DNA of 64,000 bases, from positions 62,001-126,000 of the forward strand of contig JAUIKM010000008.1 in the NCBI GenBank assembly GCA_030430495.1, written 5' to 3'. Numbering within the stretch: position 1 is the stretch's first letter; each line of letters begins with the position of its first letter. The notes under the pieces were generated by a model. That model was not told the origin of the DNA and searched no databases. It saw nothing but the letters and a program-made list of their open reading frames with translations. Positions 1 through 64,000 of this stretch are shown piece after piece. Position numbers and translations under genes: made by a program. The DNA comes from a bacterium. Its GTDB lineage: Bacteria > Bacteroidota > Ignavibacteria > Kapaibacteriales > UBA7675.

Positions 1-475
1 CCAGAAGCAGTGCGTCCAGGCTGAGGTAGAGAAGCAGGGCGACGGCAAAGGCGAGCAGTCCAAAGTATACCACCGACTGCAACGCCGTCTCGCGCGCCTG
101 CTCCATCTGCCGCGCTCCGAAGCGACGCGCCACAATAATTCCCGTGCCGTTGGCAAAACCGCTGATCAGCGTAAAAAGCAGGAAGTAGGTCGTGTTGCCG
201 AAACCGAGCGCCGCCGAGGCGTCCGTGCCAAGCTGCGAGACAAAGTACAGATCGACGAAGCCGTAGAGACTGTTAATCATGAACGAAAAAATCATCGGCA
301 TGGCGAACATCCACAGGCTGGACGTGATGTTGCCGCCCAGCAGGTCGACCGATCCGCTGAATTGTCGTTTCGGCACAGCCGCAGCACCGGAAGGCGCTGT
401 CTTGATCATTTCTCCGCCGCTATGTGCAGTGCGTTCATCAGGGTCTGTGGAGGCGTCGCTGTCGTCGGAATTCAT
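1..475 (-). CDS. MATE-family multidrug/Na+ efflux protein, N-terminal part (runs off left edge)
   Basis: Reverse translation from ATG at 475: MNSDDSDASTDPDERTAHSGGEMIKTAPSG...GSVDLLGGNITSSLWMFAMPMIFSFMINSLYGFVDLYFVSQLGTDASAALGFGNTTYFLLFTLISGFANGTGIIVARRFGAR; typical MatE N-terminus. Not in supplied ORF track because truncated. Confidence 0.85.
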   Translation of the reverse strand, partial: MNSDDSDASTDPDERTAHSGGEMIKTAPSGAAAVPKRQFSGSVDLLGGNITSSLWMFAMPMIFSFMINSLYGFVDLYFVSQLGTDASAALGFGNTTYFLLFTLISGFANGTGIIVARRFGARQMEQARETALQSVVYFGLLAFAVALLLYLSLDALLL

Positions 476-535
476 GGCTCTTGTGCACCGGGTATATGAT
501 AAAAGGACGAGGGCCGAGACGATCGCCGCGGGCAA

Positions 536-1774
536 ATGTTTGAGCCGACATGCCTGCGCCCGACCCAATGGAATGCGCCTTGGGATGTTGATGAATGCGG
601 CGTAAATTTGCGTCGCACTATCAAACGCCGACCAGCAAAGGTGAGTATCGTGTCCTTCGCACTCTGGGCAATGGTTTGTGGAATTGGGGTGTACATGTTG
701 CGGGTAGTCGTTTCCTCCATCGGCGCCATCATCGAGCGGCACCGCAAAATGGATGAGCACGGCCCGGATGCGCGCATTGCCGTTTCCGTTATTGTGCCGG
801 CGCGCAACGAAGAACACAACATAGAAGAGTGTGTCCGTTCTGTTTTTGCGTGCAACTACACCCGCGGCGATTTTCAGCTGATCGTCGTCAACGACCGCTC
901 CAGCGACGGCACCGGCGTTGTTCTGGCGCGATTGCAGCGGGAGTTTCCGCAGCTGCTCGTGCACGACACGGCGGAAAGCGAGCATGAGATTCCCGGCCTG
1001 CACGGCAAAGCGCGCGCGGTGCACCAGGGCATCCTCGTTTCCAGCGGCGAACTTGTATTAATGACCGATGCCGACTGCCGTGTGGCCCGTGGCTGGATCG
1101 ACGGCGTGGTCGACTACTTTGCGGCGCAAAGCGTCGGCTTGGTGGCCTCCTTTACCGTCATCGATGCGCGCACGCCCTTTACGATGCTGCAGGCCCTGGA
1201 ATGGTCGCTCAACCACACGCTGGCAATGGCGGGCGTCGGGCTGAATCATCCGGTTGGATGTTTCGGCAACAATCTTTCGATCCGGCGGGCGACCTATGAC
1301 GAGATCGGCGGATATGCCAACATACCGTTTTCCGTCACCGAGGATCTGGCGCTGATGCAGGCCGTGGAGCGCAGTTCCTGGGGCATTCGCTACGCCTGCC
1401 GCAGCGACATGGCCGTAACCACGAATCCGGCAGCGGACTGGGGCGAATTTTTCCGGCAGCACATCCGCTGGGCCAACGGCGGCCGTGCACTCGGCTGGCG
1501 CGCCACCTTTTTTGTGCTTTCCTCGACGGCTCTGTGGCTGGCCTTTATTTCGTCCTTTTTTGTCGACTTCTGGCCGGCGCCGCTGCTGGTGGTCGGTCTG
1601 CGTCTGGCCGGCGATGCGTTGGTCTTGCTGCCGTCATTGCGACTTTTAGAGCGACTGCGGCTTGCCGCGGCGCTGCCTCTGGCTGTGCCGTTTTTCATGC
1701 TGCTGGAGCTCGTGATTCCATTTTTACTCCTGGCCCGCAACGTTCACTGGAAAGGCCAGGTTTTCCGCACCTGA
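536..1774 (+). CDS. Family 2 glycosyltransferase, membrane anchored
   Basis: VSVIVPARNEEHNIEECVRSVFA...NDRSSDGT...DADCRVARGW...FRQHIRWANGGR with C-terminal TM segments; true start may be internal (e.g. ATG at 693). Confidence 0.85.
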   Translation: MFEPTCLRPTQWNAPWDVDECGVNLRRTIKRRPAKVSIVSFALWAMVCGIGVYMLRVVVSSIGAIIERHRKMDEHGPDARIAVSVIVPARNEEHNIEECVRSVFACNYTRGDFQLIVVNDRSSDGTGVVLARLQREFPQLLVHDTAESEHEIPGLHGKARAVHQGILVSSGELVLMTDADCRVARGWIDGVVDYFAAQSVGLVASFTVIDARTPFTMLQALEWSLNHTLAMAGVGLNHPVGCFGNNLSIRRATYDEIGGYANIPFSVTEDLALMQAVERSSWGIRYACRSDMAVTTNPAADWGEFFRQHIRWANGGRALGWRATFFVLSSTALWLAFISSFFVDFWPAPLLVVGLRLAGDALVLLPSLRLLERLRLAAALPLAVPFFMLLELVIPFLLLARNVHWKGQVFRT

Positions 1775-1871
1775 TGATTTCTCGGTTTTTGTCGCCGTTT
1801 GCAGACAATTCACTTCAATACAGCTACGGCAAGTGATTTATTCTTTTGCTTTTTGCGCGTGATTCGACTAA

Positions 1872-4800
1872 TTGCCGGACTGTGATCTGTCTGGTCTGCC
1901 GACAGTCCATCCAACGGCCACAAACTACCTGGTGTTCATGCACGATTCAGACTTACTGAATTTTATGTTGGTATTCGGCGGTATCATCGTCGCCGGATTC
2001 CTCGGGAACATTCTGTTCCGACTCACGAAAATACCTTCCGTGTTGCTGCTGATGATTCTGGGAGCCGTTCTGGGTCCGATCATCGGCGCGGAGCGCGTTG
2101 GCGAAATCCAGGGCTATGCGTCGTATTTCGGCACGGTGGCCCTGCTTATCATTTTGTTCGAGGGCGGTCTCGACCTGGACTTGCGGACGGTTGTGCAGCA
2201 GCTGGGCAAGTCCATATTTCTGACCGTGACCGTCTTTGTGCTTTCCGTTGTGTTCACGATGCTGTTTGCCGTGTACGTGATGGAGTTGGAAACAATCCAG
2301 GCGCTTTTGCTCGGCGGCATTGTCGGCGGTACAAGTCCGGCAATTATTCTGCCGATTGTCAACAAGCTGCGCGTCGGCGAACAGTTCAAGACGATCATGT
2401 TCCTTGAGCCGGCCCTGGCCGACGTTCTTATTATCGTCACTGCGATTATCGGCGTTGAAGTGTACACCACGCAGACCACCGATACGGTGGCGATTCTGGG
2501 CGATTTTGTCCAGCTTATCGGCGTGGCCATCGTGCTTGCCGTCGTGGGCGGAGCCATCTGGGCGCGGGTGATCGGCAGCTTGCGCGGCGAATCCGTTTCT
2601 TACATGCTGACGCTCGGTTTTCTTTTTCTGCTGTACTGGCTGGCGGAGATCATCGGCGCCAGCGGCGTGATTGCCGTCTTTTTCTTCGGCATGGTGCTGG
2701 CCAATGTGGAGGGCACCTTGCAGCGCGTCAGTGGCGGAATCCGCCGCATGCTGGGGATTCGCGTCGACGCCACGAAGTTCGCGCTGGACGACTTTGTCCA
2801 CAACATCACAATCGAGCTGTCATTCCTCGTTCGCGTCTTCTTTTTTGTGCTGCTCGGCCTGCTGCTGAATCTTGACGATCTGACATTTGATCGCATGATT
2901 CAGATCCTGCTCATTACTCTCATGTGCGTTGCTGCGCGCTTTATAGGCGTCTGGATCTTTCAGAAGATAAACCGCAGTTTTACGAGCTACGAAAACCTGA
3001 TCATGCACAGCATGATGCCGCGCGGCCTGGCAACGGCCGTTGTGGCCTTTTTCATTTTCGACCTCAGCATCAACGGTACCGAGTACTTTCCGCTCTACGC
3101 CCTCGGCGTGATCTTTTTGACCAACATCATCATGACCGGGCTGGTGGCTGTAGCGGAGCGCCGGCACAGCACCTCGCTTAAAAATGAGCGGAAAAAGACC
3201 GATGAAGAACTGGGCGGCGGCGAGCTTTCAGCCGAAGAACGCGCAGGCATAGCCGCCGATGCCACAACGCGGGACAAAGGCACACAGCCACAAACAAAAG
3301 AATCGGAATCGGGTTCGGAATCACCGGATACAAAAACGACGCAGGAAAACGACGCGCCGGAAATCCCGGAACCGGACCCGAATCTGTCGGCCGGAGTGCA
3401 CAAAGCCGTCGCTCGCGACGTGGAAACAGTCACGCGCGCCGACGCCCGCAAGGTCGCCGCCGACGCACCGGGGGCGGAAGAACCCGACACCGACGAATGG
3501 ATGGACGGCGAACACCACGGCAGCTTCCACGATCGCATCGTCAACCTGCTGCGGATAAAACCACGCCGCTTTCGCGACATCGACTACGTTTCCACGCGTT
3601 CCCTGCGCCTGACGAACTTCGTCTACTGGCTGCAGATTTTTGCCACGACCATGATTACCATCCTCGGCCTGATGATGGATAGCTCGGAGGTGGTCCTGGC
3701 GGGTATGTTGCTCTCGCCGATTCTGTCGATGTTCAACTCGCTCGGCATGTCACTGACCGAAGGCGACATTTACATGTTCCTGAAGGGCTTCGTCAAGCTG
3801 CTCCTGACGGCCGGCGTTATCGTGTTTCTGAGTGCGATCGTCGCGGCCTCCGTGCCGTTTACCGGCGTGCCTGAGTCAATTCTCGATCGCATGCAGCCGA
3901 CGCTGCTGGACTTTGCGCTGGCATTTATCGTCGGCATTTTTGTTCCGATAGTGATGCTGCGCGGCCGTCAGGTCGAGATTTTTGCGCTGTCGCCCATCGT
4001 CGCGTTGCTGGTGTTTCCCTCACTGGCCGTCGTCGGCTACGGACTTGGTTCCGGCAACAAAGCCGATGCGCTCCTGCCGCTGATTTCGGGCGGTCTGTTG
4101 TCGGTCGTCGCCGTCTGTGTGGCGCTGTTCCTCGGCGCCGTTCTTGTTCTGTTAACCTTGGGCGTCGTGCGGCACGAGGCGTCCGACTACATCCGCGAGT
4201 GGAAGAAACAAGAGCTGACGCACGGCGTGCTGGCGCGCATTCTGCGGCCGCTGGGTGTGACGCGCTTTCTGGGTACGGCGGGTACGGCGAGTGCGCGCGT
4301 GGTCGTGCTGGCCCTGTTCTGTCTGGCGGTGATAATACCCCTGCAGCGGGCGGTCAACGACGTGTCGGAGACCTATGCCGTTGAGGAAACGATCAAGGAA
4401 CTGGCCAGGCGTTTTGAAGTGCGCGACCGGTCTTCAATTACTTCGCTGGACGTTGAACGCGGCGAGAAGAAAATTACGGTGCGCATTCGCGTTTCAACCA
4501 AACAGTATTTTACCAACTACGACATCAACGAATTTGAAAACGAAGCGCTTGCGCGTCTGGAAAAAGCCACGAACCTGATCCTCGTGCAGAGCCGCGGCCA
4601 CGTCGGCGCCGTCAGCGAAAACGAAGACGAAAATCAGTCGCGACCGACCGTGCTGGAAACCGACTTCATGCGCGGTCTGCGCGGCCTGGAAAACGCCTAT
4701 CGCGAGGCGCTGGTGTCCGTCACGGCCGTTGAAGAGGCCGAATTCTTTGGATTTGCGACGCGCATAGCGCCGTTGAGCGGTCGCGGGATAACGGTGGTGA

Positions 4801-5180
4801 GTTACCTGGCGGATAAGGCGCTGCCGCGTTCCTCGCTGAGCCTGGTCAAGGCGAATATCGCGACGGAGCTGGGTGTGGACACGTCGGTGGTGCAGCTGCG
4901 CTGGATTCCGCGCACAATGCGGGCGCCTCGTCCGGAATTGGAGGAAATGCACGGGCCGGGGACCTACCAGAGCGCCGGGCGCTTGCTGGAGGAATACCCG
5001 GAACTTTCGGCGTCGATTTACGGCCCGCACGGCATCAACGTCACGGAGATCGACAATGCATTCGACGATCTGCGGCGCAGTCATCCCGACCTGGTGGCGC
5101 ACTCGCGTCTGACGTTTTACCGTTCGGATACCCTGGTGGACAGCTATGTGCTGGTTTTGCGACTGAACAATCGGCGGTGA
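1872..5180 (+). CDS. CPA1-type cation:proton antiporter fused to a C-terminal DUF389 membrane domain
   Basis: N-terminus NhaP/Kef-like (LLLMILGAVLGPIIG...ILFEGGLDLDLRTV...GGTSPAIILPIV...MPRGLATAVVAFF), charged linker, then DUF389-like RSLRLTNFVYWLQIFATTMITILGLMMDSSEVVLAGMLLSPILSMF. Confidence 0.85.
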   Translation: MPDCDLSGLPTVHPTATNYLVFMHDSDLLNFMLVFGGIIVAGFLGNILFRLTKIPSVLLLMILGAVLGPIIGAERVGEIQGYASYFGTVALLIILFEGGLDLDLRTVVQQLGKSIFLTVTVFVLSVVFTMLFAVYVMELETIQALLLGGIVGGTSPAIILPIVNKLRVGEQFKTIMFLEPALADVLIIVTAIIGVEVYTTQTTDTVAILGDFVQLIGVAIVLAVVGGAIWARVIGSLRGESVSYMLTLGFLFLLYWLAEIIGASGVIAVFFFGMVLANVEGTLQRVSGGIRRMLGIRVDATKFALDDFVHNITIELSFLVRVFFFVLLGLLLNLDDLTFDRMIQILLITLMCVAARFIGVWIFQKINRSFTSYENLIMHSMMPRGLATAVVAFFIFDLSINGTEYFPLYALGVIFLTNIIMTGLVAVAERRHSTSLKNERKKTDEELGGGELSAEERAGIAADATTRDKGTQPQTKESESGSESPDTKTTQENDAPEIPEPDPNLSAGVHKAVARDVETVTRADARKVAADAPGAEEPDTDEWMDGEHHGSFHDRIVNLLRIKPRRFRDIDYVSTRSLRLTNFVYWLQIFATTMITILGLMMDSSEVVLAGMLLSPILSMFNSLGMSLTEGDIYMFLKGFVKLLLTAGVIVFLSAIVAASVPFTGVPESILDRMQPTLLDFALAFIVGIFVPIVMLRGRQVEIFALSPIVALLVFPSLAVVGYGLGSGNKADALLPLISGGLLSVVAVCVALFLGAVLVLLTLGVVRHEASDYIREWKKQELTHGVLARILRPLGVTRFLGTAGTASARVVVLALFCLAVIIPLQRAVNDVSETYAVEETIKELARRFEVRDRSSITSLDVERGEKKITVRIRVSTKQYFTNYDINEFENEALARLEKATNLILVQSRGHVGAVSENEDENQSRPTVLETDFMRGLRGLENAYREALVSVTAVEEAEFFGFATRIAPLSGRGITVVSYLADKALPRSSLSLVKANIATELGVDTSVVQLRWIPRTMRAPRPELEEMHGPGTYQSAGRLLEEYPELSASIYGPHGINVTEIDNAFDDLRRSHPDLVAHSRLTFYRSDTLVDSYVLVLRLNNRR

Positions 5181-5231
5181 GCCGAAGGGGCGGTGATTTG
5201 GGCTGAAAAGGCCCGAATACATGAACAAGAA

Positions 5232-5270
5232 AGAGCTGTGAGCGCCTGGCGCTCACAGCTCTGTTGTTTT
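5232..5270. terminator. Intrinsic terminator between convergent genes
   Basis: AGAGCTGTGAGCGCC T GGCGCTCACAGCTCT followed by GTTGTTTT. Confidence 0.8.
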
Positions 5271-5315
5271 AAGCTTCTGTCGGTCTTCAATCCGTTACCG
5301 GTCAAAAACTGCCGA

Positions 5316-6461
5316 TCAACCGGCTGCCAGCGCTTTGTCCAGATCGGCGATCAGATCCTCTTTTTCTTCGATGCCGACCGAGAGGCGAATCAGACCGTCG
5401 GTGATGCCGAGTCGCTGCCGGTTCTCGGGCGGAATGCTGCCGTGCGTCATCGACGCCGGGTAGTTGATAAGCGATTCGACGCCGCCCAGCGATTCGGCCA
5501 GCAGGAAGAGTTCCGTGCTGCGGGCAAAGGCATGCGCTTTCTCCGAACTGCCCAGATCGATCGAAATCATGCCGCCGAAGCCGTTCATCTGGCGTCTGGC
5601 CAGGTCGTGCTGCGGGTGCGATTCCAGGCCGGGGTAGTAAATTTTCTGCACGGCGGCATGCGATTCCAGGTGCGCCGCGATGGCGCGCGCGTTCTCATTG
5701 TGCCGCTGCATGCGAACCGCCAGCGTCTTGGTCGAGCGCAGGCACAGCCAGCAGTCAAAAGGCCCGGGAACCGCGCCGATGGAATTCTGCAGCACCGCCA
5801 GCTTCGCGCCCAGCTCCTCCGTTTTTGTCACCAGAAGGCCGCTCACAAGGTCGGAATGTCCGCCGAGGTATTTTGTTGCGGAGTGCATGACGATGTCCGC
5901 GCCGAGGTCCAGCGGGCGCTGCAGACAGGGCGTCATGAAAGTGTTGTCGACCACAAAGAGCGTCTTGTGCGCGTGCGCAATTTCGGCCACCGCCGCCAGG
6001 TCCGTCAGGTTCATCATCGGATTCGTGGGCGACTCGGAGAACACCATGCGCGTGTTCGGTTTGATGGCCGCCGCGACGTTTTCCGGATTGCGCATATCCA
6101 CGTAGGTGAAATCCAGCCCAAAGCGGCGAAACACGGTTTCAAACAGGCGGAAGGTGCCGCCGTACATGTCTTCGGCCGCGACGATGTGATCGCCCTGCGA
6201 GAACAGCCGCAGCAGCGTGTCCAGCGCCGCCGATCCACTTGCAAAGGCCAGGCCTCGCGCGCCGTTTTCCAGCGCTGCGATGTTCGTCTCCCAGCTGCGG
6301 CGCGTCGGGTTGTCCGTGCGTGAATACTCAAATCCCTTGTGCCGGCCGACTTCTTCCTGCGCGTATGTCGAGGTCTGGTACAGCGGTACCGTCACGGCTC
6401 CCGTGCGTTCTTCGGGTTCCTGTCCAACGTGAATGGCGGTCGTTGCAAATCCGTACTTCAT
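5316..6461 (-). CDS. Cys/Met metabolism PLP-dependent enzyme (cystathionine gamma-synthase / lyase family)
   Basis: ATTAIHVGQEPEERTGAVTVPLYQTSTY...YSRTDNPTR...ASGSAALDTLL...HSATKYLGGHSD...SLGGVESLINYPASMTHGSIP. Confidence 0.92.
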   Translation of the reverse strand: MKYGFATTAIHVGQEPEERTGAVTVPLYQTSTYAQEEVGRHKGFEYSRTDNPTRRSWETNIAALENGARGLAFASGSAALDTLLRLFSQGDHIVAAEDMYGGTFRLFETVFRRFGLDFTYVDMRNPENVAAAIKPNTRMVFSESPTNPMMNLTDLAAVAEIAHAHKTLFVVDNTFMTPCLQRPLDLGADIVMHSATKYLGGHSDLVSGLLVTKTEELGAKLAVLQNSIGAVPGPFDCWLCLRSTKTLAVRMQRHNENARAIAAHLESHAAVQKIYYPGLESHPQHDLARRQMNGFGGMISIDLGSSEKAHAFARSTELFLLAESLGGVESLINYPASMTHGSIPPENRQRLGITDGLIRLSVGIEEKEDLIADLDKALAAG

Positions 6462-6526
6462 AGCTTCCTGCAGATTCTTGTGCTTTTGAGTGAGTAATTC
6501 AATTGCGGGCTTGCCGTGTCCGGCTG

Positions 6527-8164
6527 TCAGCGACGGTCGAACTCAGCGCCTATCAGCGCCGGGAGTTCAAATTCATGCGAGCCAAACAAAGAAAAAGGCA
6601 TCCGTGTGGAAAGTATTATCTGGCCGAATTCGGACGTTTCCATGTTCCAGGCCAGGTCCAGGCGCAGGACGTCGCGACCGCTCAGCCAGTCGTGATGCAG
6701 TCGCAGTCCAACTCCCGCGGCGCTATGGACGCGCTGATCGGCGATTTGTTGATCCAGGTTCCACACGACTCCCGCATCGTAAAACGCCGCGGCTTCCAAT
6801 CCCAAACGAGGCGTGCCGACGATCGGATTGAGGCGCAATTCCAGCGTAGCCAGCAGTGTGTTGTCGCCCACGAGCAGGTTGGCGTCGTAGGCGCGCAGCC
6901 CCGCGTGGTTATCCAGCACGGCCTGACGTTGCGCCGGCCAGTTCCACGAGGTTTGCTGGGCAATCCGACCGGCGAGCACGACGTGTTCAGTCAGCTCAAG
7001 ATGCCCCAGACCTTCGGTTCGCAGGTGGGTATAACGCGCAGCTCCGTCGCGAAATCCGCTGCCCGCTCCAAACATCCCATACAAATACATTTTTTTGTTT
7101 ACCATCGTGCTGGAAGCAGCCGAGCCGCCGGCATATACAAAGTGCTCGCCCGTGGAGCCGACGGGAAAAAACTTGCCGAACGCGACATTGCCGCGCGCGC
7201 CCAGCGGTGTTGTGACACTCCCATCGGCCTCGACAAAGGCGCTGCCGAAGTCCTGCGCCAGCGATGAAAACCCCACCAGAAAGTAGCCGCTGCCTTCTGC
7301 GGCGCCGCGCCATTCGTTGTTGTTGTTCACGTGCGGCAGGTATCCCATCAGAGCGCCGGCGAAAAAGCGATCCTCCTCGACAAAAGCGCGGTTGACCCAG
7401 GCCTCCAGCCTGATGCGCTGATCCTGGATTTTCGGCTGCGTGCGCCGGTAGTCGTAAGCGCGGCCGTGATCGCCCTCCGCTCTGAGGCCAAAACTCAATC
7501 GGTCGTACGGCGAGGAGTAGGGCAGAGCGAGGGCCGCCGACCACGCAAACGTCGTTGAGTTTGAATCGGCGTCGCCGAACTCGGTCAGGCGGGCAGAGGC
7601 CTGTGCGGCCAGACCTGCGGGCAGGGGGACATACAGTTCGGCCGCCGTTTCGTCCAATTTGTCGTTTTCCGAGGAGTGCAGGTGCGAGAGGGCAAATGGT
7701 CCGGCGCGCGTTTCATCGGCGACAAAGGGCAGGCCGGGGAGGACAAGCGTGAGCCCAAAGTCTTTCTGTTCTCCGCCAATATTGATGTGCGGCAGGGGCA
7801 GGGGGAGCGGGCGCTCCTGCACGGTAATCTGAATGTCGGCCTCGCGCGGCGCAAATTCAATGATTTCGAGCTGAACGTCGCTGAACTTGCCGGAGCGCAG
7901 CAGCGTCCAGCGCGCCTCCAGCAAGGTCAACGAGTCGACCATGTCGCCTTCGCGGAAAATCAGCAGATCGTTAAGCGTCGAAGTGGAAATGGTTCCGCGC
8001 GCCGGCGAAGGGAAACCGGGCGCAGCGGCAATTTCATACTCGATGGCGCGGACGCGCCACTCGGGCCAGTCGGAGTCGGGTTCGGACTGCACGGCGTTGA
8101 GCGGCGGAGAGCCGCACACTGCAAGACAGACAAGAGCAAAAGTCAGGGCAAAGCTTTGCAACAT
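6527..8164 (-). CDS. Omp85/BamA-like outer membrane protein with a single apparent POTRA domain and C-terminal barrel
   Basis: Signal peptide; POTRA-like FREGDMVDSLTLLEARWTLLRSGKFSDVQLEIIEF...ADIQITVQER; long beta-strand-rich C-terminus. Confidence 0.65.
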   Translation of the reverse strand: MLQSFALTFALVCLAVCGSPPLNAVQSEPDSDWPEWRVRAIEYEIAAAPGFPSPARGTISTSTLNDLLIFREGDMVDSLTLLEARWTLLRSGKFSDVQLEIIEFAPREADIQITVQERPLPLPLPHINIGGEQKDFGLTLVLPGLPFVADETRAGPFALSHLHSSENDKLDETAAELYVPLPAGLAAQASARLTEFGDADSNSTTFAWSAALALPYSSPYDRLSFGLRAEGDHGRAYDYRRTQPKIQDQRIRLEAWVNRAFVEEDRFFAGALMGYLPHVNNNNEWRGAAEGSGYFLVGFSSLAQDFGSAFVEADGSVTTPLGARGNVAFGKFFPVGSTGEHFVYAGGSAASSTMVNKKMYLYGMFGAGSGFRDGAARYTHLRTEGLGHLELTEHVVLAGRIAQQTSWNWPAQRQAVLDNHAGLRAYDANLLVGDNTLLATLELRLNPIVGTPRLGLEAAAFYDAGVVWNLDQQIADQRVHSAAGVGLRLHHDWLSGRDVLRLDLAWNMETSEFGQIILSTRMPFSLFGSHEFELPALIGAEFDRR

Positions 8165-8282
8165 GTAAAATCGGAAAGTGGAAGGCGGATGTCGTTTCGT
8201 CCGCGTGCATGTGAAGCAAAAAATTACTGGCTAGTCTCGGAATTTATGGGCAACTTAACGGAAATTCTTTAAACCTAAGCGA

Positions 8283-9530
8283 GTGGTCTACATGAAAAAC
8301 CTGCTAACACTTGTTTTGTTTGCCATAAGTGCCGGTCCTCTTCTCGCCGGTGGATTTCAACTGAATGACAATTCCGCCCGGTCCATTGGAATGGGATTTA
8401 ACACCGCATGGCGGGGCGTTGATGCGTCCACGGTTTTTTACAATCCGGCCGGGATGACGCAATTGCCGGGTGGAGTTCACCTGACGGGCGGCGCGTCGTT
8501 TATTGCACCAGGGGCCAAGTATACCGGAGTTGCGAACTACAATGAGTTTAACACCACGGAACTCGAAGACGAAGTATTTGTCGTTCCGCATTTTTACGGC
8601 GTCTGGCACGATGAGGAAAGCGATTTTGCGCTCGGCCTCGGCGTGTTTGTGCCCTTTGGTCTCGGCACGGAATGGCCGGAAGGCTGGGTAGGCGAAGCGC
8701 TGGCTCTGCGCGCGTCGCTGGAGACAATTGCAATTAATCCCAACATCGCCTACGAAATGTTCGACGACAAACTGTCCGTGAGTGTCGGGGCGGTGTGGGC
8801 CACAAGTACAGTCCTGTTGCGTCAGCGTATCATCTCCTTTGAGCCGCGCCCCACGGTCGAACTGGAAGGCGACGACCAGACCTTTTCGTTTAATGTCGGC
8901 GCAACGTATCAGCCGAATGAAGACTGGTATATCGGTGCGTCCTATCGTCACAATCTGGAATTTGAATACGAAGGCGAGTCGAGTTTTACCAACGATCCGG
9001 GTCTGGATCCGCTGTTTCAGGCGGGCGCCGGCGGAACGACGATCAACCTGCCCTTTGATCTGCGCGTCGGCGTGGGTTGGCAGGTGACGCCGGAGCTGGC
9101 CATTGCGGCGGGCGTTGATTTTGTCGGCTGGTCGTCGTACGACACGCTTTCTGTTAACTTTGAAAAAGCGCCGGGCAATCCGTCCACTTCACTGACGCTG
9201 AACAGTCCTCGCAACTACGAAGATTCGTTTATTTACCAGCTGTCGGCGGAATACCAACTGACGGAGACGTCCAGTCTGCGCGGCGGCGTGTATTACGACG
9301 CGGTACCGGTCGACGCTATGTACACACAGCCGATTCTTCCCGATGCCGACCGTTATGGTTTTTCACTTGGATACGGCGTGTCGCTGGTCGATGGTTTAAC
9401 CATGGACATCGGCGCACTGTTTATCATTGGCGCACAGCGCGAAGTGGAGAACAGCCCTGTTAATTTCGACGGCATTTACAATGCCTGGGCGAACGTCGGC
9501 AGTATCGGTTTTAACTACACCTTCCAGTGA
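8283..9530 (+). CDS. OmpP1/FadL/TodX-family outer membrane transporter
   Basis: AGGFQLNDNSARSIGMGFNTAWRGVDASTVFYNPAGMTQLPGGVHLTGGASFIAPGAKY; FadL family N-terminal pattern. Confidence 0.92.
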   Translation: MVYMKNLLTLVLFAISAGPLLAGGFQLNDNSARSIGMGFNTAWRGVDASTVFYNPAGMTQLPGGVHLTGGASFIAPGAKYTGVANYNEFNTTELEDEVFVVPHFYGVWHDEESDFALGLGVFVPFGLGTEWPEGWVGEALALRASLETIAINPNIAYEMFDDKLSVSVGAVWATSTVLLRQRIISFEPRPTVELEGDDQTFSFNVGATYQPNEDWYIGASYRHNLEFEYEGESSFTNDPGLDPLFQAGAGGTTINLPFDLRVGVGWQVTPELAIAAGVDFVGWSSYDTLSVNFEKAPGNPSTSLTLNSPRNYEDSFIYQLSAEYQLTETSSLRGGVYYDAVPVDAMYTQPILPDADRYGFSLGYGVSLVDGLTMDIGALFIIGAQREVENSPVNFDGIYNAWANVGSIGFNYTFQ

Positions 9531-9581
9531 AATGCCGCGGGCATTTTGACTTAACTCTGCATTAAACAATCGGGAAAATAC

Positions 9582-10946
9582 ATGATGCAAATAGCAGCAC
9601 ATTTACGCCAAAAATTCGTGCGTCTGAGCTCCGCACTTTGTTTAACTACGCTCGGCGCTTTACTTTTGTTTGCCTGCGATCCGGATGTGGCGGACCCGTC
9701 GTCCACCTCGGAATACGGCAGTCTGCACAGCGGTGCAAATCCGCCGGTTCTCGTGGGACTGGGCGGCAGTTTAATTGCCGGCATGCAGGACGGCGCGGTC
9801 TACGAGCGCGCTTCCGCCAACAGCTTTATGAGCCTGATGGCGCAGCAGATGGGCATCACGGATTTTGAGTATCCGGAGGTTCCCGATCCGGGCGCCGGTC
9901 TTTCGCGCGTGCGCCTGCACGGTTTTGACGCGATGGGCAATCCGATTTCGACGCGCCGAACCGAGCTGACGCCGCCGTCGAACCTCGATCTGGCGCGCGC
10001 ATATAATGTACTCGGCGTTCCGGGCGCCTTGCTGTCGGACATGATGTACGAGGGCGACTTTACGGTTCATCCGAATCCGTTTCTGGCTCCGGTGGCGCGC
10101 AACCCCGCCTTCGGCGCCTCGCTGGTGGCGCAGGCCGCCGGCCTCCAGCCGGACGTCCTGATAATCTGGACCGGCAACAACGATGTTCTGTTGTGGGCCA
10201 ATACCGGCGGCGACGGCAGCGGCGGGTTGAGCGAGCCCACGGCGCCGGAGGCGTTCGACGCGCTGTACAATCAGTTGCTGGACAAAGTTGCCGAGCTGAT
10301 GCCGAACACAAAAGTCATTGTACTTAACATCCCGGACATCCCGACGGCGCCCTTTTTCACGACCTTGCCCTGGAATATTTTGCCGCTGGATGCCGCCACG
10401 GCTTCGCAGTTAAACGCGGTGCCGGCATATCAGACGCTCGGAATTTCTTTCCAGGCCGGACAAAACGGCCCGGTCTATGTTAACACTGCGGCCACGGGCG
10501 GCATCAAACAGGCCACGGAGGGCGATCTGCTTCTGCTGACCTTGCCGACCGACTCGCTTGCGGCGGGGTGGGGCAGCGCGGTGCCGATTCCGGATCGCTA
10601 TGTACTGGACGCGGCTGAGACTGCGATTGTACAGGCGCACATCGATGCGTACAACCAGTCGATCAGTGCGGCGGTGGCCAAACACGCCAACGTGTCGCTC
10701 TTTGACGCGAATGCCGTATTTGCGCGGATTAACGCCCAGGGTTATCCGATGGTCGGCTCTTCACCGCTGACCTCTGCGTTTATTTCCGGCGGTATCTTCA
10801 GCCTGGACGGCATTCATCCCTGCTCACGCGGTTACGGCGTGGTTGCCAATGAACTGCTGACGATGATCAACACGACCTACGACGCCGATCTGCCGCTGGT
10901 CCAGCTGCCCCTGCTTCCGGCGGTTTACCTGGACGACATCCCCTGA
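9582..10946 (+). CDS. SGNH/GDSL-type hydrolase lipoprotein
   Basis: Lipobox-like LLFAC; GLGGSLIAGMQDG; IIWTGNNDVL; DGIHPCSRGYGVVANEL (SGNH blocks). Confidence 0.8.
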   Translation: MMQIAAHLRQKFVRLSSALCLTTLGALLLFACDPDVADPSSTSEYGSLHSGANPPVLVGLGGSLIAGMQDGAVYERASANSFMSLMAQQMGITDFEYPEVPDPGAGLSRVRLHGFDAMGNPISTRRTELTPPSNLDLARAYNVLGVPGALLSDMMYEGDFTVHPNPFLAPVARNPAFGASLVAQAAGLQPDVLIIWTGNNDVLLWANTGGDGSGGLSEPTAPEAFDALYNQLLDKVAELMPNTKVIVLNIPDIPTAPFFTTLPWNILPLDAATASQLNAVPAYQTLGISFQAGQNGPVYVNTAATGGIKQATEGDLLLLTLPTDSLAAGWGSAVPIPDRYVLDAAETAIVQAHIDAYNQSISAAVAKHANVSLFDANAVFARINAQGYPMVGSSPLTSAFISGGIFSLDGIHPCSRGYGVVANELLTMINTTYDADLPLVQLPLLPAVYLDDIP

Positions 10947-10983
10947 TTGGAAGATCGGTCCATTGTACGGGTGTATTAAACAC

Positions 10984-11022
10984 ACAGCCGCTCCGGATTC
11001 CGGAGCGGCTGTTGTTGTTTTT
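10984..11022 (+). terminator. Intrinsic terminator of the GDSL gene
   Basis: ACAGCCGCTCCGGATTCCGGAGCGGCTGT + TGTTGTTTTT. Confidence 0.85.
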
Positions 11023-11230
11023 GGACAGCGGTCAGGGGGGTAGAGAGGGCGTGCTTGAGATTTGGGTGTTGAAAACCTGTGCAAAATACGTAGAACTACG
11101 TATGAGCTGTGAGCCCTCACAGCTCGAAAAACTTCCGTGCCAAACATTTTTTGTTCTTGCAATTCCTGCTGAACGGGCATTCGGGGCTTGAAAGCGGTAG
11201 GTGCGGCGGCATGAATGGGCAGGCTTCGCA

Positions 11231-11271
11231 AGAGCTGCGGCGCCTCAACGCGCCGCAGCTCTGTTGTTTTT
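11231..11271 (+). terminator. Hairpin with T-rich tail next to the 3' end of the carboxylase gene
   Basis: AGAGCTGCGGCGC CTCAAC GCGCCGCAGCTCT GTTGTTTTT. Confidence 0.6.
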
Positions 11272-11276
11272 GTGCC

Positions 11277-12941
11277 TCAGGTCTGCAGCACGCCCGCATT
11301 AAACGGCGGCACCGCGTCATTGTGCGAGGCGCAGGCGATCCCGCGTGAAATAATTGCACGTGTGTCCGGCGGGGCGATGATGCCGTCCACCCAGAGACGC
11401 GCCGCCGCGTATGTCGGCGTGGTCTGGCTGTCGTAGCGTTCCTGGATTTCCGCGAGCATGGCGTTCTGCTCTTCGTCCGTCATGCTTTTGCCCTGCTTCT
11501 TGAGCGAGGCCGTGCGAATGGTCAGCAGGGTCCTGGAGGCCTGCGCGCCGCCCATCACCGCAATTTTAGCGCCCGGCCAGGCAAAGATGAATCGCGGATC
11601 GTAAGCCTTGCCGCACATGGCATAGTTGCCGGCGCCATAGCTGTTGCCGATGATAAACGTGAATTTCGGGACGGTCGAATTGGATACCGCATTCACCATC
11701 TTTGCGCCGTCTTTGATGATGCCGCCCTGCTCGGCGCGCGTGCCCACCATAAAACCGGTGACGTCCTGCAGGAAGACCAGCGGAATGTTGCGCTGGTTGC
11801 AGTTCATAATAAAGCGCGCCGCTTTGTCGGCGCTGTCCGAGTAAATCACGCCGCCTACCTGGATCTCGCCGCGCGCATTGCGCAGGACGTCGCGATCGTT
11901 GGCGACGATGCCGACGGCCCAGCCGTCGATACGGGCATAACCACAGACAATTGTCTTGCCGTAATCCGCCTTGTATTCGTCGAACTCGGACTTGTCGACC
12001 ATGCGCGCAATCAATTCGCGCATGTTGTAGGGTTTGGTGCGCTGCGCCGGCAGCAGGCCCCACAGCTCTTCCGGGTCGTAGGCGGGGAGGGCCGACTCGA
12101 CGCGGTCAAACAGCTTCTTCTGTCCCTTGGCCGGGCCGAACTTGTCGACGAGGCTGCGGACGGTCTCGATCGCTTCCTGGTCATTGGCGCATTTGTAGTC
12201 GACTACGCCGCTGAGCGAGGTGTGCATCGTCGCGCCGCCCAGTTCTTCCGTCTCGGCTTTTTCGCCGATCGCGGCTTCCACCAGGGCGGGGGCGGCCAGA
12301 AAGAGGCTGCCGGTGCCGTCGACAATCAGCGCTTCGTCGCTCATGATCGGCAGGTACGCGCCGCCCGCAACACAGGGACCCATAATGGCGGCAATCTGCG
12401 GAATGCCTTTGGACGACATGATGGCATTGTTGCGGAACTGCCGTCCAAAGTGCTCTTTGTCCGGGAAAATTTCGTCCTGCATGGGCAGGAAGACACCGGC
12501 GGAGTCGACCAGATAAATGATCGGCAGGTGATTCTCGATGCAGATCTCCTGCGCCCGCAGATTTTTCTTGGCCGTCATCGGGAACCAGGCCCCGGCTTTC
12601 ACCGTCGCGTCGTTGGCCACGACCATGACTTCGCGTCCCTGGACGATGCCGATGCCCGCCACGACGCCGGCGGAAGGCGCTCCACCGTATTCGCGGTACA
12701 TTCCGTCGGCGGCGAACAAGCCGATTTCCAGGAAATAACTCTCTGGGTCGAGCAGGGCGCGGATGCGGTCGCGCGCCGTCATTTTGCCCTTGGCCTGATG
12801 TTTTGCGACGGACTTTTCACCGCCGCCCTCGCGGATTTTGGCGGCGCGGCCGGCGATCATGCGCCACTGTTCGCGGTTGGCGTCGACATTGGTGTTGTAG
12901 TTCAAATCGTCTTTGATCGGCGATCCGATTGGCCTTGACAT
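11277..12941 (-). CDS. Acyl-CoA carboxylase carboxyltransferase (methylcrotonyl/propionyl-CoA carboxylase beta subunit type)
   Basis: MSRPIGSPIKDDLNYNT...GGEKSVAKHQAKGKMTARDRIRALLDP...NDATVKAGAWFPMTAKKNLRAQEI...GPCVAGGAYLP...NSYGAGNYAMCG; ORF open to 13109 but best start is 12941. Confidence 0.9.
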   Translation of the reverse strand: MSRPIGSPIKDDLNYNTNVDANREQWRMIAGRAAKIREGGGEKSVAKHQAKGKMTARDRIRALLDPESYFLEIGLFAADGMYREYGGAPSAGVVAGIGIVQGREVMVVANDATVKAGAWFPMTAKKNLRAQEICIENHLPIIYLVDSAGVFLPMQDEIFPDKEHFGRQFRNNAIMSSKGIPQIAAIMGPCVAGGAYLPIMSDEALIVDGTGSLFLAAPALVEAAIGEKAETEELGGATMHTSLSGVVDYKCANDQEAIETVRSLVDKFGPAKGQKKLFDRVESALPAYDPEELWGLLPAQRTKPYNMRELIARMVDKSEFDEYKADYGKTIVCGYARIDGWAVGIVANDRDVLRNARGEIQVGGVIYSDSADKAARFIMNCNQRNIPLVFLQDVTGFMVGTRAEQGGIIKDGAKMVNAVSNSTVPKFTFIIGNSYGAGNYAMCGKAYDPRFIFAWPGAKIAVMGGAQASRTLLTIRTASLKKQGKSMTDEEQNAMLAEIQERYDSQTTPTYAAARLWVDGIIAPPDTRAIISRGIACASHNDAVPPFNAGVLQT

Positions 12942-13332
12942 GCAAACCCCTTGCTCTTGACCCTTGGTTGTCTCTGCGTTAAGCGGCAGAAATGAAGCTC
13001 TGATTGCGGTACTCGGCGGAGAAACGGCCCTGTTTTCGATTCGATGGGCGGCCGCCCGGCGTACAGCCGCACAAAATACGAATTCCAAAGAGTTTTCCCC
13101 CGCCTTCACACGCCTCTCAGGTTCAACTCGTCGTCTGCTTCACATCGTATTTTTGCCGCATTTATCGTAATTTCCCTGTTCTGTGGACTCGCATGCGATG
13201 CGCCCGGCTGACCGCCTCGTGGTCTCCGGCCGTCGGCAAAGCGCCGCCCGCGCGGCCTGCGCACCGGGTCCCGGACTTTTGCTCGCAATTTCTATCGGAA
13301 ACACATACACGTTTACACAAAGGGTATGCTCT

Positions 13333-15549
13333 ATGGCCAAGGCGACCAGAACGAAGCGCACGGCGGCGGAAAACGCAGGCGACGCGACGACGGAAGAAGC
13401 AAAACGCAGCAACGGCACCACCGCCAATTCTGATCAGTCCAAAGAGGCGACGCCGTCGTCGTCAGCCAACGGAGCGTCGGCAGACCACTCGGAATTCGGC
13501 GATCGTACCGGTCCGTTTGACACCACCGGGTTTGACGACGAAACTATCATTGAGTGGTACCGCCGGCTGCACCTGGGCCGTCGCCTGGACCAGAAAGCCG
13601 CGCTCTACCTGAAGATGGCCAAGGGCTGGTCCTACCACGCGCCTTATGCCGGTCACGACGGCATCCAGCTGGCAATCGGCAAGATTTTCCGCTCCGGCAA
13701 GGACTTTCTCTTTCCCTATTATCGCGACATGCTTACTTGTTTGTCGGCGGGATTGACGGTTGAAGAACTGATTCTCAACGGTCTGAGCAAAGACGGCGAC
13801 GTCGCCGGCGGCGGTCGCCACATGAGCAATCACTTCGCCAAGCCGGAAGTGGGCATTCAGAACGGCTCGTCCTGTACGGGCAACCATTCGCTGCACGCGG
13901 TTGGAACCGGACGCGCCATTAAAAAACTCGGCGGCGACGAGTTCTCGATTTATTCGGGCGGTGAATCGGCCTGTTCAGAGGGCTATTTCTACGAAGCCGT
14001 CAATGTGGCGACGCTCGAAAAACTGCCGGTGATTTTCACGATTCAGAACAACAAATTCGGCATCTCCGTGCCGGTGCGTGAACAGACCGCCAACACGCGC
14101 GTGTCCGACAACTTCCGCGGCTTCAGCAACCTGAAAATTATCAACTGCGACGGCCTCGACCCCTTTGCGTCGTTCCGCGCCATGCAGGAAGCGCGCGACT
14201 ATGTGCTGTCCGGCGCCGGCGCGGCCTTTGTGCACGCCGACTGCGACCGCATCGGCTCGCACTCCAACTCCGACAACCACGAACTGTACCGCACGCAGGA
14301 CGAGTTCGACGCGATGGCCAAACGCGACACGCTCGCGCGCTACCGCAAAATGCTGATCGACCGCAAGCTGCTGACGGAAACCGAGATCGAAGAAATTGAA
14401 GAGCAGAACAAAAAGCTGATCTTTGCCGCGGCCGACGTGGCCGAAGCGGCCGCCGATCCCGCGCCGGACTCGTGGAAACAGTTTATCGTGCCGGAGTCGG
14501 TCGTCGACTACAGCGATACGTCTGAAGCGAACTACAGCAACGATCCGAAGGGCGAACAGCTGACCCTGCGCGAGGCGATCAACGTCACGATGAAGGAGGA
14601 ATTCCGCCGCAATCCCAAGACCTACCTGTGGGGACAGGACGTCGCGTCCGTCAACAAACAGGGGATTTTCAACGTGCCGAAAGGCATGCTGGACGAGTTC
14701 GGCAACGAGCGCATCTTCAACGCGCCGATTGCAGAAGACTCGATCGTCGGTACGGCCAACGGTTTTTGCCGCTACGACGACGATATCCGCGTGGTGGTCG
14801 AAGGCGCCGAGTTTGCCGACTATTTCTGGCCGGCGATGGAACAGCTGATCGAGTGCACGCACGACTACTGGCGCACAAAAGGCCAGTTCTCGCCGAACAT
14901 CACGATCCGTCTGGCCAGCGGCGGTTATATCCAGGGCGGCCTGTATCACTCGCAGAACCTCGACGCGATTTTCTCGCATCTGCCGGGTCTGCGCGTCGTG
15001 TGCCCCGCTTTTGCTTCCGACGCGGTCGGCCTGATGCGCAACTCGATCCGCTCGCGCGGCGTGACGCTCTATCTGGAGCCGAAGGCGCTCTACAATTTCC
15101 GTCCGACGTCGGAATCAAAACCGGGCGACGACTACATCGTGCCATTCGGCAAGGGCAAGATCCGCCGCGCCGGCAAGGACATCACGATCGTGACGTACGG
15201 CAACGCCCTGCACAAAGTCCTGCGCGCAATAAAAGAGATAGAAAAAGCCGGCATCGATGCGGAAGTGATCGACCTGCGCACGCTGCGTCCCTGGGATCGG
15301 CAGATGGTGTTTGAGTCGGTCAAAAAGACCAACCGCGCGCTGGTGGCGCACGAGCACTACCTGACCGGCGGAATCGGCGGCGAGATTGCCGCGGCCATCA
15401 GCAGCGAGTGTTTCAGCTTCCTGGATGCGCCGGTGGGCCGCGTGGCGTCGAAAGATTGCCCGGTCGGTTTTGCGCAGAAGCTTGAAGGCGCTATCCTGCT
15501 GCAGGAAAAAGACGTGGTGGAAGCGGTCAAAGCGACGGCCAATTACTGA
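13333..15549 (+). CDS. Fused alpha-beta E1 component of a 2-oxoacid (branched-chain/pyruvate-type) dehydrogenase
   Basis: N-half E1-alpha (GHDGIQLAIGKIF...SSCTGNHSLHAVGTGRAIKK...GESACSEGYFYEAVN), C-half E1-beta (LTLREAINVTMKEEF...APIAEDSIVGTANGF...EAEVIDLRTLRPWD-type block). ORF open from 13183; MAKATRTKR start preferred. Confidence 0.9.
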   Translation: MAKATRTKRTAAENAGDATTEEAKRSNGTTANSDQSKEATPSSSANGASADHSEFGDRTGPFDTTGFDDETIIEWYRRLHLGRRLDQKAALYLKMAKGWSYHAPYAGHDGIQLAIGKIFRSGKDFLFPYYRDMLTCLSAGLTVEELILNGLSKDGDVAGGGRHMSNHFAKPEVGIQNGSSCTGNHSLHAVGTGRAIKKLGGDEFSIYSGGESACSEGYFYEAVNVATLEKLPVIFTIQNNKFGISVPVREQTANTRVSDNFRGFSNLKIINCDGLDPFASFRAMQEARDYVLSGAGAAFVHADCDRIGSHSNSDNHELYRTQDEFDAMAKRDTLARYRKMLIDRKLLTETEIEEIEEQNKKLIFAAADVAEAAADPAPDSWKQFIVPESVVDYSDTSEANYSNDPKGEQLTLREAINVTMKEEFRRNPKTYLWGQDVASVNKQGIFNVPKGMLDEFGNERIFNAPIAEDSIVGTANGFCRYDDDIRVVVEGAEFADYFWPAMEQLIECTHDYWRTKGQFSPNITIRLASGGYIQGGLYHSQNLDAIFSHLPGLRVVCPAFASDAVGLMRNSIRSRGVTLYLEPKALYNFRPTSESKPGDDYIVPFGKGKIRRAGKDITIVTYGNALHKVLRAIKEIEKAGIDAEVIDLRTLRPWDRQMVFESVKKTNRALVAHEHYLTGGIGGEIAAAISSECFSFLDAPVGRVASKDCPVGFAQKLEGAILLQEKDVVEAVKATANY

Positions 15550-15615
15550 TCGTCGACGCATAGTCTGCCGGCCGCGACGACGGACTGCGAACGGACCCGC
15601 CTGAACATCAACAAC

Positions 15616-15652
15616 AAAAAGACCCGCCTGTTCATAGCAGAGCGGGTTTTTT
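15616..15652 (+). terminator. Intrinsic terminator
   Basis: AAAAAGACCCGC...GCGGGTTTTTT downstream of the E1 gene. Confidence 0.8.
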
Positions 15653-15704
15653 CATTTGTCGATCGAAGGTTAACAAAAGCGGATTTAAAAAGCTCTGGTC
15701 AGCA

Positions 15705-16571
15705 TCAGAAGTATGCGGCGATAATAGCGCTGAGAATGATGGCGCCCAGGCCGCAGCCCACAGCCAGAAATTGCAGGGTGCTGACGCGGGTTTGCAGTGC
15801 GCCCAGGCGTCGACGGAGCTCGTTGTTTTCGTTGGCCAGCGTTTGAATGCGACTGCCGTGATCGGCATCGGAGCTGTGTTCGGGGAGTTCGACGGCCATG
15901 ATCATTTTTTCGACTTCGCGGCGGGCGGAGCCGATTTTGCGCTCCATCTCATCGTTGGCCTCATCGATCATGACTTCGACGATTTTCGTGGTTTCGTCGA
16001 CGATATACTTGGTTTCGGTGACCTTGCTTTTGAATTCGTCGATGTCGTTCTGGATCATCTTGGTTTCGCGGCGGTGTTTGTCGAGCAGGTTAATCTGGCG
16101 CTGGTCAAGGCGGTGCAGTTCCTCGCGCAGCTGCTGAACCTGGAGCGCGACTTTTTTCTCCAGATCGAGGAAGCCGTCGCCGACGAGCTGGCTGATTCTC
16201 TGCCGGCTGGTCTTGAGGAGGTTGTCGATTTCACCGCGACGAGCGTTGATATCGCGGTTGGCGCCGACGATGGCGTCGCGCGTTTTTTCGATGCTGCTCA
16301 ATTCGGCGTGAATGCGTTCGATATCGCTCGATTTTTCGCGGATGGTCTGCAAGGTGGTTTCGGTGGTTTCCTCAACGCGGCTCAGTGTGGTGCTGTTTGC
16401 CTCGGCCAGGCTGCTGAACTCTGCGCGAAGTTCCTCACCGAGGCGCGTCATTGCGTCGGCGCGTTGTTCGAGTTGTTCCATCAGGCGGCAGTAGTCGTGG
16501 GCCTGTTTGCGAATGGTATCGAACAGGCCTGCGACTTCGGCGCTGATGGCGTTGGATTCTAGTTTCGACAT
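15705..16571 (-). CDS. Coiled-coil protein with C-terminal TM helix, unknown function
   Basis: Long heptad-rich helix (SDIERIHAELSSIEKTRDAI...LEKKVALQVQQLREELHRLDQRQINLLDKHRRE) ending LQFLAVGCGLGAIILSAIIAAYF. Confidence 0.6.
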   Translation of the reverse strand: MSKLESNAISAEVAGLFDTIRKQAHDYCRLMEQLEQRADAMTRLGEELRAEFSSLAEANSTTLSRVEETTETTLQTIREKSSDIERIHAELSSIEKTRDAIVGANRDINARRGEIDNLLKTSRQRISQLVGDGFLDLEKKVALQVQQLREELHRLDQRQINLLDKHRRETKMIQNDIDEFKSKVTETKYIVDETTKIVEVMIDEANDEMERKIGSARREVEKMIMAVELPEHSSDADHGSRIQTLANENNELRRRLGALQTRVSTLQFLAVGCGLGAIILSAIIAAYF

Positions 16572-16840
16572 GGCTTCGTGTATTCCAGGAAATAGCTGAG
16601 GCTGGAACAGAGTTTTTCCAGGAGGAAGTCCTCCACGGCCGGTACGATGCCGGGGGATTTGCGAAACATCGTGTCGAGCATTTCCTCGCGGAATGCGGCG
16701 TCGCTTTCGTACTTGGTTTGCAGGTATTCGCGCAGGAAGGTATCGAGTTCGCCGACTTCGGCCAACTCGTCGTAGATCGTGCGCCCGGCGTAGGCCGGAC
16801 GGTTCGTCGGACTGTCGTTATGTGTCGTCTGATCGCTCAT
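16559..16840 (-). CDS. Small conserved-looking hypothetical protein
   Basis: 93-aa ORF overlapping the start of the coiled-coil gene by 13 nt (operon-like). Confidence 0.5.
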   Translation of the reverse strand: MSDQTTHNDSPTNRPAYAGRTIYDELAEVGELDTFLREYLQTKYESDAAFREEMLDTMFRKSPGIVPAVEDFLLEKLCSSLSYFLEYTKPCRN

Positions 16841-17066
16841 GGCTGCTTTTCAGCGGAACATCACAACGAATATGAGCTAATTTTCGCACAAAAGGAAGCA
16901 CTTTAGGGCGCGGCGGCCGCCGGATCGGGAGGAAATTTCGGGCAAAATGCGGCGGCGCTCCAAACGTCGGCATATGCTGGGCCGGGTTGCGAAGCGGGCA
17001 GGAATGCGCCGTGCGAACGGTTTTGCGGGTGATACATCTTGATTTTAGCACGGAAATTGGTGAGAT

Positions 17067-19325
17067 TTGGCCGCTATGAGCGTGACGGAACACATAAGTG
17101 AACATGCAGCTGCCGACCAGGATGCGGACATCAGCAGGCATCGCGAAGAATTGCTGGAAGCCTGCCGGCGCAATCTGCGTCACGTGGACGCGGCAATGAT
17201 CGGCAAGGCTTTTGATTTTTGTGTTCAGGCGCACGGCAAGGATTTGCGCGCCTCGGGCGAGGCATATTACACTCATCCGATCCAGGTGGCCAAGATCGTG
17301 GCGACGGAGCTGCCGCTGGACGACGTGTCCGTGGCGGCGGCGCTGCTGCACGACGTGGTGGAAGACACGGAATTCAGCCAGAATGACATCCACCAGGAGT
17401 TCGGCGAGGAAGTGGCGAATATCGTTGACGGCGCCACAAAAATCACGGATGTTTTCAAGAGCCACGAAATCACCAAGGCGGCCAGTTACCGCAAGCTGCT
17501 GATTTCACTCATCAACGATGTGCGCGTCATTCTGGTCAAGTTTGCCGACCGTCTGCACAACATGCGCACGTTGCAGTATTTAAAGCCTGAAAAACAGAAA
17601 CGCCTGGCGCGCGAAACGTTAACAATTTACGCGCCGCTGGCGCACCGCTTTGGTCTGGGGTCAATTAAATGGGAGCTGGAGGACCTGGCGTTTAAGTACA
17701 CCAACCGCCCGGCCTACGACGAGATTAAAAACTCGCTGAATATTAAACGCCAGGAGCGTGAGAAATACATCCGGTCGTTTTCGGAGCCGATTGAGGCGCA
17801 ACTGCGCGAGGCGGGGTTCAAGTTTGAGGTTGGCGGCCGCGCCAAACACATATTCTCGATTTACAACAAACTTGTTAACCGCGGCAAAACAATTGAGGAG
17901 ATTTACGATCTCTTTGCGGTGCGCATTATTCTGGACACGCCCAAACCAAACGATTGTTTTACCGTCTACGGCATTGTATCTGATATTTACACCCCGGTGC
18001 CGGAGCGCTTCAAGAATTACATTTCCGTGCCGAAAAAAAACGGCTACCAATCGCTGCACACCACGGTAATTGGACCGCAGGGGCGCAAGGTTGAAGTGCA
18101 GATTCGCACGCGCGCGATGCACGAGGTGGCGGAGAAAGGTGTGGCGGCGCACTTCCGCTACAAGGAAATCAGCGGCAACAGTTACATCGAGGACGCGGAG
18201 CTGGAAGAGTGGGTGCACTGGGTGCGCGATGTGTTCGACAGCGCGGGCGATGAAGCTCCCGAACAGGTGGTCGAGTCGTTTAAGTTAAACCTGTACCAAA
18301 ACGAAATTTATCTGTTCACTCCCAAGGGCGAGCTGCGCATTCTGCCGCAGCAAGCGACGCCCGTCGACTTTGCCTACGCAATTCACACCAAGGTTGGCCA
18401 CCACTGTATCGGCGCAAAAGTTAACCAGAAAATCGTGCCGCTGGATTACGAGTTGCACAGCGGCGATCAGGTTGAGATAATTACTTCCAAGAACCAGCGC
18501 CCCAACAAGGACTGGGAAAAATTTGCGATTACACACAAAGCCAAGTCCAATATTCGCAAGTTTTTCAAGGAAGAACGCCGCACGCAAATTGCCGACGCCC
18601 GCGAGCTGTGGGCGCGCCGTATGCGCAAGTTAAAAGTGCATATTAACGACGATGAGCTGGAGAAGATCGTCCGGCAGATTCGCTACATGAACAAAGCCGA
18701 GTTCTTTTTTGCACTCGGTACGGGCAAGTTGACGCTGGAGGCGGCGGAAGCTGCGGTGATGGAGCGCTGGAACAAAGCCGGCGGCGCCAGACGGCCGGAG
18801 GCGCAGCAGGACGATGCTGCGCAGCAGGATGCGATCACATTCGACAAATTTAAACACACGGCGAGGACGGAAGCCGACGGCGTGTATATCGTCGGCTCCG
18901 ATGCGCCGCTTAAATATTCGTATGCGCGCTGCTGCAATCCCGTGCCGGGCGACGACATCACCGGCGTGGTGACGGTGGGCGGCGGCGTCAAGATACACCG
19001 CACGACCTGCAAAAACATCGCTTCGATGCAGGAGTCGCTTAAACCGCGTCTGGTCGACGTGCGGTGGTCGTCGCGTCAGGCCAAAAGTTTTATGGCGGCG
19101 ATCAAGGTGACGGGCGAAGACCGTCCTGCGATGTTAAACGACCTGACGAGCGCCATTTTATCCTGCGACCACACCAATATCCGCAGTGTTAACATCGACT
19201 CCTATGACTCGTTGTTTGAGGGCGTCATCACTGTGCATGTGATGGATGTTAACCGGGTGGAGGAGATCTTTGAGGTTCTGCGTACTGTTAAGGGCGTCAA
19301 GACTGTCTCGCGTTTTGAGGGCTGA
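17067..19325 (+). CDS. RelA/SpoT bifunctional (p)ppGpp synthetase/hydrolase
   Basis: HD domain AALLHDVVEDTEFS, synthetase block FAVRIILDTPKPNDCFTVYGIV, TGS (LYLFTPKGELRILPQQATPVDFAYAIH-like) and ACT region; start may be MSVTEHIS. Confidence 0.95.
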   Translation: MAAMSVTEHISEHAAADQDADISRHREELLEACRRNLRHVDAAMIGKAFDFCVQAHGKDLRASGEAYYTHPIQVAKIVATELPLDDVSVAAALLHDVVEDTEFSQNDIHQEFGEEVANIVDGATKITDVFKSHEITKAASYRKLLISLINDVRVILVKFADRLHNMRTLQYLKPEKQKRLARETLTIYAPLAHRFGLGSIKWELEDLAFKYTNRPAYDEIKNSLNIKRQEREKYIRSFSEPIEAQLREAGFKFEVGGRAKHIFSIYNKLVNRGKTIEEIYDLFAVRIILDTPKPNDCFTVYGIVSDIYTPVPERFKNYISVPKKNGYQSLHTTVIGPQGRKVEVQIRTRAMHEVAEKGVAAHFRYKEISGNSYIEDAELEEWVHWVRDVFDSAGDEAPEQVVESFKLNLYQNEIYLFTPKGELRILPQQATPVDFAYAIHTKVGHHCIGAKVNQKIVPLDYELHSGDQVEIITSKNQRPNKDWEKFAITHKAKSNIRKFFKEERRTQIADARELWARRMRKLKVHINDDELEKIVRQIRYMNKAEFFFALGTGKLTLEAAEAAVMERWNKAGGARRPEAQQDDAAQQDAITFDKFKHTARTEADGVYIVGSDAPLKYSYARCCNPVPGDDITGVVTVGGGVKIHRTTCKNIASMQESLKPRLVDVRWSSRQAKSFMAAIKVTGEDRPAMLNDLTSAILSCDHTNIRSVNIDSYDSLFEGVITVHVMDVNRVEEIFEVLRTVKGVKTVSRFEG

Positions 19326-19984
19326 GCGGATTGAGTTTTTTGGCTTGCCGGCAGACTTCTGACTCGTTTGCATTCGGCATGAGTCGCGGCGCTGTCGCTT
19401 TGCCGCTCTTCTGACTTTCTTGTTAGTTAATGTGTTTGAGGCTTAAAGACCTGGCGTTGCGTCAGGTCCGGCGCCGGTGTGGTTTCATGCGCCGCAATTG
19501 GGTTGAGAGTCGCGTCGTTCTCGGCACAATCACAAGCCGAATTCCGGTGTGAATGCGCGAATTCGGGCACATCGAAACTGAGATCGTGCAGGATTGCTAC
19601 GGATATTCCACCGCATCGTCGGATTTTTTTCACTCAGGAGTCCGTGGCCTGCTCAAGGGTTGCAGGTTCTATGAGATCAACTTTGTCGGCGGAGTGGGCA
19701 TTGGGGCGCACTTTTGTGACGATCCTGGGCCCACCCGATACCCGCCGCCATACCGCCTGAAAAAATACCACGCAGCCTCAGGCCCCGGTAACCCGACCGG
19801 GAAGGTTCCCGGTTTGGCGGCCTGACGTCCGCGTTTAAACAGCTCTCTCAACGCGTGTTGTTATGTTTTGCATGCTGGTCAGGACAAAGCGCGCAGAAAG
19901 CCGGCCGGAGAAAATCAGGCTGGCGGTTCATGTATCTCAACGTGGTTGGAAGTCGGTTAAACGGGAAGAGCGTCGTGAATAGTC

Positions 19985-20962
19985 TCAGCGCTGTCGACGT
20001 TCGATGTTGATGCTGCCGCTGATGGTTTTGGCCTGAATCATCGTGCCGCCGCCGTTGAGAATGCCGTAAACGTGGCGGCGTTTGATATTGCCGTTGAATC
20101 CCTCGCGTGCATCCATGGAGATGCGACCGTCATTGGTGATGGCGTCGAGATTGCCTGCGACGGTGGGGGAGAGGAAAATATCAATATCGCCGCTGTCGGC
20201 GTTTAATTCTATACCCTGGTTTTTGCCGGACAGGTTGACCTCGATGTCGCCCTCGCGGCTGTTGGCGTTGACCTGGGCTTTGGCATTGGAGAGTTTGATG
20301 TCGCCGGTGTTGGAGGCCATGCTTATGACGCCGAAGGCGTCGACGATGTCGATGTCGCCGGTGTTGCTGATCAGAGTGATCGAGCCGGTGACATTGTTGA
20401 CTTTTATATCGCCGCCGGAAGAGTTGGCGGCCAGTTCGCCGGTGAGGTGTTTGCCGATGATTTTGCCGGCGAGAGTTTCCAGTTTAATCATGCCGCTGAG
20501 ATTGCGCACCACAATTCGGCCTTCGCGTGTTTTGGCGGTCACGCTGAACTCGCGCGGCACATGGAGCTTGAACCTTGCACCAAAACTCCACCAGCCCCAC
20601 TGCAAATTCAGTTTGCGCGCCTTGCGCGTGCCTTTGACGTGAATGATTGGGCCCGACTTGCTCATCGACAGTGCAAAGCGACCAATTTCATCCTGATTGC
20701 CGGTCAACTCAACGACCAGTTCTACCTGGTTGCGGTCCCAGCTGTCGACCGTAATGTCGCCGAAGTCGGTGTCGAGGACGATAAACTCACCTGCGCCGAC
20801 CTCATACGTTCGCTTGATGGTGTTGGTGGCGGGAGTAGCAAACGCGGCGATTGTCTCCGAACGCAGCGTGTCGACTTCCTGTGCGGAAGCCGGCGCGGCA
20901 AACAGAGCCAGATTGACAAACAGACCAACGAGAAGAAATACTGTCATGGCTGTCTTGATCAT
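19985..20962 (-). CDS. DUF4097-type beta-helical secreted protein
   Basis: Signal peptide; repeated strands GDIKVNNVTGSITLISNTGDIDIVDAFGVISMASNTGDIKLSNAKAQVNANSREGDIEVNLSG. Confidence 0.75.
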   Translation of the reverse strand: MIKTAMTVFLLVGLFVNLALFAAPASAQEVDTLRSETIAAFATPATNTIKRTYEVGAGEFIVLDTDFGDITVDSWDRNQVELVVELTGNQDEIGRFALSMSKSGPIIHVKGTRKARKLNLQWGWWSFGARFKLHVPREFSVTAKTREGRIVVRNLSGMIKLETLAGKIIGKHLTGELAANSSGGDIKVNNVTGSITLISNTGDIDIVDAFGVISMASNTGDIKLSNAKAQVNANSREGDIEVNLSGKNQGIELNADSGDIDIFLSPTVAGNLDAITNDGRISMDAREGFNGNIKRRHVYGILNGGGTMIQAKTISGSINIERRQR

Positions 20963-21066
20963 GCGCGATTACTGATGCGTACCGCGGCGGAACACCGGGA
21001 CCGCGGCTCGACCGCAAAGCTACGTAGTCGCGCTGACACGGTTGCAAAATTTTTGGGTCCGTGAAT

Positions 21067-22425
21067 TCACCCACGGCGCAGTCGTACCGCAAATGCTCCG
21101 TCGCAGCCGTGGATGTGGGGCAGTGTTTCGAGCGCGCCGTCGCGGCAGACTTCGGCCGGGAGATAGTTTTCGGCCGGATCGAGCGCAAAATCGGGTGTTT
21201 CGCGCAGGAAACGATCGACTACTTCGCGATTCTCCTCTGGTTCGGTAGTACAGGTGCTGTAGACCAGAACGCCGCCGGGCGCCGTCAGAGAGGCGGCGTG
21301 ACGCAAAATGTCGGTCTGCAGAGCGGCCAGTCCCGCCAGATCATCCGGCCCGCGACGCCATTTAATCTCGGGTTTGCCGGAGAGCGTGCCGAGTCCCGAA
21401 CAGGGCGCATCGACGAGAACGAGGTCTGCCGGCGCATCAAACCGTATTGAGCGTGCGTCGCCTTCCAGCGTGCGGATGCAGCTAAGCCCCAGACGTTGCG
21501 CCGCATTGTGGATCAGCGGCAGTTTGTTGGCATGCAGATCAAGGGCAACGACGTCGCCTTTGTCGTTCATCAACTCGGCGGCATACGTGCTTTTGCCGCC
21601 AGGCGCGCTGCAAAGATCGTAGACCGTCCATCCGGCCTGCGGCGAAGCCAGACGAATAACGGCCGCAGCGCCGGCGTCCTGGACGGTGCATCGACCGTCG
21701 CGAAACGCGGCCAGATCGTCCAGCGCCAGGGGCGAATCGAGAAAAATGCAATCCGACTGAAAGGCGACGGGCTCGACCTCAAGGCCGAGCGACCGCAATT
21801 CGGCCAGCAGTTCCTCGGTTGAACTGCGCAAGCGGTTGACGCGCAAACATTGGCGCGGCCTGAGATTATTCGCCTGGAGTAACTGTTCACATTCCTGCGC
21901 ACCAAAGCGCTGCCGCCAGCGTTCCACCAACCAGTCGGGATGTGAATGCAGGACGCCCAGACGCGTTGTCTGATCTGACGGGGGCGTCGGCGCTCCCTTT
22001 GCAACACAGGCGCGCAGCACAGCATTTGTGAAGCCCGTCAGGCGTTCGCCCGCCCGGCGGCGCACATAACGCACAGCCTCGTGAATTGCGGCGTGCGCGG
22101 GAATTTTGTCCATGAACTCCAGCTGATACAAGGCGGTGCGCAGGGCGGCCAGAATGGCATGCGGCAGTTTGCGAATGCGCGTTTTACTGTGATGCTGGAG
22201 TTGCCAGTCCAGGCGGCGTTGCTGCCGCAGAACTCCTTTGACCAGTTCGGTCAGCAGATTGCGATCGCGGGAGTGCTCAAGCTGTGCGCGGGCCTCATCC
22301 AGCAGTTTGTCCGCATAGGCGTCTCTTCCGGCCACGGCAGCCAGAATGTCGCAGGCGTAGGTGCGCGCCGAGCGGCCCTCGGTTGTATCAGTCGTCGTTT
22401 TTTTGAACTTTGTTAATTCAGACAT
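21067..22425 (-). CDS. rsmB: 16S rRNA m5C967 methyltransferase (RsmB/NOL1/NOP2/Sun family)
   Basis: NusB-like N-terminal domain; VYDLCSAPGGKSTYAAELM, VDAPCSGLGTLSGKPEIKW, VYSTCTTEPEENREVVDRFL; start MSELTKFKK preferred over 22500. Confidence 0.9.
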   Translation of the reverse strand: MSELTKFKKTTTDTTEGRSARTYACDILAAVAGRDAYADKLLDEARAQLEHSRDRNLLTELVKGVLRQQRRLDWQLQHHSKTRIRKLPHAILAALRTALYQLEFMDKIPAHAAIHEAVRYVRRRAGERLTGFTNAVLRACVAKGAPTPPSDQTTRLGVLHSHPDWLVERWRQRFGAQECEQLLQANNLRPRQCLRVNRLRSSTEELLAELRSLGLEVEPVAFQSDCIFLDSPLALDDLAAFRDGRCTVQDAGAAAVIRLASPQAGWTVYDLCSAPGGKSTYAAELMNDKGDVVALDLHANKLPLIHNAAQRLGLSCIRTLEGDARSIRFDAPADLVLVDAPCSGLGTLSGKPEIKWRRGPDDLAGLAALQTDILRHAASLTAPGGVLVYSTCTTEPEENREVVDRFLRETPDFALDPAENYLPAEVCRDGALETLPHIHGCDGAFAVRLRRG

Positions 22426-22623
22426 GTATCGTCCGCGGGTTGCTTGGGTTAATGCCCTGGGGGAGGAAGCGGCAGCCGTCCGGTGTCCATTGCCCGGCAT
22501 CCGATGGTACTATGTCCATACCTTGCATGCCATGCTTCGCTTTGATAACTTGACGCTCGAAATGCCGGTCTGTCCGGGACACCGTTCGTCAAATGCGATA
22601 ACTTACAAACTCTGTTAATCGAT

Positions 22624-23472
22624 ATGAAAAAATTTCCACTGCTCCTGTTGCTTGCCGGACTGATGTTTTCTCCTTTGTTTGTCATTGCGCAGGATGGCGA
22701 CAGTGATGACGGCGAGACCAGGCGCAAACGGCCGGAACGCGACGAGGAAACTCCGATTCAACCGTCATTCAACAAGACCTGGCCATGGTCGGTCGGCGCG
22801 TTGATCGGCGCATCGTTTAACTCTCAGGGTGGTAAGTTTTACAGCGCCTGCGACTGTGAATTCAGCAAAGGTGGCGGCAGCGGACTCATTCTCGGCGTCT
22901 TTGCGGAAAAACAGGTTTCCAGGGAACTTGCATGGGGTTTGCGCCTGACGCACGAAGCCAGGGACATAACCGCCAAGTTCGTCGAGTACGAATACGTCGA
23001 ACTCGAAAACACCAATGACGGCAGTAGTTTTGAAGTGCCGGTTCGTTTTCGCCACGAAGCGCGCACCGAAATCTCGGCGATAGCTCTGACTCCTTATCTG
23101 CAGTATACTCCTTTCAAAGCCATGTTTTTTCAGGCCGGATTCTCTGGCCAGTACATTTACTCAGCCAATATTGTCAGCGAAAAACAATTGGCCGAGCGCA
23201 CCATTCGCGATCCGAACAACGGCCAACTGCTCGACATCGGTCTGGACGGGCGCGGCCTGACGCAGACCGTGGAAGACGGCGAGATTCAGGATTTAAACCC
23301 TTTCCAGATGTACGCCTCGTTTATGATCGGCATCAACATTCACTTCTCTGAAGACTTTGCCTTTATCCCCATGTTCAACTTCGGTATTCCGTTCTCAACC
23401 ATTTCGGAACGCGGCGAGGATTTCACCATTTCGTCGGGTCAATTGCTTTTTGGATTCCGCAAAACACTGTAA
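22624..23472 (+). CDS. Outer membrane beta-barrel protein (PorT-like)
   Basis: Signal peptide; GALIGASFNSQGG..., strand-rich, terminal LLFGFRKTL. Confidence 0.6.
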   Translation: MKKFPLLLLLAGLMFSPLFVIAQDGDSDDGETRRKRPERDEETPIQPSFNKTWPWSVGALIGASFNSQGGKFYSACDCEFSKGGGSGLILGVFAEKQVSRELAWGLRLTHEARDITAKFVEYEYVELENTNDGSSFEVPVRFRHEARTEISAIALTPYLQYTPFKAMFFQAGFSGQYIYSANIVSEKQLAERTIRDPNNGQLLDIGLDGRGLTQTVEDGEIQDLNPFQMYASFMIGINIHFSEDFAFIPMFNFGIPFSTISERGEDFTISSGQLLFGFRKTL

Positions 23473-24018
23473 AAACAGCGAAATATTGCGATTTGGGAAA
23501 AAAGTCTGAGACGTAGTGCCCGGACTTAGGTCGCTGGTTGTCAGGTCACGATAGGCACTCCTGCAAGCGCCACTTCGGCGGCCTGAACGCTAAAATGTGG
23601 CGGTATTGTTGAAAAAATCGCCGGTAAATGATAACTTCATTGATCTGTGCTGTTACCCGATTCGCTATGTTCGAATTTTTCAAGTCGATTTCCGATGGGG
23701 CGGCGTCTGTTCCTTCGTTTAGTACGGGCAGCAACGGCAATCAATCATAGAGACGTCGCCGGATACTCGTATCACGACGCGTCGTATTGGCAATGGGAGC
23801 GCCGACAGTCCAAAGGCAGATACCAAACTTCGGCCGCCGAAGACGGCAGCCGCTCGAATGCGCCGAACTGTGCAAAAAAAGCAACGGCTCCGCGCCTCCC
23901 GGCTTGGGCGATTGTAATGTTAAATTCATATATTATGCGGCTGTACGCCCAGGTACAGGGACCAAAGACAGAAAACGATTCCGATGATCATAACAATGTT
24001 TCATTCATAGCCTGGTAG

Positions 24019-26664
24019 GTGGGTATGCGACTACTCCTGTCCACGATTGTGGTGCTTCTGTTGATGTATGTAACGCCTTTGTGTGCCGAATCGCCGGCAG
24101 GCGCGAATCAAGCCGGTCTGGCCACTGCAAGGGCGGCCCAATCCCAGCTCTATCTGTATGGAGCCGCGATTGCCGGCGCACCGCAAGAAGATAATCTCGG
24201 AGTGCTTTATAACGAGAACATCCGGATTATCAACCTGGGACCCATCGTTAACTACGAGGGACTCGACTACGCCCCGACGATCTCCGCGGACGGGAAAACG
24301 CTGTACTTTGTTTCTGACCGTGAAGGGAGCGTACTGGACAAGGATGAAAATCCTTCGCACGACTTCTGGTTCACGACGAAACCGGACAACTACGATACAG
24401 TCTTTGCCAAGCCGGTCAACCTTGATCCCAACTCCCCGTACGGACGTCAGGGTACCAACACGCCGCGCAACGAGGGCGTAGCCTCAATTTCTGCCGACCA
24501 GCAGATGCTCGTGTTCACCGGCTGCGACCGCGAAGACGGTATCGGCGGCTGTGACCTTTACATCTCCGAGATCAACGAAGACGGCACCTGGGGCCTGCCC
24601 AAGAACCTGGGACGGACGGTCAACTCCGAGGCATGGGACTCTCAGCCTTCGATTGCTCCGGACAAAAGCCGCATTTACTTTGCTTCCAACCGCGACGGCG
24701 GTGTCGGTGGAATGGACATCTGGTACACTGATTTTGACTTCGAATTTGAAGAGTGGCAGGAAGCGGTCAACCTCGGCGAGGAAATCAACACCGATGAGGA
24801 CGACTGGTCGCCCTTCATCAACGCCGACAACGAAACGCTGTTCATTTCCTCCAAAGGCCACAAGCCGAACATTGGCGGATTTGACTTCTATATCTCGCGC
24901 CGCAATCAATCCGGCGCCTGGTCTGCACCCGAAAACATCGGGCAGCCCATCAACACGCAGCAGGACGAGTTCTTTATTTCGGCTCCGGCGTCGGGCGACA
25001 TCCTCTACTTTGCCTCGCGTCGCCAGGACATCAGTGGGTTCCAGGGCGACTATGACATTTTCATGGCATTTGTGCCGACCTTCTTCCGCACGCAGCTGCT
25101 GACGGTACAGGTGCTGGACGAATGTACCGGCGAGTCCATCCCGGCTACCGTTGAAGTTGTCAACACCGTAACACGTGATCGCAAAAGCGGCGACATTGCG
25201 GGCGACGGCGGCGATTACCGCCAGCAGATCAACCCGCTGGATTTCGGCGATGCCAAAGACTCGATCCTGCAGGTCTCGTTTGAGATTTCGGCCTCCAATC
25301 CCGCCTACGGCACCGTGTCGACCAAACTCGTCGTCGACAAACCGGCCAAAGTGGAAGACAAGGACGAAGCTTCAAAGACTATTCAGCTCGACCCCGTTGT
25401 GATCCGCCTTGGTCAACGTCCCAAACTGCGCGCCGAAATGGACTTTTCGGATTACTCGAAGGATAATCCTAACGATCCGGATTTCGGTAAGTTCAAAGGC
25501 CTTGTGATGCAGGAAATTCAGACGCGTACCCTGTATCCGCTGCTGAACTACATTTTCTTTGATGAAGGCGGTTCCGACATTCCCGAGCGTTATATCCTTT
25601 TTGATTCGCCCTCGCAGGTTGGCGCCTTTGACGACAACAACATTCCGGGCGGTACTTTTGAGAAGTACTACAACATTCTCAACATCTACGGCTACCGCAT
25701 GAAAAAGAACCCGTCCGCCAAACTGCAGGTGGTCGGATATATCGGTACTGTCAGCCCCAAAGAACAGGATGGGAAGATTGCCGAGACGCGCGCCAAAAAC
25801 GTCTACAATTACCTCAAAGATGTCTGGGGAATCGAAGAATCGCGCCTTGATCTGAAGTGGGGCGAGAAGCCTCAACTTCCCTCAAACGTGCGCGACAGCA
25901 TGGGGCAACAGGAGAACCGTCGTGTTGAACTCCTTTCAACCGACTGGGAAGTTGTCAAGCCGATCATTGACACGGATCCGACGCTCTTCCCGTCGCCTGA
26001 AACAATGACTTTCGTGATGGAGAACGGCATCGACGACAACATCGTCGCCGAACGCCGCATCGAAGTGACGCACGGAGACAAGCCGTGGAACACCCTTAAG
26101 GACATTGGTACGACGGATGCCTCTTTCGAGTGGGATTGGTTTGACTCCAATGACCTCTTGCCCAAGAAGGGCGATGAGTCGGCTTTCCAGGCGCGACTGG
26201 TCGTGACCTCCAAGAACGGTCGCGAATGTATATCGGATCCGATTACCATTCTGGTCAAGCAGATTTCGACGCGCGACGACCTGGTGGGCGACGATGGCGA
26301 CAAAACGCTTGAAAAGTACAACCTCGTGTTGTTCAAGTTTAACAGCGATGAAGCCGGAGTTCTCAACGAGCGAATTCTGAAAGAGTTTGTGTTCGATCGC
26401 GTGCTGCCTTCCTCGGAAGTCAACATTGTCGGTCACACGGATGTTGTGGGTCTCTACGAGGTCAACCAGCGCCTGTCGCAACGTCGTGCCGCTACGGTCG
26501 AACGTTCGATCAAAGCGAACCGCAAAAAGTTCAAAACGTTTGAAACCGACGGCGTCGGTGAGGACGATGCGCTGTATACCAACGAATCGCCCGAAGGTCG
26601 TTTCTACAACCGTACCGTTCAGATTCAGATTCAAACGCCGCTGAGTGCTTTCAAGAACAACTGA
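24019..26664 (+). CDS. PD40 beta-propeller / carboxypeptidase-regulatory-like / double OmpA-like envelope protein (PorE-like architecture)
   Basis: PD40 repeats (DYAPTISADGKTLYFVSDREG, SQPSIAPDKSRIYFASNRDGGVGGMDIWY, ADNETLFISSKGH), middle LTVQVLDECTGESIPATVEV, OmpA-like segments VVGYIGTVSPKEQDGKIAETRAKNVYNYL and IVGHTDVVGLYEVNQRLSQRRAATVERSI. Confidence 0.85.
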   Translation: MGMRLLLSTIVVLLLMYVTPLCAESPAGANQAGLATARAAQSQLYLYGAAIAGAPQEDNLGVLYNENIRIINLGPIVNYEGLDYAPTISADGKTLYFVSDREGSVLDKDENPSHDFWFTTKPDNYDTVFAKPVNLDPNSPYGRQGTNTPRNEGVASISADQQMLVFTGCDREDGIGGCDLYISEINEDGTWGLPKNLGRTVNSEAWDSQPSIAPDKSRIYFASNRDGGVGGMDIWYTDFDFEFEEWQEAVNLGEEINTDEDDWSPFINADNETLFISSKGHKPNIGGFDFYISRRNQSGAWSAPENIGQPINTQQDEFFISAPASGDILYFASRRQDISGFQGDYDIFMAFVPTFFRTQLLTVQVLDECTGESIPATVEVVNTVTRDRKSGDIAGDGGDYRQQINPLDFGDAKDSILQVSFEISASNPAYGTVSTKLVVDKPAKVEDKDEASKTIQLDPVVIRLGQRPKLRAEMDFSDYSKDNPNDPDFGKFKGLVMQEIQTRTLYPLLNYIFFDEGGSDIPERYILFDSPSQVGAFDDNNIPGGTFEKYYNILNIYGYRMKKNPSAKLQVVGYIGTVSPKEQDGKIAETRAKNVYNYLKDVWGIEESRLDLKWGEKPQLPSNVRDSMGQQENRRVELLSTDWEVVKPIIDTDPTLFPSPETMTFVMENGIDDNIVAERRIEVTHGDKPWNTLKDIGTTDASFEWDWFDSNDLLPKKGDESAFQARLVVTSKNGRECISDPITILVKQISTRDDLVGDDGDKTLEKYNLVLFKFNSDEAGVLNERILKEFVFDRVLPSSEVNIVGHTDVVGLYEVNQRLSQRRAATVERSIKANRKKFKTFETDGVGEDDALYTNESPEGRFYNRTVQIQIQTPLSAFKNN

Positions 26665-26715
26665 TGTTATAGGGACTCCGGCTCTCCGGGGCCGATGAAT
26701 TTCCCTGGTCGTAAC

Positions 26716-26751
26716 AAAAAGAGCGAGAATTGATTCTCGCTCTTTTTTTTT
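26716..26751 (+). terminator. Strong intrinsic terminator
   Basis: AAAAAGAGCGAGAATTGATTCTCGCTCTTTTTTTTT. Confidence 0.9.
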
Positions 26752-27116
26752 GGAGACGGCGCGAGCTTTTCCGTGTCGATTGCACCTTGAGGATTGCTGT
26801 GTCTTATTGCGACATTGATTCTGGTGCGCGACGCGGCCAGGGCATCCTCCAGCGATCCGATGATGTGACTTATCAGCTCCCGACAGATTACCGTTGTTTG
26901 AGGCGTTAAACTCGAATGCGGCTCCCGCGGAGCTACCCGCAGACTGAACGGTACTAGTTCCCCAGACACACACATTAGCCGCCGTTGCGGCGCCGATCCG
27001 TAAGACGGACAGATCCAGGTTTCGACGCAGTCGCCGGCCTGTGTATGGCGCTGCGGTGCTGTGAACACTCTATACACGTAATAAATCCCCAGTTACTCTT
27101 TCTAAGGACCGTTCCA

Positions 27117-29906
27117 ATGAAACAGGCTTACCCCCGACTGTCTGAAGCTGTTTGTTCAACGTCTTCCATTTTGTTTGCTGCGCTGCTGATTTTCAGCGCG
27201 TTGCCGACATTCGCTCAGGAGTTTGACCTTCCGCCGATTGAGCGAAGCCTGAACAATGGGATGACCGGCACCGACTTCTGGTTTGCCATTCCGCCCACAA
27301 AAGGATCATTTGGCGGCTCTGAAAATCTCTACGTCCTTGTTTCTTCCACTGTCGACACGGAAATCGAATTGACTGTCGGCGGCGGCTCGCCTGTTCAAAA
27401 AGAAGTCAAAGCCAACGAGACCGCGATCCTTTCTTCAGACAACAATCTGGCCAACTGGGCCTGGGAAGTGAAAAACAGCGAACAGGTTGAAGCGCTGGGT
27501 ATCCACATTGTGGCGAACGACCCGGTCGCGGTATCCGTGCTGACTGCCAAGCAGCGTGCCGCCGATGCATTTGCCGTTATCCCGACCCACCTTCTGGGCA
27601 CGTACTATATCAACTGCAGCTACTACGACAATCCGGGCTTTGGCTTCAACACAGATATCGGCGGCGGTTTCCTGATCGTGGCCACGCAGGACGGTACGTC
27701 CGTCAATTACACGCTGGATGGTATCGATATCTCCTCAGGGCAGACCGTGGGCGGCCAGTCCGTTGGCGATAGTCGCAGTATCTCGCTGCAGGCGGGAGAA
27801 GCCTACGCCGTTATCAGCGCCGGCGAGGCCGATGCGGGCCAGTTCGACCTTACCGGTTCAACGATTACTTCGACCAAACCGATTGCGGTTATTGGATTCC
27901 ACCAGAACTCCGCGCTGCCGGCTGCCGCGTTCTTTGCGTCGACCGGTGCGCTCTGTGAAATGCTGCCGCCCGTAACGGCCTGGGGGACCGAATTTGCGTC
28001 CTACCAGTTTAACAACACTGGACAGGGCTCTTACTATCGCATCATTGCGTCGCAGCCCAACACCAAGTACGAAGCGTTTTCCTACAATAACGGTCAGGTT
28101 GTCAGCACCAAGTCCGGCCTGCTCTCAGAAGTCGGCGACATGAAAGAGTTTGACGAAGCCGATCCGCGTGTGACGACGGGCGGTTTTCTGCAGGACATGG
28201 TATACTGGAAAGCCGACAAACCAGTCCTCGTAATGCAGTATTCTTTTGGAGAAAACTTTAACTCCGGCCAGCCTTACATGACACTGGTTCCGCCTTTGGA
28301 CCAAGGCCTGAAGAGTTCCTTCTTCAGCGTTCCGGCGGAAGTGTCCGGTTCAAAACTCAACATCTTTGCCGAAGGAGACCCCGACGACGAAGAAGCGCTG
28401 TTACTGCGTTCAGTCCGACTGAACGGCAAGCAGTTGGTTACCAGCAATCCTTCGTTTATCGTCAACCGCGTGCCGGGTACAAACTGGTACTTCACAGAAA
28501 TTGACGTGCAGCCGGGTCGCTACATACTTGACGGAAACGCCAAACACATTGCTTATCTCTATGGTCGTGTTGCACCGGGTGGCGGTGGATTCACTCTGGG
28601 TGGTTATGGTCTGCCGGTATCTTCGGCCGTCAATCACCTGGAGTCCAACGACACGGAAGCGCCGACCTTTACGACCGGCATTGATTGCGGCGTTGCGACC
28701 ATTCTTGCAAAAGACAATGAGTCGATCGCGGCCGTTGAGTTTATTGCCGACCGCAGTGTCAATGCCGAGTTTACGCGCATTACGCCGCGTTCCATCTTGA
28801 ATCTCTACGGCGTAACGCAATATTCCTTCAGCATCGGCCCGCAGCCCGGCGGCCACCTCTCGCCGGCAAAAGGCCTGTTTGCAATTCTGGATCGCGCAGG
28901 CAACATCACAATCGATTCTGTTGAAATTCCGGCTTCGACGGAAATCGTCGAAATGTCCCCTTCGCGCGTGAACTTTGGCCCTGTGCGCCTGGAAACGGAG
29001 CGCGAGCGCTCCTTTGACATTGAGAATCCGACTGCTGAAGCGGTTGAGATTCTGGAACTTGACCTCACCGGCCAAACGGTCTTTACCAAAATCGACTGGC
29101 CCGAAACGCCCTTTACAATCGAAGCATTCGGCAGCCAGGAACTGAAAGTCATGTACAAACCAACGCGCGAAGACGTCGACAACACGATGCCTGATCGCGA
29201 TTCCGTCATTGCGTCCACCGAGTGTTTCCAGTACAATTTGGGCCAAATGATCGGTCGCGGCGTTACCGCCAATACCGCATTTGAGAATCTGGCTGTATGG
29301 GATGCAGGTACAATTGAAGTCGGCAATGATCCGGTGTGTTATGAAGGCCAGGAATTTGGCCTGCGCAATTACGGTACGGAAATCGTGACGCTGACGCGCT
29401 TTACGCTTCAGGGAGCGGATTGGTCCGAAGTGCCTTTTGACATAGGCAGCCTCCAGATTCCCGACGGCGGCCTCGCGCTGCAACCCGGCGATGTCTTCCA
29501 CGTGTCTGGCATGTGTTTTGACCCGACGGAAGCAGGTGAGTTCGAGGTGCAGATTGTGTTTGAAACCAGTGCCGACGAATCGATTGCGATGACCTGGCGC
29601 GGAAAGGCGACGAAAACAGTCAGTGTAACGGATGAATCCATGCCGGGCTACCGCCTTGATTTTGCCCGTCCGAATCCGGCTGACGCCAAAGCGCTGATTC
29701 CATTTGCGCTCGGCGGCAATGAGCACGTTCGCATTGCACTCTATGACGCCCGCGGCAACCTCGTGGCCGTTGTGTTGGATGAAGATCGGCCCGAAGGACA
29801 ACACAGCATCGAGGTAGACACGGCCGTGCTTCCGGTTGGGCATTACTTCTACCGCCTGGAAGCCGGTTCGTTTAACGCGGGACTGCCGCTGCAGGTCGTC
29901 CGGTAA
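27117..29906 (+). CDS. Large secreted protein, IgGFc-binding-like N-terminus, T9SS-like C-terminal sorting domain (array paralog 1, subfamily A)
   Basis: MKQAYPRLSEAV signal peptide; GMTGTDFWFAIPPTKGSFGGSENLYVLVSS; TGSTITSTKPIAVIGFHQNSALP...LCEMLPPVTAWGTEF; tail RPNPADAKALIPFALGGNEHVRIALYDARGNLVAVVL...VLPVGHYFYRLEAG. Confidence 0.75.
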   Translation: MKQAYPRLSEAVCSTSSILFAALLIFSALPTFAQEFDLPPIERSLNNGMTGTDFWFAIPPTKGSFGGSENLYVLVSSTVDTEIELTVGGGSPVQKEVKANETAILSSDNNLANWAWEVKNSEQVEALGIHIVANDPVAVSVLTAKQRAADAFAVIPTHLLGTYYINCSYYDNPGFGFNTDIGGGFLIVATQDGTSVNYTLDGIDISSGQTVGGQSVGDSRSISLQAGEAYAVISAGEADAGQFDLTGSTITSTKPIAVIGFHQNSALPAAAFFASTGALCEMLPPVTAWGTEFASYQFNNTGQGSYYRIIASQPNTKYEAFSYNNGQVVSTKSGLLSEVGDMKEFDEADPRVTTGGFLQDMVYWKADKPVLVMQYSFGENFNSGQPYMTLVPPLDQGLKSSFFSVPAEVSGSKLNIFAEGDPDDEEALLLRSVRLNGKQLVTSNPSFIVNRVPGTNWYFTEIDVQPGRYILDGNAKHIAYLYGRVAPGGGGFTLGGYGLPVSSAVNHLESNDTEAPTFTTGIDCGVATILAKDNESIAAVEFIADRSVNAEFTRITPRSILNLYGVTQYSFSIGPQPGGHLSPAKGLFAILDRAGNITIDSVEIPASTEIVEMSPSRVNFGPVRLETERERSFDIENPTAEAVEILELDLTGQTVFTKIDWPETPFTIEAFGSQELKVMYKPTREDVDNTMPDRDSVIASTECFQYNLGQMIGRGVTANTAFENLAVWDAGTIEVGNDPVCYEGQEFGLRNYGTEIVTLTRFTLQGADWSEVPFDIGSLQIPDGGLALQPGDVFHVSGMCFDPTEAGEFEVQIVFETSADESIAMTWRGKATKTVSVTDESMPGYRLDFARPNPADAKALIPFALGGNEHVRIALYDARGNLVAVVLDEDRPEGQHSIEVDTAVLPVGHYFYRLEAGSFNAGLPLQVVR

Positions 29907-29930
29907 ATGCTTCGGTAACGAACGAAACAG

Positions 29931-29962
29931 AGGCGGTCGCTGCAAAGCGGTCGCCTTTTTTT
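29931..29962 (+). terminator. Intrinsic terminator
   Basis: AGGCGGTCGCTGCAAAGCGGTCGCCTTTTTTT. Confidence 0.7.
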
Positions 29963-30137
29963 GATTTAAAGCCCGCCACTTTCTTTCATGTTATTCCGCC
30001 TGTGGGGTTTACTTTCATGTTGAATTATTATAAATTCCGCCGGTACACAACGGTCGGCCATACACACTGCATTTCTGCCTGAGTGACGCCAGGCGCTCGA
30101 CCGGGAGATTCAAACATTCAGCGGGCTGCTACGGGAC

Positions 30138-32951
30138 ATGCGAATCCACTACTTTGTACTTGGGTTGTTGACGCTTGCAACGACTGCTACGGCGGGGGAT
30201 GAGACAATTCCCCCGGCGCAGATGTCGGCATATGTCAATAATCTCGTGCAGAGCGGAACCAGCGGAACCGAATTCTGGATCGCCATTCCCAGGCCGGGCA
30301 ACATCAATACCGGTCAGATACCGGCTCGCTATGAGATTCACGTTACCAGCGAACACCAGACCAGAGTCTCCGTTTACTACCCCAAAGTCCCCTCATTCGA
30401 CAGATCAAAAATCGTGGAACCCGGCATAGTGACGGTGTTCTCTTCAGGGAATGACCTTGAAGAAGAGTTCTGGATCAATCGCAGTGAAATAGCGAACAGC
30501 AACAAGTTGCGCAAGGGAGTCTGTCTCAGTGCGGAGCACCCGGTGACGGTTACTCTTTACTCGTTCATTGGTGCATCCGTTGAGAGTTGTCGCATCTTGC
30601 CGCAACATACGCTCGGACTTGAGTATCGCTATTTGTCGTACTACTCCTATCTGGATGGGACGGAAAGCCGTAATGGCGGTTGCCTGATTCTGGCAACCAG
30701 ACCCAACACCATGGTCGAGATTTCGCTGCCGCAGCGACCGAATTCGATTGTTAAAACTATGGACAATCGATATGCCGGAGAGCGGTATTCCGTGATGCTC
30801 GATTCCGGCGAGGTTTATACGCTGGCCACAGCCACGGTTGATTCAGTCCTGACCGCCGATCTGAGTGGCGCTCGAATAAAATCTGATAAACCCATTGCGG
30901 TAAGCGCATTTCACTTTGGGAGCAAGCTTCCGATTATTGCCGGCGATGATTCTCCGTCGGCATTGATTGAAATGCTGCCGCCAGTGAGCTCCTGGGGGAA
31001 ATCGCACGTCGCAATGATGACCCAGCTGCCCGCCGGCCCAGGTGTCGACAACCTCTACCGAATAGTCGCGGCCGAAGACAATACTGACTACTTCATGCTT
31101 AGAGTCGATTTGTTCGACGGGTCGATCCTCGACCGAAGTGAAGGTGTGCTCAGCAAAGCCGGCGAATGGAGTGAAATTGGCGACTTCGATCCGGAGAGTT
31201 CAGGCAACGTCAAACGAAGCATTACCATCTGGACTTCCAGCAAACCTACCCTGCTGATGCAGTATGGCGTATCCCATTCATCCGGTGGAATCAGCCCTTT
31301 TATGGCGCACGTTCCGCCGTTGGAGCAATACGTCACGGGCAAGACATCATTCTTTGTTCCGCCCGGAATTGGTCAGATTCACGTGTTTGCGGTCAATAGC
31401 TCAGGAGAAACGCCGGGCGATCTCAAGACTGTCATGGTTGACGGCAAAGAGCTCGGTCAACTGGATGCGCGCTTCTATTCCAATCGAGTGCCTGAAACTG
31501 ACATTCACTATATGAGCCTGGTTGCGAGGGCCGGACACGTGCAGACGATCAACAGTCAGACGCCCTATGCCGTTATGCTGTTTGGTTCTTTTGATAATGG
31601 CCACTACGGCGCCAATCTGGTTGGCTCTGCCTACAAAGTTGATCAGCCTGACTCCGTACCGCCTGTTCTTTCGATGCGCCGGCAGTGCGCTGAATTTCAC
31701 TTTACAGCGACGGAACTTACCGTCAACGATGTGGAGGGCCCCAAGCGTCAGATCGATCAGGGCGTTTCCGACATTCAACTGATTCCCGAGTTGTCGAACA
31801 ACTTTGAGTTTATACTGAACGATCCCTCCGTGCTGGAAGCTTATCGCGGCGAGCACAAGGTTGACTTCAGCCTGAAACCGATCGACATTGAGCGCAACGG
31901 CAAAGCGGTGTTTCTTGTGCGGGATCGCGCAGGCAACGTCGTTGTTGATTCCATTAATTACGTCTACCAGCCCGACAATCAGATTTTACGTGCCGACGTG
32001 CACCGCCATGATTTCGGCGTGGTACGCACCAATGACAGGCCCGAGTTTGTGTTGGAAATCACCAACGTATCGACTGCGCCGCTCCCGATCAACAGCTTCT
32101 CGTTTACGCGCGGAAGCAATCTCTTCTATATTGCTCCTGCTGATAATGTGGCCTTTGAATTGCCTGTCGGTGAGTCCAAACAAATACACGTCGTTTACAA
32201 ACCGGTGCGCGAAAACGCCGGCGGGGGACAAGCCGACGTCGACACGCTGGTGATCAATTCGCACTGCCGGGCATTTGTTGCGACGGCCCTGAGTGGTCGC
32301 GCCGGCCTGCCGCGCGCTTCAGCCATAAGGGATCTCGACTTTGGCGATGTTGATGTGGGCGACAAGAGCTGTCATGAAAAATTTATCGGTATCTACAACG
32401 AAGGTTACCTACCGTTGAATATCGATCTGGAAGATCTTGCCGAGCAATTTCGCGCCGACGACAAACCGGCTTTTTACCTGAGAGATGACAAGTTCAGTGG
32501 CGACGTTGTGAGTTCCGTGCCGCCCGGCGACACTCTGAAGTTGCGAGTTTTCTGTTTTGCACCCACCAGCCCCGAACTGTACAGCCGGGTGTACACACTC
32601 CAGCACGACGGCGCAGGCGACAAGGAGTTTACGCTGCAAGGCCGCGGCGTTCGGCCCACAAGCGCCGGCGAAGACGACTTGATTAACAGTTCAGAACTAC
32701 ACATTCTCGATCCCGTGCCGCATCCGATCAGCGGCAATGCTTCCCTGCGGATCGTAGTGCCGCATCCGGGAACGGTTGAACTGGAATTGTGCGACATGCT
32801 TGGGCGGGTTTGTACTGCTTTGCGCAGCGACAATGTTGGGCCTGGATTGCAAACCTTCAATCTGCAAACGAGGGATCTGCCGGCCGGCACATATTTCCTC
32901 GTTTGTAAAAATGGCCGTAGCGTACAGCGACGCGCAATTCGTCTCCGGTAA
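30138..32951 (+). CDS. Array paralog 2 (subfamily A): secreted IgGFc-binding-like / T9SS-like
   Basis: GTSGTEFWIAIPRPGNINTG; CRILPQHTLGLEYRYLSYYSYLDG; ALIEMLPPVSSWGKSHV; LDFGDVDVGDKSCHEKFIGIYNEG; C-terminal VELELCDMLGRVCTAL...LPAGTYFLVCKNG. Confidence 0.75.
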   Translation: MRIHYFVLGLLTLATTATAGDETIPPAQMSAYVNNLVQSGTSGTEFWIAIPRPGNINTGQIPARYEIHVTSEHQTRVSVYYPKVPSFDRSKIVEPGIVTVFSSGNDLEEEFWINRSEIANSNKLRKGVCLSAEHPVTVTLYSFIGASVESCRILPQHTLGLEYRYLSYYSYLDGTESRNGGCLILATRPNTMVEISLPQRPNSIVKTMDNRYAGERYSVMLDSGEVYTLATATVDSVLTADLSGARIKSDKPIAVSAFHFGSKLPIIAGDDSPSALIEMLPPVSSWGKSHVAMMTQLPAGPGVDNLYRIVAAEDNTDYFMLRVDLFDGSILDRSEGVLSKAGEWSEIGDFDPESSGNVKRSITIWTSSKPTLLMQYGVSHSSGGISPFMAHVPPLEQYVTGKTSFFVPPGIGQIHVFAVNSSGETPGDLKTVMVDGKELGQLDARFYSNRVPETDIHYMSLVARAGHVQTINSQTPYAVMLFGSFDNGHYGANLVGSAYKVDQPDSVPPVLSMRRQCAEFHFTATELTVNDVEGPKRQIDQGVSDIQLIPELSNNFEFILNDPSVLEAYRGEHKVDFSLKPIDIERNGKAVFLVRDRAGNVVVDSINYVYQPDNQILRADVHRHDFGVVRTNDRPEFVLEITNVSTAPLPINSFSFTRGSNLFYIAPADNVAFELPVGESKQIHVVYKPVRENAGGGQADVDTLVINSHCRAFVATALSGRAGLPRASAIRDLDFGDVDVGDKSCHEKFIGIYNEGYLPLNIDLEDLAEQFRADDKPAFYLRDDKFSGDVVSSVPPGDTLKLRVFCFAPTSPELYSRVYTLQHDGAGDKEFTLQGRGVRPTSAGEDDLINSSELHILDPVPHPISGNASLRIVVPHPGTVELELCDMLGRVCTALRSDNVGPGLQTFNLQTRDLPAGTYFLVCKNGRSVQRRAIRLR

Positions 32952-33134
32952 ACGATCAATATGGTTACCTCACCTGTATCCCATCCGCACCCGATGGTTT
33001 CCTGAATCTGCGCTGCATGCTTTTCACTGGTAAAATTCGCGTGCCAAAGCAAGACCTCCGCGGTGCTTGTTTGTCATTGAGGAAATAATAAGAGCTAATG
33101 CGAGAGTTGCGCCATCAGAAACTTCCTTCTACAC

Positions 33135-35825
33135 ATGATTTCAGCTTTCAGCAGTAAAGTCGTCGGTGCTCTGCTGCTCCTGGCGGTTGCACTGTTTGTC
33201 CTGCCGTTCCGGGCGACGGGTCAGGCGCACAAACTCGCCGGCGGCTACGAGTACTGGCTGGCGATTCCACCCAACGAAGAAGCTAACTTCGGCAGCGAGA
33301 TCGAACTGACCATGGTCATCTGTGCGCTTGAGAAGCAGGCCAATATTCACGTTGAGATTCCCTGGATCGGCGCAAGTTTTGAGCAGGTGATTCCCGCGGG
33401 ATCCGCAACGCGTATCAGTTCAATCGACGGCAAGCTGCCTTGGGATCTGGAAGTTCGCGAGACGGGCACGGCGCAGACAAAGGGGATTCATGTGCAGTCC
33501 GACGAGCCCGTCACCGTGCGGCTCTACTCGGCGCGATCATTTTCGGCCGACGCCTTTACAGCGATTCCGGTGCACATGTGGGGGCGGAGCTACCGGCACA
33601 TCGCGTACTACGAGCAGGCCGATCCGATCAAACGGCGCGGCTCCGGATTTGTCATTGTGGCGGCTCACGACAACACGGAGGTGCGCATCAATCTTGAAGC
33701 GCGCGGCGTCGGTCAAACGACCGACGGACACTCCCCCGGCATGCAGTACGACGTCGTGCTGCAGCGCGGCCAGACATACATGGTACACGGCGACGGACTC
33801 AGCGAAGGATTTGATCTTTCCGGCACGCAGATAACAGCTTCCAATCCCATCGGCCTGATTTCCTTTCACATGCGCTCCATTGTGCCGCTGGCCATGGGAG
33901 CCGGTGACCGCGATTTTTTGGTTGAGATGTTGCCGCCGCTTGAATACTGGGGGAGGCGTTTTGTCAGCCGCGAGTTGTTGCGTGTCGGATTCGGCGACTA
34001 TTTCCGCGTCGTGGCCGCGAAAGACAATACAACCGTCAAGCTGCGCACCTATGATTCGACGGGTAAAGAGTCATCCTCGCGCGAATTTACCATCACGGAC
34101 GCCGGCGATTTTGCCGAATTCGGCGAGCATGCGCCGGAAGCTTCGCCGCGTGCCGACGCCATCCGCGGCGTGTCACTCTGGGAAGCCGACAAACCGATTC
34201 AGGTCATGATGTATTCCTACTCCTCCGACTGGGACGGCGCACCGGGTTACAATCCTTTCATGGTTGCTCTGACGCCGTTTGAGCTCGCATCCACTGTGGA
34301 GGTCGTTGATATTCCGAGCGGCACGGGGCTTTCGGTTATCGACATTATCACTGAGGACAATCCAAATCTTCTCGAAGACCTGAGGCTGAACGGCCAGCCG
34401 ATTGCACAGATCGACCCGGATTTCATGAGGATCCCATATGGCGATGAAGGTCTGCGCTGTTCGCGCATTCATCTGGGGCCCGGTACAAAACGCATTTCCG
34501 GCGATGCGCTGTTTGTCGGTATGCTGCACACCTATGGCGGCAACAGCATTCACGGTATTCCGCTGGGCCGCACCGCATTTCCGCTGCGGGCGGCCGAAGC
34601 TCCCGACCTGCCGACTTTTGTGACTACAGCAGCGGATTGTTTCAGCGCAGAGATTGAAGTCTCCGGCGGCGGCCCTGTTCCGCTGGCCTTAATGCGCACC
34701 AACAGCCGAACATTGAGTAACGTCGCGATCAATCCACCGGACGCCCTGGTCATAGATCCCGTTGTCGGCGTGATGAAACGCAGCTTCAGGGTTGAAGTCA
34801 TCGACAAAAGTCTCGATGCGTTCGCCGAGTTTGAAGTCTTTGATCAGGCCGGTACGCGCGCAAAACACCAGTTCATCTATGCAGCTGCGCAACTGGACGT
34901 CACGCCGACGGAAGTCCTGCGCGAGAATCTGCAGACCGGCGACGAACTATTGATTTCTCTTGCGCTCAGCAATAACGCGTCCGACGTGCAGCGCATCGAC
35001 TATCTCTACCTGCTGCACGGCAACCGCGGCATGCGCATCATAGACAAACCCGCTCTGCCGCTCTCGCTCGGCGCCAGCCAGAATCTGCCGATCAAGGTCG
35101 AAGCGCTGGCCGGAGAGGTCGGAATTGTTTACGACACGCTGGTAGTGGGCGACACCTGCCGCGAACTCGTGCGCGTTCCGCTCGAATTGCAGGTGGAACG
35201 CGGCATTGAAGGCAAACCCGTCGTGCTCGCCTTTGACCACGACTTTCGCGACGTTTTCATCGATGACTCTGTTTGTGAGGAAGTCGAAGTCAAAAACATC
35301 GGTTCGGAGCTACTAACGGTCTATTGCATAACCGATGTGGACGACGACTCCTATATCTTTGCACAAAGCGGTTGTGAGACCTTTTTTCCGCAGGTCCTGA
35401 ACCCTCAGGAAAGCATGCAGCTCGACATCTGTTTCAGGCCGCGTACAACCGGCACTCACACGACGCAACTCACCGTGCAGTCGGATGCCGAAGGCGTCGA
35501 CAGCATCATATTCCTCCAGGGGCGTGGAATTGAAACAGCCACCGATGTCGTGGATACCGATTCCGACCTGACGGAACCGTTTGTACTGCGCGCTTATCCA
35601 AACCCCACTGATGATCTCTTGTTTGTCAGCGGGCCGGAAGTTGCCGGTTCGTCGGCTTATTCTTGTGTTGACCGCCTCGGACGATCGACAGCTGTCTCGC
35701 AGTTGGCCTCGGGCGCGGACGGCACCGCAGTTTTTGACGTTGCGGCGCTCCCGCCCGGCATGTATAATCTGGTTTTGACGCATGCCGGCGGACGCAGTTT
35801 TGTGACATTTTTCATCGTGCGTTGA
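33135..35825 (+). CDS. Array paralog 3 (subfamily A): secreted IgGFc-binding-like / T9SS-like
   Basis: GGYEYWLAIPPNEEANFGSEIELTMVICA; FLVEMLPPLEYWGRRFV; tail RAYPNPTDDLLFVSG...LPPGMYNLVLTHAGGRSFVTFFIVR (type A sorting-like). Confidence 0.75.
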   Translation: MISAFSSKVVGALLLLAVALFVLPFRATGQAHKLAGGYEYWLAIPPNEEANFGSEIELTMVICALEKQANIHVEIPWIGASFEQVIPAGSATRISSIDGKLPWDLEVRETGTAQTKGIHVQSDEPVTVRLYSARSFSADAFTAIPVHMWGRSYRHIAYYEQADPIKRRGSGFVIVAAHDNTEVRINLEARGVGQTTDGHSPGMQYDVVLQRGQTYMVHGDGLSEGFDLSGTQITASNPIGLISFHMRSIVPLAMGAGDRDFLVEMLPPLEYWGRRFVSRELLRVGFGDYFRVVAAKDNTTVKLRTYDSTGKESSSREFTITDAGDFAEFGEHAPEASPRADAIRGVSLWEADKPIQVMMYSYSSDWDGAPGYNPFMVALTPFELASTVEVVDIPSGTGLSVIDIITEDNPNLLEDLRLNGQPIAQIDPDFMRIPYGDEGLRCSRIHLGPGTKRISGDALFVGMLHTYGGNSIHGIPLGRTAFPLRAAEAPDLPTFVTTAADCFSAEIEVSGGGPVPLALMRTNSRTLSNVAINPPDALVIDPVVGVMKRSFRVEVIDKSLDAFAEFEVFDQAGTRAKHQFIYAAAQLDVTPTEVLRENLQTGDELLISLALSNNASDVQRIDYLYLLHGNRGMRIIDKPALPLSLGASQNLPIKVEALAGEVGIVYDTLVVGDTCRELVRVPLELQVERGIEGKPVVLAFDHDFRDVFIDDSVCEEVEVKNIGSELLTVYCITDVDDDSYIFAQSGCETFFPQVLNPQESMQLDICFRPRTTGTHTTQLTVQSDAEGVDSIIFLQGRGIETATDVVDTDSDLTEPFVLRAYPNPTDDLLFVSGPEVAGSSAYSCVDRLGRSTAVSQLASGADGTAVFDVAALPPGMYNLVLTHAGGRSFVTFFIVR

Positions 35826-36057
35826 CTTGTGATTTGCGAATAACGGCACGTAAATTGACGTTGTTTGTTCCGGATTACAATGGATGATTACGCCCCCGAC
35901 AATCATCCGGCACCTGCTGGTTTGGTCAGAGCCCCCCTGACATCGCCTGCACTAATAGTTCATGTGGTTTGTTCCGACGACGCTGCCCCGTTTGCGTCGG
36001 TCTGACCTGTTGTGCTTAGGCGATAGATTTAAGATCACTTTCAACAGGATTGTCCTC

Positions 36058-38460
36058 GTGCGTACCTGCTGTATCCTGCTTCTTTGCCTGTTGGCATCCT
36101 GCCCCGGTCTGATTGCCCAGAATCCCGCTTCAGTTTTTCCGCCGATGTTCGACAATGCGAACGCCGGAACGGACTTTACCTTCAGTGTTCCGCCCGCTTA
36201 TGCCCGGGGCGGCAGCGACAACCGCATTTCCATTTTTGTGTCTGCGCCGTGGTCGGCGGAAGTAACTGTCGAGATCAAAGCGCTGAACCTCGTGCGTTCG
36301 ATCAGCACGGTTGCCTGCGAAACTTCCGTTATTCATCTGTCTCCGGCGGAGGCAGAAGTTTTTGTCAAAAATCCCTCCGATGAAGCACCTGCAAAGGATG
36401 TATTTGCCGGCGCGGGCGTGCGCGTCCATTCCGATCTGCCGATCGTTGCTCACGTTGAACTCGAGTACGAATTCACCGGCGACGGAGCCATGTTGATTCC
36501 CGACGCCGCGCTGGGCACGGAGTATGTCGTGTCGAGTTATGCCGATGTCAGCGCGATGTACGATGAACTTGAGTTGCCCAGTGAAACCACCGTGACGGCG
36601 ATTGAAGACGGCACCACTGTCTGGTTCACATTGGGCGGCAATGCACTGACGGAAACGACCAACGGCATGAAAACGGGGGACACGCGCCAATACACGCTGA
36701 ATGCCGGTGACGTTCTCTCCATCGCCACTGCAACACTTGAAGGCGATGTGAGCGGCAGTTATGTGCGCGCCACCAAACCCGTCGCTGTCTACTCCGGCAA
36801 TCAATGCGCCAATGTGCCGACCATCATCCGCTGGTGCAACTACATCATGTGCAGCGAAACGCCCTTGCACGCCTGGGGCAAGACATATCACTTTCCGACG
36901 ATTCTCGGGCGCAAGGACAATGCCTACCTGCAAATCATGGCCGCCGCCGACGATACGGAAGTGCTGCGCGACGGCGTGCCTTTCACAAACATCGATGGCC
37001 CGGGCGGAGTGCAGGGCGTCGGTTTTCACAGTTCCGTTTCGCTGGACGACTCCCAACGGGGCGTCAATTTTTCCTCCGACAAAACAATCAACATCACCTG
37101 GTTAAATCCCGGCACGGAGCGCGACGGCGTCCAGACGGAACCCTTTGCCATACCGCTGATTCCGGTGGAGCAATACAGTCGCTTTGTCTGGCTGAACATG
37201 CCGCACAACGCTTCGGAGCGATTTCAGCGCAGTTCGCTCAGCGTCATTTACGCGTTGAGCGACAACGGCGTCGTGCCGCCGGAGCTGGAAATTCTGGTGC
37301 GCATCGGTGGAAACGTGGTTTGGAACAGGCTGTCCGACAGCTTTGGAGCGTCGCCGGGGAGCATTTTCCCCGGAGAAGTCAACGGCAAAACCTGGGCGGA
37401 AAAGCGCCTGATCGTTGAAAGCGCGGCTCAAATTTACGCCATTCGCAGCCTGGGCGATCCTTTTGCGGTCTACCTGACCGGCGCTTCCGGGGCGGAGTCC
37501 TACGGCATGCGCGCCGCTGCGCGATTTAAGGATCTGACTACGGACGACCAGCTACCGCCGATCAACATCTTTACGACGGACATTCCTTCGTTCCTGCAGG
37601 GCGAGTTCATGGACGTCAGTGCCCGGCCGATTCCGTCCGGTCTGGCGGCGGTCAACATCCAGCCGAATGAAAGCTACAATCTGCTGCTCAACGTCGCCGA
37701 GTTCACACCTGGCACGACGGACGCGGTTGAGTGGACGGCCGTGCCGCAGAATATCAATGCCGAGGGACGCCTCGTTGTCGTTCTGGTCGACCGCGCCGGC
37801 AACGCGCGCCGTGTGGAGATTCACTACACGCCCAAACATCCGGGGCTGGGCGCTGCGCCCGCCGTCGTCGAGTTTGGCGCAACGCAGCAGCAGTCGACGC
37901 GCACGCGTACAGCGACCATTCAGAACCTGAGCGAGAGCGAAACAATCCAGGTCCTGGACCTGCAAATCATCGGCGGCGAGGGAGAATTTGCACTGGAATC
38001 AGGCGTGCCGTCTATTCCCTTCACTTTGACGCCGCAAGCCGAGATCGAGCTGACATTCCGCTTCGAGCCGCAGGGTGCCGGACACAAACAGGCCCTGGTC
38101 TGGATAAGCACCAACATCGGCAATTTTGTGTGCATTATGCTGGACGGGCAGGCGCTGGATGTGGCGTCGGATGTGAGGCCGGAATTTACAGTGAGAAATG
38201 TTCTACACACCGTCGATGTCCTGGCCATCCCGTCGCCCGAGAGCGTCCGGCTGTCGTTTGAGCTCGAATCCAGCGCGCAGACGGACCTCGTTCTGTACAA
38301 CCTGCTCGGAATTGAGGTGATGCGCCGCAGGCTCGGTGTGCTGCGGGCCGGGCCCAGTCAGGTGCGGCTTCAGCTCGACGTCCTGCCGATCGGCTCGTAT
38401 TTTGGCCGAATTATTGCCGGCGACGCCGTCGGTCAGTTTCGACTGACCGCGCTGCGCTGA
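36058..38460 (+). CDS. Array paralog 4 (subfamily B): secreted IgGFc-binding-like / T9SS-like
   Basis: FDNANAGTDFTFSVPPAYARGGSDNRISIFVSAPW; SGNQCANVPTIIRWCNYIMCSETPLHAWGKTYHF; ORF open from 35962, GTG at 36058 gives a better signal peptide (VRTCCILLLCLLASCPGLIAQ). Confidence 0.7.
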   Translation: MRTCCILLLCLLASCPGLIAQNPASVFPPMFDNANAGTDFTFSVPPAYARGGSDNRISIFVSAPWSAEVTVEIKALNLVRSISTVACETSVIHLSPAEAEVFVKNPSDEAPAKDVFAGAGVRVHSDLPIVAHVELEYEFTGDGAMLIPDAALGTEYVVSSYADVSAMYDELELPSETTVTAIEDGTTVWFTLGGNALTETTNGMKTGDTRQYTLNAGDVLSIATATLEGDVSGSYVRATKPVAVYSGNQCANVPTIIRWCNYIMCSETPLHAWGKTYHFPTILGRKDNAYLQIMAAADDTEVLRDGVPFTNIDGPGGVQGVGFHSSVSLDDSQRGVNFSSDKTINITWLNPGTERDGVQTEPFAIPLIPVEQYSRFVWLNMPHNASERFQRSSLSVIYALSDNGVVPPELEILVRIGGNVVWNRLSDSFGASPGSIFPGEVNGKTWAEKRLIVESAAQIYAIRSLGDPFAVYLTGASGAESYGMRAAARFKDLTTDDQLPPINIFTTDIPSFLQGEFMDVSARPIPSGLAAVNIQPNESYNLLLNVAEFTPGTTDAVEWTAVPQNINAEGRLVVVLVDRAGNARRVEIHYTPKHPGLGAAPAVVEFGATQQQSTRTRTATIQNLSESETIQVLDLQIIGGEGEFALESGVPSIPFTLTPQAEIELTFRFEPQGAGHKQALVWISTNIGNFVCIMLDGQALDVASDVRPEFTVRNVLHTVDVLAIPSPESVRLSFELESSAQTDLVLYNLLGIEVMRRRLGVLRAGPSQVRLQLDVLPIGSYFGRIIAGDAVGQFRLTALR

Positions 38461-38696
38461 AGCTACTGTAACCCGGGCCGGTGCTGCCGGTTTCTGGCAC
38501 AGAATTTGGACGTTCTGACGTAGATTCAACGGACTGGCGACGTTCCGCCGCGTCGATGCACTCGAATGCGGCGGACGCGAGGACCTGCGGCCGCCCGAAG
38601 ACGGAAAGCTGGAATCCCGCTGACAAACAAAAGCGGATTGAGAAGCCGGCCGCGGGTGGACGGCGCAGGTCATACAGACAAAAGTGTCAATGCGTC

Positions 38697-38732
38697 GAAG
38701 CGGATCCGGAAGCGGATCCGGAAGCGGAGGAG
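38697..38732 (+). repeat. 12-bp tandem repeat (GAAGCGGATCCG x2 + partial) covering the Shine-Dalgarno of paralog 5
   Basis: GAAGCGGATCCG GAAGCGGATCCG GAAGCGGAGGAG directly upstream of ATG at 38737. Confidence 0.9.
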
Positions 38733-38736
38733 GCAT

Positions 38737-41463
38737 ATGAGAGCTGTTGTTGCGATGGTGCTGGTTGCGATGAGTGCGTGTGTTCCGGCTGTGGCGCAGG
38801 TTGACATGCCGTCCATGCTGGACAACGGCAATGCCGGCGTCGAGTTCATCTTCAGCATGCCTCCGTGTTACGAGCAGGGCGGCAGCAACAATGTGATTGT
38901 CATATTTGTCGCCTCGGTTTATGAAGCCGAAGTGACGGTCAGGGTGTCGGGGCGCGGAGTCTCCAAAACAAAACGGACGCTGCCCGGGAAGGTGACCCAC
39001 TTCACTTTGTCGCCTGCGGAGGCGCAGCCCTTTAACAAAGATGAAAGTCAGCCTGCTCCGATCCAAACGCTCTACCCGGGGGTGGCTGTGATCGTGCAAT
39101 CCGACAAACCGATTGTCGCATACTGCCTGACGCGGTTTCAGTTTACAACCGACGGCGCAATGCTCACGCCCAATAGCTCGCTGGGAACCGAGTACGTGGT
39201 GGGCAGCATGGCCGACATGAGCGCCATGTATCCGGGCTTGAATCTGCCGAGTGAAGTGACGATTTCAGGGGTTTCAGACAGTACCACGGTCTGGTTTACG
39301 CTGGGAGGTACAAGCGCCACCGTGGCCAACAACCTGATGGAGTCCGGCCAGACAAAACAATACGTGATTAATAAAGGCGATGTCCTGGCGATTTCAACCT
39401 CCAATGCGGGCGGCGATCTGAGCGGCAGTTATATTCGTTCCAGCAAACCCGTCGCCGTTCTGTCCGGCAACCAATGCGCCAATGTGCCGCTTGACAAGCG
39501 CTGGTGCGACTACGTCGTGTCCAACGAAGCTCCGATCCATTCCTGGGGCACGGCCTGTCACTTCCCGCAGCTGGCCGAACGCGATCAAAATGCCTGGGTG
39601 AAAATTTTTGCCGCCGAAAGCGGTGCTCAGGTCTACCGCAACGGCGAGTATCTGAGTACCCTGCGCGACGGCAAGGGTGGTCAGGCCGGCTTCGGTTATA
39701 TGGACCGACAGGCTCTGGAGGGTGCGCAGCAGCCGATTGTCTTTACGGCCTCCACGTCGATCTCGGTCAAGTTGTTTACGCCGGGGCAGGAACTGGACAA
39801 CAAAGTTGCCGACCCGAGCTCAATGCAGATTACTCCCGTGGCCCAATATTCCAGGTTTGTGCTTTTCTGCGCGCCGGGAGCGCCCCAGTTGCAGTTTGCC
39901 GAAAACTTTGTCAGCCTCGTGCATGCCGTCGACGCCAATGAAGAAGTGTCGGAGGATCTGGAAATCGGCGTGTTCCATGACGGCGAACTGGTGTGGAGCA
40001 AAATTCGCGATCTCTTCGGCGTTGCGGCCGGCGGTCTGTTTCCTTCTATCGGCGACGGCAAGATCTGGGCTGAAAAACGCCTGCAGCTGCCCGATCCTTC
40101 CGGCGTCTATGCCATCCGCAGTTCCGGCGAACCATTTGCGGCTTACTCCTATGGACGCCAGGATTACGACAGCTACGCCTTCCGCACCGGCGCGCGCATG
40201 ATCGACCTTTCGGTTGAGGACAGCCGTGCGCCGATGAATGTCTTGACGTTCGCCAGTTCCGTCCAACAGACAGGCGGGATCGTGGACCTGGGCGGCTCGG
40301 GTCTGGCCGCCGTGCGCCTTATTCCGGAATCGGCGTTTAACCTGAACTTTGACATTGTCGACTTTTTACCGGGAACACTGGACGAAATAGCCTGGACCGC
40401 AACGGTCATCGACCCGCGGGAGGCCGCCGGTGCGACCGTAGTGATGATCGACCGCGCCGGTAATTCAGCGACTTTTGACATAGACTTTTTAATTGAACCG
40501 CGCGGCGAGTTGCAGGTGACGCCGCCGCTGCTCAATTTTGGACAGATCATTGCGGCCGACGTGGTTGACAGCACGGTTAACATCGCCAATGTCGGCACTG
40601 AGGCTCAGCTCCGGATTGAGTCGATTCGACTGGAGTCCGGAAGCGGGGCTTTTGAGTTTGTCGACCTTCCGGCTCTGCCCTTAACCTTGCCGCCCGCCGG
40701 CGACGGCAACGAAAACTCACTTGCACTTAACGTTCGTTTTACCGGTCGCGAAGCCGGTGATTTCAATGACCGCATTGTAATTGCCACGGACCTGGAGGAT
40801 GAACTGCCTTATACAAGGCTGGTTGCAACAACCAACGTCACGACGCTCGAAATTGAGCCGCGTGTGTTTAAGCCGACCGTCATTGACTCCACAGATACTG
40901 CAACCTGTTTGTTTAACATCCGGAGCACGGTGGAAGCCGAGATATTGTCCGTGTCCCAGCCCGACGATCCGGCGTTTGTCATTGCGCGTTATACCGGTGC
41001 GCTGCAGTCGGTGCCCGGCACACTTCCGCCGCAAGCCGCTGGTGGAGTTGAGGTGAGGTTTACGCCCGTGGAAGTTAAACAGTACAGCGCAACTATGGAC
41101 GTGCGGTACCGCTTTGGTCGGCAGGAAGTGCGCACGGCAAAGGTTAACTTGTCCGGCGAAGGAAAGGGTAGAGTCAGCAACGTGGATGAGAGGCCGGGCT
41201 TTTTCAACCTGGATGCATCTACGCAGTCGAGTCCATCCGGGCCGCGTACCTCCGTGCGATTCACGCTGGAAGTGCCGATTGCGGTATCGATGAAAGTCTA
41301 CGATCTGCGCGGGAGTACAGCTGTTAACATTCCGTCGCGCAGGTTTGAGGTTGGCGACAACGTTGTGGAAATCGACATGGCGCGCATGGCCGCGGGCGCG
41401 TACTTTCTGCATCTGGAAGCGCCCAACGCTTCGGCCGTGTTTCCGCTGGTGCTGCTGCGTTGA
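38737..41463 (+). CDS. Array paralog 5 (subfamily B): secreted IgGFc-binding-like / T9SS-like
   Basis: MRAVVAMVLVAMSACVPAVAQVDMPSMLDNGNAGVEFIFSMPPCYEQGGSNNVIVIFVASVYEAEV; SGNQCANVPLDKRWCDYVVSNEAPIHSWG. ORF open from 38566. Confidence 0.75.
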   Translation: MRAVVAMVLVAMSACVPAVAQVDMPSMLDNGNAGVEFIFSMPPCYEQGGSNNVIVIFVASVYEAEVTVRVSGRGVSKTKRTLPGKVTHFTLSPAEAQPFNKDESQPAPIQTLYPGVAVIVQSDKPIVAYCLTRFQFTTDGAMLTPNSSLGTEYVVGSMADMSAMYPGLNLPSEVTISGVSDSTTVWFTLGGTSATVANNLMESGQTKQYVINKGDVLAISTSNAGGDLSGSYIRSSKPVAVLSGNQCANVPLDKRWCDYVVSNEAPIHSWGTACHFPQLAERDQNAWVKIFAAESGAQVYRNGEYLSTLRDGKGGQAGFGYMDRQALEGAQQPIVFTASTSISVKLFTPGQELDNKVADPSSMQITPVAQYSRFVLFCAPGAPQLQFAENFVSLVHAVDANEEVSEDLEIGVFHDGELVWSKIRDLFGVAAGGLFPSIGDGKIWAEKRLQLPDPSGVYAIRSSGEPFAAYSYGRQDYDSYAFRTGARMIDLSVEDSRAPMNVLTFASSVQQTGGIVDLGGSGLAAVRLIPESAFNLNFDIVDFLPGTLDEIAWTATVIDPREAAGATVVMIDRAGNSATFDIDFLIEPRGELQVTPPLLNFGQIIAADVVDSTVNIANVGTEAQLRIESIRLESGSGAFEFVDLPALPLTLPPAGDGNENSLALNVRFTGREAGDFNDRIVIATDLEDELPYTRLVATTNVTTLEIEPRVFKPTVIDSTDTATCLFNIRSTVEAEILSVSQPDDPAFVIARYTGALQSVPGTLPPQAAGGVEVRFTPVEVKQYSATMDVRYRFGRQEVRTAKVNLSGEGKGRVSNVDERPGFFNLDASTQSSPSGPRTSVRFTLEVPIAVSMKVYDLRGSTAVNIPSRRFEVGDNVVEIDMARMAAGAYFLHLEAPNASAVFPLVLLR

Positions 41464-41544
41464 GCCGGCGCGCTTTCCGCATGCGTGCGAGTGGTTGCAC
41501 ATGGACAAGCGTTTGCCGCTCTTTACATGAAAACTTACGTCGCC

Positions 41545-41600
41545 CCTGACCGCTTTGAGCTGCCTCCGGCATCTCAGGCTCCATGACTTTTTTGCTCGTC
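41545..41600 (+). repeat. Intergenic repeat element, copy 1
   Basis: CCTGACCGCTTTGAGCTGCCTCCGGCATCTCAGGCTCCATGACTTTTTTGCTCGTC; near-identical copies at 44741 and 49334. Confidence 0.8.
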
Positions 41601-41931
41601 GACGGGCGTCGCGTTCAAAATCTTCGATTCCGTCCCGGAGCCGGAAAAAGCTGAGATTTTTGTCCGGCTCAGGTGTTGGACGAACCGTGGCTTGATGCCC
41701 GGTATTCAGCTCGGCGGTTTCGGCCGCGGAGCAAAACAACATTGGTTTGAAAAAGCGGCGCAAAATCGCGCCGCGCATACACTCGATGCACCCCCCCGGC
41801 TCGAATGTCCCATAAACGCACCGTCCACGAGTGCGTTCAGTTAACACCCCCTGAATCCGCCTCCTGCACTGTAGCGGGGCCGGACTCATCCGGATCATTG
41901 AATTCAACAAATGTACCTGCGGAGAGCCAGT

Positions 41932-44655
41932 ATGAAAAGAGTAATGTTTGTGTTTATGTTTGCGGTTCTGGCGGCGTCCCCACTGACGGCGCAGAACAAC
42001 ATGCCGTCCCTGTTGGACAACGCCAACGCCGGCACCGAGTTTTACTTCAGCATGCCCCCCGCCTACGAGCAGGGCGGCAACGACAACCAGATTGTTATCT
42101 ACGTATCTTCGGCCTACGAGGCCAACGTCAAGCTGTCGATTCCCGGCCGCGGCGTGCTGAAAGAGAAAGTCACGACGCCCGGCGACGTCATCTTCTTTTC
42201 ATTGTCGCCGGGGGAAGCGCAGCCGTTTAACAAGGTTCCAAGCCAGACGGCGCCGGCGCAGGAAATCTACGAAGACGTTGCGGTTCACCTTACATCCAAC
42301 AAGCCGATCATCGCCTACTGTGTGACGCGTTTCAGCTTTACCTCGGACGGCGCCATTCTCATGCCGAACGCCGCACTTGGCACAGAATACGTCATCGGCA
42401 GTATGGCTGATATGACCGAGCTGTTTCCGAGCCTGAATCTGCCGAGCGAAGTCACCGTGACGGCGATTGCCAACAACACGACGGTCTGGTTTACAGTCGG
42501 CGGAACAAACAAAACCAAAACGACCAACGGCATGGGCGCCGGCGATACGCGCGAGTTTGAACTCAACAAAGGCGATGTGCTGGCCATTTCCACCCTCAAT
42601 CAGGGCGGCGACCTGAGCGGCAGTTACGTCCGTTCCACCAAGCCGGTCTGCGTCATGTCCGGCAACCAGTGCGCCAACGTGCCGATCGACAACCGCTGGT
42701 GCGATTACATCGTGTCCAATGAACCGCCGCTGCACACCTGGAGCAAGGTCTATCACTTTCCGCAGCTCTCGCCGCGCGAACAGAATTCCTGGATGAAAAT
42801 TGTCGCCGCGGAGGACAACACGACCGTCCTGCGCAACGGCGCGGCTTACGGCACGCTCGAATTCGGCAAGGGCGGGCGCGCCACCCGCGGTTACCTGGAA
42901 GGCCAGGCCATGGACGGCGAGCAGCAGCCCATCGTATTCTCGGCCGATAAACCCATTTCGGTCAAGTTTTTCAATCCCGGCCAGGAACTCGACGGCCTGA
43001 CCTCCGATCCTTTTTCCATTCAGATAACGCCCGTCGACCAGTACGTCAACTTTGTCTGGTTCTGCACGCCGGGCGTCGCCCAGTTGAGTTTCTCCAAAAA
43101 CTGGCTGAGCATCGTGCACGCGGCCGACGCCAACGACGAAGTGTCGGAAGACCTCGAAATCGGGTGGTTTGTGGACGGCGAACTCAAATGGCGGAAAGTG
43201 CGCGATGCCTTCGGCAGTGCGCCGGGCGGCTTTTTTGCGCCCATCGGCGACGGCAAAAGCTGGGCGGAGAAACGCATTGAACTGCCCGATCCCGCCGGCG
43301 TGTACGCGCTGCGCAGTTTTGGCGATCCGTTTGCGGCCTATTCCTACGGCGCGCAGGACTACGACACTTACGGCTTCCGCACGGGCGCGCGCATGAACGA
43401 TCAGACGGTTTCCGACACGGAGCCGCCGCAGAACGTTTTCGTCGCCGATCGGGGGCCGCAGCAGTCCGGAAGTATCCAGGACCAGGGCGCGGGCATTGCC
43501 GCCGTGCGTCCCGTACCCGAAGAGGTGGTCAACATGCAGGTTGAAGTCGCCGAGTTTTTGCCGGGAACCAAAGAAAGCGTCAACTGGACGGCCTCGGTCG
43601 TCGATCCGGGTCAGCCCGCCGCCGCGGTCATCGCGGTGATCGACCGTCGCGGCAACGTCAGCACCTTTGACGTCGAGTACTCCGTCGAAGATCGCGCGCC
43701 GGTGGAAATCACTCCGGTCGCGCTGGAATTCGGCGAGACCATCGCGGCCGACGTCGTCGAGCGCGTCGTCACGATCACGAACACACAACCGGCCGCACAA
43801 TTGACCATCGTATCGATCCGCCTGGCGGCCGCTCTGCCGCAGTTTGAAATTGCCAATCTGCCGGCTCTGCCGTTTGTGTTGGCTCCGGCCGGCGAAGAGG
43901 GCAGCTCGCTCGACCTGACGGTGCGTTTCACGGGCGACGGCGTGGGTGAGTTCCAGGAACAGCTGGAAGTCACGGCGGCGGGCGAACCCGTAAATGCGAC
44001 CTGCGACCTGAACGCCACGACGGCGGCCAGCGAGCTGTCGCTTGCCGCGACGACCGACTTTGGCGCGGTGACGGTCGGCCTGCCTTCGAAAAGAACAGTC
44101 TCGTTCGACATCGACAGCCCGGTCGCAGCGGAAATTCTGTCCGTCTCGGCGCCGGACCATGCCGCATTCAGGATCGAGGGTTTTTCCGGCGCGCTGCAGT
44201 CCGTTCCGGGAACTATCGGCGCAGGCGCTGCCGCGGGCATCACGTTTGAATTTACTCCGACGACGCTGGAGGCTTACAGCGCGACGGTTGACGTTGAGTA
44301 CACATTCGGGCAGCAGGAGCCGCGCATTACTACGCTGACCCTGCAGGGCGAGGGCCGCGGCACGACCAGCAGCGTGGATGAGAATCCCGAGATTCTTAGC
44401 CCGCTCATTACGGCCGATCCGAATCCGGCTTCGCTGCAGACGAGCCTGAGTTTTGAATTGCTGCAGCCGCGAACGGTGGCCGTCACGCTCTACGACCTGC
44501 GCGGCATTGCGGTGCTGACCGTGCAGCCGCGTTTGTACGACGCCGGCGTTAACGCGCTGGAGCTCGATCTGGCGGGGCTTTCCGTGGGCACGTACTACTG
44601 TCGCCTGGATGCGCAGGATGCCGTGGCGACGCTGCCGATTCTCGTGCGGCGTTAA
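41932..44655 (+). CDS. Array paralog 6 (subfamily B): secreted IgGFc-binding-like / T9SS-like
   Basis: MKRVMFVFMFAVLAASPLTAQNNMPSLLDNANAGTEFYFSMPPAYEQGGNDNQIVIYVSSAYEANV; SGNQCANVPIDNRWCDYIVSNEPPLHTWS; tail VAVTLYDLRGIAVLTVQPRLYDAGVNALELDLAGLSVGTYYCRLDAQ. Confidence 0.8.
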   Translation: MKRVMFVFMFAVLAASPLTAQNNMPSLLDNANAGTEFYFSMPPAYEQGGNDNQIVIYVSSAYEANVKLSIPGRGVLKEKVTTPGDVIFFSLSPGEAQPFNKVPSQTAPAQEIYEDVAVHLTSNKPIIAYCVTRFSFTSDGAILMPNAALGTEYVIGSMADMTELFPSLNLPSEVTVTAIANNTTVWFTVGGTNKTKTTNGMGAGDTREFELNKGDVLAISTLNQGGDLSGSYVRSTKPVCVMSGNQCANVPIDNRWCDYIVSNEPPLHTWSKVYHFPQLSPREQNSWMKIVAAEDNTTVLRNGAAYGTLEFGKGGRATRGYLEGQAMDGEQQPIVFSADKPISVKFFNPGQELDGLTSDPFSIQITPVDQYVNFVWFCTPGVAQLSFSKNWLSIVHAADANDEVSEDLEIGWFVDGELKWRKVRDAFGSAPGGFFAPIGDGKSWAEKRIELPDPAGVYALRSFGDPFAAYSYGAQDYDTYGFRTGARMNDQTVSDTEPPQNVFVADRGPQQSGSIQDQGAGIAAVRPVPEEVVNMQVEVAEFLPGTKESVNWTASVVDPGQPAAAVIAVIDRRGNVSTFDVEYSVEDRAPVEITPVALEFGETIAADVVERVVTITNTQPAAQLTIVSIRLAAALPQFEIANLPALPFVLAPAGEEGSSLDLTVRFTGDGVGEFQEQLEVTAAGEPVNATCDLNATTAASELSLAATTDFGAVTVGLPSKRTVSFDIDSPVAAEILSVSAPDHAAFRIEGFSGALQSVPGTIGAGAAAGITFEFTPTTLEAYSATVDVEYTFGQQEPRITTLTLQGEGRGTTSSVDENPEILSPLITADPNPASLQTSLSFELLQPRTVAVTLYDLRGIAVLTVQPRLYDAGVNALELDLAGLSVGTYYCRLDAQDAVATLPILVRR

Positions 44656-44686
44656 CTCCTGCGCGAATCTGAGACGGGTTTGTTAA

Positions 44687-44731
44687 ACAATCGGCGTGCC
44701 GATTTTATCGGTGCGCCGATTGTACTTTTTT
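44687..44731 (+). terminator. Intrinsic terminator of paralog 6
   Basis: ACAATCGGCGTGCCGATTTTATCGGTGCGCCGATTGTACTTTTTT. Confidence 0.85.
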
Positions 44732-44740
44732 CCGGGGGGC

Positions 44741-44795
44741 ATGATCGCTTTGAGCTGCCTGCGGCATCTCAGGCTCTTTGACTTTTTTGTTCGTC
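44741..44795 (+). repeat. Intergenic repeat element, copy 2
   Basis: ATGATCGCTTTGAGCTGCCTGCGGCATCTCAGGCTCTTTGACTTTTTTGTTCGTC. Confidence 0.8.
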
Positions 44796-45178
44796 ACGGG
44801 GTTTGCCACCGAAGTGTTGACAGACTGGATTTGAGCTCGAAGACTTCGCGTTCGGAGACTTCAAACCCGGTGACAAACAAAAGTGGCTTTGTCTGTCGGT
44901 AAAGAATGCGGCGGTCCCGGAGTCGCGCCTGAATTGAAAATTTTCACGTCTGCTGCAAGTGGATGCAATTTTGTGGTAGTTACACGTCTGAACCTGGTAC
45001 ACGCTACCCCCGGCAATTCAGTGCCTTTCTTCGGCATGCAGTTCACTGCCGAAGCGCCCCACATCGCATGCCGTCCGAATGCGACCACAACAGCCCTTTA
45101 AAGTCAGTTCCACGAGACAATGCCTCGGGCATTGAAAAAGTGATTTCGCGAGAATCAGAATCGAATCCGGAGACGGTC

Positions 45179-47899
45179 ATGAAAATGTTGTTAACACTTG
45201 TACTCTCAATGTTGTGTCTGTCGACGCCGCTGGCCGCGCAGAATACGATGCCGTCCCTGCTGGATAACGCCAACGCCGGGACGGAATTTGTCTTCAGCAT
45301 GCCGCCCTGTTACGAACAGGGGGGCAACGACAACCATATTGTCATTTATGTATCCTCGCCCTATGCAACCGAGGTCAAAGTCGAGATCCCCGGCCGCGGC
45401 GTTGTCAAAACACAGCGCACGGTACCTAACGACGTGATTTACTTCAGCCTGTCGCCGGCGGAGGCCCAGCCTTTTAACAAAAGCCCCAACCAGGTTGCGC
45501 CCGCGCAGGATCTGTACACCGGCGCAGCCGTGATCGTGACCGCGAAAGAGCCGATCGTGGCCTACGCCGTGACGCGTTTTCAGTTTACGAGCGACGCCAT
45601 CATGTTGACGCCGACTTCCGCCCTGGGCACCGAATACGTCGTCGGTTCCATGGCCGACATGAGCTCCATGTACCCCGGTTTTAACCTTCCGAGTGAAGTG
45701 ACCATCGCCGCGACGGCCGAGGATACCAGGGTCTTTTTTACGCTGGGCGGCAATGCTCTCACGACTGCCAACAACGCGATGAAGGCGGGGGATACCCGCT
45801 CTTACACTCTGAACAAAGGCGACGTCATCGCAATCTCGAGCGTCACCGCCGAAGGCGATGTGAGCGGTAGTTACGTACGCTCAACAAAGCCCGTCTCCGT
45901 CGTTTCCGGCAACCAGTGCGCCAACGTGCCGACCTCAATTCGCTGGTGCGACTATATCGCCTCGGCCGAAACGCCGATCTCGGCCTGGAGCACGAGCTAC
46001 CACTACCCGCAGTTAATGGAACGCAGTCAGAATTCGTGGATGAAAATTTTCGCAGCCGACGATCAGACAAACGTCAGGCGCAACGGCGAACCCTTCGGCC
46101 TGATCGAATCCGGCAGGGGCGGCGTCTCCGGCGTCGGATTCCTTGAAGGTCAGGCGCTGGACGGCGAACAACAGCCGATTGTGTTTACAGCGGACAAGCC
46201 GATCTCGATCAAGGTGTTTAACCCCGGGCAGGAGCTCGACAACCGCACCTCGGATCCCTACGCTATTCAACTCGTGCCGGTCGATCAATATGTTAACTAC
46301 GTCTGGTTTAACGCTCCCGGCGTAGCGCAGCTGAGTTTTGCGCAAAACTGGGTCAGCCTTATCTATGTGGTGGACGACAACGGCACGCTGCCGGACGATC
46401 TGGAATTGGGCATGGTAGACGGCGGTGTTATCGAATGGGTCAGTATCGCCGATGTGTACGGCAGCGCGCCCGGTTCGATTTTTCCCTCGATCGGCGACGG
46501 CAAGACCTGGGCCGAAAAACGCCTCGCCCTGCCGGATCCCTCCGGTGTGTATACCATCCGCAGCGCGAGTGAACCATTTACCGTGTATTCTTACGGCGCG
46601 GAGGACTACAATACCTACGCCTTCCGCACCGGCGCGCGCATGATCGATCTGGAGAGCGTCGACGCCCTGCCGCCGCAGAACGAATGGCTGGCCTCGGGCG
46701 GCCTGCTCCGCAGCGGTCGCATCATCGACGTGGCGGACCAGGGAGACCCTTCCGGCCTGGCGGCCATCCGCATCATCCCGGAAACGCGCGAAAACTTCAA
46801 GCTCGAAATCGACGACTTTGTGCCGGGAACAATCGACCGTGTCCAGTGGACGGCTTCGGTACAGAACGCCTCGCAAAATGGCCGCGTGGTCCTGGCCATG
46901 ATCGACCGCCGCGGCAATACCGAGCTGCTGGAGTTAACCTATGCGCCGGAAGAGGAGACCAATCTGGACGTGACGCGTGAAATTGACTTCGGCAAGACGG
47001 TCGAGGGCGATGTAAAAGAAGCGAAGATAACAATTGTTAACACAAGCGACAGCGATCCCGTGGTGATCGAGTCGATCGAGTTAACAGATGGCGCGCTCGG
47101 TTTTGAGCTTGTCGGTCGGCCGACTCTGCCTTACAGTCTGGCGGCCGGCGGCACGTTGGAGCTGACGGCCCGTTGGACAGCCGGCGAAACCGGCAACTTC
47201 TCGGATATTCTGCTGATCGGTACGGCCGGCAAACCCGTTGCCGGTTACACGGTCCTGAAAGCCTACACGGCTCCGACGGGGCTGACGTTTGTCGACCGCG
47301 ACTTTTTCCGCATTGAGATTGGCGAGACCATTTACGGCACCGGCTGGATTAACAACGAAGGTGAAGTGGATGCGGACATCATTGCAATCGACGATCCGAC
47401 CGATGATGCCTTCAGCATTATTCGTTACACCGGTGCTATTAACAGCGTTCCCGGCACGCTTGATGCCGGTGCGACGGGCGGCGTCGACTTTGAATTCGCC
47501 CCCACGGAAGCGCGCGAATATACCGCAACCGTGGCGGTGCGTTACCGGTTCGGGCAGCAGCCGGAGCAGCTCGGCACAATCAAGCTGATCGGCGAAGGCT
47601 TCGGCGAACCAAGCGACGTAGCTGAAACACCGAAGATCTTCGGCGCGTCCATCAGCGCGCAGCCCAACCCGACTCCGCGCTTCACAACTTTGAACTTCGA
47701 TCTGGCGACGCCGCAGCGCGTAGCGGTCCGTGTATTCGACCTGCGCGGTAATGTTGTGTTTAACATGCCGTCGCAGGCATGTGCTTCCGGTGTTAACACG
47801 CTGGAGCTGGATCTTGCGGCATTGGCGAGCGGCACGTATTACTGTCGGTTGGAGGCGGGCGGCGCGCGGACGACCCTGGCGATTCTCGTGCGACGTTAA
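45179..47899 (+). CDS. Array paralog 7 (subfamily B): secreted IgGFc-binding-like / T9SS-like
   Basis: MKMLLTLVLSMLCLSTPLAAQNTMPSLLDNANAGTEFVFSMPPCYEQGGNDNHIVIYVSSPYATEV; SGNQCANVPTSIRWCDYIASAETPISAWS; tail VAVRVFDLRGNVVFNMPSQACASGVNTLELDLAALASGTYYCRLEAG. ORF open from 44963. Confidence 0.8.
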   Translation: MKMLLTLVLSMLCLSTPLAAQNTMPSLLDNANAGTEFVFSMPPCYEQGGNDNHIVIYVSSPYATEVKVEIPGRGVVKTQRTVPNDVIYFSLSPAEAQPFNKSPNQVAPAQDLYTGAAVIVTAKEPIVAYAVTRFQFTSDAIMLTPTSALGTEYVVGSMADMSSMYPGFNLPSEVTIAATAEDTRVFFTLGGNALTTANNAMKAGDTRSYTLNKGDVIAISSVTAEGDVSGSYVRSTKPVSVVSGNQCANVPTSIRWCDYIASAETPISAWSTSYHYPQLMERSQNSWMKIFAADDQTNVRRNGEPFGLIESGRGGVSGVGFLEGQALDGEQQPIVFTADKPISIKVFNPGQELDNRTSDPYAIQLVPVDQYVNYVWFNAPGVAQLSFAQNWVSLIYVVDDNGTLPDDLELGMVDGGVIEWVSIADVYGSAPGSIFPSIGDGKTWAEKRLALPDPSGVYTIRSASEPFTVYSYGAEDYNTYAFRTGARMIDLESVDALPPQNEWLASGGLLRSGRIIDVADQGDPSGLAAIRIIPETRENFKLEIDDFVPGTIDRVQWTASVQNASQNGRVVLAMIDRRGNTELLELTYAPEEETNLDVTREIDFGKTVEGDVKEAKITIVNTSDSDPVVIESIELTDGALGFELVGRPTLPYSLAAGGTLELTARWTAGETGNFSDILLIGTAGKPVAGYTVLKAYTAPTGLTFVDRDFFRIEIGETIYGTGWINNEGEVDADIIAIDDPTDDAFSIIRYTGAINSVPGTLDAGATGGVDFEFAPTEAREYTATVAVRYRFGQQPEQLGTIKLIGEGFGEPSDVAETPKIFGASISAQPNPTPRFTTLNFDLATPQRVAVRVFDLRGNVVFNMPSQACASGVNTLELDLAALASGTYYCRLEAGGARTTLAILVRR

Positions 47900-47985
47900 G
47901 TGCCGGTCTACAGATCAGATACAAGATGTGTGGTTTAACACACAGCGGCGGGCCGATGTTTTCGGTTCGCCGCTTTTTTGTTGTG
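47889..47985 (+). repeat. 97-bp direct repeat, copy 1 (3' end of paralog 7 + terminator)
   Basis: TGCGACGTTAAGTGCCGGTCTACAGATCAGATACAAGATGTG...CGCCGCTTTTTTGTTGTG; copy 2 at 49222-49318 with 2 mismatches by eye. Confidence 0.92.
47945..47979 (+). terminator. Intrinsic terminator of paralog 7
   Basis: GCGGCGGGCCGA TGTTT TCGGTTCGCCGC TTTTTT (stem with two G-U pairs). Confidence 0.85.
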
Positions 47986-48135
47986 CGCCCGGCAGGGCGC
48001 ACGTCTGGCGGGGCGCACGTCTGGCGGGTGGAAGTCCCGTGTTCGCCCGGCAAGGGGAAGAACGAGCCGGATGCCAGGGGTGTCCATCGCGAGGTGGAAT
48101 CTGAAGGAAGGCGCAGGCGAATCACTGGCCCGATG
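47983..48135 (+). mobile_element. Truncated group II intron, 5' (domain I) fragment, no RT
   Basis: Starts GTGCGCCCGGCAGGGCGC...GGGTGGAAGTCCCGTG...GAGCCGGATGCCAGGGGTGTCCATCGCGAGGTGGAATCTGAAGGAAGGCGCAGGCGAATC, resembling group II intron 5' ends from memory; no RT or intron 3' end seen. Confidence 0.65.
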
Positions 48136-48178
48136 AATTGTGACCAAACAATTAACATCCACAATTCAAAACGACGCT

Positions 48179-49174
48179 ATGAGTTCTTTCAATGCTCTAT
48201 TTCCAGTACTTCAGCGGTGTTTGCCGTACCGCAAGGCGCGCGTGAAGTTTATCACGCTCTTTGTTTTGGCGCTGATCAAAACCCCGACGGTTAATTTCGT
48301 AAAAATTGCATTGAGTCTCAACCCTGCCTGCAAACAAAGCTCAAATTATCGGCGCATTCAGCGGTTTATGGCTGAGTTCCCCCTTGATTGTCGTGTGATC
48401 GGAGCAATTGTCTGGCATTTGATGCCGAATCAGGACAACCTGACGGTGTCGATTGATCGTACTGAATGGCAGTCCGGGTCTCGCTGGATCAATGTGTTGA
48501 TGGCTGGAATTGTCGATGATGGCGTCGCGTATCCCCTCGTCTGGTTTACGGTGCCGGGAAAAGGTCACAGCACAACCGACGAGCGGATTCGCTTGATGAA
48601 ACTCTTGCTGGACATCGTTCCAGCCAACAGTATCCAGGCGCTGGTTGCCGATCGCGAATTTATCGGACAGCGCTGATTTCAGTGGTTGGTGCAGGAACGC
48701 ATTCCGTTCTATATCCGCTTCAAGAAAAACGCACAGGTCGCATCAAAGGGGCGTCTGGTACAGGTACGCCGTCTGTTTGTGCACCTCGATCTGGACACGG
48801 CCATGCGGCTTGGACATCAGCGCTCCATCCACGGCGTGAAACTCTGGGTGACGGGCATGCGCCTGAAAGACGACTATCTGTTAATCGCATCAAATCAGGA
48901 TAACCTTGAGGCCATCGAGTTTTACCGGCAACGCCGGGGAATTGAAACGCTCTTTGGGTGCCTTAATACACGAGGGGTCAACCTGGAGTCAACACATTTG
49001 CGAGATCCTGACCGGGTTGCCAAACTCGTCGGATTGCTGACGCCGGCGTTCAGTTGGGCGCACAAAGCAGGCCGCTGGATCGCAGCGCGTGAGCGGATCA
49101 AACTCAACAAACATGGTCGGCCGGCCAAGAGTCTGTTTCGAACTGGACTTGATCACTGTCCTGCCTCAGCCTGA
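48179..49174 (+). pseudogene. IS4-family DDE transposase interrupted by in-frame TGA (48674-48676)
   Basis: Two ORFs in one frame (48140-48676 and 48686-49174): SIDRTEW, ALVADREFIGQR*FQWLVQERIPFYIRFKKNAQV, YRQRRGIETLFGCLNTRGVNLESTHL (YREK-like). Confidence 0.85.
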
Positions 49175-49221
49175 AATGGAAAGTCCCCTTTGAAGTTTAA
49201 GGTGGAACACTATGTCCCCAC

Positions 49222-49318
49222 TGCGGCGTTAAGTGCCGGTCTTCAGATCAGATACAAGATGTGTGGTTTAACACACAGCGGCGGGCCGATGTTTTCGGTT
49301 CGCCGCTTTTTTGTTGTG
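49222..49318 (+). repeat. 97-bp direct repeat, copy 2 (orphan gene tail + terminator)
   Basis: TGCGGCGTTAAGTGCCGGTCTTCAGATCAGATACAAGATGTG...TTTTTTGTTGTG. Confidence 0.92.
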
Positions 49319-49333
49319 GAGTTTTTGCCGGCG

Positions 49334-49392
49334 GCATGAGCGCTTTGAGCTGCCTGCGGCATCTCAGGCTCCCTGACTTTTTTGTTGGTTTT
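49334..49392 (+). repeat. Intergenic repeat element, copy 3
   Basis: CATGAGCGCTTTGAGCTGCCTGCGGCATCTCAGGCTCCCTGACTTTTTTGTTGGTTTTT. Confidence 0.8.
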
Positions 49393-49610
49393 TGTGTGCT
49401 CATGTGCAGGCTGTTGAGCACGAGGTCTTTTGTGTTTAAGTCGCGGTGCAGGTGCCCGGCGTTTGTCACAGGTGGCTATGTTATCCGGCGTTTTGTGAAC
49501 CGGGAATACGACACTCTGAATTGAGCTGCAAAAGTCGGGAGATTGAGTTCCCGGAGAATGTGGATGTTTAAACCGAGTCGTCATAGCCTGTTGACTACTT
49601 CAGTTAAAGG

Positions 49611-50114
49611 ATGCATCCAGTGACAAGTCATGATCGCATAGAGCGGAATTCCCAGGACGGCGGGTTCTCTGTCACGTATCTGTCAAGTGGAGTGTCCAGA
49701 TCACATGACGACATCATGTTGTGTTTTGATGCACAGTGCTATATACTCGACTCCTACTACTTTCTGCTTGCTTTCCGCGCGACCACCGATGAATTGGCAG
49801 GCCCCGAAGAATCAATATTGTATTTTCTGGCCAGGTGCCGCGAACAGGTATCGAAAATGAAGAGTGGTCACACCTTGTTTCTTCCCTTTGACTTGAGCGA
49901 CGAACATGTTGGAGGGATTGCTCTGGAAAGAATCGACGACAAATATCAAACAACATATGGATTATTCTGTCAGGTCGAAGGGTGGTCGGTCAATCCTGAA
50001 GAATTCAAGAGTCGTGCGGATTTTTCAACAACAGAGTTTACCGAAGCAAGTTCATGTGAACTGACAATTGATCAGCTCGTTAAAGGGCTGACACTGCGGA
50101 CCAGAAGGATATAG
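49611..50114 (+). CDS. Hypothetical protein, no recognised family
   Basis: 167-aa ORF with ordinary composition (LCFDAQCYILDSYYFLLAFRATTDELAGPEESILYFLARCREQVSKMKSGHTLFLPFDLSDE). Confidence 0.55.
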   Translation: MHPVTSHDRIERNSQDGGFSVTYLSSGVSRSHDDIMLCFDAQCYILDSYYFLLAFRATTDELAGPEESILYFLARCREQVSKMKSGHTLFLPFDLSDEHVGGIALERIDDKYQTTYGLFCQVEGWSVNPEEFKSRADFSTTEFTEASSCELTIDQLVKGLTLRTRRI

Positions 50115-50125
50115 TGTCTTCAGTC

Positions 50126-50875
50126 TCAGTGCCGCGCGTTCAATATCCCCTCAACCCGCTTGACATCTTCCGGCAGGTCGACCGCATATAACTCGTCCCG
50201 GCATTCGATGCAGTGGTAGTGCGCGCCGTCTTCCATCAGGCGCAGCTGCTCCAGCTGTTCGGCGCGCTCCAGCGGCGAGGGCGCCAGGCTGCCGAAGCGC
50301 TCCAGCGCGCGGCGTCGGTAGGCGTACAATCCAATGTGCTGCCAATAAACAACTTCGCGTTCCGCGTCGCGGCGACAGGGAATGGGACTGCGCGAAAAAT
50401 ACAGCGCGCGTCCGTCGGCGGCGCGCGCCACCTTGACGATGGCCGGATTGTTAATGTCCGCCGCCGCGTCGATGCGGCGCACCGGCGTGCTGACGGACGC
50501 GGCCGGACGTTCGGCGAGCGCCTGCACCAACTCGTCCACCAGGCGGCCGCGCAGCAGCGGCTCGTCGCCCTGGATGTTAACCACGATGTCGGCCGCAGCG
50601 TCTACCAGCGCCAGAGCGCCGATAATCCGGTCCGTGCCGGAGGCAAATTCTCCGTGGGGTTCTAAAACCTGCGCGCCGAAGCCGGCGGCGCAGGCGCGGA
50701 TGCGCTCGTCATCCGTGGCGATGTACACCGCCGACAGCGTGTCGGCTGCCATCGCCGCACGCCAGACGTACTCAATCATTGTCTTGCCGTTGATCTGCGC
50801 CAGCGGCTTGCCCGGAAAGCGCGAGGAGTCGTAGCGTGCCGGGATGATCGCCACGGCGGAGAGAGTCGGATTCAT
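50126..50875 (-). CDS. kdsB: 3-deoxy-manno-octulosonate cytidylyltransferase
   Basis: AIIPARYDSSRFPGKPLAQINGKTMIEYVW...VYIATDDERI...SGTDRI...VVNIQGDEPLL; CMP-KDO synthetase hallmarks. Confidence 0.95.
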   Translation of the reverse strand: MNPTLSAVAIIPARYDSSRFPGKPLAQINGKTMIEYVWRAAMAADTLSAVYIATDDERIRACAAGFGAQVLEPHGEFASGTDRIIGALALVDAAADIVVNIQGDEPLLRGRLVDELVQALAERPAASVSTPVRRIDAAADINNPAIVKVARAADGRALYFSRSPIPCRRDAEREVVYWQHIGLYAYRRRALERFGSLAPSPLERAEQLEQLRLMEDGAHYHCIECRDELYAVDLPEDVKRVEGILNARH

Positions 50876-50893
50876 GGGTTTCCCGTGGAGTCG

Positions 50894-51655
50894 TCAACTG
50901 TCCTGCTGTACGGAGGCGTCGTGTGCCGCCGCCGTGGAATGTGCGCGCACGCGCGCATCAATGAAAGCATGGATTGCGCGCATCATGTCCTGTTCGGCGG
51001 CGCGGTCCGGGGCTTCCAGCGCCGGCAGCGCTTCGCCGATGTAGACGTGTACGTCGCCGCCGCGGATCGTCGACGCGCCGCGCGGCATGACGCTGTGATT
51101 GCCCGCTATCGCCACGGGCACCACGGCTTTGCCCGCGCGCGAGGCCAGCATAAACGCCCCTCGTTTGAATTCGGCCGTCATGCCGTCTTCCGAGCGGCGC
51201 CCTTCCGGGAACACCAGCACCGAAGCGCCGGCGCGGATGACTTCCACGGCCTGCTGCATGCTCTGCATGCCGCGCCGTGGATCGGAGCGGTCCACGGCGA
51301 TAAACGGCGATTTGCGCAACTGAAATCCGAACAGAGGAATCTTTTCGAGTTCCAGCTTGTAAATGATGCGCACGTCGTCGTCCAGCGCGGCCAGGATGAC
51401 CGGGATGTCAAAGTAGGACGTGTGGTTCGCCGTGTAGACAAAACTCTGTCGGCGCTGCGCCGCCGCCTGTGGCACGCGGCCATGAACGTGCAGCCGGATG
51501 CCCGCGATGCGCAGCAGCGCACGCGACCAACTGCGCGCCAGGACAATATAACTGCGGCCGCGCCGGTCAAAAGGCATCGCCAGCAGCGCCGCCAGGCTGT
51601 AGCCGACGGTTACGAGCGCAATTCCGATTTTTCGAATGGCGTTGAGCATGTGCAA
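50894..51655 (-). CDS. 1-acyl-sn-glycerol-3-phosphate acyltransferase family (PlsC)
   Basis: YTANHTSYFDIPVI (NHxxxxD), FPEGRRSEDG, VPVAIAGNHSVMPRG. Confidence 0.9.
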   Translation of the reverse strand: MHMLNAIRKIGIALVTVGYSLAALLAMPFDRRGRSYIVLARSWSRALLRIAGIRLHVHGRVPQAAAQRRQSFVYTANHTSYFDIPVILAALDDDVRIIYKLELEKIPLFGFQLRKSPFIAVDRSDPRRGMQSMQQAVEVIRAGASVLVFPEGRRSEDGMTAEFKRGAFMLASRAGKAVVPVAIAGNHSVMPRGASTIRGGDVHVYIGEALPALEAPDRAAEQDMMRAIHAFIDARVRAHSTAAAHDASVQQDS

Positions 51656-51849
51656 ATGTACGTAATTCGCCGCTTTGCGGCGCGGGCCGCGGAAGGCTTG
51701 TGACAGCTGCGACGGCCGACCACGGATAACTCCGTGACAAACAAAAGAAGGAAGCCCACCGAGAGGTGAGGCGGATTTGTGCGGCCGCCGCAGGCGAGGC
51801 GCTCCCGCGCGAACACAAGGCGCAATGGACGATAAAAAAGGAAGCCGGG

Positions 51850-52485
51850 ATGCAGGAAACAGAAGTCAGCAAAGCGGATTATTGGGCCGGTCGTTATCGC
51901 AAGGGTGAAACCGCGTGGGATCTGGGCGCACCCTGTGCCGTGTTCCAGGATGCGCTTGCGCGCGGACTGCTGCCGTTTCCCGGTGAGCCCAACCAGGCCC
52001 CGCACCTCCTGACGCCTGGCTGCGGCAACGGCCACGACCCCGAAATGTTTGCCCGCCACGGCTACCGCGTGACGGCGCTGGACTTTGCGCCCGAGCCGCT
52101 CGCCAACCTGCGGCAACGCATTGAAGGGGAGGAGTTGCGCCTGGCGACCCTGTGCCGCGACGTGTTTGCACTGACGCCGGCCGATCTGGATCCGGTAGAT
52201 ATCGTCCTGGAATACACGATGTACTGCGCCATTGATCCGCGCCGCCGTGAAGAATACCTGGCCGTTCTGGCCGCCCTGCTGCGTCCCGGCGCCGTCGTGG
52301 CCGCCCTGCTTTTTCCGCTCGGAAAGCCGCAGGATGGACCGCCCTTTGCGATCGACCCGGACGAGTACGAACGACAATGGTCCGTCCACGGACTGCGGGC
52401 GATACATCGCGAGACGCCGCGTGCATCACATCCGGCCCGTGCCGGCAAAGAATTGTTGATGATTTTGCGCAAAACCGACGCCTGA
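51850..52485 (+). CDS. Thiopurine S-methyltransferase (TPMT)-like SAM methyltransferase
   Basis: MQETEVSKADYWAGRYRKGETAWDLGAPC...LTPGCGNGHDPEMFARHGYRVTALDFAPEPL; ORF open from 51766. Confidence 0.85.
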   Translation: MQETEVSKADYWAGRYRKGETAWDLGAPCAVFQDALARGLLPFPGEPNQAPHLLTPGCGNGHDPEMFARHGYRVTALDFAPEPLANLRQRIEGEELRLATLCRDVFALTPADLDPVDIVLEYTMYCAIDPRRREEYLAVLAALLRPGAVVAALLFPLGKPQDGPPFAIDPDEYERQWSVHGLRAIHRETPRASHPARAGKELLMILRKTDA

Positions 52486-52574
52486 AGGCCCGGCGGCCCG
52501 GGCATAATAGTTGAGCCGCTGATACGTTTTCCAGCAATATTTATCGGGCAGAAGTACGAAATACGGGAGTTGTC

Positions 52575-52886
52575 ATGTCAGTACCAACCATTAGTGCGGC
52601 GGAGCTGAGTCAAAAAATCCAGGCGGGTGAAAAACTGCAAATTCTGGACGTGCGCGAGCCGATGGAACGCGCCGAAAGCCACATCCCCGACACGGCTCAC
52701 ATTCCGCTGGGGTTCCTGCCCGGACGTTATTCCGAACTGCAGGTAGCCGATGGCGAAAAACTCTACATCTACTGTCGCAGCGGCGCGCGCAGCGCCAGCG
52801 CCTGCAACTTTCTGCGCGACAAAGGCATCGACGCGGTCAACGTTTCCGGCGGCATTCTGGCCTGGGGCAAACTGCCGAACAACTGA
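52575..52886 (+). CDS. Rhodanese-like domain protein
   Basis: LQILDVREPMERAESHIPDTAHIPLG...LYIYCRSGARSASACNFLRDKGI. Confidence 0.93.
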   Translation: MSVPTISAAELSQKIQAGEKLQILDVREPMERAESHIPDTAHIPLGFLPGRYSELQVADGEKLYIYCRSGARSASACNFLRDKGIDAVNVSGGILAWGKLPNN

Positions 52887-52952
52887 CCTATTTGAATCAC
52901 CATGGCCATGCCGGCGAACTGCGTCGCGGCCGTACATACTCCGGAGTTCAAT

Positions 52953-53276
52953 ATGTCTGCAACTCTTCCGGCTTCGTTTGACGAAATGCTGAAATCCGCC
53001 GGCAAACCGGTTCTGGTCGACTTCTGGGCCGAGTGGTGCCCGCCCTGCAAAGCGCTGGCCCCGACGCTGGAACAACTGGCGCGCGAGGCCGACGGCCGTT
53101 TTGTCGTGGCCAAAGTCAACGTCGATCAAAAACCCGACCTGGCCGCCCGTTATGGCGTCAGGTCGATTCCCACGCTCATCCTTTTTGACGGTGAACACAT
53201 ACTGTGGCAGGGCGTCGGCGCGATGCCGTTGGCACAACTTCGCAACGCGGTTACCGAGGCGATCGACGGCCGCTGA
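52953..53276 (+). CDS. Thioredoxin
   Basis: VLVDFWAEWCPPCKALAPTLEQLA...VDQKPDLAARYGVRSIPTLILF; WCPPC active site. ORF open from 52902. Confidence 0.93.
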   Translation: MSATLPASFDEMLKSAGKPVLVDFWAEWCPPCKALAPTLEQLAREADGRFVVAKVNVDQKPDLAARYGVRSIPTLILFDGEHILWQGVGAMPLAQLRNAVTEAIDGR

Positions 53277-53296
53277 GGCGCTGTACGACTGGATTT

Positions 53297-53350
53297 GGCC
53301 CCTTTATGCTTCGCTCCCAAGGGCTCGCATAGGGGCTTGCTGACTTTTTT
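53297..53350 (+). terminator. Terminator-like hairpin after thioredoxin
   Basis: GCCCCTTTATGC...GCATAGGGGCTTGCTGACTTTTTTG. Confidence 0.6.
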
Positions 53351-53781
53351 GTTTGTCATTGTGTGTCCGGTTCGACGTCGTCGAACCGGTCGCGTGTTAC
53401 GAAAATAGAATTTGTTAACACCATGTTATCCCGCCTGTTTTTAAGGGTCGCGCTGCGCGTCTGACGCAATTCCTGCCACTGCGGCGCAAAACCCGGCCAA
53501 TTTGTTATCGATTTGTTTTTGTTTAATTGCCCACGTGTTGCCATTTGAATACCGCGCTGGTAACGACGGGATTTCAGCTTGTATTGCGCGTGTTTCAAAT
53601 TCGCATAAACCCGCATCAGCAGGGCGCCGGGCACCATTTTGTTAAACAATATTTAACATGGCGCTAATATCAGCCCCGGTAATTTTGTGACTGGAAATAT
53701 AGCAACTCTCCTATTGCTTTTCTCCAGTATGCAAGCTGAAACATTGTTTATCTCCCAAAACACAATTACTTGAGCTCTCTT

Positions 53782-56667
53782 ATGAATGTACGATTCAGTA
53801 GGATTGCCGCAACGGCAATTCTAGTGGTGGCATTTCTGTGTTCAGGAATCCCGGCCTTTGCGCAAGGCACCGGCATCATTACAGGAACTGTTGTTAACAA
53901 GGCGGACGGCAAGCCGGTGATCGGCGCCACCGTTTTTATCGTCGGCACCAAACTGGGTGGATTCTCCAACCAGGATGGTAAATACACCATCAAAAATGTG
54001 CCGATCGGAACTCATGCCCTGAAGATTTCGAGTGTCGGTCTGGCGCCCTACAACGTCACAGACATTGTCGTGACCGAGGGCAATGCCACCAGGGTCGACG
54101 TGGCGATGGAGACAAACGATGTGACGACGGAAGAAATCGTCGTTACCGCCCGCGTGCTGCGCAACAATGAGTCGGCTCTGCTGGGGCAGCGCTCCAAAGC
54201 GGTTGCCATGAGCGACGCCATCGGCGTGGACCGCATCGAAAAGACGGGCAGCGGCGACGCCGGCGAGGCCGTCAGCAATATCACCGGCGCTTCGCTGGTG
54301 GACGGCAAATACGTCTACATCCGCGGCCTGGGCGATCGCTATTCGAACGTGCAGCTCAACGGATCGGCGCTGCCGAGTTCGGACCCGAACCGCAAGGCGG
54401 TCCAGCTCGACGTTTTCCCGACCAACCTGCTCGACAACATTGTGACGATCAAAACATTCACGCCCGACAAACCCGGCGACTTCACCGGCGGCAGCGTGAA
54501 CATCGGCACAAAATCTTTCCCGGAACAATTCACATTCAAACTGGGCGCGAGTACGACATTTGACTCGCAGGCCTCGCTGAACGACAACTTCCTGACCTAC
54601 GGCACCGGCGACGGCGACTGGCTGGGCAGCGACGACGGCACGCGCGAGCTGCCCGGATCGGTGGCAAACCTGGCCAAAGAAGATTTTCCCGAAGTCAACT
54701 CCGTGTTCAGCGACGAAGAAGGCGCGAATCGGCTCGACCAGATTACGCGCGAATTCAACCCTGAAATGGAAGTGAAAACCGGCAGCGCGCCTGTCAATCA
54801 AAGCTTTTCGCTGGCAATCGGCACCAACGCGGATCTGAACGGCCGCCAACTGGGTGTGCTCGGCAGCGTGACCTACAAACGCAGCTTCTCATTTTACGAA
54901 AACGGAGAAGCCGGTCGTTGGAAGCTGACCGGTCCGACGGCGCTGACGCTCAACCGCGAGGCCGAACTCTCGGATTCAAAAGGAACTTCCGAAGCGCTGA
55001 TGAGCGGACTGGCGACGATCGCCTACATGCCCGCCGACAACCACGAAGTCAGCTCGACGGTGATGCTCAGTCAAAGCGGTACGTCGACGGCGCGTTTTCA
55101 GCAGGGTTTCTACTCGACGCTGCAGAATCCGGCGACGCAGACCTTCCAGACGCGCACGCTGCTCTACAACGAGCGCAGCGTTCTGGCGATTCAGGGCGCG
55201 GGTAAACACTATTTTCCCGAGCTGGAGTCAACGCCCATCCGCCTGAACTGGAATATCTCCAAAACGACATCGACGCAGGAAGAACCGGATCTGCGCTTCT
55301 TCTCGAATCACTTCTCGGTTGACGAAGACGACCCGACCGATACAAATTTCCGCATTGCAGCGACAAACTACATCGCTCCTTCGCGCTACTTCCGCGATCT
55401 GGAAGACGACATTCTGGAAATGCGTTCCGACCTCGAAATGACGATCGACACGTGGACGAGCAAAACCGGTTCGGTGAAAATCGGCGGATTGTACAGCAGT
55501 ACCACGCGCGATTTCAACGAGCGTCGCTTCCAGTACAACAGCGGTTCCCAGGGCGTGCCCTACAACGGTTCGCCGAACGACTTTGTCTCCGGAAAGAACA
55601 TCGGCATCATCGACGCGTCGGGCACCTTCTTCACGATGGGCAACAACATTCAGGATGTGTCCGAGCCGAAGAACAGCTACAAGGGCGAACAAAACGTCAA
55701 CGCGGCCTACGCCATGGTTGATCTGCCCGTGACGGAAGAACTGAGGTTCATCGGCGGCGCACGCCTGGAAACGACCGACATCAAGGTGTTCACGGCGGAT
55801 GAAGACGCCGAGCGCGCCGACATCGACGAGACCGACATTCTGGGTTCGCTCAACATCGTGTATGCACTCGACGAGAGCATGAACATTCGCGCCGCGGCGA
55901 CGCAGACGCTGGCGCGTCCGACCTTCCGCGAACTGGCGCCTTTTTCCTCGTTCAACTTCATCGGCGACTACATCGAAACCGGCAATACCGAACTGGAACG
56001 CACGACGGTCGTCAACTACGACCTGCGCTGGGAGTGGTTTGTCCGCCCCGGTGAGATCCTGGCGGTCAGCGGCTTCTACAAAGACTTCACGAATCCGATC
56101 GAACGCGTCATCCTGAACGAAAACGGCGAAGTCCAATATCAGAACGTCGACAAAGCGACGGTCTACGGCGCCGAGCTTGAAGCGCGCAAGTCGCTGGACG
56201 AGATCAGCGAGATGCTGTCCAACTTCCAGATCGGCATGAACTTCACGCTGGTGCAGTCGCGGGTCGACATCGAAGCCGACGAGTTGGAAGTGATCAAGGC
56301 CTCGGATCCCGAAGCATCCGATACGCGCCAGATGTACGGCCAGTCGCCCTACATTCTGAACATGGATCTTTCCTACAGCAACCTCGAATCCGGCACGAAC
56401 GTCGCGTTGAGCTACAACATCTTCGGTGAGCGCCTTGCCGCTGTAACGCTCGGAGGCACGCCGGACGTGTTTGAACAGCCGCGCGGCATGTTGAACCTGA
56501 CGTTTTCGCAGAACATTACGGACGAGCTTGTCCTGAAGGGCAGCGCCTCCAACCTGTTGGACGCCTCCTACGAAGAGACGCAGGAGTACCGTGGCACGAG
56601 CTACAACTTCCAGCGCTACACCCTCGGCCAGGACTTCAACCTTGGAATCAGCTACTCGATCCAGTAA
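53782..56667 (+). CDS. TonB-dependent outer membrane receptor with N-terminal CarboxypepD_reg-like domain
   Basis: MNVRFSRIAATAILVVAFLCSGIPAFAQ; GIITGTVVNKADGKPVIGATVFIVGTKLGGFSNQDGKYTIKNVPIGTHALKIS; plug DGKYVYIRGLGDRYSNVQLNGSALPSSDPNRKAVQLDVFPTNLLDNI; aromatic-ended barrel. Confidence 0.93.
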   Translation: MNVRFSRIAATAILVVAFLCSGIPAFAQGTGIITGTVVNKADGKPVIGATVFIVGTKLGGFSNQDGKYTIKNVPIGTHALKISSVGLAPYNVTDIVVTEGNATRVDVAMETNDVTTEEIVVTARVLRNNESALLGQRSKAVAMSDAIGVDRIEKTGSGDAGEAVSNITGASLVDGKYVYIRGLGDRYSNVQLNGSALPSSDPNRKAVQLDVFPTNLLDNIVTIKTFTPDKPGDFTGGSVNIGTKSFPEQFTFKLGASTTFDSQASLNDNFLTYGTGDGDWLGSDDGTRELPGSVANLAKEDFPEVNSVFSDEEGANRLDQITREFNPEMEVKTGSAPVNQSFSLAIGTNADLNGRQLGVLGSVTYKRSFSFYENGEAGRWKLTGPTALTLNREAELSDSKGTSEALMSGLATIAYMPADNHEVSSTVMLSQSGTSTARFQQGFYSTLQNPATQTFQTRTLLYNERSVLAIQGAGKHYFPELESTPIRLNWNISKTTSTQEEPDLRFFSNHFSVDEDDPTDTNFRIAATNYIAPSRYFRDLEDDILEMRSDLEMTIDTWTSKTGSVKIGGLYSSTTRDFNERRFQYNSGSQGVPYNGSPNDFVSGKNIGIIDASGTFFTMGNNIQDVSEPKNSYKGEQNVNAAYAMVDLPVTEELRFIGGARLETTDIKVFTADEDAERADIDETDILGSLNIVYALDESMNIRAAATQTLARPTFRELAPFSSFNFIGDYIETGNTELERTTVVNYDLRWEWFVRPGEILAVSGFYKDFTNPIERVILNENGEVQYQNVDKATVYGAELEARKSLDEISEMLSNFQIGMNFTLVQSRVDIEADELEVIKASDPEASDTRQMYGQSPYILNMDLSYSNLESGTNVALSYNIFGERLAAVTLGGTPDVFEQPRGMLNLTFSQNITDELVLKGSASNLLDASYEETQEYRGTSYNFQRYTLGQDFNLGISYSIQ

Positions 56668-56947
56668 GTCGATCGGGACTGCGGGAAATTCGACGGTGCG
56701 CACTCTTTCCGGAACAAGCCGCATCGTCGAAATTCCCGCCGCGGAGCGATGCCCTCCGAGGCCGGGACAAGCTTTAACGCATAGATTTTCGCTCCCGCTT
56801 TAACACAACACGGCGCTTGAAAAACAACACGTGAACTCACGCTTGCACAAACAAGCGCAGGGAGCCTCTGTGCCTGAAATTCAGAACTGACTGCAAAAGA
56901 TGATAGATACTAACGCCTGTCTCGAACCCTTTCGGAGGTTTTCCTTT

Positions 56948-59905
56948 ATGCATCGCTTTCTACTGTTGGTTTTAGTCTGTCTGTTTGTGCCGGCTCTCAG
57001 TCTTGCACAAATTCAGGTAACGGATGCCGATATCAACGGCAACGTCACCTGGACGGCCGATAATGTTTACGTCCTTAACGGTTTTGTTTTTGTTGAAAAC
57101 GGCGAGTCGCTCACGATTGAGCCCGGTACGGTCATCCAGGCCAAACCCGGTCAGGGCGCCAACGCCAGTGCGCTGATCATTGCTCGCGGCGGCAAGATTT
57201 TTGCCGACGGCAACGCGTCCAATCCGATCATTTTCACGGCTGAAAACGACGACGTCACCAATCCCAACGACATTCCCAAACTGGCCAAAGGCCTCTGGGG
57301 CGGTCTGCTGATTCTTGGCAACGCCGTTGTTAACACCGCTTCCGGTACAGGCAACGTGGAAGGTCTGCCCGAGTCCGAGCGCACGGAATACGGCGGTCCG
57401 GACGACGACGACAACTCCGGTATCCTGCGTTACATCTCCATCCGTCACGGCGGCAGCCTGATTGGCGGCAACAACGAGATCAACGGTCTGACGCTCGCCG
57501 GCGTAGGTCGCGGAACGACGATCGAGCACATCGAGATCTTCTCGAACTTCGACGACGGTATCGAGTGGTTCGGCGGCACGGCTCAGGTCAAATACGCCAT
57601 CTCCGCTTTCTGCGGCGACGACGGTTTCGACTACGACGAAGGCTGGCGCGGCAAAGGCCAGTTCTGGCTGTCGATCCACGGCCCGAACGCCGGCGGTTCC
57701 GGCGGCGAGCACGACGGCGGCACCGAGCCGGAAGACGGCACACCCTATGCCGAGCCGCGCATCTACAACGCGACTTACATCGGTTCCGGCGTCGACAGCG
57801 AAAATGACGACAATACACTGGCCGTCAACCTGCGTGACAACGCCGGCGGCCACTACTACAACAGCATCATTACGGACTTCCCGGGTACGGGCGTCAATAT
57901 CGAGGATCTGGCCGACGGTCAGGACAGCCGCCAGCGCTACGAAGACGGTCAACTGACGTTCATGAACAACATCTGGTGGGACTTCGGTGCGGGCAACACG
58001 TTGAACGACATCATCCAGAATGACGGCGAATTCGGCGCTGCACTGGCAACGGCCTTTGCGGAAGGCGGCAACCTGGTTGAGAACCCGATGCTGACGAAGA
58101 TCAGCCGCACAGACGACAGAACCTTCGACCCGCGTCCCGCGACCGGTAGCCCGGCGATCGACGCCGACAATGCCGCTGCGGTTCCGGCCGACGGTTTCTT
58201 CGACAACGCCGGATTTGTCGGTGCGTTCAACGGCGTTCAAAACTGGACGCTCGGCTGGACGGCGCTGGATCAATACGGCTATATCTCCAACACGGACGTC
58301 GAACCGGAAGTTGTCAACGTCTTTGACAGCGACATGAACGGCGATGTTCTGTGGTCCGCGACAAACACCTACGTGCTGAACGGTTTTGTCTTTGTGGAAG
58401 ACGGTGAGTCGCTGACCATCGAACCGGGTACGGTCATCCAGGCCAAACCGGGTCAGGGCGCCAACGCCAGTGCGCTTATCATCGCGCGCGGCGGCCGCAT
58501 CAACGCCAACGGTACGTCGGAGAAACCGATCATCTTCACGGCTGAGGGCGACGACGTCAACGATCCGGCCGACATTCCCACCATGGCTCGCTCGCTCTGG
58601 GGCGGTCTGATCGTTCTCGGTAACGCGCGCACCAACACGGCGTCCGGTACCGGCAACGTCGAAGGCGTGCCCGAGTCGGTTCGCACCGAGTACGGCGGCG
58701 ACAATGACAATGACAACTCCGGTATCCTGCGCTACATCTCGATCCGTCACGGCGGCAGCCTGATCGGCGGTAACAACGAGATCAACGGTCTGACGCTCGG
58801 CGCCGTCGGCTCCGGTACGACGATCGAATACATCGAAATCTTCTCGAACTTCGACGACGGCATCGAATGGTTCGGCGGTACGGCTCAGGTCAAATACGCC
58901 GCCGCCATCTTCTGCGGCGACGACGGCTTCGACTACGACGAAGGCTGGCGCGGTAAAGGCCAATTCTGGCTGAACTACAACGAAGCCAATGCCGGTGGAT
59001 CCGCAGGTGAACACGACGGCGGCACGGAGCCGGAAGACGGCCAGCCCTATGCCGAGCCCAACATCTACAACGCCACGTACATCGGTTCCGGCGTAAACAG
59101 CACAAACGACGACAACACGATCGCGATCAACATGCGCGACAACGCCGGCGGTCACTACACCAACAGTATCATCACGGACTTCCCCGGCAAAGCTCTGTCG
59201 GTCGAAGACCTGAATGACGGTGAAGACAGCCGCAAGCGTTTCGAAAACGGCCAACTGTCCTTCCGCAACAACATCTGGTGGGGCTTCGGCGACGGCAATA
59301 CGCCGGCCGATTTCGTTGCGGGCGAGGGCGAATGGCAGACGGCGCTGATCAACGGTCTGACGTCCAACAACAACCTGGTTCAAGACCCGATGCTGGGCAA
59401 TATCGATGCACGCGGCGCCATGTGGATGTTCGACCCGCGTCCGGTTGCGGGCAGCCCGGCTCTGGATGCCGCCAACGTGGCCGACGTTCCTGGCGGAGAT
59501 CCCTTCTTTGTTCAAGCTCCGTACATCGGCGCATTTGGACAGGGCCAGAACTGGTTGACCTACAACAACTGGTCGGCCGCTTCGCAGTACGGCGTCATTT
59601 CCGACGTGATTGACGAGTCCATCGTCGACGCTCAGTCCTCCTCCGACGTCACCGTTCGCGCATTCCCGAACCCGACCGTCGACAATGTCTGGGTCCGTTA
59701 CAACCTGCCCAAAACGCAGCTTGTCACGATCAAACTGGTTGACGCTCGCGGCAACACGGTGATCTCCATCGTCGACGGCGAGCAGCGCATGGAAGGTGTG
59801 TACCAGTTTAACCTGGACGTGAGCGACCTGGCTGTCGGTGCGTACTTCTTCACTGTTGAAGCTGAAGGCGCCGCGGTAATGGAAACGATTAACATTGTGC
59901 GCTAA
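56948..59905 (+). CDS. Secreted two-repeat protein with T9SS type A-like sorting domain, partner of the TonB receptor
   Basis: MHRFLLLVLVCLFVPALSLAQ; duplicated YVLNGFVFVE(N/D)GESLTIEPGTVIQAKPGQGANASALIIARGG blocks; tail RAFPNPTVDNVWVRYNLPKTQLVTIKLVDARGNTV...LAVGAYFFTVEAEG. Confidence 0.85.
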   Translation: MHRFLLLVLVCLFVPALSLAQIQVTDADINGNVTWTADNVYVLNGFVFVENGESLTIEPGTVIQAKPGQGANASALIIARGGKIFADGNASNPIIFTAENDDVTNPNDIPKLAKGLWGGLLILGNAVVNTASGTGNVEGLPESERTEYGGPDDDDNSGILRYISIRHGGSLIGGNNEINGLTLAGVGRGTTIEHIEIFSNFDDGIEWFGGTAQVKYAISAFCGDDGFDYDEGWRGKGQFWLSIHGPNAGGSGGEHDGGTEPEDGTPYAEPRIYNATYIGSGVDSENDDNTLAVNLRDNAGGHYYNSIITDFPGTGVNIEDLADGQDSRQRYEDGQLTFMNNIWWDFGAGNTLNDIIQNDGEFGAALATAFAEGGNLVENPMLTKISRTDDRTFDPRPATGSPAIDADNAAAVPADGFFDNAGFVGAFNGVQNWTLGWTALDQYGYISNTDVEPEVVNVFDSDMNGDVLWSATNTYVLNGFVFVEDGESLTIEPGTVIQAKPGQGANASALIIARGGRINANGTSEKPIIFTAEGDDVNDPADIPTMARSLWGGLIVLGNARTNTASGTGNVEGVPESVRTEYGGDNDNDNSGILRYISIRHGGSLIGGNNEINGLTLGAVGSGTTIEYIEIFSNFDDGIEWFGGTAQVKYAAAIFCGDDGFDYDEGWRGKGQFWLNYNEANAGGSAGEHDGGTEPEDGQPYAEPNIYNATYIGSGVNSTNDDNTIAINMRDNAGGHYTNSIITDFPGKALSVEDLNDGEDSRKRFENGQLSFRNNIWWGFGDGNTPADFVAGEGEWQTALINGLTSNNNLVQDPMLGNIDARGAMWMFDPRPVAGSPALDAANVADVPGGDPFFVQAPYIGAFGQGQNWLTYNNWSAASQYGVISDVIDESIVDAQSSSDVTVRAFPNPTVDNVWVRYNLPKTQLVTIKLVDARGNTVISIVDGEQRMEGVYQFNLDVSDLAVGAYFFTVEAEGAAVMETINIVR
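57016..58260 (+). repeat. Internal gene duplication, unit 1
   Basis: ~415-aa unit, aligned by eye with unit 2. Confidence 0.85.
58315..59560 (+). repeat. Internal gene duplication, unit 2
   Basis: Includes GTACGGTCATCCAGGCCAAACC(C/G)GGTCAGGGCGCCAACGCCAGTGCGCT, near-identical to unit 1. Confidence 0.85.
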
Positions 59906-59988
59906 GAGCAGTGTTTAAGCGGTCTGACCGCGTGTTAAACACGGTTCCGGGCGCCTCCTGAAAGTGGGAGAGCCTTGCACTGGAGAAA

Positions 59989-60025
59989 GGGAGTTTCGAC
60001 CTCGGTCGGAGCTCCCTTGTTTATT
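59989..60025 (+). terminator. Intrinsic terminator
   Basis: GGGAGTTTCGACCTCGGTCGGAGCTCCCTTGTTTATTTT. Confidence 0.75.
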
Positions 60026-60233
60026 TTAAAGCACTGCACCCGATGGATTAAACGGGCCTTTTTACCGCCATCTGATTGCAGCGCCGTTCCGGCTCGCTTT
60101 CTGACCTTTTTGTTTGTTTTGCAGTTTTCAGCCTGACAATGAAATGTCGGTCATTTGGCAGCGCGAGAAAACTATACCCGATCCAATGAATGCTGTGAAC
60201 TTTTTGCATTTTACTGCGTAGGGTCGCCAATCG

Positions 60234-61103
60234 TTGATGAGTCAACTGTTGTCATATCAAGCACTACTCCCGGGGGAATGGTCCGGCATGAATCAGAGCG
60301 AGGAGACTGCGAACTTCAGGATTCGCAAGTTTTATATGGACTGTGTCGACGCAGCCGGGAACGGCCGCATCATGTACCACGCGCATCTGAATTGGGGGCG
60401 CCTGGCGTTCAACTACGTCGGCGATCTGCGTTTTTCGCAGGATGTGAGTCTCGGCACGCGCGGCAGACTTGTGCGCACGCCGCCGCCGCACTTTGCGCCT
60501 CGGACTCCGCGCACATTGACCTGGGACTGCCCGTCGCTTGACACTTCCGGCACGTGGACAAGCAAAAGGGACCTTGTATCAAAGCGCCTGCTGCAAACAG
60601 CCGAGGGAGAAGTTAACTGGACCTGTTTACAGCCCGCGGCCCATGCCGAAGTTAACAGTGGCGGCGCAAGGCGTTTAAGCGGGGCGGGATACACGGAGTG
60701 TCTGGATCTGACGATAAAACCCTGGCGTCTGCCGATAGAACAACTGCGCTGGGGGCGTTTCCTGGCTGAAAATGAATCAATTGTCTGGATCGAGTGGCGC
60801 GGCCCACATCCGCTGAACCTGGTGTTCCGCAACGGACGGCAGGTTGACGGCGCTCAGATTGGCGATCGGTCTGTCCGCGCAGGGCTTGACGACTGGGAGC
60901 TGCACTTTACCGACTCTTTAACGCTGCGCGAGGGAACGCTGCTCACAACGGTCTTCGATAAAATCCCGCTGATTAAACAGAGCATTCCCATGAGAATGTT
61001 AAACGCCCATGAATGCAAGTGGCGCAGCCGCGGCACATTTAGCTGTAAATCGGCATCGCCGGTCGGCGGCTGGGCAATTCACGAAAAAGTACAATGGCGG
61101 TAA
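60234..61103 (+). CDS. CrtC/AttH lipocalin-like hypothetical protein
   Basis: RIRKFYMDCVDAAGNGRIMYHAHLNWGRLAFNYVGDLRFS ... ECLDLTIKPWRLPIEQLRWGRFLAENESIVWIEWRGPHPLNLVFRNG; overlaps next gene by 10 nt; family assignment tentative. Confidence 0.55.
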   Translation: MMSQLLSYQALLPGEWSGMNQSEETANFRIRKFYMDCVDAAGNGRIMYHAHLNWGRLAFNYVGDLRFSQDVSLGTRGRLVRTPPPHFAPRTPRTLTWDCPSLDTSGTWTSKRDLVSKRLLQTAEGEVNWTCLQPAAHAEVNSGGARRLSGAGYTECLDLTIKPWRLPIEQLRWGRFLAENESIVWIEWRGPHPLNLVFRNGRQVDGAQIGDRSVRAGLDDWELHFTDSLTLREGTLLTTVFDKIPLIKQSIPMRMLNAHECKWRSRGTFSCKSASPVGGWAIHEKVQWR

Positions 61104-63043
61104 CAATGAAAAACAGCCTGAACGTTGGCGCTGTGTTGTACGGAGCGCTCTTTGTAATTGCTCTGCCTTTTCTGTTGATTTGCTGGTCTGTCGCTGCCGA
61201 ATCGCTGGTGTCGCTGCCCCTGCCGTCTGTCCCGTTGTTGGGGCTTTGTTTAAGCGCGGTGGGCGCGTCGTTGATGCTGGTCGCCATGTGGCAGCTCATG
61301 CGCCGCGGTGAAGGGCTGCCGATGAATCTTTATCCGCCGCGCAAATTTGTCGACAGCGGACTCTATCGTTTGGTCGCGCATCCGATCTACGTCGGCGCGT
61401 GTTTAAGTGTCGTTGGAGCTTCATTGTACTTTGAATCCGCCGCGGCATTCTGGTTGATCACGCCGGTGTTTGTTCTGTCGTGTCTTGCACTTCTGTTGGG
61501 TTATGAGGTCGAAGCCATTGAACAACGTTTCGGTCCGCGGCAAACAGAAAAGCTGTTGAGTTTACCGCTGGCTTCATCTGCCCCGGCTTCTTTGCGCGAT
61601 CGCATTAACGTCTATCTGCTTGTATTGATTCCCTGGTTGATTGTGTATGAGCTGGTGATATTTATCGGAGTGCCCGACGGAGCGATTTCGACATTGTTGC
61701 CGTTTGAAGCGCACTTCCCGGTTCTTGAATGGACTGAATTGTTTTACGCTTTTGCCTACGTGTTTGTAGCCGTATTCCCGGTCGTGGCGCGCCGGCGCGA
61801 TCAATTGCGTTCATTTTCGACTGCGGTCTTGTTTGCATCGGCGGTTGGATTTTTCCTGATGTTTATTCTTCCGCTGATTGCAGCGCCCAAAGCATTTGAG
61901 CCGACCGGCCTGCTCGGCGACATGTTAATGTTCGAGCGCGCGTACGACGCACCGACGGCGGCTTTTCCCTCGTTTCACGTGACGCTTGCATTTATAGCGG
62001 CCTGGGCATACGCTTTGGTCTGGCCGCGTATGAAAGTGGTGTGGTATACGCTTGCCTGTGCAATTGGACTGAGTTGTTTAACAACGGGAATGCACGGCCT
62101 GATAGATGTTGCGGGTGGGTTTATTCTGTTTGTTGCGACGGTTAAACGCAGCGTCATCTGGCGTCGGACGTTGGACCTTTGTCAGCGCGTCGCAAATTCC
62201 TGGAGCAGCCGGCGGATCGGTCCAGTCCGGATCATCAACTATGCGAAATACGCCGGAGCCGGCACGATGCTGGGGGTGTTGTTGATTGCGTTTGTGTTGG
62301 GGCCGGACTACATACCGGCGGTTTTGATAACGGGAATTGCATCCATCCTTGGCGCGGGAATCTGGGCACAGGTGGTGGAGGGAGCGAGCGGGCTTTCGCG
62401 ACCTTTTGGTTATTACGGCAGCATGGTCGCCGGATTGTTTTGCACGCTGGTGTATTCAGTATGTACGGATGTCGACTTCATGGTGTTGACCGGAGCGTTT
62501 GTTCTGGCGGCGCCCTGGATCCAGGCCGTTGGTCGTTTGCGCTGTTTTGTTCAGGGCTGCTGTCACGGCAAGGAGACGACGCCGGAGCTGGGAATCCGTC
62601 ATTTTCATCCAAAATCGCGTGTTTGCACGATGTCGAATCTGCGCGGCCGCCCGCTGCATGCGACGCCTTTGTATTCCATTATAGCCAACGTGGTTACAGG
62701 CTTTTTACTGCTGCGATTGTACTGGTCATCCGTCGACGCGGCGCTGATTGTCGGTTTGTACCTGATTCTGGCGGGCATTTCGCGTTTTGTCGAAGAGGCG
62801 TACCGCGGCGAGCCGCAGACGCCGTGGTGGGGTGGTTTGCGACTGTATCAGTGGGCGGCGGTCGCGAGTGTGCTCATCGGCATAGTTGTGACGATGTTTG
62901 CTTCCGGAACGACCTTGCCGCCGATGAGTTTTTCGTGGGAAGCGGTGCTGATCGCACTTTTTTTCGGCCTGGTAGTTTTTGTGGCCATGGGCGTGGATTT
63001 TCCGAAATCCGGCCGGAAATTGTCGAGGTTGGGACCGGTGTGA
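61094..63043 (+). CDS. Triple-domain membrane protein: ICMT/PEMT-like methyltransferase + PAP2-like phosphatase + Lgt-like diacylglyceryl transferase
   Basis: PRKFVDSGLYRLVAHPIYVGACLSVVGAS...LLGYEVEAIEQRFG (ICMT-like); FPSFHVTLAFIAAWAYAL...TTGMHGLIDVAGG (PAP2); GRLRCFVQGCCHGKETTPELGIRHFHPKSRV...LHATPLYSIIANV...ISRFVEEAYRG (Lgt-like). Confidence 0.8.
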   Translation: MAVTMKNSLNVGAVLYGALFVIALPFLLICWSVAAESLVSLPLPSVPLLGLCLSAVGASLMLVAMWQLMRRGEGLPMNLYPPRKFVDSGLYRLVAHPIYVGACLSVVGASLYFESAAAFWLITPVFVLSCLALLLGYEVEAIEQRFGPRQTEKLLSLPLASSAPASLRDRINVYLLVLIPWLIVYELVIFIGVPDGAISTLLPFEAHFPVLEWTELFYAFAYVFVAVFPVVARRRDQLRSFSTAVLFASAVGFFLMFILPLIAAPKAFEPTGLLGDMLMFERAYDAPTAAFPSFHVTLAFIAAWAYALVWPRMKVVWYTLACAIGLSCLTTGMHGLIDVAGGFILFVATVKRSVIWRRTLDLCQRVANSWSSRRIGPVRIINYAKYAGAGTMLGVLLIAFVLGPDYIPAVLITGIASILGAGIWAQVVEGASGLSRPFGYYGSMVAGLFCTLVYSVCTDVDFMVLTGAFVLAAPWIQAVGRLRCFVQGCCHGKETTPELGIRHFHPKSRVCTMSNLRGRPLHATPLYSIIANVVTGFLLLRLYWSSVDAALIVGLYLILAGISRFVEEAYRGEPQTPWWGGLRLYQWAAVASVLIGIVVTMFASGTTLPPMSFSWEAVLIALFFGLVVFVAMGVDFPKSGRKLSRLGPV

Positions 63044-63494
63044 GGATCAGTCCGTATTTTTGTGTGATTCAGCAATAAAATGAGCCTCAAAAATACGTAT
63101 AACTGACTACGTAGTAGTTGCGCTGGCTACAAATAGCCAGAACTGCAATTCCATACCGGTAATCGCACTTTTAACCAGTATTGGTCAATCAATCACTACT
63201 GCATTAATTGATAGAAGTCTCGTCAGGTTGACATATTGTGCTAGTATATTCTTGAATAATATGTAGCATGTTATATTCATGGTATTAACGGGTATATACG
63301 GTAGAGCATCAGTCTCATCCGTTCAGATCTTATTCCTGGCCTTTCATTACGTATTCTCCACATTGCTTGATGGGCGAAGTGTTATTCGTTACATATATTT
63401 GTTTTTAATGTTATTTGCTTAAATTGGGCGCAATTAAAAAAACGATACGCCTGGACATGGTGCTCAATCCTCAAATTGAACAGGTATCAAAAAG

Positions 63495-64000
63495 ATGTAT
63501 CTTCACTCGCAGCAATACCGGCTGTCGTTAGACGGAGAGCAAATTCAATCTGACTACTCACGGTCGGTTTGGTATTGGCGGGTAGTAAATTCCGAGAATT
63601 CTACCAAAGAGACTTTCCATCGGAACATATTATTATCAAAATGTAGAATCTCAATAAAAAAATCAGTCGCCCTTGCCCTGGCAGCGGCGACTGTCTGTTT
63701 TTGGGCCCTTTCACTCTTGTTTTCATTTTCAGTTCAGGCGCAGTGTGATCCACACAATTGTGATCCTGAAATCTGGACGTGGGAGACGCGAGTCGTCTAT
63801 TTATCCGACTTTCCAAACTGCCCGATTGAGCTGGTCTACAAGTTGCGTGTTTGTGATCAAGCTATCACCGAGCTGCGGCTGGCTGGATTTACTCTGAAAC
63901 AGGACGATGACCCCGATTGTCAGCAACTCTACGGATACCTCGTCAGTCCGGAGGGCGATGTCAGAATTGACAGGTTGAAAACGACATTTGAGGACATGTT
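63495..64000 (+). CDS. Secreted protein, N-terminal part (runs off right edge); start uncertain
   Basis: Open frame to window end; hydrophobic signal-like SVALALAAATVCFWALSLLFSFSVQAQ then CDPHNCDPEIWTWETRVVYLSDFPNCPIELVYKLRVCDQ. Confidence 0.55.
   Translation, partial: MYLHSQQYRLSLDGEQIQSDYSRSVWYWRVVNSENSTKETFHRNILLSKCRISIKKSVALALAAATVCFWALSLLFSFSVQAQCDPHNCDPEIWTWETRVVYLSDFPNCPIELVYKLRVCDQAITELRLAGFTLKQDDDPDCQQLYGYLVSPEGDVRIDRLKTTFEDM

Follow-up and report, generated by a model that had tools for sequence, protein, structure and literature searches.

A tandem array of seven genes for likely T9SS-routed surface proteins with IgGFc-binding-like heads in a Kapaibacteriales bacterium

Seven consecutive paralogous open reading frames on the + strand (27117-47899) of a Kapaibacteriales contig each encode a signal peptide, an IgGFc-binding-like (IgGFc) head, an Ig-like stalk and a T9SS type A-like tail, and the array is rather likely to specify seven T9SS-routed, statically anchored cell-surface adhesins. 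The window, meaning the whole 64,000-nucleotide stretch of DNA analysed here, belongs to a host genome of 5.6 Mb in 80 contigs. The array is not unique to this genome. A syntenic array of six such genes is present in another genus of the same family (G002), and runs of IgGFc genes occur across the order and in other Bacteroidota, and the tandem organisation described in an earlier note on this DNA is confirmed.

Results

Layout of the array

The array divides into two classes of head. Class A comprises gene 1 (27117..29906), gene 2 (30138..32951) and gene 3 (33135..35825), and class B comprises the divergent gene 4 (35962..38460), whose stalk is about 110 residues shorter, together with gene 5 (38737..41463), gene 6 (41932..44655) and gene 7 (45179..47899), all on the + strand. 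Pairwise head identity between members is 18-64%, so the paralogy is real, and class A heads share only about 18-23% identity with class B heads. With about 830-940 residues each, the proteins do not deserve the word "giant" of the earlier note, which overstated their size. The starts given above were adjusted by reference to signal peptides and ribosome-binding sites; that of gene 4 is uncertain, that of gene 5 has a perfect AGGAGG, and a simple scan found a hydrophobic core with a plausible start in all seven signal peptides.

The array is probably not a single transcript, as gaps of 105-447 bases separate its long open reading frames and a strong terminator-like hairpin follows gene 1 and another gene 6. 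These hairpins, which are pattern matches only, lie on the + strand at 29929..29958 (13 pairs, then a T-run) and 44687..44723 (17 pairs, then a T-run). Directly 3' of the array, at 48140-49174, a transposase is split into two adjacent same-strand open reading frames, with the DDE domain in the second piece, and is probably broken; the G002 array, by contrast, is directly followed by a KdsB-like gene. Elsewhere in the window, a single open reading frame at 61094-63043 (649 residues) unites phospholipid-methyltransferase-like, PAP2 and prolipoprotein diacylglyceryl transferase (LGT) domains, an unusual combination, and another at 1872-5180 joins a Na+/H+ exchanger domain to a DUF389 membrane domain.

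Head family, predicted structure and stalk

The kinship of the heads to the IgGFc-binding family, recognised in the earlier note, was upheld by profile search: all seven exceed the PF17517 gathering threshold (25.6 bits) at least five-fold, scoring 147.5, 134.8, 148.4, 131.5, 149.5, 163.6 and 161.8 bits for genes 1 to 7, respectively. The match spans nearly the full model in six heads and most of it in gene 4. The family name IgGFc_binding derives from a mammalian protein; here the domain is carried on bacterial T9SS cargo, and any Fc binding would be putative. Such heads are apparently undescribed as T9SS cargo in the open-licence literature searched, which yielded nothing relevant on IgGFc/PF17517 heads with T9SS, gliding or adhesins.

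As modelled by AlphaFold2 from 35 sequences (pLDDT 89, pTM 0.91), the head of gene 6 (41995..43434, + strand) looks like four tandem beta-sandwich repeats of about 110 residues. The Pfam model covers only head residues 119-452, starting about one repeat into the predicted head, near the end of repeat 1. Profile comparison with hhalign related repeat 1 to repeat 2 (94%, E 2e-8) and repeat 2 to repeat 3 (92%, E 7e-8), and more weakly repeat 1 to repeat 3 (39%), with reversed controls below 0.4%; repeat 4 was not detected in this way and is visible only in the predicted strand order. A full-length model of gene 7 from the seven-row alignment (pLDDT 70, pTM 0.47) was used for domain order only.

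A Foldseek search of the PDB returned no whole-head match and nothing under E 0.001. One head repeat resembles the ASRT/ASRAH domain of Thermotoga maritima TM1070 (1nc7; probability 0.96-0.99, TM-score about 0.58 by target, Foldseek E only about 0.05), a member of a beta-sandwich superfamily of proposed sugar binders (PMC2739507). None of the 35 heads has a Pfam sequence match to that superfamily; membership is not supported by sequence, and the structural resemblance is a lead only. The only whole-head structural match is to FirrV-1-C4 (BFVD Q6XLX4) of Feldmannia irregularis virus a, a phaeovirus of a brown alga (E 6.5e-12, TM-score 0.50 over 488 columns). This viral protein has no stated function and is 14% identical to the head, and the modelled match hints at a fold common to the head and a large eukaryotic virus.

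The stalk had been described as choice-of-anchor-D-like. Weak matches to that model (NF012200, cut-off 45 bits) do occur in all seven proteins, but only gene 7 passes (45.6 bits) while the other six reach 26-43 bits. The stalk also has weak matches to ASH and HYDIN, and its PDB profile matches are to Hydin and CFAP proteins; Ig/ASH-like is the better description of it. A sequence search of the PDB left the head unmatched, its matches being Hydin/CFAP for the stalk and one T9SS tail.

Tails and secretion machinery

Published models recognise the tails unevenly. TIGR04183 (cut-off 23 bits) is passed by genes 6 (23.5 bits) and 7 (28.8 bits), and genes 1, 2, 3 and 5 fall below it (22.9, 21.1, 19.5 and 16.4 bits); PF18962 is exceeded in gene 7 only, and the tail of gene 4 has no match among library models. 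A local profile was therefore made from 20 T9SS tails that lie in other parts of this genome; it scores the seven array tails at 22.8, 29.1, 28.3, 21.7, 24.6, 35.8 and 46.6 bits in gene order, against at most 7.4 bits for shuffled tails. The type A tail claimed in the earlier note thus stands in all seven proteins by the local profile, but five of the seven remain under the published cut-offs. No match to the type B model TIGR04131 was found in the array proteins.

The genome encodes the SprA translocon (934.6 bits, cut-off 200, with neighbours) and the PorU sortase (872.5 bits, cut-off 420), and carries at least 150 type A tails (150 of 303 candidates scored); PorP/SprF is absent. The array proteins have in common with known type A cargo a signal peptide, a tail of the kind used in their own genome, and SprA with PorU. 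They differ in the five tails below published cut-offs and in forming a tandem set of paralogous cargo with one head family. Among the 22 IgGFc copies of this genome, the C-terminus is a type A-like tail in 20 and outer-membrane-barrel-like in 2, which points to a consistent surface destination of the head.

The array in the family and order

All 61 Kapaibacteriales genomes searched, our own included, contain the IgGFc domain, with 3-25 copies each. Runs of three were found on four contigs elsewhere in the order (G008 C11, G011 C56, G011 C10 and G013 C75), and runs of two in many others. No relatives emerged when genome contigs were scanned with the class B trio, and the full seven-row alignment contains no conserved stretch usable for contig scanning.

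The gene order in G002 is RelA, counterparts of 19985-20962 and of the methyltransferase-like 21067-22500, a probable outer-membrane protein, a PD40-OmpA protein, the six IgGFc genes, the KdsB-like cytidylyltransferase and a TonB receptor. In the window, the probable outer-membrane protein (22624..23472, + strand) is 55% identical to its G002 counterpart at the same position; it has no Pfam match, and its barrel is suggested by the sequence. The PD40 beta-propeller/OmpA protein directly upstream of the array (24019..26664, + strand; PD40 81.6 bits, OmpA 59.7 bits) has a PorE-like architecture, yet its score against NF052230 (PorE) is 142.6 bits, below the cut-off of 600. A T9SS type A protein of 1001 residues at 56900-59905 consists of two very similar halves, and its G002 counterpart likewise stands after the TonB receptor.

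The adjacency of a PD40-OmpA gene to the array, pointed out in the earlier note, is conserved within the family, but enrichment beside IgGFc genes within the genome is marginal at best: an OmpA/PorE-like gene lies within 3 kb of 3 of 13 IgGFc clusters against 0.76 expected (P 0.04), and the P value becomes 0.15 at 2.5 kb. With these two values, no association of IgGFc loci with OmpA/PorE-like genes is claimed for this genome.

In a tree of heads, gene 2 of the window pairs with G002 copy 3 and gene 3 with copy 4 (support 100 for each), as one-to-one orthologs at matching array positions, and gene 1 groups with two G002 copies. Genes 4-7 group together (support 100), next to a dispersed copy from their own genome. 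By these groupings, class A is the old and stable part of the array, and class B has expanded in the present lineage.

Constraint on the head

Among genes 5-7, identity is 53-71% by repeat in the head, 37-44% in the next domain, 36-47% in the Ig-like domains and 32-51% in the tail. Head dN/dS is about 0.2 with a head dS of 1.2-1.3; with Nei-Gojobori dS values of 1.1-1.8, the ratio is approximate. Orthologs between genera behave alike; those of gene 2, for instance, share 38% identity in the head, 26% in the stalk and 30% in the tail. The head is thus the most constrained part and under purifying selection, which favours a conserved role in binding or assembly over an antigen-like repertoire.

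Heads outside the order, type B tails and barrel fusions

In an even draw across the phylum, 35 of 148 genomes (some of the same order) carry the IgGFc domain, with tandem runs of five in G072 and of three in G150, G132 and G163. A PorP/SprF gene adjoins an IgGFc gene in four genomes of other Bacteroidota families outside the order (G091, G136, G173 and G166); in G166, two PorP/SprF genes flank an OmpA/PorE-like gene, with a pair of IgGFc genes alongside. No PorP/SprF neighbour was found at the inspected out-of-order loci of G072, G150, G132, G163, G102, G179 and G081. Three out-of-order IgGFc proteins match the type B model TIGR04131 (cut-off 35) at 60-80 bits, and a fourth is sub-threshold at 30.7 bits. 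The runs of five and three at L164, L165 (G072 C3) and L166 (G150), from another Bacteroidota family, have type B-like tails and adjoin an EF-Ts-like gene and genes for small secreted proteins.

PorP/SprF exceeds its cut-off in none of 19 Kapaibacteriales genomes, compared with all five comparison genomes of other Bacteroidota. The same head thus comes with a type A tail in genomes that lack PorP/SprF and with a type B tail in those that have it. The likeness to SprB/SprF-type gliding and adhesin systems, in which PorP/SprF is the shuttle for type B cargo, concerns the head on type B-like cargo beside PorP/SprF in the four other genomes; the window proteins differ in having no type B tail, and their genome has no PorP/SprF.

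A third form fuses the IgGFc head to an apparent outer-membrane barrel, which Pfam recognises in 1 of 13 family members. The relatives of this form that were retrieved are mostly Kapaibacterium, Kapabacteria or Ignavibacteria assemblies. It is present in most Kapaibacteriales genomes examined; at L041:8886-14645, for example, two tandem genes combine an IgGFc head with a barrel-like C-terminus.

Discussion

A surface role as adhesins, suggested in the earlier note, is the best-supported reading of the array, given the tails, the presence of SprA and PorU, and the contexts of the head. The proteins would be exported by Sec via their signal peptides and would pass through the SprA translocon, presumably with the type A shuttle PorV. 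PorU would then cleave the tail, leading to attachment to LPS or to release, and the Ig-like stalk would hold the head out at the surface. The head of about four tandem beta-sandwich repeats may bind a glycan or protein on a substrate, on matrix or on neighbouring cells; that it is the binding part we infer from architecture and context, not from homology to a known binder. Published work assigns static anchoring or release to type A tails and known or predicted adhesins to type B substrates (PMC12618676, PMC9143113), and the two tail forms of the head fit these roles. In addition, the head on a type B-like tail beside PorP/SprF in four genomes is the arrangement of SprB-type adhesins.

The main rival to the adhesin reading is a structural coat, in which the seven proteins would be building blocks of a surface layer or matrix assembled head to head, and several copies would be retained to serve dosage and distinct layers, not distinct external ligands. 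The head as the most conserved segment, its predicted multi-repeat beta-sandwich form, the many copies per genome across the order and the tandem same-strand organisation would all suit such a coat. We nevertheless consider it improbable, since class A and class B heads that are about 18-23% identical are unlike the subunits of a uniform lattice, and copy number varies from 3 to 25. Less probable again is that the proteins are released as soluble factors or act as secreted enzymes of hydrolysis or processing, with a catalytic or substrate-docking head. Type A cargo does include enzymes, among them the amylase AmyB, and cargo with type A tails can be set free (PMC12618676), so release into the medium is possible and calls for caution in the adhesin reading. 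However, neither Pfam nor NCBIfam finds an enzyme domain in any of the seven proteins, and the invariant or near-invariant head residues (mostly G, P, Y, W, D and T) look structural, with no catalytic-looking set.

The earlier note had spoken of a diversified repertoire. Tandem paralogs, a class B expansion specific to this lineage and a copy number of seven against six between relatives are what would be expected of a set for antigen variation or partner recognition that changes by recombination. Against this stand the slowest evolution in the head, where identity exceeds that of the stalk, the positional orthologs of genes 2 and 3 in another genus, and a tandem-repeat scan that found only three short arrays in the window. 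The idea of fast-diversifying heads is therefore not supported: variable antigens were rejected on the conservation of the head, and we regard a recombining repertoire as very unlikely. Most improbable of all is a putative binding of immunoglobulin Fc for evasion of host immunity, to which only the family name and Pfam membership point. Among named genomes, the closest are assemblies of uncultivated Kapaibacterium, Kapabacteria or Ignavibacteria, several of which come from groundwater by name and one from goat stomach, and no paper on bacterial IgGFc heads was found in the open-licence literature; IgG binding by the array heads is unlikely. The mucin binding proposed in the earlier note likewise finds no support here.

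Beyond the adhesin reading of this array, a wider and more tentative proposal, which we hold somewhat less likely to be right than wrong, is that the IgGFc head represents a general, hitherto overlooked type of binding module on the surfaces of Bacteroidota. It would be a four-repeat beta-sandwich with no solved counterpart, displayed on three anchors (a type A tail, a type B tail with PorP/SprF, or an outer-membrane barrel fusion), and in Kapaibacteriales would make up a system for adhesion or coat formation that spans the order in many copies. The head occurs in many copies in all genomes searched from this uncultivated order and is linked to T9SS in several other Bacteroidota families. Related arrays lie in near-complete genomes of few contigs (G072, G150, G132 and G163), which may represent cultivated strains and would make genetic testing feasible. 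A function for the head would also reveal what a domain related to one in a mammalian mucus protein does in bacteria.
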